Program-made: the position numbers and the translations under genes
DNA from: Liolophura sinensis
Lineage: Eukaryota > Mollusca > Polyplacophora > Chitonida > Chitonidae
DNA: 64,000 nucleotides
NCBI RefSeq assembly: GCF_032854445.1
Contig: NC_088295.1
Span: 72,880,028 to 72,944,027 of the forward strand
Direction of reading: 5' to 3'
Notes under the pieces: generated by a model
The model's database searches: none
The model's input: the letters and a program-made list of their open reading frames with translations, nothing else
Told to the model about the DNA's origin: nothing
In this document: positions 1 through 64,000 of the stretch, piece by piece
Layout of the letters: the number at the start of each line of letters is the position of its first letter
Position numbering within the stretch: the first letter of the stretch is position 1

Positions 1-279
1 AACAATCTGGCATACTATGAATCATAAGCCGAAGTTTCACACTCTGTTGAAGACTTTATGACATTGCACCTGGATACAAAGAGGCTGACAAAACATACAG
101 GGGTTAATACACGCATTTATACATGATCCTTCCAGTTACCAGTGACCACTAGAGATTCAGCAGTGTAGCAAAGCAGATTCTTATAATTTGTAATTTAGCA
201 AACCATGTACATTTTTTGCTTGTTCAAACCCCGTATGTTTGCCTGGTTGATAGAGCTGAAAAGAAACATGATTAATTAC
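1..279 (-). other. U2AF1 intron 4 (partial)
   Basis: This stretch follows the donor GTAATT next to exon 4. I looked for the exon that should begin with a YGEIEEMNVCDNLGDH-like sequence and did not find it on the minus strand. Nothing else is recognised here. Confidence 0.7.
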
Positions 280-3200
280 CTTGTCCTCTAATTCACAAAA
301 TACTTCTTCGAAAAAATCATCAAAATCTTGTTGAGCTTCGACCTCATCCATAGATACTGGAAGAAAACACCTTTGTGGTAAATAAGCCTTGAGAGTTTGT
401 TTAAATGAAGAGTGTCTAAATACCAATGTAAGTGACTTCATTCAACAGATTTGTTTGTTACACAAGAAAAAACAGAAGTATTAAGAGTATTTTTCATCAT
501 ATAAGATATTTCTACTTCAGTCTAGTTTTTCTAGTTTTTTTGCCTATGCTGAATCTCACCCAAGCAGGGAATATGTGGTACATTGGTGTCAGCATTAAAT
601 GTATACTACAATTCCTTGAGAACCACAAATAACATCCTTGATTTGTGTCCTGGGACTGCGGTACACAATTTGGATGCTGATTTACTTAACAATATGTAAA
701 AAAAGTTCCACAACAGGTTCTCTTACTAGCTACGTCTTAATAGTGGAGACATTTTACTTCACTAAACACAGAGCACAAATTTTGAAATCACAACATAGAA
801 GCACATTTTATCAATAAATTTGTCAACGTTACGTTTGTAGCTAGCAGACAATGAATGTTCATTTATTTCCCACTGCAGATAATCACAATTAACTGAATTT
901 TAATTTTATCTTAGAAAATAACAACAATGATACTAGAAGTTCTTTCTGGCCTTCTTACTAATCATACATGATTTAGTTTTTCATTGCAAATGACTAGATA
1001 TAAAGGACAGTAACTATTAACATCTATGTGTGTGCTCAGAAATGACAGTGCGTGTAGACTGTAAGTGAAGGGTGTTTGGTGTAGCTGACAAATCTTAAAA
1101 TGAGCAATGAAAAATATAGACATATGTAGATACATATACAGGTGAAAATTACAATCATTCTTTCTGACTTGTAATCCACCAAACTTTCAAGACAAAACAA
1201 AGCTTTGGTTTTTGTATTAAAGGTAATTTGGTCCGAAATTTTTTTTGATACGAAAACATTTTTTCTTTCATGTCTAGTTAGCAGCAAGCCATAACAACTT
1301 ATTGTTTTGTTCATTTCCACTGGTATCTGAGCAGAGACTGACAAAGCTTTCTTTCTGACGTGGATAAAGTCATACACATCTACAACAAAATAAAAGAAAT
1401 CAAATTAAAACAGACCACTGAAGACCATGAAAATCCAATTAGCAGGCTCAAACAGACAACAGGAAGGAAAAATGACGATGGAAAAATAGTAAAAACAATG
1501 CCAACCCTGGGGAAACAAAATTTGCATCAGCTCAAAATAAAAATATACAAGAAGATATAAAAGCAGGTGCTACAAAGAATAAAAATCACAATGCAGTGAT
1601 GTGCAACCAGGAAAAAAACTGACACCAAAAATACCACGAATACCCCATATTTACCACATAACAAGTCATACACAGATCAAAGGTGAATTTATATAAACAT
1701 TTAGAGAAAAACAGCATAACATGTGAATGAGAAGAACAGTCTTATTACACATGACTTACAAACTCTAGTAGAACACGACCAATCATTTACACATTATTTC
1801 AGCAAAGAATATTAGATTTTCTGACATTTTCACTAAATATGTTTAATATTGTAGCATCATCATAGTAGTGGTAGAGTAGTGAGGAAGAATACATTACAGT
1901 TTAATGTACTTTAACGTATTAAATACTCAAGCACAAAAAATATACTTACTTCGTGTGTAGAGAATAATTTCATGTGGTTGTTAATCAGGATTTCTTCCAA
2001 ATTAAATACACTTATTTATGCCTTTAACAATGAGTGTGGTGCAAGTACATGTTGTTGTGGTAAGACCATGTGAATATTTAATGGTACTCACTATGAGAAC
2101 CATCTGCTGTTAGCGCTGCATTCTGTGGGTTCAGGTAAAGGTTCTGTAACAGCACAGTCTGTCAAAGAAAAACAAAAACAAGTTACATCTCGTCAAATCC
2201 ACCTGTATATAATGCTCAGGTGGTGACCAAGTGACAACCATGCTATACAATACATTGACATACACACTATGGAACCCCTTCCCTTGCATTTCACACATGT
2301 TATGTGCCGTTGATCTCCAGCATCTCCAGGATGATTTCACCAAAAAAGTACCATACAGGGAAACTTCTACTTAACTTGCTGTACCAGAGATATCACAGGG
2401 AAACATTGCTTCTTAAATTCAGTGCCCTTCATTCTGTTCCCAGAATTTGGGTTTAAATGGAGTGAAAGTGCTTACAGTGTACTCCCCATCTTGATTTCTC
2501 AATGACAGCATTAACTGTGTGATAACAAAAACACAAGTATATTATACCTGACTAAATGTGGGTTTGTTGTGTAATCGTGAACATCTTTCTCCATGTCGAC
2601 ATGCTCCGATCTTGAAATAGAAGGAGCAGTTGACTCTGAAAAATATAAAAGAATAAATTTATAACAATCAAAAAATGAAATCACAACTGTTTGACACAAG
2701 TTCAAATGTATCCTTGATATTAGTCAGGGTAGATCTGTTTTATAAGACTCCAGTTCCACATCTGATCTACTTTAATATCTACATATATTTGCAAGTTGCA
2801 CTCAAAAAGACTCGCTTTTATAGATCTACCTTTTGTAATAAATCCTACAGTGAACCTGCCCTGAACATGACGAACGATTTTTTCAAAATCATTTTTATTT
2901 CTTCACATCATCATATATGGACAAACTGCAAGATGGTAGTCCAAATAAAATGGGTAAAAGACCACTGCATTTTGATTTTGACCGACCGTTCATCTTCAAG
3001 ACATCTTTGTGGGATGTGGAAATAACAAAAAGATGATTGGTATGCTAGGCTAGGGTCATAATTTTCCTGGATTGCATACAAGCGTTATTCAAGTTTTGGA
3101 GAATCTCTTTGGTGTACTGAGCTGTAAAAGGGACATCAGGTATTTATTTATTTTTGTTTAACAGGTAAGTAATGCCGTGAGTACTGCCTCAATTGTTGTT

Positions 3201-4104
3201 ATCCATTTCTTGTCACCCCAGCCTCATAAGCAGTCAGAACAGCAAAATACAAAAATGTCCTGTCCAAAGCCAGTTTTGGTTATTTATCCAATGAAACTAC
3301 ACAGTCTACAGAAGACATTAGAGAAGGTGGGTTTGCCACTTCACGACTTTCCATAGCTACAGTACATTAGAAGTTGTTCACTTCTCTGATCTATTTTTTC
3401 TATATGTATAACTACTTAAGACTGCTTATGTCTGAAATAAAGGCACTGTCAATACATTATGTTGCTCACAGCACAATATCTGTTTTATTCTTGTTCTGTA
3501 TTTGTCCAAATAAGGCATCATTCATATCATCTGGCTTAGATATACCTTCTTTAAATGTCCAGGTCTATTTTATGGCTCTAAAGACACCAGAAGAACTTCC
3601 CCCAACATAGGTCTAAATGAGTATGTGCCTAATCCCGCAAGTATCTTTGCGAGAAACTGTACACAATCTAGTCAATCATCACACCGAAATTTCAATTTTG
3701 CTTATTCACTTGTGGACGACCAAATGTCTAAGTACAGCACTACAAACACAACAAATATTATAAATAGAATTTCAAGAGACACATCAAAAGTAGTGTCTCC
3801 AGTCCAAGAGAGAAACATGTCACTTATACTTATTTATAGATGACTTCCATACTGAAATATATTGCAAACTGACAAAGGAACCTGGATTGTATCAAAGCAT
3901 GTGGTCGTTCACATCATCATGGCATCATTTTTTTGGAGTGGTGATCATTATTTCGCCTCTTTATCTCTGTTAATTTAATAAACGAAGAATTAATTATTCT
4001 CATGTTATATCTTGATTTATTTAAAGTATATATTCCACGCACAATACGCAATAAACTCACTTATCCTTTTCTGTGCCAAAAATTGAAGCCAAGTACTCGG
4101 CCAT
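280..4104 (-). CDS. U2AF1: U2AF1 (U2AF35), 5' four coding exons, partial at left edge
   Basis: Small subunit of U2AF, the nuclear splicing factor that reads the 3' splice-site AG. Coding exons on the minus strand are 4104-4061 (44 nt), 2635-2548 (88 nt), 2158-2092 (67 nt) and 356-280 (77 nt). All borders are GT-AG and the phases join to 92 codons. The start [15 protein letters not shown] is diagnostic. Next comes the first CCCH zinc finger, with Cys18, Cys27, Cys33 and His37, ending in HNKPTFSQ. Exon 3 encodes [13 protein letters not shown], as in fly U2af38. Exon 4 begins the U2AF-homology RRM ([14 protein letters not shown]). The rest of the RRM, the second zinc finger and any RS tail would lie beyond base 1; the next exon is not present in 1-279. 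The DDFFEEVF region argues against the relative ZRSR2. PSENEN is the divergent neighbour. Confidence 0.95.
357..2091 (-). other. U2AF1 intron 3
   Basis: AT-rich intron of about 1.7 kb with donor GTGAGT and acceptor TTCTTCCAG. I searched by eye for a second copy of the 67-nt exon, because vertebrate U2AF1 has two mutually exclusive ones, and saw none. The open frames on either strand are short and show no family motif. Confidence 0.7.
2636..4060 (-). other. U2AF1 intron 1
   Basis: Intron of about 1.4 kb, with donor GTGAGT directly after exon 1 and acceptor ATTTTTCAG. No repeat or gene is recognised inside it. Confidence 0.7.
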
Positions 4105-4253
4105 TTTCCCTTCGTACACGAGACGATTCGCCTAGCGGTGAAAAGTCCGAACTAAAGCCAGCAATGGGAAACAACTCTCGGGGACAACTCAATATCCTTC
4201 ACGTGTATTGATGACGTCGCACACATACGGAAGTCGCACTTACTCTGGAAAGG
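4105..4253. promoter_or_regulatory. Probable bidirectional U2AF1/PSENEN promoter
   Basis: This interval separates the U2AF1 start codon (minus strand) from a strong plus-strand donor, AGGGTGAGTA, whose GT is at 4254-4255. It is richer in CpG than its surroundings. It holds an ETS-type CGGAAGT at 4228-4234 and a CRE-like TGACGTCG at 4212-4219, motifs common in TATA-less bidirectional promoters. I infer that a non-coding first PSENEN exon ends at 4253 and splices to the acceptor at 6367-6368, just before the PSENEN start codon. No transcript data are available to confirm this. Confidence 0.55.
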
Positions 4254-5522
4254 GTGAGTAAACTGCAATAAGCATTTTTTCTTTGATTCGTTTTATTGTG
4301 ATCGTTACATAACCAGGTGAGTGATTAAACTGAAAGGCTGCGTGTTGATCTATTTAAACTGATGTAGGCTTAAGGCTGTGGTAACAAAAGATGTACAGAG
4401 GTTACATGACAAAGTTGTAACACTAATGATAGTGCTTCGGTTGTGACATGTTGATCCTTTTGTTACTGACTCACGTGACCAGGTGACATCAACTTCAACT
4501 TTAAAATTCTCTAAAGTGCTCCTTTGCGGTCTTGGTCTAGTTTTTGATGATAATCAATCGGTAAAACTATTTGTGTGATCGTACATAAAGTTCGTTGTAG
4601 ATCACTTGCCTGCCACTAATACGATATACAGATAACCGCTGAGCTCACTACACGGCAAGTGTGTGCATCATATGTGGGAAAGTTGATCGATTACTCGCTA
4701 AAAGTCGTTGGTTTAATCCCAGTACCCCAGGTTTGGCCACTCAAGCCACAACTCGTCCGAGGGTTACTGAACTAACCTACGTACCATTGTCATAATTGAT
4801 ATTCAGTTCAAAGCTGGAAGTTCGTCCCCACACCTATTAATTTTATCCTGGATTTTGCTACAACTTCGCTCCACGTGAGGCAGAAGCACTAGTAAAGCAT
4901 GCTTCCTAATAATAATTCCCCCATATCATCACTATAAATCACTAGTGCCGAAATATCTCCTTCCAAATCAACTTCCATTCATGACGAAGGATGCACCAAC
5001 AACTACCCATGGTGGCAAAAGCAACAAAGTCTAATGTAATGTGGTGATATGTGATTTACGAATATGACAACGTGGTGGCCAGTGTAGTTTTTTTTCAGGT
5101 TTATGTAGTGTTTCTGTTTTACAGGGAGAGCAGTTGTAACAACAGATATATGCCCAAGCTAAACTAAATGGTGTGGGAACTAACTTCCAGCTTTGAATCA
5201 AATAACATTTATGGCGATGGCACATAATATGAGTTTAGTAATTGTTGGAGCAGTTGTGGCTATCTCCAGCAATGACACTGGCCCCCATCATATTACAGAA
5301 ATATTCTCACAAATCAAGTATAGATGTATCAAGCATATAGATGATGAGCTTCTTTTCATCTTCAAACCACCAACAACATACTCCAAGGCTACTCACAGGC
5401 CCTCATATTGACCCAGCAGGACCAGTCATAGTACTGTATCAGTACCTGTATATTTAATGTATATTACGGAACAAGGTCGGAATCAAAGCTTTACCAGTTT
5501 TAGAAATAAAGCATTGTCTTAC

Positions 5523-5698
5523 GCTAGCATTCATCTGAACTTAGGCTAGCATTCATCTGAACTTAGGCTAACATTCATCTGAACTTAGGCTAGCATTCAT
5601 CTGAACTTAGGCTAGCATTCATATGAACTTAGGCTAGCATTCATCTGAACTTAGGCTAGCATTCATCTGAACTTAGGCTAGCATTCATCTGTACTTTG
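5523..5698. repeat. 22-bp minisatellite, 8 copies
   Basis: Eight head-to-tail copies of a 22-bp unit, GCTAGCATTCATCTGAACTT plus AG, nearly perfect. Single-base variants are seen (one copy AACATT, one ATATGA, the last CTGTAC). There are no spacers, so it is not a CRISPR array. It lies in the probable first intron of PSENEN. Confidence 0.95.
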
Positions 5699-5848
5699 TG
5701 GCATCCTGCATGTCTCACCCTGTGAACAGAAGCCATCAAAATGCCAGCACATAGATGAGTGAATCCTCTAGTCACAGCTTCGGTGTTATCCTATGATATG
5801 ACACAGTAGATGGAATAGAATATGGTATAGACTATGCAGGAACTTCAC

Positions 5849-5874
5849 CATCATATCACACCAGTGATATGATG
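5849..5874. repeat. Short perfect hairpin
   Basis: CATCATATCAC is followed 4 nt later by its exact complement GTGATATGATG, giving an 11-bp stem with an ACCA loop. No function is evident. Confidence 0.7.
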
Positions 5875-6394
5875 TCTTTCTTGTAGAGTCCTTATTTAAT
5901 TTTTTTTGAAAAACATAGGAACTAAGACAAGATTGTTGGTTGACAAAATTACATTGATTTTAAATAGGAAGGAGAGAACTTTATTAAGGAATGCGTTGTT
6001 AAACAGGAAATAACTTTCAGGATGAAAAACAATCAATTAAAAATTAATGCCTGAAGATAATATTTCATTGATTCTTTCTGAATTTTGCTCAGTTAATTTT
6101 TTTTGAGAATGATCATTTTGAAGGACACAGCAGGTTTATACTGTGTAGAAGCCACTACAGTATATGTGATTCTTGTTTTTTTCGTACACTTCTTGACGGC
6201 GTAAAACACCAATCGAATAAATAGAAATGCTCACATGAGTATGCATGGAAAGGGATTCTTTGGTTTACAGATTACCTGTATGTGTTAAAATAAATGTTAA
6301 TCATAAAGTGGATGATATCTGTGAACTTCTGTTTCAAATTTTCAGTTATTTTTATCATTTGTTTTTAGGAGAAATCACACACCAGTTAGCAAGG

Positions 6395-7806
6395 ATGGAT
6401 TTGAAAAAGATGAAAAATGAGGACAAGCTGTCTTTGTGCCGAAAATATTACCTAGGTAACTAAATCATTGTTTAAAACTGTATCATTCTAAAAAATGTAG
6501 AATGTGATTTTTCTATTACATGTTTATTTAAGGGGAGGGGTGGGAGTCTCACCAGTATGTAGTGTAAGTTTGGCTTGATTTTCTGCAGTCATAATTGTAA
6601 TCATGGGTAAAGTAAGCGAAAATATAGTGCAAAATAGAATTAAACTTAAAAAAGAAAATAATAGTATAATACTCCGCTATATATGGATAAACTTTAACTG
6701 TGATGTATTTTTCAGGTGGCTTTGCCCTGTTACCTTTCCTGTGGTTTGTCAATTCTGTCTGGTTTTTCTGCGAGGCCTTTCGACGACCAGAATACGAGCA
6801 ACAAAAACAGATACGCACTTGTGAGTCTTGAATCATTTTGTTTCTACATGTTACTTATATTATGGAGAGGGTTGAAGATGCACACACTGTACAGTGTGTT
6901 TTTGGTTTGCAGTACTGTTTTGTTATACATGTATTTCACCGATCCACATTATTATTAGTGTGTAGGTGTGAACAAATCAGCTGAATTATGCAGTTTGCTT
7001 CACAAATTTAAATGTGACAAAGTTAATTCCAGTACTGTGACGTGACATATAGGGCTAGGTGACTCCCAGGGTAAGGCCTTGGTGACAAAATTAGTTAATT
7101 TCACTTTTGGGGATCTGTGTACAGTTTTTCTTTCATTAAAGACCATTTCATCTGCAAATATGGTTCAAATATCTGTGTGTCATTCATGTAAACGTTTATC
7201 ACTCACATGCCAGAGGTTAGTGGTTTTCCCCGACAACTCCGATTTGCTCCACACAGAAACACATATTTAGTTCAAAATTTCTTGAGTATATCTTGAGCAT
7301 GTCTCGAGTATCTTGAGCGAGGAACTAGGCCTATAAAAAAAAATGATTAAAAAAGTAAGCAACTGTAATCGTTCTGTAATAGTGATTGTATTTTAATTTT
7401 GCCCAGTTTTGATAAGTGGTTTGCAGTCTTGTATAATCTTGGTATAAAGTGCTTTATTTAGTAGATAATCATACGTAAACTCCGAAGCAACCATTGCGCC
7501 TAATGCTTTGCAAACTATAATATAAGGGAGATGACTCTAGCTCATGTCCAAATGTAGACTGGTTCTCTCCCCTGAAATGATGAGTCATACAGAAATGACA
7601 CCTCCCTTGTAAACCATGTACACAATCATGCCCGTCCACTGTATGATTGTATTGTTTGGTTTTCAGATGTTGTGCGATCAATTATCGGGACGGTGTTTTG
7701 GGTGGCAGCGATCACTACGTGGGTGGTGATATTTCAGATCTACAGAGCGGAGTGGGGTGCCACGGCCGACTATTTATCATTTATCATACCCAGGGGTATT
7801 CCTTGA
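6395..7806 (+). CDS. PSENEN: PSENEN / PEN-2, gamma-secretase subunit (complete, 101 aa)
   Basis: Presenilin enhancer 2 is the smallest core subunit of the gamma-secretase complex that cleaves Notch and APP within membranes. It is needed for presenilin endoproteolysis. Coding exons are 6395-6455 (61 nt), 6716-6820 (105 nt) and 7667-7806 (140 nt, stop TGA), all GT-AG and in phase. The product is 101 aa, the same length as human PEN-2. Conserved blocks are [17 protein letters not shown] near residues 14-30, [17 protein letters not shown], and the C-terminal DYLSF at 90-94, which is required for complex assembly, ending IIPRGIP. Two hydrophobic segments, about residues 20-40 and 58-77, fit a membrane protein. 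The ATG is close to an upstream acceptor at 6368, implying a non-coding first exon. U2AF1 is divergent upstream. Confidence 0.97.
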
Positions 7807-8092
7807 CATAACCCACAACCAAAGACATAGCTATTATTATTATTTGTATTTAAAGTGTACATTAATTCATTTTCTCACAGTCGAATGCTTTATTTTGAAC
7901 ATGAGTTGCTTGTATATATGTCCTGGCTTTGTATAACTCACATCATCTCAACATTGTAATCATGAACATTGTAAATAATATTAAATACAAGTTCAAAATT
8001 TTCTGGGTTTATTTGTTGGTGGATTAGCTTGATGCATTTCCATTTATTGACCGGTAAGTGATTGTAGCCTGGAGTAAGATTTGTCTTTCGTT

Positions 8093-8142
8093 GTGGGTTT
8101 CCACAGTTTCCGCCCACCGTAATGCTGGCCGACGTCATATAC
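8093..8142 (+). mobile_element. SINE-1 fragment
   Basis: Matches the middle of the window's SINE-1 family (TTTCCGCCCACCGTAATGCT then GGCCGACGTCATA). Both ends are missing. Confidence 0.6.
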
Positions 8143-8146
8143 CGTA

Positions 8147-8345
8147 TTTATTCTAATTTTGGGAACACCTGGCCTGCTCGTTTTAGCCAATATACATGTA
8201 ATTTTGGCTGGAATATTCAGTTACTTTTTCTCATATAATTAGACTATCTAATAAACAACGTAGTCATGTCTTTACTTTTCTAAAAAGATGGGGAAAAATG
8301 TAATATTCTACTTTCAGCACTATTAATATCGGTCCCACAAATAAG
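8147..8345 (+). repeat. Dispersed repeat, copy A
   Basis: Similar by eye to 15178-15405 in the same orientation, with shared blocks such as TCTTTACTTTTC, AATATTCTACTTTCA and CACTATTAATATC. The copies are clearly diverged. No coding capacity or terminal repeats were recognised, so its class is unknown. Confidence 0.7.
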
Positions 8346-8989
8346 GGTCATCTTTTATTGTGGAGGTATTTATTGTCATACACGTAATCTGTTCTCCCAG
8401 AAAGTGACCAAGTGCTGGATGCATCTAGCTGTGTATGGTGGTGAAGTATTCTTGTCACCAGATGTTGAATATAATTTGTTTGTTTTCTTTTAGTTACATG
8501 TCGTTAACATTTATTTTGATAAAATTTTCTGAGTAGAAATATTTTTCAAGAGATCAGACAAGTCGTGGCATAACAGTCGAGATACTTTCGCCATCCAATT
8601 GCTCAGACACATGACGTGTCACAAAATGAACTTGCACACATTTTTTGGACAGTTGGACAATATTTGAAGCAGTAAGATCAATCAGAATCCTGGAACGCGT
8701 GAAATTTGCAAAACTTATTCATGGATGTGGATGGCTCTCGCAATTCATCAGGGGATACACAAAATGAGCCTGTACAAGTTTTAGCACAATTGGACCGTGG
8801 CTCACACAACCCGTTCATGATGATGTATGAAAGACGGAAGGTATATATTCTAGGCGAATGAACGAATCAGCACAATCAGCGTTCAGATTGTGTACTATGC
8901 TAGTGAAAAAGTTGTCGTAAATAAAATATGTATCTCTCTTGCGTGTTGATTGCAACTGTTCATATATCCAACGTGGCAATCTAATTCAG

Positions 8990-9883
8990 CACGATGAATA
9001 TACAGCCCCTACCCCCGGGTTGAGCAGAACGCCAAAGATTCTGGACGCTCCGTCCATATTTACTTACAAGGGAATTATACTCACTGCAAGACTTCAGAAA
9101 CTTTAAGTAAAGGTATATGGTGGAATAAAGTTGACAGACTAGTTTTTCGAGTGATATCTTGTGACGTTCACTGGAATCGTCGCACAACATACAGGATCTA
9201 ACAATAGCTACATGGCGAGATACCTACACGCATATGCAGGACCCCTCGGTATATTGCTGTCCAAGTCAGGATAATTTACAATGTCAAAACTGAAACTATC
9301 CCTCTTGTTGTAAAGTCTGCGAGAAAGGAAGCTGTTTTGGCCTTTGTACAAATGTAGGTCCAGATAAAATGTACCATCTGGAGTCTGAGTCTAAATTTAG
9401 CATAGGTGGGTAAATATCTTTCACAGCCTTTGTTATTGATTATTGTTTATTGGATTGTTTATAAAGCTAGAAGATTATCAATATACCTTTTAGTGAATGA
9501 TAGAGATAGGACCTTGTGAGAATTACTCCTTAATTGTTTCTGCATATAGTCGTATTCATACAGTAGGTATCGGTCAGCCAAAATGGAGGGGGGGGGGGCT
9601 ATATAGCTATACATTGTATATGGTTTCCCGGAATTTCACATAGATCTTATTTATGACAAATTCAAGCATCTGTGGCGGAACTGAAGAAGGCTTTGTTGAT
9701 CTTGATGTTAATGTAGCGGTGACCAGTTTTATTCTGCACCGATGCAATTAGTGATGAAACTTTATCTATTAAATCTGTATGAGGAATAGTAGTATAGAGT
9801 TGAGAAATCCCAAGCAGAGATATCATAGTACGGTTTGTGTACTTCGTGTGGAACCTCATAAAGAGATGGAAAACCAGTCCCAT
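8990..9883 (-). pseudogene. Decayed retrotransposon reverse-transcriptase relic
   Basis: Read on the minus strand through several frame changes and stops, this keeps motifs in the order of an RT found in many marine invertebrate retroelements: QLYTTIPHTDLI (near 9770-9810), PILADRYLLYEYDYM, a catalytic-box remnant YIDN near 9472-9490, YLDLHLYKG, RRLYNKRDSFSFDIVNYPDL and SNIPRGPAYA near 9240-9350, then LVSKYGRSVQNLW near 9040. The usual second Asp of YIDD is Asn here and the frame is broken, so it cannot be active. I think a Penelope-like or related RT is most likely, but the class is not settled. The 5' part and any endonuclease domain are not seen. Confidence 0.75.
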
Positions 9884-9930
9884 ATGTCCTTAAGTTTTGT
9901 ACATTTTACGATTGCTTGCCTTCTTTCTTT

Positions 9931-9989
9931 TTTTGACTGGTGTTTTACGCCGCACTCAAGAATATTCCACTTATGCAAGCATTATGGTG
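9931..9989 (-). mobile_element. SINE-1 3' fragment
   Basis: Matches the family 3' end in reverse (GACTGGTGTTTTACGCCGCA then CTCAAGAATATTCC). It stops abruptly inside the AGCATTATGGTGGGAGG segment. A second copy begins about 90 bp further on. Confidence 0.8.
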
Positions 9990-10076
9990 GGAGGAAAGTT
10001 TTCTTTTTGATTACTAGTTAGATTAATAATGGTTAATTGGTACATATCTTTTGTTTCATCAAACACCTTAAATAAT

Positions 10077-10240
10077 CAAGAATATTGCACATATACGACG
10101 GCGGCCAGCATTATGGTGGGAGAAAACCGGGCAGAGCCCGGGGGGAAACCCACGACCGTTCACAGATTGCTGGGAGACTTCGGGTGGGAGAGGAAGCCAG
10201 CATGAGCTGGACTCACAGCGACCAGATTGGTGAAAGGCTC
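10077..10240 (-). mobile_element. SINE-1, partial
   Basis: Runs from TCAAGAATATTGCACATATA through CGGCGGCCAGCATTATGGTG, GGCAGAGCCCGG and GAAGCCAGCATGAGCTGG to a TTGGTGAAAGGCTC head remnant. The tRNA-like 5' part and the tail are missing. Confidence 0.85.
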
Positions 10241-12667
10241 TTTACAATTTTGTATATTAACATGTAAATACACTTGAGTATATATGTATGCTGTTCTGTA
10301 TGATTATCAAATTGTGGCGATTATGATTATCGAGTTGTGGCAATTCTATTACAGTCACAAAGTTTGTAAAATATCGTGCTAAGATTAAATCAAATAATGA
10401 TCTGGCTGCACGTCTTAGTTTATCATATGTATTTCAGTGTCAAAGTGCGTTGAACATTACTGACACTGTGACCGTTGGGCATTTCTAGACGTGAGGGTTC
10501 GTACAAATGTCAAATTCGCTGCCCCTTTTCGATCAATAATGTCATAAGATTAACACCTTTCGAAGCTGCATGTGTTGGCTGCCACTCTCAACGACTCACT
10601 CATGGTTGTTGAAAAACTGTTTGGAATTAAGGCTTTTAAACGGGGGTATCTCTCAGCGGTGTAAAAGCGCTTCTCACGTGTGCGAACAGAAAACAGTCTG
10701 GAATGCAGTGTCCCCTGATGACGCCACATAACACATGCACTGGGATGAAGGTGTTAATTTGAAAATGTCTCTTACCTCGCAAATTATTCGGTATGTGTTT
10801 TCATTGATGAAGCGGTTGCAGGTGTTCCCCCTAACAGGGGAGAACTTTCGAGCTCAAGAGACATCGTCTTTATAAGCCTGTCACCACTCAAATGACCCCA
10901 GTGACTAAAGCAAATTGACGAAGGTCACAGAAAATCAATAGGGATGTTCCCAATACCTGAGTGTGCTTGTGGTGTAAGTTTGGTAGACATGGTTTTTACA
11001 AAGGAATGGGCATACAGATGGATGGAGGCCAACGCCGACGTTAGTACCATAGATCTGGTCCTACATATAGACGCCACCTTCGTTCCAATACTGTATATTT
11101 TAGACTGGTATCAAACTATCGGAATGAGGATACATAGTGTCTATGTAGGGTTACCCTAGACCAATCTTTGATGGAAGAATAGCTTGTATGAGACCTGACC
11201 TGAATAGGGGGGTAGTCTAGTATTTAGGTGCTGAACACACACACACACAAAACCGATTCTATAGATTTTTCTGAAGAAAAGCCATTTTCCTGTAGTGTGA
11301 ACTACATATGCAAATATGTACACGTCACATATTAATGTTTCTGCGTGTCGCTCAGTTTTGTAGAGCCCGGGATGCCCGCGGGTCGATGAACAGCTAGACA
11401 ATACGTTATGAGCCGTGCCTGGGTAAATACGCGGGCTGTCCTTAACCGCTTCCCCAGAAACTGGTCAATGCCATAAGGCTTGCTCGTGTCTTCACGGCAA
11501 ATGTCAAAGTTTAGAATTTATCCATCTCCTGGAAGGTTTCTCTTTTTTCAGCTAATCGATTTGTCTCTAATGATGAATTAGGTCAAGCCGACACAGAGAT
11601 AGACGGGTTCTTTTTTCTGACAGTGTACCCAGTTTTCTTAACCTTCTAGCCGACTGTGAAATAGTTAATCACCCTCCGGAGCCCACTAATAGGCTGAACC
11701 CAGACAAGGCCGGACTACATTTCGTGAGTTGGAAACTCTTAGACTGTGAACAGTGTAAGTTAGATGATGCACATTCGTCTATGCGTGTTAAGTGCAAACG
11801 TTCCTGACTTGTAGAAAAACTTTCGCTTATCTAGCATTCTAATTACCAATGCGTCGCTTGCGGAACACATACAGAAACACTGTGATATGGATTTGATTGA
11901 TTGTTTAATTTGTTTTTAATGTCGTGCTCAATAGTCACTTATATTACGGCTGTCACTCATGTTAATTATGGTTCGAGGATACCATGGTGTCCGAAGTAAT
12001 ATTAAGATATGAAACAAGTTCAAGTGCCGTACAATGTAGGTCCTGCATTGTACTGAATATTAAGTCCATGAAGTTAAATTAAGTAAATTACCTTCTAGTC
12101 AGTCTCATGTCAATACAGTGTACAAATGTCACATGGCTTAATTTAGAGCACACCTTTGAACAGCTTTAAGAACTGTCAGCCATATGAAATTTGGCGTAGG
12201 TTGCAAAGTACTCTGGAATCACGGCTAACAAAGCTCATTATGGTGGAGGGCCATAAATCTTCGCTATAAATGTATATAGCAGACCTTCAAGTAAGAAAAG
12301 GTCTGTATCGTGTGTTCATTTCCACTGAGGCTTGTTTCTTTGCTTATAAGGGTTTTAATTTTTGCTGGACATTTCACGACGATGTCTCCTATTCATGTAA
12401 GCCAAGTGTTACTCAGCCGCTTTGTGAGTAAAGCAATTATACTTGACCCTCATAGAACCTTTAATCAGTAAGCTTGTGTATTTCCAGATGAACCATGCCT
12501 CCAACCAGTTAGGGTCTACATTTTTCGTAAATCATGCGTACATCAGTGTACAGTATGTCCCCCCGCCCCCTACATTGCACAGCTCGCCTTACTGAATTCG
12601 TTTTCTAAATGACCAACAATGTGATATCTGTTTATGAAATATGTTTTTCATTTTCTTTCCCTGTGAT
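10241..12667. other. Non-coding spacer
   Basis: No gene, RNA or clear mobile element is recognised. A short CA run lies near 11240-11256. The open frames are short and without motifs. Confidence 0.5.
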
Positions 12668-12760
12668 GGCAGGGTGGATAGAGTATCTGTGTCATTAACG
12701 TTAGATTCGATCTCGTATCGCGTCACACCTAGGACTTTAACGATGTCCATAATCTTTGTA
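12668..12760 (+). mobile_element. SINE-3 head fragment (tentative)
   Basis: GATAGAGTATCTGTGTCATT followed by CTCGTATCGCGTCACACCTA and GGAC resembles the head of the (ACTC)n-tailed SINE at 15735-16089. The match is diverged and short. Confidence 0.4.
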
Positions 12761-12933
12761 TACTATATGTACTTCTTCGGAAGTATAAGAGGATTAGACC
12801 AAGTAGTGAGCCTGCTGTCCGTATAACATTGGATGGAACGTCGTTTTTGGTGTATTTGGCTTGGCGTTCTGATCCACAGGGTCCACTGTGCTACAAGAAA
12901 ACACCATTATGACATGGTCGAATAATGTTCAAA

Positions 12934-13057
12934 CTGCAGCAATCTGCGGATGGTGGTGGGTTTCATGTACAGTTTCCTCCCACCATGATCCTGGCCGCCG
13001 TCGTATAAGTGAAATATTCTTGAGTACCGCGTGCAACGCCAATCAAATAAATAAATA
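12934..13057 (+). mobile_element. 5'-truncated SINE-1 with target-site duplication
   Basis: The copy begins within the CAGCAATCTGCGGATGGT segment and ends in CAATCAAATAAATAAATA. It is flanked by the 13-bp direct repeat AATAATGTTCAAA at 12921-12933 and 13058-13070. Truncation with an intact duplication is the mark of LINE-driven insertion. Confidence 0.9.
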
Positions 13058-13070
13058 AATAATGTTCAAA

Positions 13071-15177
13071 ATGACCTTAAACTCCAATCAAACACAGGAA
13101 AATCCCCAACAATCCCCCCCTCAAAAAAAACACTCCCTTTATTGTATCATTGATATGTCTTTTGGGAAATCATATCAACTGTAAAATCAACAGTATTTCG
13201 TGTGATTATATGTTGTCTTATAGTTGCTATTATTTATTATTATTTCTTTTAAGTCGCGGAAAAACAATTGAAAACAGGGAAATATTATTTATACATTGTG
13301 TAGCATCGCTCAATCAGATAAAATGGCATTGAGGATGTGTAACCTGAATATTCACTATATTACCACGCTTAAATGCATCAACATTTTTTTCCCGATGACT
13401 ACATGCTACATTCCGTATAACCGTCATACTGCTAGCACATTTTTCTATTTTTAGACCAATCAGTGATAAGTACATAATAATGAAGAGGTAGACATTAATG
13501 TTTACGGCAGTATTTTACAACTTAGTATTGCACCACTATACAGATTACTTTGGTGACGTGAAAGTTCTTTTCTTCTCTCTCTTTATCTAGCTCATCTATA
13601 CCGAATTTTCATCTTGTAACATAACTACCACTGCATGGTTTACCAGGTTTCGTAATTAATAAGGTTAATAAAGAGTACACTACCGCGGATATGACATAAT
13701 GAACGGGGGAGACATGATGTTCTCATCTCGCGCGTTTGATTACTTGTAGAATTTTGGTTATACAGATCCAATTAAGGCTGTAGTACACAAACCGGAAGTT
13801 TTGGAAGGTAGTAATTTGTGATTCACGAAGATTGCTTTAATATAGTGCACATGTCTACATATTGGTATATATGCAGCTGGCTAAAGCTCTTAGTCAATTT
13901 GACCCTTTATATAGCTTAGGGAGCGGGGATGTCTAGCATGCTGACCATTGACGTGTTTGCTGACGTCACAGGGGTCAGAACTGTTTATCAGTTAGTGACC
14001 GCTTTGGGTGAGTCACGGTCATCTAATGATCTTTTTGGCTTCTCCCATTAGCATAAAGGCGTCGTAAGAGCTGCGCATCGCTGAATTCTCTCCGATTACA
14101 GAGATATTATAGGCAAAGAGAGACAGTCCTAGTGCCTCGACAGCTAGCTTTATTACTGCAATCATTGAGGCGTCCCTACAGAGCCACTTGGCTGTAACAC
14201 ATTACCAATTGATCTGACCTCTTACCGGGACTACACCAAAAAAGATGCTCGCACCGACGTCATTACCTGCGTCATCACTAACTCGGAGGTGCCCGGGTCA
14301 AACTTTTTAGTAATTACAGATGGGAGAGGAGTCTATGTGCCATAGTCGAGAAGCCTTTGTGTCGCTGAGGAAGCCAACTGAAACCCCGGGAGCTGGTAAC
14401 CTAAGGCTGCCCGCATTGGTGGGTTTATAGGGGGCTTGTATAAAGTTCTTATTGCAGCTGGGTAGATCATAACACTGCAACTGACATTCTGTAGTCCTTT
14501 GAACACTCTGGAATGCTGCATTGGTTTACTGCTATAGAAAATGGCATGCTTGATGGACACTTTCAGCGTATTCTATCATTTGCAGTTTTTACTTGCCGAA
14601 CTGAATAAGTCTGCGCGCCATGCAGCCAGTATATTCGTTCACCTTGAGTTAAGAAATCGGAGCTGCAAATCCCATTCATTCAATGAATCCATCATCGATT
14701 GTTGTATACAATGTAGCTGTATTATGCCACTGAATTTTGTCCAGTTAAATGCATTCTTAAACATAAATTATACGTAGGAGAGCAAATTCATTGTGAACTT
14801 CATCGACAAGCAACTTTCTACCAGTGCACTGTCGGTATTATTAGATTTTCTTATCCAGTGGATACTCAGCATACGGTTATCCGCTGATTTATTAGGTGTA
14901 TGTCTAATTTGGATACCAAGAATACAAATCTCCTGATAATGTATATTCTACATTCGATATTTTATAGAAATAAGTCATAGTCCATATCTCTAAATAGATG
15001 TACAATTTATCTTTAGCACCTACACATCTGATGAAGGAAACCCTATATATACGGACACGCTTTAGTTTTAATCTGTGAAATGTATGGTAACTGACTGGCA
15101 AATTTGAATGCAAATTTCCCGATGCACCCCATTCTGATTGATGCCTGTGTATATGTCTTAAAAAATAACCTTGTACG
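13071..15177. other. Non-coding spacer with one CRE
   Basis: No gene is recognised. An exact TGACGTCA lies at 13961-13968 and a CGACGTCA near 14255. Open frames on both strands lack motifs. Confidence 0.5.
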
Positions 15178-15405
15178 GTATATTTGTGTACCCTATTTCT
15201 TCTAAAATTTGGGACACCCGATCTGCTCAGTTTAGTCTATATATATGTGATTCTAGCAAGAATATTGAGTTTCTTTTTTCTCACATGGTTAGACCATCTA
15301 ACCATCTAATGAACAATACACTCATATCTTTACTTTTCCAAAAGGCTGGTAAAGAAATGTGATATTCTACTTTCAACACTACTAATATCTGTCCAAAATT
15401 TTAGA
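15178..15405 (+). repeat. Dispersed repeat, copy B
   Basis: Second copy of the unclassified repeat at 8147-8345, same orientation. It contains ATCTTTACTTTTCCAAAAGG and GATATTCTACTTTCAACACT. ACCATCTAACCATCTAATGA is a small internal duplication not present in copy A. Confidence 0.7.
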
Positions 15406-15734
15406 AGAATTATGGTATTCTGACCGTTATCATGGCATACGTGTTGCACGTGAAGAATCCATATTGCACATAATCCTTATCCACCTAGATATATACAATC
15501 GTATTTGTGAGAAGTATAGTATGGCTAATTTTTGTAGTGTGCAGTCTCGTGTCCTTGGTCTTGTCGTGTATATGCATATCCGTATGTTTCGAATATTTCT
15601 TGTCCGCATTCATAAAAGGTGATTTTGTTTGCCCATGCAGTGCATTTGATGAGATTTTCTTACAGCGGATGAATTACACCTTTGGTATGTCATCTGTATA
15701 TGTATGTACATGCATTAATATGTCTCATCCAGCA

Positions 15735-16089
15735 GCCCCGCTCCGATAGTACAGTTAATAGACCGTCCGCTTCGGGAGCGGTAGATCCAGGGTTAAACCT
15801 AGATCGAGTCACACCTAAGACATTAAAAGAGGAAGTTGTAACTTCCTCGCTTGGCGTGCAGCATAAAGGGGATAGTACAACGACTGGTTGACACGTATCA
15901 GTATAATGGCTCGGGTAGAGCGACTTACTTGCCCTCGATAAGTCGTCTCATTGATGCAGCACCAGATAAAAGAGCGGTGGAAATCCGTCCTAGAACAAGG
16001 AGGCACATTACATGCACTCTAAGGACTTCTTCGTCGTCATATGACAGAAAAATTGTTACGACGAAAAACCCCAAGCACTCACTCACTCT
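15735..16089 (+). mobile_element. SINE-3, near full length, (ACTC)n tail
   Basis: A tRNA-like head (GATAGTACAGTTAATAGACC, then GGTAGATCCAGGGTTAAACC resembling a B box) is followed by a body with the palindrome GGAAGTTGTAACTTCC and a tail of CACTCACTCACTC. It is homologous to 28921-29291 and 63004-63283 on the other strand. The target duplication is not clear for this copy. Confidence 0.85.
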
Positions 16090-17451
16090 TATCCAGTATG
16101 TCTTTAACATTTAACATAAGAAGTTTTCCAGATATACCGGATTTTCATCTAGATTTAAGGGGATTTTTCATCAATCAAATGTTTCGTGAGCTTTTTTTCA
16201 TGCAATTTGTACACAATTTTCAATCTTCACATCATAGCAAACTATAGGCCTACATTAGTAAATTCTACAGCCATTTCAATTGTATACCTGTCGCTATGAC
16301 AACGATATCTACTCCGAACAATCCACATGGGTGTTTGGCTTTGTTATATCATTGTGCAATTCCTTTTGATTGATTGGTGATATTTAAGCCGCGTATTAAG
16401 TCTACAGAAATTCTGATGATAAAATTAATTCCTTATTTTACTGTGGGTACATGAGATCGTTACTTTTGACATATATGGTATTGATGCAGTTGATTGTCCA
16501 AGATGATAACAGGGCTCTTCATCATGTGGTTAATTAAAGAGATTAAATGCACAAAGAGAAAGTTTTAGCTGGTTCAACCTTTTTATTAACAGACTAAATG
16601 TTCTGGCTACTCTTCTCGTTAAGGCGCTTTGTTGCTGTGAAGAATGATCGTTTCTGTCTTGGCTTGTATAATGGCAAAGCCTCAATGGTGTCGATTTGCT
16701 CGCCAGGTTGCGGTTTCATTTTTTTCCCCGTCGATAATGGCAAAATCTATGTTTCAATGACGTCAGATGACGTCTGTTTACGTCATTACTTCACCGTCAA
16801 CTGTTAAAAATACGTCTGAAAGCCGATATGGATATCGACAACCCCGGATGTTGCAGACAAAAATCACATTTGGGTAAGGGATGGACACGCGTTATATTTT
16901 TGTTTAACGATTAACTTTGCATCCAAATCAAGTCATATTCTGGTAATGACGCATGTTCCTCTTTCATCTGATTCCTTGAAACCTTATCTTGTCTTTCCGT
17001 TTCCGCCAGACCTATCGGCAATCGGCAAAAGTGATAATAATAATAATAATAATAATATAATTCTCTCATATAAATTAAGGGATTTTTGTCACTCTTTATG
17101 GCTGTATTTACATGTACAGATGTTAAACATTAAGACAAAAAGTGATGTTTCACACCACGTAATTTCATATTCCTTTACAAATTGTATCGTATTTCCTGTT
17201 ATTAAGACAAAAATGCACACTTTGAAAGTTTGTACGTAACTTGCCATAGATCGGTGGTTTATTCTAGTCATTCCTCTGGATTACAGAAATATTTCTGAGC
17301 AATATCTGTTTATATCCTTATGATCGGAAAATGATATGATAGTTGTATGATTATATAACGGGTAGCTGTCTGTATGTCAGCCCTTTCGTTTACAGTCATG
17401 TATTTATTGCATGTTTTTTTTTTGTTTTGTTTTTTACGTTGTTTTCTGAAG
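16090..17451. other. Non-coding spacer with CRE cluster
   Basis: No gene is recognised. Three CRE-type sites sit close together: TGACGTCA at 16758-16765, TGACGTCT at 16768-16775 and TACGTCA near 16780. An (AAT)n microsatellite spans 17032-17055. Confidence 0.5.
17032..17055. repeat. (AAT)n microsatellite
   Basis: About eight AAT units in an AT-rich stretch. Confidence 0.9.
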
Positions 17452-17530
17452 AATATATTTCACTTAGGCCTATACGAGGGCGACCAGCATTATGGTGGCG
17501 AGAAACCGGACAGATCCTGGGAGAAACAAT
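17452..17530 (-). mobile_element. SINE-1 fragment
   Basis: AATATATTTCACTTAGGCC and ACCAGCATTATGGTGGCGAG, AAACCGGACAGATCCTGGG match the 3' half of SINE-1 in reverse. Both ends are lost. Confidence 0.75.
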
Positions 17531-17867
17531 CAGCGATCGTTCACCTCCCATGTATGGACACGGGAGACGTCCACACTCTTTTCCACGTCAGCACACAATG
17601 ACTGGATTTCCAAGATCATACTATGGCTACATACATGTATATGAGTGCATGGATGTGTGCCATATAAGTGTTTCCCGCACGAGAATTGTTTCCACAAGAT
17701 TGTACTTTGGATGAGTTACGTATAGAGTTGTACAGACTGTGTGTTGAAATACAGAAATATTTTCAGAAATCTGTTCTCTTAATTATTTTTTTTTGTGGGG
17801 ATAGGTAGATAACGATTATTCGTCATGAGGAAAAGTTAAGTCCCATAGCTGGTCTTCTCTGGTGCAG

Positions 17868-18035
17868 CTGTCTAAACCAACACGATTCAGATCACACACT
17901 AATGAGACCCTGGGTTCGAATCCATGCAGTTCCCAATGGCTAGGTTGAGTTTTTCAGGTACATGGCGGATTTTTCCCGTTTCCCCCACCAATAAACTTGA
18001 CCGCTGTCATTAAAGTGAAATATATATGAATGAAT
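17868..18035 (+). mobile_element. SINE-2, diverged
   Basis: A tRNA-like B box (GGGTTCGAATCC) at about 17912-17923 is followed by TTTTTCAGGTACATGGCGGA, then a body with TTTCCCCCACCAATAAACTT and GACCGCTGTCAT. It resembles the copy at 32005-32262. Confidence 0.65.
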
Positions 18036-19631
18036 ACGACTTAAATCGCCCATGGGAAATCTGTGGTTCGGCCGTTATTTCTCACCGAGAAGTCCCAAGA
18101 ATTAGAATATCAGTTGAGACACTGAGCGTCAAGCTAAGTAATCAATGAAATTTACAGCGTCGCTTTCTAAAAGCAATTGTAATCCGTCTTGCACAGGTGT
18201 GTTTCTGTAGCTCGCGATATAAACATGATTTGAATTAGAGGTACATAATTTGGTATGTATTTAAAGTGTATGTAAGATGCACATTATTGTGCCTGTGCAA
18301 ATTTTTTACAATTAATGTTTATCGCACAGGTACGTATCTTGTGTATTCAGCACTTCATGAAAATTATTACTGTGCAGTATAAGGAAGTATCTTTTACACG
18401 CTATCAGCGTAGTTGAAGCTGGCTAGTATGTGTTCCTATAATGGTGACGTCAGTAACATCGCAGTTTTTGTACACCTCCTGCCGCTTGAATATCACAAGT
18501 GCATGACACTAATTCAAACAGGCGAAAAGGCTTTGTAGACAGCTGACGGAAGGACTTTATCAGGCGATGTCTTTATCACTGACCTACTAAACTGAAGAAA
18601 ATTTGGGGAAATTCTAAAAGTTGTTAATCAGTGAACCACTCGATCTGACAATTAGTCAAGCAACAAACTTAAAAAGCAAACAATTTAAATGCTATGATAG
18701 TTTCTGGTGAATTTTACATACCGCTTGAACATAAATGTTGGGGTAGGCTGAATACAAAAATACAGCATCAATCAGCTGAACATGTTTACAGAATTAAACT
18801 ATACCAAGACTGCAGCATTGAGTGTAACACCAGTGAAGTCTTGACGACAATGTGATATTTGGAAAATGTTCACACGGATGTGGAAAAAATTGGACGACTT
18901 GGCAATTTACCTCAGTTGGGGTTTTATTCCAGCTGACACGTAAATACTTAATAAGTAGCAATATGCACGTCCTCTATTACATACAAGACGTCACTCCCTG
19001 AAGAAAGTTTGCATGTGCATCGGTTGTTTGGTTTTCAAAGTGGCAATAACCGTACGACCTTTCAGGAAAGCTTTCAGATCAATACTCTGGCTACATGACA
19101 GTAATGGTTGTTTTGTGAGAGTACTTAGACGTGTCTCAGGCTTGAGTCGCTACGTGATTGGTGTATCGGTGATCCTATTCTCTATTTAACTATGACGTCA
19201 TGGCTGATAAACCTTTGGCGCGTCAGGTACTGATCGGGGTTGATTTCATGTAGGTACTTCAAGAACTGTAAAAGACGACTGAGTACGCACGTATGCTGGA
19301 TGGATGTAGTTTCAACTTTTCACAGTGTATGTGTCAAATCAGGTATTCGCAACCGACATGGACCGAGTCAAAAATCGCACGCCTAATCTCCCAAAACAAT
19401 GTTCAACACAAAACACCAAAGAACTAAGAAAATACGTATAAAGTATGTAATTAGGATAGATTCAGGCAAAGAGAAGCGCCACTTCATTTCACAACATGAA
19501 TTACCTTCTGAATATAGAACATGTATAGATCATGTCTGAAAGTTGAAGCATCATGTCTCACCAGCATAACAAACAACTTACAACACAGAGAATAATCAAT
19601 CTGCTATAACAGAACATTGTCAACAATTTGG
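18036..19631. other. Non-coding spacer with CREs
   Basis: No gene is recognised. TGACGTCA lies at 18445-18452 and 19193-19200, and AGACGTCACT is near 18986. Confidence 0.5.
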
Positions 19632-19772
19632 TTTTTGGTTTGTATATTTTACTTCACAAAAACGTCTTATACAAAAAGGTGACATTTAGATGCGCATAGC
19701 CACATTCGTGTTATAGAATGTTAGCAATTAAGGGTAATTTTTTTGATGTGACTAAGTAGTTTTGTAGTCCAA
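19632..19772 (+). repeat. 141-bp inverted repeat, left arm
   Basis: Perfect reverse complement of 21703-21843, starting TTTTTGGTTTGTATATTTTA and ending TTTTGTAGTCCAA. Weaker match continues inwards to about 19792 (AGCAATATCCGCATTT). Confidence 0.95.
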
Positions 19773-19792
19773 TTTCAGCAATATCCGCATTT

Positions 19793-21680
19793 CGAAAAGC
19801 TGTTATCACGAACGTTCATGTTATTTAACTTCATCTATCTTTGTATGCTGGAACACAACGTTCAGACCGCGGAATCAGTTTAAATGTGGGGTTTTGAGTG
19901 ACACTGGCTGATTTTGATAGCACATCTGATGGGTAGGCAAGGGCTACATATATGTCATATATGTCACGTTTTTCTGCAACTGAACAGCTGGATTTTATCG
20001 GCAGTATTCTCATTTGATTTCAAAAGACTTGAAACAGGTTGAGCGAAATGTTCTTCTGTAAAAGCACAATGATGTCAAGAGCTCCGAAGTATATGGTCTC
20101 TTTAGGATCTATCTGGGAAGTGATTCTACCTTGAAACATTATGTCTACAATTTTTAAGCAGCTAATTCCGTTTAAGCCGTTGTGCTTGGGGTTGTAGTAG
20201 TTACTATTTAAACCAACAAGCTGTCAAGAAGTGGGATTTCACCGTTTACGTGTAATAAATTGCAATTATCATCACTGCATGTTTTTTTTGTTTTTTTTTA
20301 ATCTAACTTAGCTACATTGACAAGAGGCCCTATTTCACCGGTTACGTGTAATCATACTGTCGTCGCTCCTCTGGTTTTTACTTTGTAAGCCTACTATGTT
20401 ATGTACTTGCTTCTTGGAAGTCGAGATTCAGAGAGGTTGATTTCATTTGCTCTCTTTTGGACAACCGCATGAGACCGACTGCAATCCTCAACTGTCAACA
20501 TTTTCCACAGCTACGGTAGTGAATCCAATATCATGTTAGATTTTTTTAATGTACTTACCTTGAAAAGTTGAAGGAAGTTAAACTTGTAATCTGTGTGGCG
20601 GTGCAGTATTATATCTTGCTTGTTTAGGAAGTGCACATTTTGCAACAAACAACGTCATCTATTGCATTGTTAATAGGAGTGTACAACATCACATTGGAAG
20701 GCAACTTTTAGATACTTTGTTTATTAATTATTTTTTGGTTGCAGTTCAACTTCGTTAATATGCAGGGAAATGAGCTAAGTGTGTCAGTTTTATGATTTCC
20801 ACAAAATATATGAAGTAAGGCCTATAAAGTCTTGGAACATCGCACATTAAATTTCTAAGTTTAGTACTCAATAGCGGATTTAATTTGTCGTGTGAAATTT
20901 TATAACCAAGGGATTATTCATGTTCGGAATTCACTCTTCCCTAATGAGTTAATGTTAATCATATAACATTTCATGCCAAAGCAAATGTCGAGTTCTGTTG
21001 GACGCACTCTATTTCCACAGCATTGATCTAGGGTCATCTAGTTAGGATGACGGCTTGGCACGGCGAGATCTGTGTACATGTATTCACCAGTGAGCGAGTG
21101 ACATCATCGATCGATGGTACCATGTCGAGCACAAGTCGTACGATACGTGACGTCATTTATTTCCTCGCGTGCATGCCTGTGTATATATGGTAACCAAGGA
21201 AAGACAGAGGAATCCATTTATGGCCTGCGGAAACAAGCCGGCACCAGTTCGTCCCAGAATATCGCATTACTCGATGAAAATACCCCAGAGAACATTATTC
21301 TTATTACAACCGGAATTGTTATGGGCAATGTTGTTATTTTGAGTTCAGTTAATTCTGTCGACGGAAATTTGGTTGGTTTCTGAAATGTCGAACATTAGGC
21401 TACGGTATGAAAATAGAAAGCTGATATATCTTCGTTTACAATACTATGAGACAGGGAGGAAATTTGTAGACATCTGGAATTAAAGGGCAATTAGTATTTT
21501 TGATTTTGATCCTGATTTATCATGTTTTTCACCTAATAATAACATTGTTTTTCACATATTTCGAGTATGTATAGGATATTCAGCAGATTGACACTAGTTA
21601 ATTAAATTCGTGTTATGTAATTGTGTACATTTATCTAATTCGCTTAACCCGGGGTTACAGGGACAGTATAAAAACGGTAT
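19793..21680. other. Interior between the inverted repeats
   Basis: About 1.9 kb with no transposase or other recognisable protein. Two short near-copies of TTTCACCGTTTACGTGTAAT lie near 20237 and 20333. TGACGTCA is at 21148-21155. An 89-codon open frame at 21114-21383 has no family motif. Confidence 0.6.
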
Positions 21681-21702
21681 AAAAATGCGGCTATTGCTGG
21701 AG

Positions 21703-21843
21703 TTGGACTACAAAACTACTTAGTCACATCAAAAAAATTACCCTTAATTGCTAACATTCTATAACACGAATGTGGCTATGCGCATCTAAATGTCACCTTT
21801 TTGTATAAGACGTTTTTGTGAAGTAAAATATACAAACCAAAAA
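21703..21843 (-). repeat. 141-bp inverted repeat, right arm
   Basis: Perfect reverse complement of the left arm over 141 bp, including a 7-A run matching a 7-T run. Weaker similarity extends inwards to about 21681. Confidence 0.95.
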
Positions 21844-24800
21844 TGTGTTTCAATGCGATGACGTTGCAGTTCCATTCAGCCCAAAAAGCAGAATATTTAA
21901 TATATTTGTACCGTATATGCATGCATTCACCAACTTTGGTGCGCTATACTGACAATTCCCGTAAATCAAACGCACGCCTTTTTTTCTGAGCCAAAGGCCT
22001 GATTAAAAAGTGTATTTATACTTGTGAATGACATTGATTTCAATCGAAAGCAAGCCGGCACGAATAGGCCGGCAACTTTACCACCAAGCCCCAGTAAAAA
22101 CACGGATGCTTCTTTCCACCGATTCTCTTTCATACGAGTTAAATGCTTGTATTAGTCAATCTACACCAACCCTTCTCCGACATGCATAAATTTAATGTTG
22201 AATTCTGGATAAATTGTTACAATGTTCTTTGTTGACCCGTGGTTCTCCAGGCAAAAGCGTCAACAAGTGAGCTAAACGTCTATTTCAATTTTTTTTCAGG
22301 CAGGCTTAAATAGTCAATAACACCTCCGTTGACATATTTAAGATACAGCAAATCGTCTCTAAGGCGATTTAGAGCTTCAGAGCTTCCGGGGCCTTGGCGG
22401 CCCCTGAACTGTCGCCTTTTTTACTGGGACTCTTGTCCCGGTCCCCCCCTCCCCCGCCACCTTTGAAATTATTTATTATTTTGAGCAGGGTAAAACGCAT
22501 GAGAAAAATTGCATTCTATGTAGACGTATACATTACACACATTAGGTGCCAGTGCACAGCACGTTTCTGTCATGTAAATATATTTTTTCAAAACTAGTTA
22601 AAGCAGCGGTTATAAATGCGTTGTTAGACCGATCCTCATTGCAAAGTACTTTGAGGAAAGAAAACCGATCCTGACGTCATTTACTCCTATGAGCCACCAT
22701 ATAAACCAATATTTCAAATGCATTTTACTCGGTTAAAAACAATCCTAAAATAAATCCAAACATTTTCTTCAACAGTTTTACGTGGAGTGGGAGTGGGGAT
22801 GGGGGGGGGGGGGGGGGGGCAAAATATATGCTCGCCCCCCCCACTGGTATGCCCCCCCCGCTTCCTACGCCCCTGTTTAATATCAATATTCAGTTGAACA
22901 CTTGCAATAAATGAAAGCGTAACTGAGATATTTATGTATCGTTATACCCAATCTAGAGTTATGGCATGGTATTGTGTTTACTATAAGCATGAACCTTTCA
23001 ATGTTTCAATGTTTAAACGGCAAGCGTTGTGGACTGCACAGACCGCTGGTTTCTTTGACATCATTTTCAACTGTGCCTCACTTTGTTTTACTTACCGCTG
23101 GTGATTAAGCACGTACTACGTAACGGTAAAGAAAGAATATCCCGGTGTGACCTACTTGTCCCGTTATGTCGCTAGCTGATCAAGTCATTTAGCAATTTTC
23201 CTCTCCAGAACCACGGCACGAATCGAGCTCAAATTTGATATGCTATTGCAGCATTACAGGATATATGGAAAAGTATTACAAAACGAAGAGTATGGTTTTA
23301 AGAAGAAATGAATAAAGATATTCCAAAGCAATGAGAATCATTTTTTGCATAAAATAATTTATATTTTTTAATAACCCCTCTGTTTTATGCCTATTTTCGG
23401 TCAGCTTTCAAAAAATATTCGGAAATGATGTCATCGATAAACATACTGGGAATGAGGGAGCAGTTTGCGTCCCCAATTCGCGCTTCCCATCCCCACATCA
23501 CAATTTTGTTGACAGCTATTATCGTTGACGTTACCTCAAGGCTACTTAATTTCTACTTGGCTGACCCCAGGGGCCTTAGGGAAACCGTAGTTATTTCTAC
23601 ACCTTAAGAAGATAGCTGAGAAACTTTTATTGTACTTTTATATGTCAGGCCACCTCATTCATTCCTTTTTAAGAAATAAAAGCCAAATGTTCCATATATC
23701 CTTTAAGGCGTTGAATTCCAATGAAAACTGTAGATCTCGTCATGGGTCACGTGACGTGACGTGACGAGTTTGGCTTGAAAAGCTCGGTTGAAATCTCGTC
23801 TGAGGGAATTGGACATGTGGTATTCTTGTACCGAAAATTTATTCCGATTTACCAGAGGAATTAATCTCAAATCTATATAGGCATCAGATATATTAAACAT
23901 CTATTAACAACCCGACGGCGAATTTGTATCGTTTTCCGATATCTTGTGGAGGATTGATATGATTGCATGTGTTGTCTTATATACATAATCATTTAGTATA
24001 AGGAACACTTTGAATGACAATATTTGACCAGCATCATTGTCATTTAGCAAATTATTTATTGCAGGAATCAAGAACGTTGATGGCCTACTTATTTTTTGTT
24101 TGCGGTCAAGATTATAGAAGATCAGCAAGTGGGTGGTTCAATATGCTCCACTTCTGAATAGCATTATTAAACATGTTAGTGTTATAACTGTCGATTATAT
24201 GTCCGAGGGATAAAACGTCAGTGATTAATGCTTGTTTGCTTATCAGATCGATACCCGATCAATTCTGGAAATGATATCATTTGCTTGACAAAAGTGTTAT
24301 GGTACTATCAAATAGATATAGGATACCAAAACATACCAAGGCAAAAGAAGGTTATTTCATTAAGTAGGCTACCATGTGTATTCCATGGTCCCGTTTTCCC
24401 ACAAACGTATAATGGTATACATTACGTATAAACATATCCGCGCCAAGGACAATGGAGTTTTCTAGATTTTCTAGTCTGTGAACTCATTATAATCTATAAT
24501 GAATGAGTATGAATTGAATGCACTATATAATTTTTATGAATTTGGGGAGATTTTTTCTTAAACTTATGTCTAACACCAGTATTATATTAAAATATACAAC
24601 ATACGCTATTGCCACCTTGGGATCGCAATGAAAGTATTTATTTTTAGTTCCTTTTGGGGTACGTGTTTATTACGTTTGAATAAGTTTGAAAGTAATACAG
24701 GGATTACACACATATAAAATTACACAGGAATCGTTAGCACAGGGGATGTACAAAAACTCTCGGTACGTCATACTGTTACCGAACAAAGAGGCGATGGGAC

Positions 24801-25989
24801 AAAAAAAAAAAAAGAGAAAAAAAAAGGCCATTGACATTTTCACTGTAGTGTGTTTGACTGATGAGCGACGTCATATCTGAGTCTGCACCACGCGACTATA
24901 TATGACCATTGCATCATGTGACGTGAAAGCAGTTAATTTTTCATGCATCCGGATTAGCGGAATTCTGATTAGAGCATTGACAAACACCGCTGACTGACAC
25001 ACGGATGACGTCACAAGTGCGTCATCAGTTTGACTCGGATCAATGATCATTCTTATGCCAGTATTTATATCCCCACAACGATCAATGCTCCGGCCAACTG
25101 GCTTTCTCAATCAAGTGGGCAGGCATATAGATTGATTCTGATGAAAACAGAATGCTTTCGATTATCTAACATTTCCGCCAAAGCTTCCACATCTTTTTGT
25201 TTGTAATGAAACAGCTGAGATTCTTCCGTTTTGTAACTGTTTTTGTATTTGGAAGGACAATCATAACGAACACATGCAGAATCCACGTAAATTCCTAATT
25301 AATATGTCCTAGTAGACAATATAGCCAAAGACTTTCATGGAGTTTACATTCGCCAATTCCATGGTCGTAACTTGTCCTGTGAATAATTGTTTAACAATGT
25401 TCAATGAATAATTGTTAAACAATTAATAAACACAGACAGACAGGCAACAAGGTAACTACTGCGAACATTTTCCCAGAAAGTGGATGTTTCCACTGAATTC
25501 GTTCCAAAATTGATTTTTTCCGGAACATTTATCAACAATAACCTACTTATAACCTTATTTTGAAACTTGTTCAGATATTTATATATTTTGTTTGATAGGC
25601 TGTCAGTAGCATTTTCAAGGATAAGCTGTACTATATGATGGCGGATAGAGGCGATGGGAAACCACCGCGTCTTGCCAAGTATATATGACACACCTCCTGA
25701 GAAAAGGATTCTACGCAAGACCTTACTGACCAAGAACTGTTAGCCTGTTGTCTCGACCACTTCACTAGCAATGCCACTTAAATATTCACCACTTAAATAT
25801 AGAACCTAGCCCCCAAAATTAGAAGTTGTATAATTAAAATTATGCCGAACATCAATCCTTAATTTAAACTGCCCATACAGATCTTGTAACGTTACAGTAA
25901 AGGGGCGACGACACAGACGTTTGGGGCAAATTGCAAAGTTTCGATGCTAATAAGATTGTAATCAATGTAAACAGTTCGTGGTCCTATTT
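21844..25989. other. Non-coding spacer
   Basis: No gene is recognised. It contains a possible DNA-transposon end with a G19 tract (22801-22876), exact CREs at 22672-22679 and 25006-25013, and a CACGTG plus TGACGTGACG cluster near 23748-23766. Confidence 0.5.
22801..22876. mobile_element. Possible hAT-like element end with G19 tract
   Basis: A run of 19 G is followed by C-rich runs and CTTCCTACGCCCCTG at 22861-22875. The last part is a common terminal sequence of hAT-type non-autonomous elements (CAGGGGCGTAGGAAG in reverse). The matching left end is not identified. Confidence 0.4.
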
Positions 25990-26250
25990 TGATTTATTTG
26001 ATTGGTGTTTTACGCCGTACTCAAGAATATTTCACTTATACGACGGCGGCCAGCATTATGATGGGTGGAAACCGGGCAGAGCCCGGGGGAAACCCACGAC
26101 CATCCGCACGTTGCTGGCAGACCTTCCCACTTACGGCCGGAGAGGAAGCCAGCATGAGCTGGACTTGAACTCACAGCGACCGCATTGGTGAGAGGCTCCT
26201 GGGTCATTACGCTGCGCTAGCGCGCTAACCGACTGAGCCACGGAGGCCCC
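25990..26250 (-). mobile_element. SINE-1, full length, with target-site duplication
   Basis: On the minus strand it reads from GGGGCCTCCGTGGCTCAGTC (tRNA-like head with A box TGGCTCAGTCGG), through a B-box-like GAGTTCAAGTCC and a body with GGCTCTGCCCGGTTTCCACC, to CACCAATCAAATAAATC. The 11-bp direct repeat TGGTCCTATTT flanks it at 25979-25989 and 26251-26261. This is one of the best-preserved copies. Confidence 0.95.
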
Positions 26251-26261
26251 TGGTCCTATTT

Positions 26262-28908
26262 CAAACTGATATATAAATACTGGTGAACTAATTTAAGCTA
26301 TATCCTTGAAGACATATCAATGAATGTCAACACTAAACAAGGTCCGATATCTATTTTACTCCTTTGTAAACCTGTCAGATGTGGCTACATCATATCATGC
26401 ATGATGTGGCCCCGAATCTTCATTATACATTTTTAGAATTTTCTTGTTTTAAGAGACCACGATACTTCATTAGATTCCTACAAAAAACGTCATTACCATG
26501 TTTTCAATTACATGAATCTTGTCACGGCACAATGTCGGCATAAAGTAGTCAGTCCTGGAGAGATGCGCCAAATTCTCAGATGAGACTTGAGAGTGGACAA
26601 AGGTAGTTAAGTCCGTTGGCCAAATCTCCCCGCGTGAAAGTAAAGAAGTTATAAGAACCGAAAAATTAAACATTAAATTCTGAAGCCATATTTTAGACAA
26701 TTTGAGGTATATGATTCCTAATGACTCTTATATACACACGCCTAATACAATAAGGGATCTCGTACACACCACTGGGCGACTTATCAGGGCAGCCAAATGT
26801 ATATAGCCTATGGTTCAGGGAAGGCATTCATGTTTGCCTTTGTAATGGCTACTTCACGGAAAACAATGGCTCAACCCCATTATCAATGGGACAGGAACTT
26901 TTCTGGACTGCAATTCTTCCATTGTTTTCGTGATCTTCCGCGGTGGTAATAAACGGACGACCGAGCGTTAATGTCATCTCGCATGAAATTCCCTGATGGC
27001 CATGCTCTTGTCTTTCACAAATATGACGTATGCAATACATGCACGGGAGAGTTCGCCAGTAACTCGTTAAAGGCCGGTGGTTTATTCCTCGCATTTCGGT
27101 TTCCTCTATCATGCCCACACTGGCCACCGCAGAATAAGTGAAAAATTCGTGAATTTTACGTTAAAAAACAAGCAATATATTGTGAAATCGCAACCCACCC
27201 ATTTATACTGTATATATTTTGGGGCTTACTGCAACACGGGGATGTCATGGCGAAAGTACGAGGATCAGCAGAGAAGGATTAGCCAGATGTCGCCTGTTCT
27301 ACATAGCGATAACCTTAAACAACCGATGATAAACGATGCCACCTATCGTGCTAGGACATCCAGTTGGTTTGTTTTTCAACGTGTATTAACAGTTAGTGTT
27401 ACATGCAATCCATACATGTAGCTCTCGCATTTCGGTTGTCGTTCTAAGTTAAAATTTGAACGACACCTGGATTCACTAGTTTCACCAATCACCAGATCCA
27501 TATACCCGCCTCACTTTCAGGCACACTTGTGAATGACTGGTGTTTAACTAGCGGATTTCCCCCTCACATATGGTGGCAGTCGGGTTTATGCATGGAATAA
27601 ACCGAAATGTGGGGCAAACCAAGACTTCCATCTGGCAACACTCTACACAGAAAGAGCCCTTTAGAAGCAGCGAGACTTCAGACAAAGTATTTATTTTTAT
27701 AATCATGCCTAGATATATAGGTGTTAAGATCGGTTGATGTCTTTGTCTAAGACTGAAACCGGGTAACCCATTAGATTGCAACCGACCGTATTGTTGGAAA
27801 CGATATCGAAAATCAAATTCGATCTCAGGATCGGTCATATAAGAGGCCACGCAGTGTACCCCTTCCCCTCTACCGATAACGGAGAAACATTACACCAGGC
27901 TCATTAACGCAGTGTTTGTGGTAACCACCGTATACAATGCACTGAACACTTTTTTGACGAATCTTCCATATATGGCTATATAAGAAGGATTTGAACGAAT
28001 TTCTAAATGAATTCTGTTATCCTGCATGCGCTTATTTGACACTGATATTCAGTTTTGAAACTTTGATATCAGGTTCGACTGCACTGGTTAATCACGTGAA
28101 ATATTGCACGTCCAGGAACAATGCTTCTAGAAAAAACGTGATATGGTGTGCTCATCTTAATGGTGTATGTATGATGAATTAGGTTCTTAACCAAAGTCAT
28201 CTTTTTTTTTAAAGAACACACTTCTATAGATGGGTTAAAGATTTCCATGTGATGTATACATAACATCCATCACACGCGCATGCAATGAATAGTTAAAAAC
28301 ACGGCACTGACGTCACGTTTGACGTCATCGTTCTTTTGATGTTGATAACCATCGACAATCGATACCTAACATGTCTGGCATGTGATAATCTATTAAAAGA
28401 AAGATCTGACAAGAAAACAGTGTTGTGGTGGATAACACATTTATTAAGAGACTATATATGTCTATACCGGCGTGCAAGATTGTATGGTGTATTAGCATAA
28501 TGAATTAAGCTTGCTTATGGGGTGTAATAGCCAATTCAGTCTCACTGGGTTGCATACACATCTAGTGTGTACATAATGAGTAATGTGAAACCACACCATA
28601 CACTAAATATGTAATGTTTATTTGATGTATATATATTTCTCACTAGTTAAATGTCAATTGCATTGATATGTCAATATCTGGCTTGAATGCATGGCTGACT
28701 TTGGTTTAAGTGGTCTGGGGTTAAATACCTGATGAGGTTTGTTGGTTTCCAAACGTGACTGCCCGAGTTGCATAACAAAAAATGCGGTGGTGGAAAGCCA
28801 CGCTATGGTAGCCATCCACTTAAGAAAACAAGTGACACAAGAAGCTTCTTGGCACCAAATCCTGGAGCACAATGGAGTCAGGGATATATTGAAAGTTTCA
28901 ATCCCAAA
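26262..28908. other. Non-coding spacer
   Basis: No gene is recognised. It holds a SINE-2-like fragment at about 27065-27150 and two exact CREs 12 bp apart, at 28308-28315 and 28320-28327. Confidence 0.5.
27065..27150 (+). mobile_element. SINE-2-like fragment
   Basis: AAGGCCGGTGGTTTATTCCT then TTTCGGTTTCCTCTATCATG and ACACTGGCCACCGCAGAATA resemble the 3' half of the copy at 32005-32262. Confidence 0.6.
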
Positions 28909-28920
28909 GAATGGGATTGA

Positions 28921-29291
28921 GTGAGTGAGTGAGTGAGTGAGTGCTTGGGGGTTTAACGTCGTACTCAACAATTTTTCAGTCATAGGACGACGAAGGAATC
29001 CTTAGGGTAAATGTACGTGTAAAGTGCCTTGTTGCAGGACGGATTTCCACCGCTCTTTTATTTAGTGCTGCTTCACTGAGACGACTTACCGAAGGCAAGT
29101 AAGCTCCCCGCCCGAGCCATTATACTGATACGGGTCAACCAGTCGTTGCACTATCCCCTTCATGCTGAACGCCAAGCGAGGAAGTTACAACTTCCACTTT
29201 TCAAGTCTTAGGTGTGACTCGATCAAGGATTGATCCTGGATCTACTGGTCCCGAAGCGGACTCTCTACCAACTGCTCTATCCGAGCTGGTC
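28921..29291 (-). mobile_element. SINE-3, full length (371 bp), with target-site duplication
   Basis: The plus strand opens with the (GTGA)n tail and ends with the head (on minus: CGACCAGCTCGGATAGAGCA, then GTTGGTAGAGAGTCCGC). The exact 12-bp repeat GAATGGGATTGA lies at 28909-28920 and 29292-29303, which fixes both ends. The head has A-box-like and B-box-like (GGATCAATCC) segments, so it is probably tRNA-derived. Confidence 0.93.
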
Positions 29292-29303
29292 GAATGGGAT
29301 TGA

Positions 29304-30980
29304 ACTCAGTGACTAAAAGGCATGCGCATTAAAGTGAAAGCAGCTTAAAACGAAGTAAAATTCATAAAATGGACAACTGAAAACTATGCGTAGAAAATGT
29401 GAACCGTTGTGGCCCATATCTAGCTACTATGACGTCACAGGAAGTTTACCCCACGCACTCAGACGGCAGCTGTTAATTTAGCTATAGAGCTTCATTTAAA
29501 TGTAATGCTTAAATAACGATCACAAAAATTTCACCAGTGGGTGAATATAAAGGATAGAAAAAGGTGATGCGACGTCAGAGTAGCGTGCATGCTTTGCAGT
29601 ATGGTTCGACAATAAATCCCACTAGAATACTTTGAATGTATTTAATTCCATCTTAAAAATACTAGAAGTATGAGTAAACAGTCTGTCTGGTGATGTTTAT
29701 TTCAAAATTAAGCTAACCATGCGATCACCCTTCGTTGTATAACGTAAACATTCATCTGCACGGAGGGATGTTTGAGTCGACTTCTATGCAGTTGTACCGT
29801 TCCCACGTGGCTACCATTAAGCTATACTTCAAGCCAACAGATTATTCAAACTGAATCCACATTAACGTATAACTCTTTTATCTGGATGTGGAATTGCCCT
29901 TTTCTGGCGGAAGAGCTTTTCATTGCAATGTGAATGATCAATGCTCAGGTATTTTGGTTTTCTCCCACCACGTATGCCGAAGGAGTTTGAATTGTTATAT
30001 TTATACACAAGCTAAGTGCATGTAACGGTGATACGCGAGCAATCTGAAGCAATTATCTACGAGGAGACTGGAGCGTTATCGGGCCGGTTTTGCACAATGT
30101 TCGCGTTGGTGCTCACATCATCAGTGATTAAACGCTCCTCAACAGACATTAAACATCAACACACTGGCTATTTTTAGCGTTGCTGGTATATAAATAGTTA
30201 TCTCTGGCTTTATATAGAACTGATCCAGTTTATTTTCGGGCCGCGCTTTATTTCCGATGGTCCCGCGTTGTCCATATATAACACACAAAACAACTTTAAA
30301 GGACGTCACTACCCTGGCATCACGTGGCTGCTGGAGTCAGGCTGTAGAGTGAGTCAGAAGTGCACGCTATCTGTACTATAAGACAGTGTAACTCCAGCAA
30401 ATTGGCCAGCACCTCCCCGACTCCCTGCTCCACCTCGACCACAATCTTGTAGATATCACCTCACCATCCACTATGCATTGCATTTTTTTCATTCTTGTGC
30501 AGGTTACTCTTCATACTCAAATACAATTTGATGGGTGTGATTAATGGTTATTGCGCAAGCGTCAAATAGGGGCCTCCAGCTGGGAACATGCATGCAACTG
30601 GCCTTACACATTGCTTTGAATTCCGCCAGTGTGTCGCTATATTCTCCGGACGATGCAGACTACAAAGCCTGCTTCTTTTCTCCCGCTGCGGATTTCTACC
30701 CACGACATTGCGTGCACAAATCTTGAACTCCAGACACGACAAGGTCATTTACGAAATAGAGCTGTAGACGTCTCTATAGTTCACTATGTACATGGAGTGT
30801 CATGCTTCCAAACCACGAATTCGACGACAACTCGGATGTTTTTGTCGGGTTGTTCCATCAGCGTGTTTATGGAATTATTTGATGAGGATGGCTTCCATAT
30901 ATTTAAAAAAATTAGCGGTTACATGTGTGTTCTCAAGGCTCGATATAAGTGAATTAGTGACTGTGTGTGTGGCGTTTAGA
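29304..30980. other. Non-coding spacer
   Basis: No gene is recognised. An exact CRE lies at 29430-29437. A TATA-like ATATATA at 30274-30280 is followed by GGACGTCACT at 30301-30310, which could be a promoter. Confidence 0.4.
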
Positions 30981-31415
30981 TTTCAAATAATTGGTTCGAG
31001 AAATTAAGCGCTCTATTTTCAAAATGCGTGTTACTAAGCCTTCAAACGATTGGTTCAAGAAGGGTTCGATTATACATGTGCGTTATAAAGTTTTGAAATG
31101 ATTAGTCCGAGACATGTTTGGCGAATACATGTGTTTTATGAACTTTTCAAATAATTGGTTCAAGGAGTGCTTAAATACATGCGGGCTATAAAGCTTCTAA
31201 AAGATTGGTTCGAGAAATGCGTGATTATATGCAAATCTTTTATAAAGCATCCAACTCATTGATTTAGGAAGTGCTTGACTTCATGTGTGTCATAAAGCTT
31301 TCAAATAATGGGTTCGAGCAATTCTTGGGCCAGATGCTTGTGTGTTCGAAGAGGGTTTGGCTAGAATGTTGTGTGCATGTGTTACAGAGTCCTCAAACGA
31401 TGGGTTCAAGGCATA
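30981..31415. repeat. Degenerate minisatellite, about 8 units of 50-60 bp (last spacing about 90 bp)
   Basis: The motif TTTCAAATAATTGGTTCGAG recurs in altered form near 30981, 31041, 31091, 31145, 31195, 31249, 31300 and 31391. Related ATACATGTGTGTTATAAAGC segments lie between the copies. Copies differ at many sites, so the array is old. Confidence 0.75.
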
Positions 31416-31736
31416 CTGAACAAAAAAAGAAACTTCACATGTGATGTTACTTTATGCCCCAAACATACAAATATAGAACAAAATGTGAAGTGATCTCAAT
31501 GGCCACTCCATGACGCCAATAAACACACCCCTACCCAACCGCCTCTGGTTCCACGGTAGGTGCAATTGTGCTCACCGTAGACGTTCATTACGGTTTACCT
31601 CTGTCAGAACAGACCCAACATATGCACGTTGGGCACTAAGATGGACACGACAACTAAGCAGTGCGTTACTGGTTGACATTGCGGTGGATTTGGATGTGGA
31701 GCCATCCACTACATCCTTTTTTGTACCTCATGTTCA

Positions 31737-31826
31737 TGGTAAAGAATGTACAGATGGTTTCAGGTTTCTTCCCACCATATTACTGGCCGTGGTCGTAAAA
31801 TTGAAATGTTCTTGTACATTTGAAGT
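31737..31826 (+). mobile_element. SINE-1 fragment
   Basis: ACAGATGGTTTCAGGTTTCT, TCCCACCATATTACTGGCCG and TGAAATGTTCTTG match the 3' half of SINE-1. The fragment is diverged and has no tail. Confidence 0.6.
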
Positions 31827-32004
31827 ATTTGAAGAGCAATCATTGGAACAACGGTACATAATTAAATTATAGCAAAGTTTCTATTTTGCTTCATTTGACC
31901 GCAAATGTTTTTAGATAGGGTTTTGGTTTCTGTATGGTGACTTCATCTCACCAACAGACGCCTCATGCTGAAGCACCTATCCCAATAAATGAGTTCCTAG
32001 GGCC

Positions 32005-32262
32005 TCCTTGGTGAAGACCGATGGTTAAGGCGCTGGCTCGCTGCGACTTTAAAGGCCTTTGACCAAATGAGGTGGCGTGTTCGAATCGAGCTTTCGCTGT
32101 TTGGGCTGCGGTTTTAAGTGAAGAGGTTAGTCAGGTACATGTCGAAGGCCAGTGGTTTATCCCGGGTTTTCTGGTTTCCTCCACCCATAAACCTGGCCGC
32201 CCTCATATAAGTAAAACATTCCTGAGTGTATAGAGTTAAACACCTATCAACCAATCAGGGAA
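32005..32262 (+). mobile_element. SINE-2, near full length
   Basis: The tRNA-like head AGGGCCTCCTTGGTGAAGAC, GATGGTTAAGGCGCTGGCTC with B box GTTCGAATCGA is followed by GGTTTTCTGGTTTCCTCCAC, CATAAACCTGGCCGCCCTCA and the end AAACACCTATCAACCAATCA. The 3' half is related to SINE-1 but the head differs. Confidence 0.8.
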
Positions 32263-32340
32263 TCAGTTAAGAGGCGTTTATATGACCATTATAAGGAAAC
32301 ACGGGTGTCGCCCGCCCATCACATAAAGGCAAAACACGTA

Positions 32341-32343
<3 letters not shown>

Positions 32344-32380
<37 letters not shown>
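32344..32380. repeat. (GT)n microsatellite
   Basis: About 18 uninterrupted GT units, followed by an A/T-rich AAATAAAAAT-like stretch. Confidence 0.95.
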
Positions 32381-32381
<1 letters not shown>

Positions 32382-32529
32382 TTATATAAATTAGTTTTAG
32401 CAATAAAAATAATTAAAATAAAAATAAAATAGCTACATGAATTAAAATAGTTGGGTCTAATTCAAGAAATGTTTGGATGCATGCACGGGGTTCCTACATC
32501 ATTCAAAGCGAGAGACAGAAAGTTGAGGG

Positions 32530-32640
32530 AGAGAAACAGAGCTGAGTTGTAAGTTACGTGATCCGTATATCACGAGGCACACGAGGTGCAGCGGGTTCAA
32601 ACCTGGTCTTAGACAATCATCTAGATTTCTCCGCTCTCAT
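32530..32640 (+). mobile_element. tRNA-like SINE remnant (tentative)
   Basis: GAGCTGAGTTGTAAGTTACG followed by a B-box-like GCGGGTTCAAACCTGG resembles a decayed tRNA-derived head. No matching copy was found in the window. Confidence 0.3.
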
Positions 32641-34544
32641 TAATTGTTTGATGTAGGACAAAAAGCGGTCGATGGTGTCAACTTACACAGTCATACATTC
32701 GGTGAATACCACATTTCTTCCCATAGTAAACATAAGTGTTTCGTTTTCAAACATATTTATTCTACAATTTAGAAAGGCATCGTTGTGTTTATTTAAACAA
32801 ATTAAGTGTAAAATGCATGCAACATGCATGTAAACGTTTTTCCAGCCTGCAACAGGAATGTGTTTAAAGACTGAACATTATTTTTAGTGTGAACCATGCA
32901 TATGCATGCAATTTCGCGTAATTCATTTGCGCCACACGGGACAGAGTTCATCGGCTGTAACTTTGAACAGGGCGTTAAGACTGGTTTCCTGTAACCATAA
33001 AGTTGATCGCCATCGTACAAATGAAAATTCTTGAGGATGGTGTTGGGCAATATAAATAACCTAATAAGAATATATATCTTAATATATCTTAATACTTGCT
33101 AGTCTTCGCTAAGGAATAAAGTTGTTCCTTTCATTTCTAATACGATATACACGATCCATGGGCAAACTGTGTTAATAAAAGGAACATGGTACAGATATGC
33201 TTGGAAATGGGGTGTAATGTAACGTCAATAATATATCTATATATGAGCAATGTGTGCATAAATATGGCACGAAAGCCTTGTTTGATTCATCTAACTGCAT
33301 ATGTACCGTACTATATATTCCCGGAGGTACTGATAGGGCATTAGTAATGTTAAGTTTAACAAAACGCGAATTTATGGATTGAGTGTACAGAAAAATATAT
33401 AATCGTCAGCACACCTCATTTATACTGGATATGTATTCAAAATAGCTTACTTGTATACTCAGTTCTGGCATTCACATTTTGAATTCTTTATCTGACATAT
33501 CTTTATACCCGTACATTATACAGCACACTCGATATACGTTGACCGTTTTATCGATTGCCTGCATTCTTATACCTATATATTTATGTACAGAATGCAGTGA
33601 ACAATTAACGAGAGATGATCATTTACATTTGGAATTATTCACACCAGTTAAGGTATTGTGTTAGTATTTTCATACTTTTCACTCCTTCATAAAACATGCA
33701 TTGAAACTGGAAAACTATCCTTTAAATTTGAAGTGTAGATGCGTATTTATATTGTCAAGAATTCGGAAGTATATATGTATAAAATGGCCCGTGCATTTTC
33801 ATGAATTGTTGAGCTTAGAAATGGAAGTTGAGATGATGTTGGTATAGTGGTGCATAGAGTAAGAGTGGTGGGGGCAGCGCATGATTCCCTTGTCTCCTGA
33901 CCTCGCTTGGCTTAAACTAGGGTTTGTATTGGCACGGAGAGGGAAGCGTTCAGATGGGTATGACGTCAATGGGCTATTTAAATTCCCGGGGATAAATGAA
34001 GAGAATTCAGTCACCGGTTTACAGTTCTTTAGCTCGGGTGCTGATGGGTCGATCCATATAGTGGCCATCAACGCCCGAGATATGGAAAACGTGCCAAATG
34101 CCGGCGTGTTTCATCGATGAGCTGCCTATACAGTCCAGGCCGTGTCTTCCCGGCAAGTCATTGATCTTCATACACTTCTTGGCACAGGCGTCCAAAAGAC
34201 GGTTGTAACTTTACACCACCATCTTATATATTCAGAGTTGCACGTCATAACCAACTTCCTGATTTCTTCTAAATAATGATAAACTTCCTGATTACATCCT
34301 AATAGCTTCTATTATACGACGGAAGCGGTGCGGCGCATTAATGATCCACACTTCCCTTATGTCTCCAATCGAGGAATGCATATTTCTTCTACATGCGCGA
34401 TATCTTGATACACAGTCATATATATTATAATAAAAGTTTTGGTTTATCCTAAGTTTGTATTAATTACGTTAATTGCATGGAATTAAGATACAATGAAATT
34501 CAACAGTTTTTCCATTTTTGTTAGATTGTTAGGGTTTACCACGG

Positions 34545-34652
34545 TCTCTGCTCAATTTACTCCCACAACGATGCTGGCCTCCCACGTATGTACCTATAAA
34601 TATGCGTCTTAAAATAGAGTACGTCGTAAACACCAATAAAATAAATAAAATA
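34545..34652 (+). mobile_element. SINE-1 3' fragment
   Basis: ATTTACTCCCACAACGATGC, TGGCCTCCCACGTATG and GTCGTAAACACCAATAAAAT match the SINE-1 3' half and its tail. Confidence 0.65.
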
Positions 34653-36057
34653 TAGCAAAACATATTTCGTATACTATCTAAAAACGATTGTGTAATGTGT
34701 GTATCAGCGGTAGTAAACAAAATAATGTGGATGTGCATTTTTGCCACAACACTGTGTACCACTAGTACACAGAGGATTTTAGAGAGTAATAGGCTTAAAG
34801 GCCTGCTACTTTCAATTTATATATGAACAGGTATAAATAAACCAGATATTCGGTATATCAGTAAAGGAAGTGGCCAAATTCGTGGAAGTGCAAAGAAAGC
34901 AAAAAGGAAAAAAAACTTCCAGCGAATTTTATCACGAGTACCTCAAAACTTCGTTATTGTAATTAAACCACAGTGGTAGCTGGATTCGAACACGCGACCT
35001 CACTGTTCTAGTGCCGCTCAGCACGGGCGAGAACATGGGCTGTTGTATAAAGGCATTGCCTGTCACTTTGTTAATTAGTTTTAATAGAATACTGGGGGGA
35101 CTCATGTTTAACATAATTAACTGTTCGAAAACATGACCACTAGGACTCCATGCAATTTCGCTTCGATATGGCTGAATGCAATAAAGCCAATGTTGTCATT
35201 AAGCCATAATCATTCATATTTCTATTACTGTCCTGGATATTTATGGGCTACCATAACATGACATGCAGAAAACCCGTCTTCATTCATAGGCTAGGTGACT
35301 TGGGCTAAATTCTACAAACAACTTTATTGTAATTTGCGATGATCACTGTTAAATAATAGGCATAGTCAATGACTCAATAGGGCAGGCGTAGGCTATATTT
35401 ATTAAGATATAGACTACCGCTATTTATCCATTTTCGCCTTTAGGCTGATTTTCCCTGTAGGCCTATGGCCTACATCCATATGCTATAGGCCTACACGTAT
35501 TACATCGATGGGCTTATATTTGTTTAAATAAGTTAGGCTACAATGTAAAAAGTAACCGCGTATGCGTCAAGTAGCTGTTGTAGAAGAGGAAGACAAGGTT
35601 ATACCGGAAGGCATAAAACCTTTCTCATATACTCTCATCTTGGAGCATAGAAATTACTCGGTTCATTTATATCCGGGAGCCGGCATCTACGTCATAGATA
35701 TGTCCACAAAAGCATGTGTCAGCAGTGGACAGATCAAAATATCATCGGCCGGCTCCGGGGGCTTGTGACTGTGGGCCGGGTGTTTGCATGTTCTATGAAT
35801 GAACATATTCGCTGTGCAATCTGTTGTCCTCAGATAAAACGAACAGGCGGCGGTTATTTCTTGTGTTTTTTGTTTTTCTTTGTTCTTTTTAGTAAAGGAA
35901 AAGCAGTGCAAATGGGGTGACTGTTTGAACTTTGCGGTTTTCCGGTCTTGTACACTGTCGGCCTACCGGTAGATAAAATTAACCCGTTGAAGATTCCTAG
36001 CAACCACCAGTTGCGAACTAGCGGCTAGGAATCGTGTGCTATGTCTCGAGCGGGTAC

Positions 36058-36077
36058 TGACGTCACGGCTTGACGTC
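36058..36077. promoter_or_regulatory. Tandem CRE in the presumed SIK promoter
   Basis: TGACGTCA at 36058-36065 and TGACGTC at 36071-36077 lie about 160 bp before the SIK start codon, in a stretch richer in CpG than the flanks. Mammalian SIK1 is a known CREB target. The transcription start site here is not known. Confidence 0.6.
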
Positions 36078-36131
36078 TGTACCAGTTTAATAATCGTAAA
36101 AGAGTGGGGAGTGAGCAAGGGAAAGCCATGA

Positions 36132-54703
<18,572 letters not shown>

Positions 54704-57700
54704 CGTTGTGGATGAGAGCATGGAATTAGCCTGATCCAGTTTTTAAGATTTTTAGATCTTAGGGCCTCAAATCAAAAATCACGTAGCACAACATATAGCT
54801 GTCCACTGTCCCATCCATCCATTGTATACGTATTGGATAGGCTGTGGTTGTTAAGTATTTTAGGCAGCCTTACTATTTATTTGAACACTTGTGTTCTGGT
54901 GACTATGTGTTACACATAACAAATGAGTTGTGAAGTTGTGTAATTTTTTAGGGTGTCTGATGATCACAATTGCAGATGATGTTACATTTTTCTTATTTTA
55001 TACCAAAAAGTAAAATGTGGTTACAACAGCAGTTGTGAAGGAATTGTATAATGATTTTTGTTATTTACTTGTGAAATACAGTTTTCAGAGATCATAAGTT
55101 TCATAAGTTTATAAAGAATCAAAAATAACTTCATTTATTGTACTTTGTACATACTTTGTAGGTACCATGTCTGTGTTTGGTTAAACTTTAGACTTAAGGC
55201 ATTGTTTAGTCTAGCAAAGAAAACACAGAGTGATCTATGAGGAGAAATTCTGCAGCATGACTGAACGGCTGTGCTAATCTTTTGTGCGCAGCATGCACTG
55301 TTCAGAGAATGAGATTATTTGTTAAGATTGGTGTAAATCAATTATGTCCCGGTTTCCTCAACCACAATACTGTCTGCTGTGGTATAAATGAAATTAAAGT
55401 AACAATTAAATAAACATACAAACAAATCAAGCAGATTCAGTTGATTTTACAACTTTTTCTGACTTGAAATCATTTTGCATGAAATGAGTGAATCATGCCC
55501 TGATTGATCATGCAACCAAAAGCAAGGTCGTACTGATTACCACCTTATGACTTGGTATACCAGGACGTACAGACCTTTCATGAGATTATTGTTTTTAAAT
55601 GTGTTCACCATTCACATTCTCTGATTGGGCTCCTGTTAGCAGAAAGTTATTCTTTTGTTAAAAAGTGTACGGTTTCTGACTTGTCAAAGGTTAAACTCGG
55701 TTGGCAGAATCTTTTCTCCCGGTGACAGGCATGCAATGTTATTTTTGTTACTCGATGACAATATTTATTGAGGTTGTTGAGTACAATCATGACTCGGTTT
55801 ACGCGTCTGCTTGCAGGAAGCACGCGTAGTGTTATGTGCACTTAGTAACGACCATACCAATGTTTCTTCGCTGCTGGTGGTTACAGTAGGCTCACATAAT
55901 GCTACGAGTGCTTCATGCTAATGGGCCTTTGTATTTATCAAGCAACTTAGGACAGAAGTCATACAGCCCTTAAAAAGCCAAACTCAGAATTGGGAGAACT
56001 GGTTGTTACATTGTCCTGTAGCAAAGAATCAATATACAGCTATAGGTGTGTTTAAATTTTTTGACTTAAGTCCTTAGATGTTCGATAAATATGGGCCCTG
56101 GTTTACTACAAGATATACCGATTCAGGGATCTTTACTGAACTGCATATATTTTCTCATCAAGTTTGTTGCATTTTTTTTGTAATGTGATATCATATGAAT
56201 TTGTGTTACAAAGAATTTCGGATATATTTTGTTCTGTTTATTGCCAAACGAAATATCTTCCAGGTTAGTTGTTATAGGAGTTAATTGTTTTTTGTTCTGG
56301 AGATCATTCCTAAATAGCCCACAGTTTATTTTGAATTACGTCTGCATGTGAGAATCAACTTTCCTTCTCTTGAGTGAAATAAGTAGACGTTAAAGGTATT
56401 CGTTTAGATAATACAAGTCTCATTGTCGTGTACGACAAAGTTTTTCATGTCTCAGAGATTAGTGTTTTCGCATTCATCGGGTATGTTTTATTACGGTGTC
56501 TCTTGACTCCTGTGATTTGGGGCTGGTTTCAGGAAGCACTGCTTGTATCAATACATTGTACACACAGCTGTCATAGCGACAGAGGATCGCTTTCACAAAA
56601 AATCGTAATTACAATATCCCGTAACTTTTGGAAATTACATCTGTGTGTAGTGCCATATGGTGGATGTGTGTTTAGAAAAAAAAGGTTCCGAAAAAGTGCT
56701 TCATACTGTGGGTATAGTAGTCACTTGCATGTGCTACTACAAGGCAGTAGTGAAACATTCCGAAGAATTATAGAAGGATGGATGAAACTTCCAGGTGAAG
56801 TTCAGCAATGTCCAGTCTTCCCCGAGAAGAGATGTTGAAAATGTTGATTTTAAAGCATTACTTAAACTCATTCAACTCTTCGGGTTCAGCTCATTTTTCT
56901 TCATCACAGCATTTTTCGAAAGCGCTTTTCTTTCTATGGAGCATCAAAAGTGCAATTCAGTCGTCAGTTTACCCTGGAAATAGCCAAAGAATATTATACA
57001 AAAAAGTAAACATTGTCCCCATTTTAGGTAAGAATCCAGAATATCTTCAAATTTCAATGCCAAAGACATTGTGTCTGTTGTGTCGCTTTTTGGTTACGTT
57101 TAGGGACAATACCGCTGTATCCTCGGTAACATTGTTCTGCATGAACTGGTCATTCTATTTACTTATTAACTCTTCAAAGCTTTGACTGGCTGTTAGGTGT
57201 AGTGACAGGGATATTGTTTTAATTTGGACACATTGTGCCCATCATTATCTGGCACCATTGCAGTGGTATATGTACTTGAGTACACAGCTTCACGTGTATT
57301 TCACCTATAAGCATGGTGTTTATGTACATATTCGTAAATGCTCTTAGGTACCATTTGGTAGGTAATAAAAGAAGCACCATTTGTAGATGATAAAACAAGG
57401 CAACTAATCCTAAAATATGGGTGTGTCTATAGAAGTGTCTAGCATCACGAGTGGATATTGTTATGGTGTTTAGTGAGACTCGCACGGCTAGGGTATGCAG
57501 GAATTTGGTTTCTCCCTTGAGTCTACTTTTCCACGGTTATCAGGTTATGTTTTATAGGTATTTTATCAAGGTGCCTTTAGTAGCCTTGTTACTCGGAAGT
57601 CATCACACTTTCAATGTAAAGTTGTTATGAATGTATGTATATAGTTCTAAGTTATGAAGGCGAAGGTCTCGTATATATACACACGTATAACTTTGTACAG

Positions 57701-58600
57701 ACTGTTTGGGTAGATGCTCTTTGGATAGAGTGTTTTAATGCGAATCTTTATGCAGCGGCTGTTGTTGTAACTGCCAACTTTTCTACTTGTTTTGAGACTT
57801 GTATATTTTGTGATTTATTTGGTAATCTTATATCATCTGAATGTAGCGGTGAGATTGGCATCATTTTATATGCAGCTGCTCTGGTAACTTGCATAGTTTT
57901 TACCCCTTCAGGTGTGATAAAACATGTTTTTTTTACCCCAGTGTTGATGAATTGATTTCCAGATAGTTCTTGGGTTGTTATTACCTTTTCTTTCATTCAG
58001 ATGGAAACATAGCTCATTTAAGCCCTGCGAAATCCTATGTTGTCTTGTGAATGTCTCTTTACCACGTGTTGCTGCCTTGATAAAAAAAAAAAAAAGTGTG
58101 CAATGAATGGAAAACCATAAACGTACGTAGGTAGGCATATAGCCTTTGTTGGCAGACCGTAACTGATAGGGCTAGTAGAGGAGGTGTTCTAGTGCTTTGT
58201 CTGTATGCACATTTACAATTAAAACCGACTTACTTAATACCTGTGCAATTTTGTTAAGCAATCACTGTAAATGATAAGTGTTGTGTTTGTCGCTAGCTGC
58301 AAGCACGTGTTACCCTAAAAGACCGTATGCTAAGAACATGCACGAAAGACTACAGTGATTGCGTGACTGACTGACTGACTGATTGATTGGCATGGACTGT
58401 CGTGTCAAAGATTTGTTGACAATTTCTACGCACGAGGAACTCAAAAGATGTAACGCTATAGAGATTGTGCTGATAGACCCTCACTGGAACTCTTTGAATG
58501 ATAGTTTCACAGCAATAAAAAAACATTTCAGAATAGCCTTATTTACAGTCTTATTTATTTCTTAGTGTTTATTTACTGTGTCATATTTGTGTGGGTGAGT
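54704..58600 (+). other. SIK 3' UTR and downstream flank
   Basis: AT-rich sequence after the SIK stop. The end of the transcript cannot be set. It includes a SINE-1 fragment (55347-55420), whose tail carries AATAAA, and a (CTGA)n run near 58367-58385. A 136-codon open frame at 56428-56838 has no recognisable motif. Confidence 0.5.
55347..55420 (+). mobile_element. SINE-1 3' fragment
   Basis: CCCGGTTTCCTCAACCACAA, ACTGTCTGCTGTGGTATAAA, then an AATTAAATAAACATAC tail. The sequence is diverged. Confidence 0.6.
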
Positions 58601-58608
58601 TGATTGTT

Positions 58609-58800
58609 AGCGGTACATTATGGAAAAGGAACTCGTTTCTAAAGAGAATTGCGGGCGACACAAACTGGGGGAAGTGAGAATTGATTAATATATCGGTGAG
58701 CGGTGCAGTAGGGAAAAGGAACGTGTTTCCATAGAGAAACTGTCGTATAAGCGAAATATTCCTGATTACGGCGTAAAACACCAATCAAATAAATACACAA
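58609..58800 (+). mobile_element. SINE-1 tail preceded by an internal duplication
   Basis: TGTCGTATAAGCGAAATATT, CCTGATTACGGCGTAAAACA and CCAATCAAATAAAT at 58741-58795 form the SINE-1 3' end. Upstream, two diverged units containing GGAAAAGGAACTCGTTTCTA and GGAAAAGGAACGTGTTTCCA start near 58609 and 58697. Confidence 0.65.
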
Positions 58801-59198
58801 ATTTAGACCTAAAATTCTGAAATATATGCTGAAACCGGGTTCTTTTCTCTAAATCGAGGTCTGCTGAATCAAAATTTGTCCTTCAGCCCAATGGAAATAG
58901 GTTCATATTAAATGGGCAGAAAAAGATCTTCCTTTTTCACCGTGTGAAGGCTGGTACTCGTAATAGAAAGGAAGTATGAACTTAAAAAGGTACAAACCAG
59001 ATAGGCCATGTACTAATTACTCCATTCCTTAACAGTCTGAAGGTTACCCGGGAAAGCAAGGCTATTAACCAGATTGTTTTCCCGTTGAATTTTCTTACCA
59101 TCTCTTTTAATTTATAAGTATGATTACTAATGCCCTGTTAACAGTGTTCAGGAACGTGTGGGATATACCAAGTCTATACCACCTTACGCTGGGGAAAC

Positions 59199-59228
59199 AT
59201 ATATATATGTGTGTGTGTGTGTGTGTGT
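59199..59228. repeat. (TA)n(GT)n microsatellite
   Basis: About five TA and ten GT units. Confidence 0.9.
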
Positions 59229-59511
59229 AAAACTACGGTGTTGGCCTACTAGTGCAGATATCATTTTGTCTAAAGGGGAGAATACTCTTCCTGTCAAACT
59301 TACTTTGACCACAAATCCAAGGTACAGTTTAACAGTAAAAGGTCGTATGCACCATTCGTGAGGAAAAGTTTCGATGGAAATCCGTTCAGGTGATATAATT
59401 TATCGAAGAAATTCTGCAGTCATTTCTGTATTTGATATAAATGTACCTATGGCCGCCATTTGCAGGTATTACCCACTCCGGAAAAACATTCTTATCACCT
59501 ATAATAAGATC

Positions 59512-59765
59512 GTGCTCCGTGGCCAAGTGCTCCGTGGCCCAGTGTTTAGCGCGCTGGCGCAGCATAATGACCCAGGAGCCTCTCACTAATGCGGCCGTTG
59601 TGAGTTCGTCCAGCTCATGTTGGCTTCCTCTCCGGTCTGCTAGCAACCTGCGGATGGTCATGGATTCCCCCGAGCTCTGCCCTTTTTAACCCCACCATGA
59701 TGTTGGCCGCCTTCGTATGAGAGAATTATTCTTCAGTGCGGTAATAAAATCAATCAATAAATATA
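59512..59765 (+). mobile_element. SINE-1, near full length
   Basis: The head is locally duplicated (GTGCTCCGTGGCC occurs twice). It continues through CATAATGACCCAGGAGCCTC and ACCATGATGTTGGCCGCCTT to AATCAATCAATAAATAT. The copy is moderately diverged. Confidence 0.85.
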
Positions 59766-61140
59766 AGGTAGTGTTTTTGAATCCAACTCTCCATGATTCG
59801 GTTGCGATTTTCCCTTAGGAGGTCTGGCAGGTACCGGTCAAATCGTCAATGTTTCTGTAATGGAGAAAGTAGTGTGACGAGTGAATTTTCCGTCTTAAAC
59901 GATAGTAACCAACAATGTTGAAAACTTTATTGCTGTCCTTTATGTAACACGTTCGTGAATTTATAACCGGTTGATTTATACATGCGGACCCAGTTAAAAT
60001 GTGTCGGATATCGGCGTGCATGTTTCTTGGATCTTTGAACACCTACGCTAATTGAACAGGACAGCATGGCGGTAGAACGGACTATGGCATTTGCATGACA
60101 AAGGTAGCGGTTTGCATGGGTGTCTTATGCAAGGTTGGGGTGGTGCGGCGAAAGACAGCTTTATAAGATTCAGGCCACATTATTTCACCATGTAATGCTG
60201 ATTTTGGTGTCTCTGGACACTAAGTGCTCCGTCATACTGCGCTTTCCAGACTTACAATGTACACTCTCTGTAATTTCAAATACTCCTCACAGCGCATGCG
60301 TTGCTCTTTACCTTTTGCTTTACATCACTGCTACCAATAGACAGCTTGACCTTTGGAGCACGTGAGACGCAGGTAGGCTTGCTTAGGATTAGCCTCATCG
60401 CTTGTGTCCTCCCGCGGAACAATTTAATCAGCATTCATCAATACAATTGTTTTAGGTGTTGGTTAGTATCAGGTTGAACATTCTCTAGATACAGAGAATG
60501 CATGTGCAGGTTCAGACGGATTGTTTGTGTTTTCTGACATCCTGCCCTGCCTCATCACAGTGACCCCATTGACCTCGGCGTTGTTCAAGATTTCTGTACA
60601 AAATTTGCTATAATTGGTGACAGTGCTGTAAAGCGAAAGGCAGAGAGCGACGCATGCGCTGTAGGGAGCATGGTAGTTTCCTTAAAAAGAAACTACATTT
60701 TGACAATAGGGTGATGTCACAGCTATCGTTTAATCTGGGTCCTTCGCGGACATCCTGAAACTCTTTACCAAATACATAACTATGCAAATGTAGGTAAGAT
60801 TCAAGCGAGATTGATAAGGAAATTGTTCCGATTTCACATGTGTATGATCGGAATTCGCAAAGATAAGAGTTTAAAATGTATGTCACCATTTTAGAGTATG
60901 TATAATTTGTTTGATATTTTGGTTGTTGTTTAATAACGCTAGAATCGCGATTTTGTCTGTCCGTCTGTTTGTGGGTCGGCCTGTCTCTATCCAAGTCCGG
61001 GCACATCACAGTTGTTTTGCATTTGGTTTTTGGTAGATACAGAGTTAACATAATGTCGCACCTTTTCGTAGTTGCCACGATAACCACACTGCCAATCCAT
61101 CGAAACTATTAAGTATATTACCACGAGCTATTTTTTGATT

Positions 61141-61366
61141 GTGAGGCCTCCGTGCAATGACCCAGGAACCTCTTACCAATGCGATTGCTGTGAATTCAAG
61201 GCCAGCTCATGCTGGTATTCTCTCCGGGGGTACGTTTCAGCAACCAGCGGATGGTCGTGAGTTTTTTTTTTCGTTCTCTCCCCGGTTTCCTCTCACCATA
61301 ATGCTGACCCGGCATATAAGTGGAATATTCTTGAGTACAGAGAAAAACACCAATAAAATAACTAAA
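61141..61366 (+). mobile_element. SINE-1 with deleted A box
   Basis: GAGGCCTCCG is joined directly to TGCAATGACCCAGGAACCTC, so the A-box region of the head is missing. It ends CACCAATAAAATAACTAAAT. The copy would not be transcribed by RNA polymerase III from its own head. Confidence 0.85.
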
Positions 61367-62990
61367 TATTTTCGGATTGAAAAGACAAACTTCCAGTTGG
61401 GCCTATAGAATTAGGAACACATCCAGGTAAAATACCCCACCAGTTCTGAAGTACAAACCCAAACATTTAAATAGATGTAAATATGTTCTATGCAGATTTG
61501 TTAATTATATCCACGGAGATGCCAAAATATTTCAAACACCTTGTTGTTTTTATGTTGTACAGAAATATAACTGAAGTTCTCGAATACATACATAATAAGT
61601 CTACCATGGTACAGTGTTTGATCACAATCTTAGTTTCTGAATGTATATTACTAGTACTGGGTTACTTATTGGACTACACCTATTTGATCAGTGACTAACA
61701 TCCAAACAACTTTCATAGCAACACAGGCAAGGTTTCCACCTCTATAATTTACAAATGTTTGCATGCGTGTGGAATCAATTCCTAAATACAAAATTGCCCC
61801 GCAAAACTGCAATCGACCACAATCACCATGTCTGCCTGTTTTTTGTAATTTTTGTTTATGCGTTGACGACGCTTTAAATCACATTGGCTTAGGAACGGTA
61901 GTATGAGACAATTCATGCGATAAAGGCATAAAATCTTTTTTTTTTATGGGAGAAGAAATAGTAGTAAGGGGACATTTCCATATTCAATTTGGGGGAAAAA
62001 CTGATTGTTTACCATTTTAAATGTGTTGGTTATTCTACCCCGCTGTCAGTTGGGGGTCGTGTGCAAATTTACATGTTAAATAGAGATGACCTTTCAAACA
62101 ACATCGAATGTGTCACGCAACACACCAGCCGGTACGTTCAACTCCCCGAGTAAAATCATGCCGTTTTTGCCTCATTTTCTTCATCTTTTTGTGGTAGAAT
62201 AGATTTCAACATCTTTGTCTTGGTGTCTGAACCTTAATTCATACCTCGTCAAATCCCCCCAAAACGCATTCTCGGGATTTGACGAGGTACGAAACACAGT
62301 TAAGCGGTATCGGGTTACACAACAAACACCGCTATGGCGGTGTTAAACTCTTGAGCATTCGTTTGCACTGATAAACATTTTCCTTTCATGGAAGAAAAAA
62401 AATGAACACACCAACCGAAACGAAGTCTTGTTTCTTATACCTCACGCAGAGTCACCATCTGAACTGAAGTCGTGGGCGTGTGTGGCGATTGGTTGATCAT
62501 ACTTTAATTCCTGCGCTGTTGTGTCCCATAAAAATATTATGGCGAAGTTTTGTTATAATTTTGTCTTCAAATTCTGCAAACGGGGAACAACGTCATTCTT
62601 TCTGTACAGATGTATTGTACAATTATTCAGGATTGGATCAAACTAGAAAATCACATGAGTGCACACATGTCTGGTAGGATATTACGGTATGTACGAGTTT
62701 ATAATTCCATGTACTCTTAGCCAAAAAAGTGAGGGCAATTTCGGAGAATATTGAGACCACGCAAGGTTAAATTTTAGAAAGTTGGCGCCCGGAAGCCAAA
62801 AATCGATCTTTTTATTTTATTTTATCCAATCATCATAAACAGCTACTGGAGGAAATTGGTCATGAATATTTTACTTAATGCTTGTATAATGACGCACTTA
62901 GCTATTTGAAGATTACAGTGTATGTGTATACTTAGCAATTTAGCTAAATTTATAAGCAAGATTATGTAAGCCTTGTTGAAATCTACAGGG
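61367..62990. other. Non-coding flank
   Basis: No gene is recognised. It contains the hairpin at 62242-62289. Confidence 0.5.
62242..62289. repeat. Perfect 16-bp-stem hairpin
   Basis: TACCTCGTCAAATCCC and its exact reverse complement GGGATTTGACGAGGTA are separated by 16 nt. No T-run or gene is next to it. Confidence 0.95.
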
Positions 62991-63003
62991 CCCAGTTGTT
63001 CGA

Positions 63004-63283
63004 GTGAGTGAGTGCGTGCTTGGGGTTTAACATCGTGCTCAACAATTTTTGACGACGAAGGAATACTTAGGGTGTATGTAATATACCTCCTTGTTGCAGG
63101 ACGAATTTCCCCCGCTCTTTTATCTAGTGCTGCTTCACTGAGAAAACTTACCGACTGCAAGTAAGCCGCGTCGCCCGAGCCATTATACTGGTACGGGTCA
63201 ACCAGTCGTTGCACTATCCCCTTAATGCTTAACGCCAAGCGAGGAAGTTACAACTTCCTCTTTTAAAGTCTTTGGTGTGACTC
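63004..63283 (-). mobile_element. SINE-3, 5'-truncated, with target-site duplication
   Basis: The (GTGA)n tail is on the plus-strand left. It lacks the tRNA-like head, ending at GGAGTCACACCAAAGACT on the minus strand. CCCAGTTGTTCGA (62991-63003) and CCCAGTTATTCGA (63284-63296) are a 13-bp duplication with one mismatch. Confidence 0.92.
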
Positions 63284-63296
63284 CCCAGTTATTCGA

Positions 63297-64000
63297 AAGT
63301 GTATTAGCTAATCTTTGTATTAAGTCATTTTTTATATTTAAATTTTTAGCCAAACGCATCAGCCAATGCAGTTCTCCAAAGTCAAAGCATAACAGCAGCA
63401 GTTTTAGTTCATACTTAATATAATGTTACACAATTTTTTTTAGGATAAGCACAAAACTGAAGACTTGGCTTAACTTAAATCTGGCGTTAAGTCTGAAACC
63501 AACTTTGAACAACCGGTCCCAGAGGAGAAGATTGCTTATCAATAACGCTTATTTGTGTATTGCGTTTGAATCATATAATGCGGCAAGGTAGACTGAAAAC
63601 GTACCCTAGTGTAATTGTTGTAAAGACAATAAATAAGTACGGTATGTAGAAGAAATCAAGACATTCAAGAACTCGGACTCAGGGCATGAAAATATAAATG
63701 ATCTCGTAAAACCCTTGGCTCTATTCAGTTTCTCCCATGCGATGTTGTTACACAAAACTGCGGCGATAAATTTGATCTAAGAACTGTTGTGAAGGTACGC
63801 CCATTTTGTGGGAGGCGTACTTGATGATTTATCAGACATCAGAGGGTCTTTATGATTGCGAGATCCACATTATTTGACTGCGGATAATCTATACGCTTGT
63901 CTCATTTGGGCCTGTAATTGTCCAAGATGAGTGCCTTTCTAGTCTTGATTAGACATACGATGTTGTTTAGCCATTATCTCACCGAGGCCACTTTCCCGGG
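63297..64000. other. Non-coding right flank
   Basis: No gene or repeat is recognised in the last 700 bp. Confidence 0.5.

Follow-up and report, generated by a model that had tools for sequence, protein, structure and literature searches.

The window analysed here, a 64-kb stretch of the genome of the chiton Liolophura sinensis, contains a kinase gene and a divergently transcribed U2AF1-like gene, which are separated by a spacer of about 32 kb (Table 1). The initial annotation had called the kinase gene a SIK, and this was borne out by a match to the SIK3-type UBA domain (PF23312 UBA_SIK3, 27.7 bits at a cut-off of 27, 2.8e-06) and by the best solved-kinase match. In the latter comparison, which involved 42 residues of one exon, the SIK3 structures 8r4o and 8oku (4.5e-17 and 5.4e-17) ranked ahead of MARK4 (4.8e-15). 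The open frames also include an activation-loop segment, which we take to carry the LKB1 T-loop threonine, and the motif FREGRRASD, presumably the PKA/14-3-3 serine site. Judged by its sequence, the kinase gene is SIK3 and not SIK1. The initial annotation is supported in that a SIK gene is present, with the CRE field reaching to shortly before the first coding exon of this gene, whereas the mammalian precedent it invoked is SIK1. The U2AF1 label of the neighbour rests on one weak solved match and on motifs taken to be typical of U2AF1; further exons of this gene lie in 2545-2658 and 184-441, and no match was obtained when 184-441 was searched alone. A Pfam scan of ten frames (six in the spacer, two of SIK3, two beside SIK3 exons) yielded no match above the cut-off for the six spacer frames (103-139 aa). 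Matches to MRNIP (36138-36668, minus strand) and CueP (30620-30952) were rejected since their Pfam scores were below the cut-off.

Table 1. Putative CRE sites of the window and exons of the two genes (positions counted from the first nucleotide of the window)
Position	Strand	Feature	Remark
4060..4131	-	First coding exon of divergent U2AF1-like neighbour, in open frame	One weak solved match
13961..13968	.	TGACGTCA; half-site TGACGTG 12 bp upstream	Flanks without other genomic copy
16758..16765	.	TGACGTCA, then TGACGTCT (+10) and TTACGTCA (+20), a homotypic cluster	Flanks without other copy
18445..18452	.	TGACGTCA	Flanks without other genomic copy
19193..19200	.	TGACGTCA	Flanks without other genomic copy
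21148..21155	.	TGACGTCA flanked by 161-bp inverted copies (19632-19792, 21683-21843)	No other copy of site-bearing part, 40 of 403 candidates scored
22672..22679	.	TGACGTCA within dispersed repeat whose family has the motif	Repeat copies compared
25006..25013	.	TGACGTCA, TGCGTCA close by	No further flank copy, 40 of 90 candidates scored
28308..28327	.	Doublet TGACGTCA-CGTT-TGACGTCA, both exact, 12 bp apart	No further flank copy, 40 of 90 scored
29430..29437	.	TGACGTCA, about 30 bp beyond dispersed repeat ending near 29399	No further copy, 40 of 90 scored
33961..33968	.	TGACGTCA	No further flank copy, 40 of 90 candidates scored
36058..36078	.	Doublet TGACGTCA-CGGCT-TGACGTCT, proximal promoter or 5'UTR of SIK3	No further copy, 40 of 90 scored
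36225..36350	+	SIK3 first coding exon, then GTAAGA donor	Exon end read off sequence; ATG maybe 36231
37872..38075	+	Open frame with SIK3 exon bearing VAIK lysine	Pkinase 1e-08
39691..39698	.	TGACGTCA in SIK3 intron	Exact count
49665..49904	+	Open frame with SIK3 activation-loop exon	Pkinase 5.9e-09
50264..50566	+	Open frame with SIK3 kinase C-lobe exon, frame residues 38-79	Solved match SIK3 4.5e-17
52670..54703	+	Long SIK3 C-terminal open frame, UBA_SIK3 match, RRAS site	PF23312 2.8e-06

Canonical CRE sites exceed the background in the SIK3-side two thirds of the spacer, with 12 copies against 0.3 predicted from dinucleotides and 1.2 from the genome rate. An exact count re-found TGACGTCA at all 12 places reported before, and one more copy in the gene gives 13 for the window. 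In 100 shuffles that preserved the dinucleotides of the window, this number was never attained (mean 0.83, maximum 3). For the field (13901-36150), 0.26 copies were expected from 200 shuffles and 0.31 from a Markov formula, values that agree with the chance level of about 0.3 copies in 22 kb claimed initially. Genome-wide, we counted 32,558 copies in 609.46 Mb (53.4 per Mb; 13,651 for the reversed control ACTGCAGT), and this rate predicts 1.18 copies per 22.1 kb. Hence, the excess described as tens of times above chance amounts to about 40-fold over dinucleotides, but only to about 10-fold when measured against the genome-wide rate. The motif is absent from the 4.1-13.9 kb beside U2AF1 and from the 20 kb to the left of the window. 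It had been said to occur only once elsewhere in the window, and the intronic copy is indeed the single extra site; however, this is partly a matter of composition, the SIK3 gene body being poor in CpG (o/e 0.31-0.45 over 36-56 kb vs. 0.78-0.92 in 4-kb bins of the field). The CpG o/e is 0.77-0.92 throughout 8-36 kb, with lower values in the SIK3 gene body and in the 1-4 kb part of the window.

When we inspected the 64 CG-centred palindromes in the field, none apart from TGACGTCA was present more than three times. Since the other 63 palindromes lack a similar excess, general CpG or ACGT enrichment was ruled out as its cause. Among the field 8-mers occurring at least five times (14,009 distinct 8-mers in the field, 160 kb of the same genome as background), TGACGTCA ranked first by Poisson P, with 12 copies in the field and 5 in the background; against the dinucleotides of the field itself it was outranked by CCCCCCCC. 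Neither the AP-1 word TGACTCA (3 vs. 3.04 expected) nor TGACGCAA (0 vs. 0.74) was enriched in the field.

The sites had been described as not belonging to one repeat family and as having different flanks. This is correct for 11 of the 12 sites, for whose flanks no other genomic copy was found (40 of 90 candidates scored for the sites from 25006 to 36058, 40 of 403 for 21148), but the site at 22672 lies in a motif-bearing dispersed repeat. Ten copies of this repeat were compared; nine of them cover the position and six have TGACGTCA. A repeat-family origin was thus accepted for this site and, on the candidates scored, rejected for the 11 others. Among themselves, the flanks of the field sites were unlike; apart from the CRE doublets, they shared only short matches at chance level. 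Since the first coding exon of SIK3 begins at 36225, the site at 36058, whose centre is 163 bp upstream of the ATG, is proximal and the other field sites are distal.

One SIK paralogue was found in the genome (71% identity over 34 residues). Here, TGACGTCA occurs four times in the first 20 kb upstream (0.29 expected by dinucleotides) and is absent from the next 20 kb, a modest excess over the genome rate of 1.07 per 20 kb. The upstream 20 kb of CRTC and of a SNRK-like gene contain one copy each, and the SNRK-like stretch is a weak control because it is CpG-poor (o/e 0.40). The CRTC gene was recognized by TORC_N (71.7 bits, positions 1-33 of 63) and a CREB gene with a KID by pKID (30.8 bits, positions 6-23 of 41), both at a cut-off of 25. 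By these matches, genes for CREB, CRTC and SIK are all present in the genome.

The half-site TGACGT was counted 47 times in the field (9.4 expected), of which 24 come from the 12 palindromes read on both strands. This excess is not specific to the field because the 20 kb to the left of the window have 21 copies (8.9 expected), yet no full site, and its value as support for the field is weakened accordingly. Close to the palindromes (up to 60 bp away), 4 of 23 half-sites were found vs. 1.4 expected (P = 0.047, a weak effect). The two SIK genes together have 16 palindromes, and we observed 12 CRE-like words within 30 bp of these vs. 3.0 expected. A neighbour of this kind was present at 9 of the 16 SIK-gene sites, at 1 of 6 sites elsewhere and at 9 of 12 in the two regions picked for pairs, numbers that are too small to separate these groups. 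An offset of 12 was seen in 5 of 12 neighbour entries (one pair entered twice), and a gap of 4 did not occur in the first 50 of 730 genome-wide close CRE pairs; a 12-bp spacing rule is kept as a weak lead only. The doublet pattern TGACGTCACG-N2/3-TKACGTC occurs nine times in 609 Mb and three of these lie upstream of the two SIK genes, which is so by construction because the pattern was built from those three sites. The six other places (4 kb each) contain one to five full sites apiece, with five, in local repeats, at C7:34209091-34213090.

In a small sample of the genome, we searched for equally dense DNA. The first 100 copies of TGACGTCA on the same chromosome (2.5 Mb) comprise 38 within four arrays and 62 outside. 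In this sample, the non-array rate is 24.8 per Mb, or 0.55 per 22.1 kb, and the densest non-array stretch of 22.1 kb has five copies. Three of the arrays are regularly spaced. The fourth (C1:977671-990409) has nine sites in 12.7 kb with a spacing that is not regular throughout, and when six of its pieces were compared, all 15 pairs were 92-96% identical. Two regions were chosen for several close CRE pairs. The first, C1:53675001-53705000, has seven sites, part of them in an inverted repeat; the second, C1:30967001-30987000, has five sites at three places in 20 kb, whose flanks showed no similarity to each other. As these five sites are non-repeat, stretches rich in CREs also occur away from SIK genes. 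A like density in unrelated DNA had been named as an observation that would speak against the initial annotation, and in the sampled genome the best non-repeat region stayed at these five sites in 20 kb. The comparable or denser spots of the sample are tandem or repeat DNA (C1:977-990 kb, C7:34.21 Mb, part of C1:53.68-53.70 Mb).

From these data we infer, with about even confidence, that the SIK3-side two thirds of the spacer may be a control region through which SIK3 responds to CREB/ATF proteins from dispersed sites, closing a negative feedback. The candidate high-affinity sites for CREB/ATF-type bZIP proteins would be the proximal doublet (promoter or 5'UTR) and about ten distal singles, doublets and small clusters. 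cAMP would activate PKA, which would phosphorylate CREB and inhibit existing SIK. CRTC would then move into the nucleus, and CREB-CRTC, bound at the field sites and activating rather than acting in another role, would raise transcription of its presumed target SIK3. When PKA activity falls, new SIK3 protein would phosphorylate CRTC and the response would end. It is conceivable, but rather doubtful, that SIK3 and its SIK1/2-like sister, which share the rare doublet, run the chiton CREB-to-SIK feedback through long distributed multi-CRE regions instead of one promoter CRE, and that this perhaps applies to invertebrates without a separate SIK1.

Several ATF/CREB/JUN dimers bind TGACGTCA, and the neighbouring TGACGTCT and TTACGTCA suit mixed dimers equally well. 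The sites may therefore be genuine but serve another dimer (ATF2/JUN, ATF1/CREM, CREB3-type) or a repressive or stress role, and they could regulate SIK3 without cAMP feedback. We regard this as a possible but somewhat improbable explanation since TGACTCA and TGACGCAA are not enriched in the field and since the excess before the second SIK gene speaks for the SIK/CRTC/CREB circuit. That the field is a neutral cluster or arose by chance appears unlikely, although the genome is rich in the motif: over the whole genome, TGACGTCA is 4.6 times as frequent as dinucleotides predict (prediction taken from a random sample; the surplus is partly due to arrays and repeats), 20 random 5-kb pieces had four copies vs. 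1.16 expected, arrays with the motif are common, the site at 22672 is repeat-borne and the spacer is CpG-rich. Moreover, the region was picked out by scanning for oddities, which entails a look-elsewhere effect. However, 12 copies in 22.1 kb at 53.4 per Mb correspond to a Poisson P of 5e-9, and about 1e-4 such stretches (3e-8 at the non-array rate) are expected among the 27,571 in the genome, figures that are lower limits because real counts are over-dispersed. In addition, the ten CpG-richer of the 20 random pieces (50 kb, o/e at least 0.65) held one site vs. 0.81 expected.

It is quite improbable that the region serves U2AF1, an unannotated non-coding gene of the spacer or a distant gene instead of SIK3. 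U2AF1 is transcribed divergently from the same spacer, a one-mismatch site (TGACGTCG) is located at 4212 near its first coding exon, and enhancers are able to skip genes. Nevertheless, the full sites begin 9.8 kb from the first coding exon of U2AF1 and reach that of SIK3, the six spacer frames gave no Pfam match above the cut-off, and the CpG o/e over 8-36 kb lacks the gene-body drop seen for SIK3 and at 1-4 kb.

SIK feedback on CREB/CRTC governs the duration of cAMP signals. If SIK3 of a mollusc is indeed heavily CREB-driven, this feedback would have an earlier origin and a broader wiring than the SIK1 case of mammals suggests, and the region would offer a natural system with many sites for testing how distributed CREs combine where, as in the invertebrates surveyed by Smith et al., they are independent of the transcription start. 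Among the matches listed in literature searches, those on SIK in molluscs and on chiton CREs and CREB were unrelated, the others dealt mostly with mammals or flies, and nothing concerned CRE fields at SIK3, which is no proof of absence.

Homotypic transcription-factor site clusters are enhancers in which a single site is repeated many times. The chiton field resembles them in its many copies of one motif and in several doublets and small clusters within 30 bp, but such clusters are packed into an enhancer of a few hundred bp, whereas the chiton sites are found at about ten places over 22 kb. In mammals, a conserved promoter CRE lets CREB drive SIK1 and constitutive Sik1 is low compared with Sik2 and Sik3 (PMC10190946), and CREB-driven SIK1 leads to negative feedback (PMC3898689). 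The chiton gene resembles the mammalian CREB-CRTC-SIK1 loop (PMC10190946, PMC8057676, PMC3898689) in that a SIK gene has a near-start CRE, that CREB, CRTC and SIK are present and that feedback via CRTC phosphorylation is predicted. It differs from mammalian SIK1 in being SIK3 and in having 12 exact sites in 22 kb vs. one conserved promoter CRE. For SIK3, PMC8057676 and PMC7250853 describe sleep and circadian roles in mice and flies. According to Smith et al. 2007 (PMC1796609), vertebrate CREs are biased toward transcription starts, and those of sea squirt, fly and worm are without this bias. One chiton doublet near the SIK3 start resembles the vertebrate pattern but most sites are distal, and the lack of a start-site bias in the surveyed invertebrates fits the distributed CRE arrangement in the chiton.

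The field between positions 13901 and 36150, which the initial annotation had inferred to be a cAMP control region of a SIK gene, was said to hold 12 exact copies of the CRE palindrome TGACGTCA, and each of them was confirmed in place. Comparison with shuffled sequence and composition gave expectations of 0.26 (shuffles) and 0.31 (formula) for these 12 copies. When 64 CG-centred 8-base palindromes were tested in 13901-36150, all except TGACGTCA were present at three copies or fewer. The field contains 14,009 distinct 8-mers and, with 160 kb of the same genome as reference, TGACGTCA had the smallest P among those with at least five copies (12 vs. 5, P 1.1e-10); ranked on the field's own dinucleotides, it came second to CCCCCCCC. 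The motif had also been described as occurring only once elsewhere in the window. Here, we found that 39691, the 13th copy, is indeed the sole extra site, but the scarcity to the right is partly a matter of base composition since the SIK3 gene body (36-56 kb) has a low CpG o/e (0.31-0.45 vs. 0.78-0.92 in 4-kb bins of the field). These low values would match the pattern expected from gene-body methylation.

The gene to the right of the field, annotated as a SIK, was identified as SIK3 from its open frames: some hold kinase exons, and the long frame at the C-terminal end contains UBA_SIK3. They also carry T-loop and RRAS motifs. At the left end of the window lies a U2AF1-like gene transcribed away from the field; a zinc-finger frame in the fetched stretch L032 matched the U2AF small subunit weakly (5.4e-4), frames 2545-2658 and 4060-4131 presumably belong to this gene judging from their motifs, and frame 184-441, searched alone, gave no match. 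Farther left (12-20 kb from the window, stretch L031), three adjacent minus-strand open frames of 343, 294, and 328 aa (275-1303, 3617-4498, 7326-8309) have the stretch MIRW...H[IT]YEEIPD[VL]IP in common; none matched Pfam at E 0.1.

The fair background for the TGACGTCA count is the genome itself (609.46 Mb, 632 contigs), that of a chiton originally named Liolophura japonica, a name since amended to L. sinensis (PMC11068029 and PMC12441733). The window occupies C1:72880028-72944027 of this assembly. The genome is already rich in the motif: it has 32,558 copies (53.4 per Mb), whereas the dinucleotide composition of 100 kb sampled at random predicts 11.6 per Mb. Among the first 100 copies on contig C1 (2.5 Mb), 38 belong to four arrays, and the remaining 62 correspond to 24.8 per Mb with at most five per 22.1 kb. 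The field's 12 sites are far beyond both the genome-wide and the non-array rates, the comparison of site density covering a small sampled part of the genome. Ten CpG-richer random 5-kb pieces held one copy vs. 0.81 expected, so that a CpG-rich spacer by itself is insufficient to explain the field.

CRE-rich stretches also occur at other genomic places. C1:30967001-30987000 has five copies in 20 kb with mutually dissimilar flanks, C1:53675001-53705000 seven in 30 kb, some inside an inverted repeat, and C7:34209091-34213090 five in 4 kb inside local repeats. C1:977671-990409, with nine unevenly spaced copies in 12.7 kb, was rejected as a counterpart of the field; it is a repeat, since six fetched pieces were 92-96% identical in all 15 pairs. 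With a spacing of 1.3-2.2 kb it carries about one site per unit, as do the arrays C1:699702-700402 (spacing ~77 bp) and C1:1436285-1437108 (~51 bp). At C1:30.97-30.98 Mb, CRE pairs beside a CACGTG E-box (stretches L046, 6159-6188, and L047, 3671-3698; 7.5 kb apart) recall clock-gene promoters. TGACGTCA-N6-TGACGTCA pairs number 92 in the genome, and the spacer ATAAAA/TTTTAT, common to 16 among 50 matches listed, hints that a dispersed element carries such a pair.

That the copies do not form one repeat family was borne out except at 22672, which lies within a dispersed repeat carrying TGACGTCA in six of the nine copies covering the position; for the other field sites, no motif-bearing genomic copies of the flanks were found among the candidates scored. 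Pairwise, the flanks had little in common beyond the motif, doublets excepted. Genome searches with the joined flanks of four sites gave self-matches only, as did those with six further places (40 of 90 candidates scored) apart from one dispersed repeat, which stops ~30 bp short of site 29430. For the stretch containing 21148 (40 of 403 candidates scored), the matches were confined to the stretch itself, its inverted end copy, and a small repeat ~750 bp off. Inverted 161-bp copies (19632-19792 and 21683-21843) are 98% identical and 1.9 kb apart, and the 40 candidates scored (of 403) included no further copy. The right-hand one adjoins a dispersed repeat of high copy number (21844-22788), an arrangement suggestive of an insertion accompanied by local inverted duplication. 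A tandem repeat, CTTAGGCTAGCATTCATCTGAA, occupies 5518-5696 (22-bp unit, eight copies, 96% matches).

Searching the genome with the first exon of SIK3 returned three places including SIK3 itself. First-exon status of the matched exons is probable from start codons or domain starts, and we take the exon on contig C5 to be SNRK.

SIK3 first coding exon and the exons matched by it
Feature	Position	Similarity to SIK3 first exon
SIK3 first coding exon	36225-36350	
SIK-like exon	C1:85713918-85714019	71% over 34 residues
SNRK-like exon	C5:8053111	69% over 26 residues

The first 20 kb upstream of the SIK-like gene contain four TGACGTCA (about 3.7, 11.2, 13.3, and 15.3 kb) vs. 0.29 (dinucleotides) or 1.07 (genome rate) expected, and the next 20 kb contain none. 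Since this gene was picked before its sites were counted, the result speaks in favour as an independent, though small, test; four sites are few. One copy each lies in the 20 kb upstream of CRTC and in those upstream of the SNRK-like gene, the latter stretch being a weak control because it is CpG-poor (o/e 0.40); none lies in the 20 kb adjoining the window on its left.

CRE-like words (up to two mismatches) lay within 30 bp of the 16 palindromes of SIK3 and the SIK-like gene 12 times vs. 3.0 in simulations, none of 3,000 reaching 12 (22672 excluded, 39691 included, the 28308/28320 pair counted twice). Such a neighbour was seen for 9 of 16 palindromes at the two SIK genes and for 1 of 6 elsewhere; in the two regions selected for their CRE pairs, the figure was 9 of 12. 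The excess of half-sites is non-specific. A doublet form, TGACGTCACG-N2/3-TKACGTC, is common to 28308, 36058, and the SIK-like upstream stretch; its nine genome matches include these three, and the pattern is a lead rather than a test because it was built from them.

Our most likely reading, at roughly even chances, is that the field is a SIK3 control region of CREB/ATF type. Full TGACGTCA sites occupy the two thirds nearer SIK3 of the ~32 kb spacer between the U2AF1-like gene and SIK3; the last one is centred 163 bp upstream of the SIK3 ATG, and all are at least 9.8 kb away from the first coding exon of U2AF1. Alternatively, the field could serve a different bZIP dimer or a gene other than SIK3. 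Genes for both CREB and CRTC are present in this genome. As a SIK3 control region, the field would allow CREB/CRTC to drive SIK3 through the distal sites together with the proximal doublet, and SIK3 might then restrain CRTC, a feedback step that we infer. Only the sites in the DNA and genes for the components of this scheme were observed.

As outlined in part of PMC8057676, SIKs keep CRTC cytoplasmic, and PKA activates CREB and inhibits SIK. Mammalian Sik1 is driven by CREB via a conserved promoter CRE (excerpt of PMC10190946), and SIK1 afterwards limits the response (excerpt of PMC3898689). Smith et al. (PMC1796609) observed that CREs are biased towards start sites in vertebrates and not in sea squirt, fly, or worm, and thus distal CREs are unsurprising in an invertebrate.
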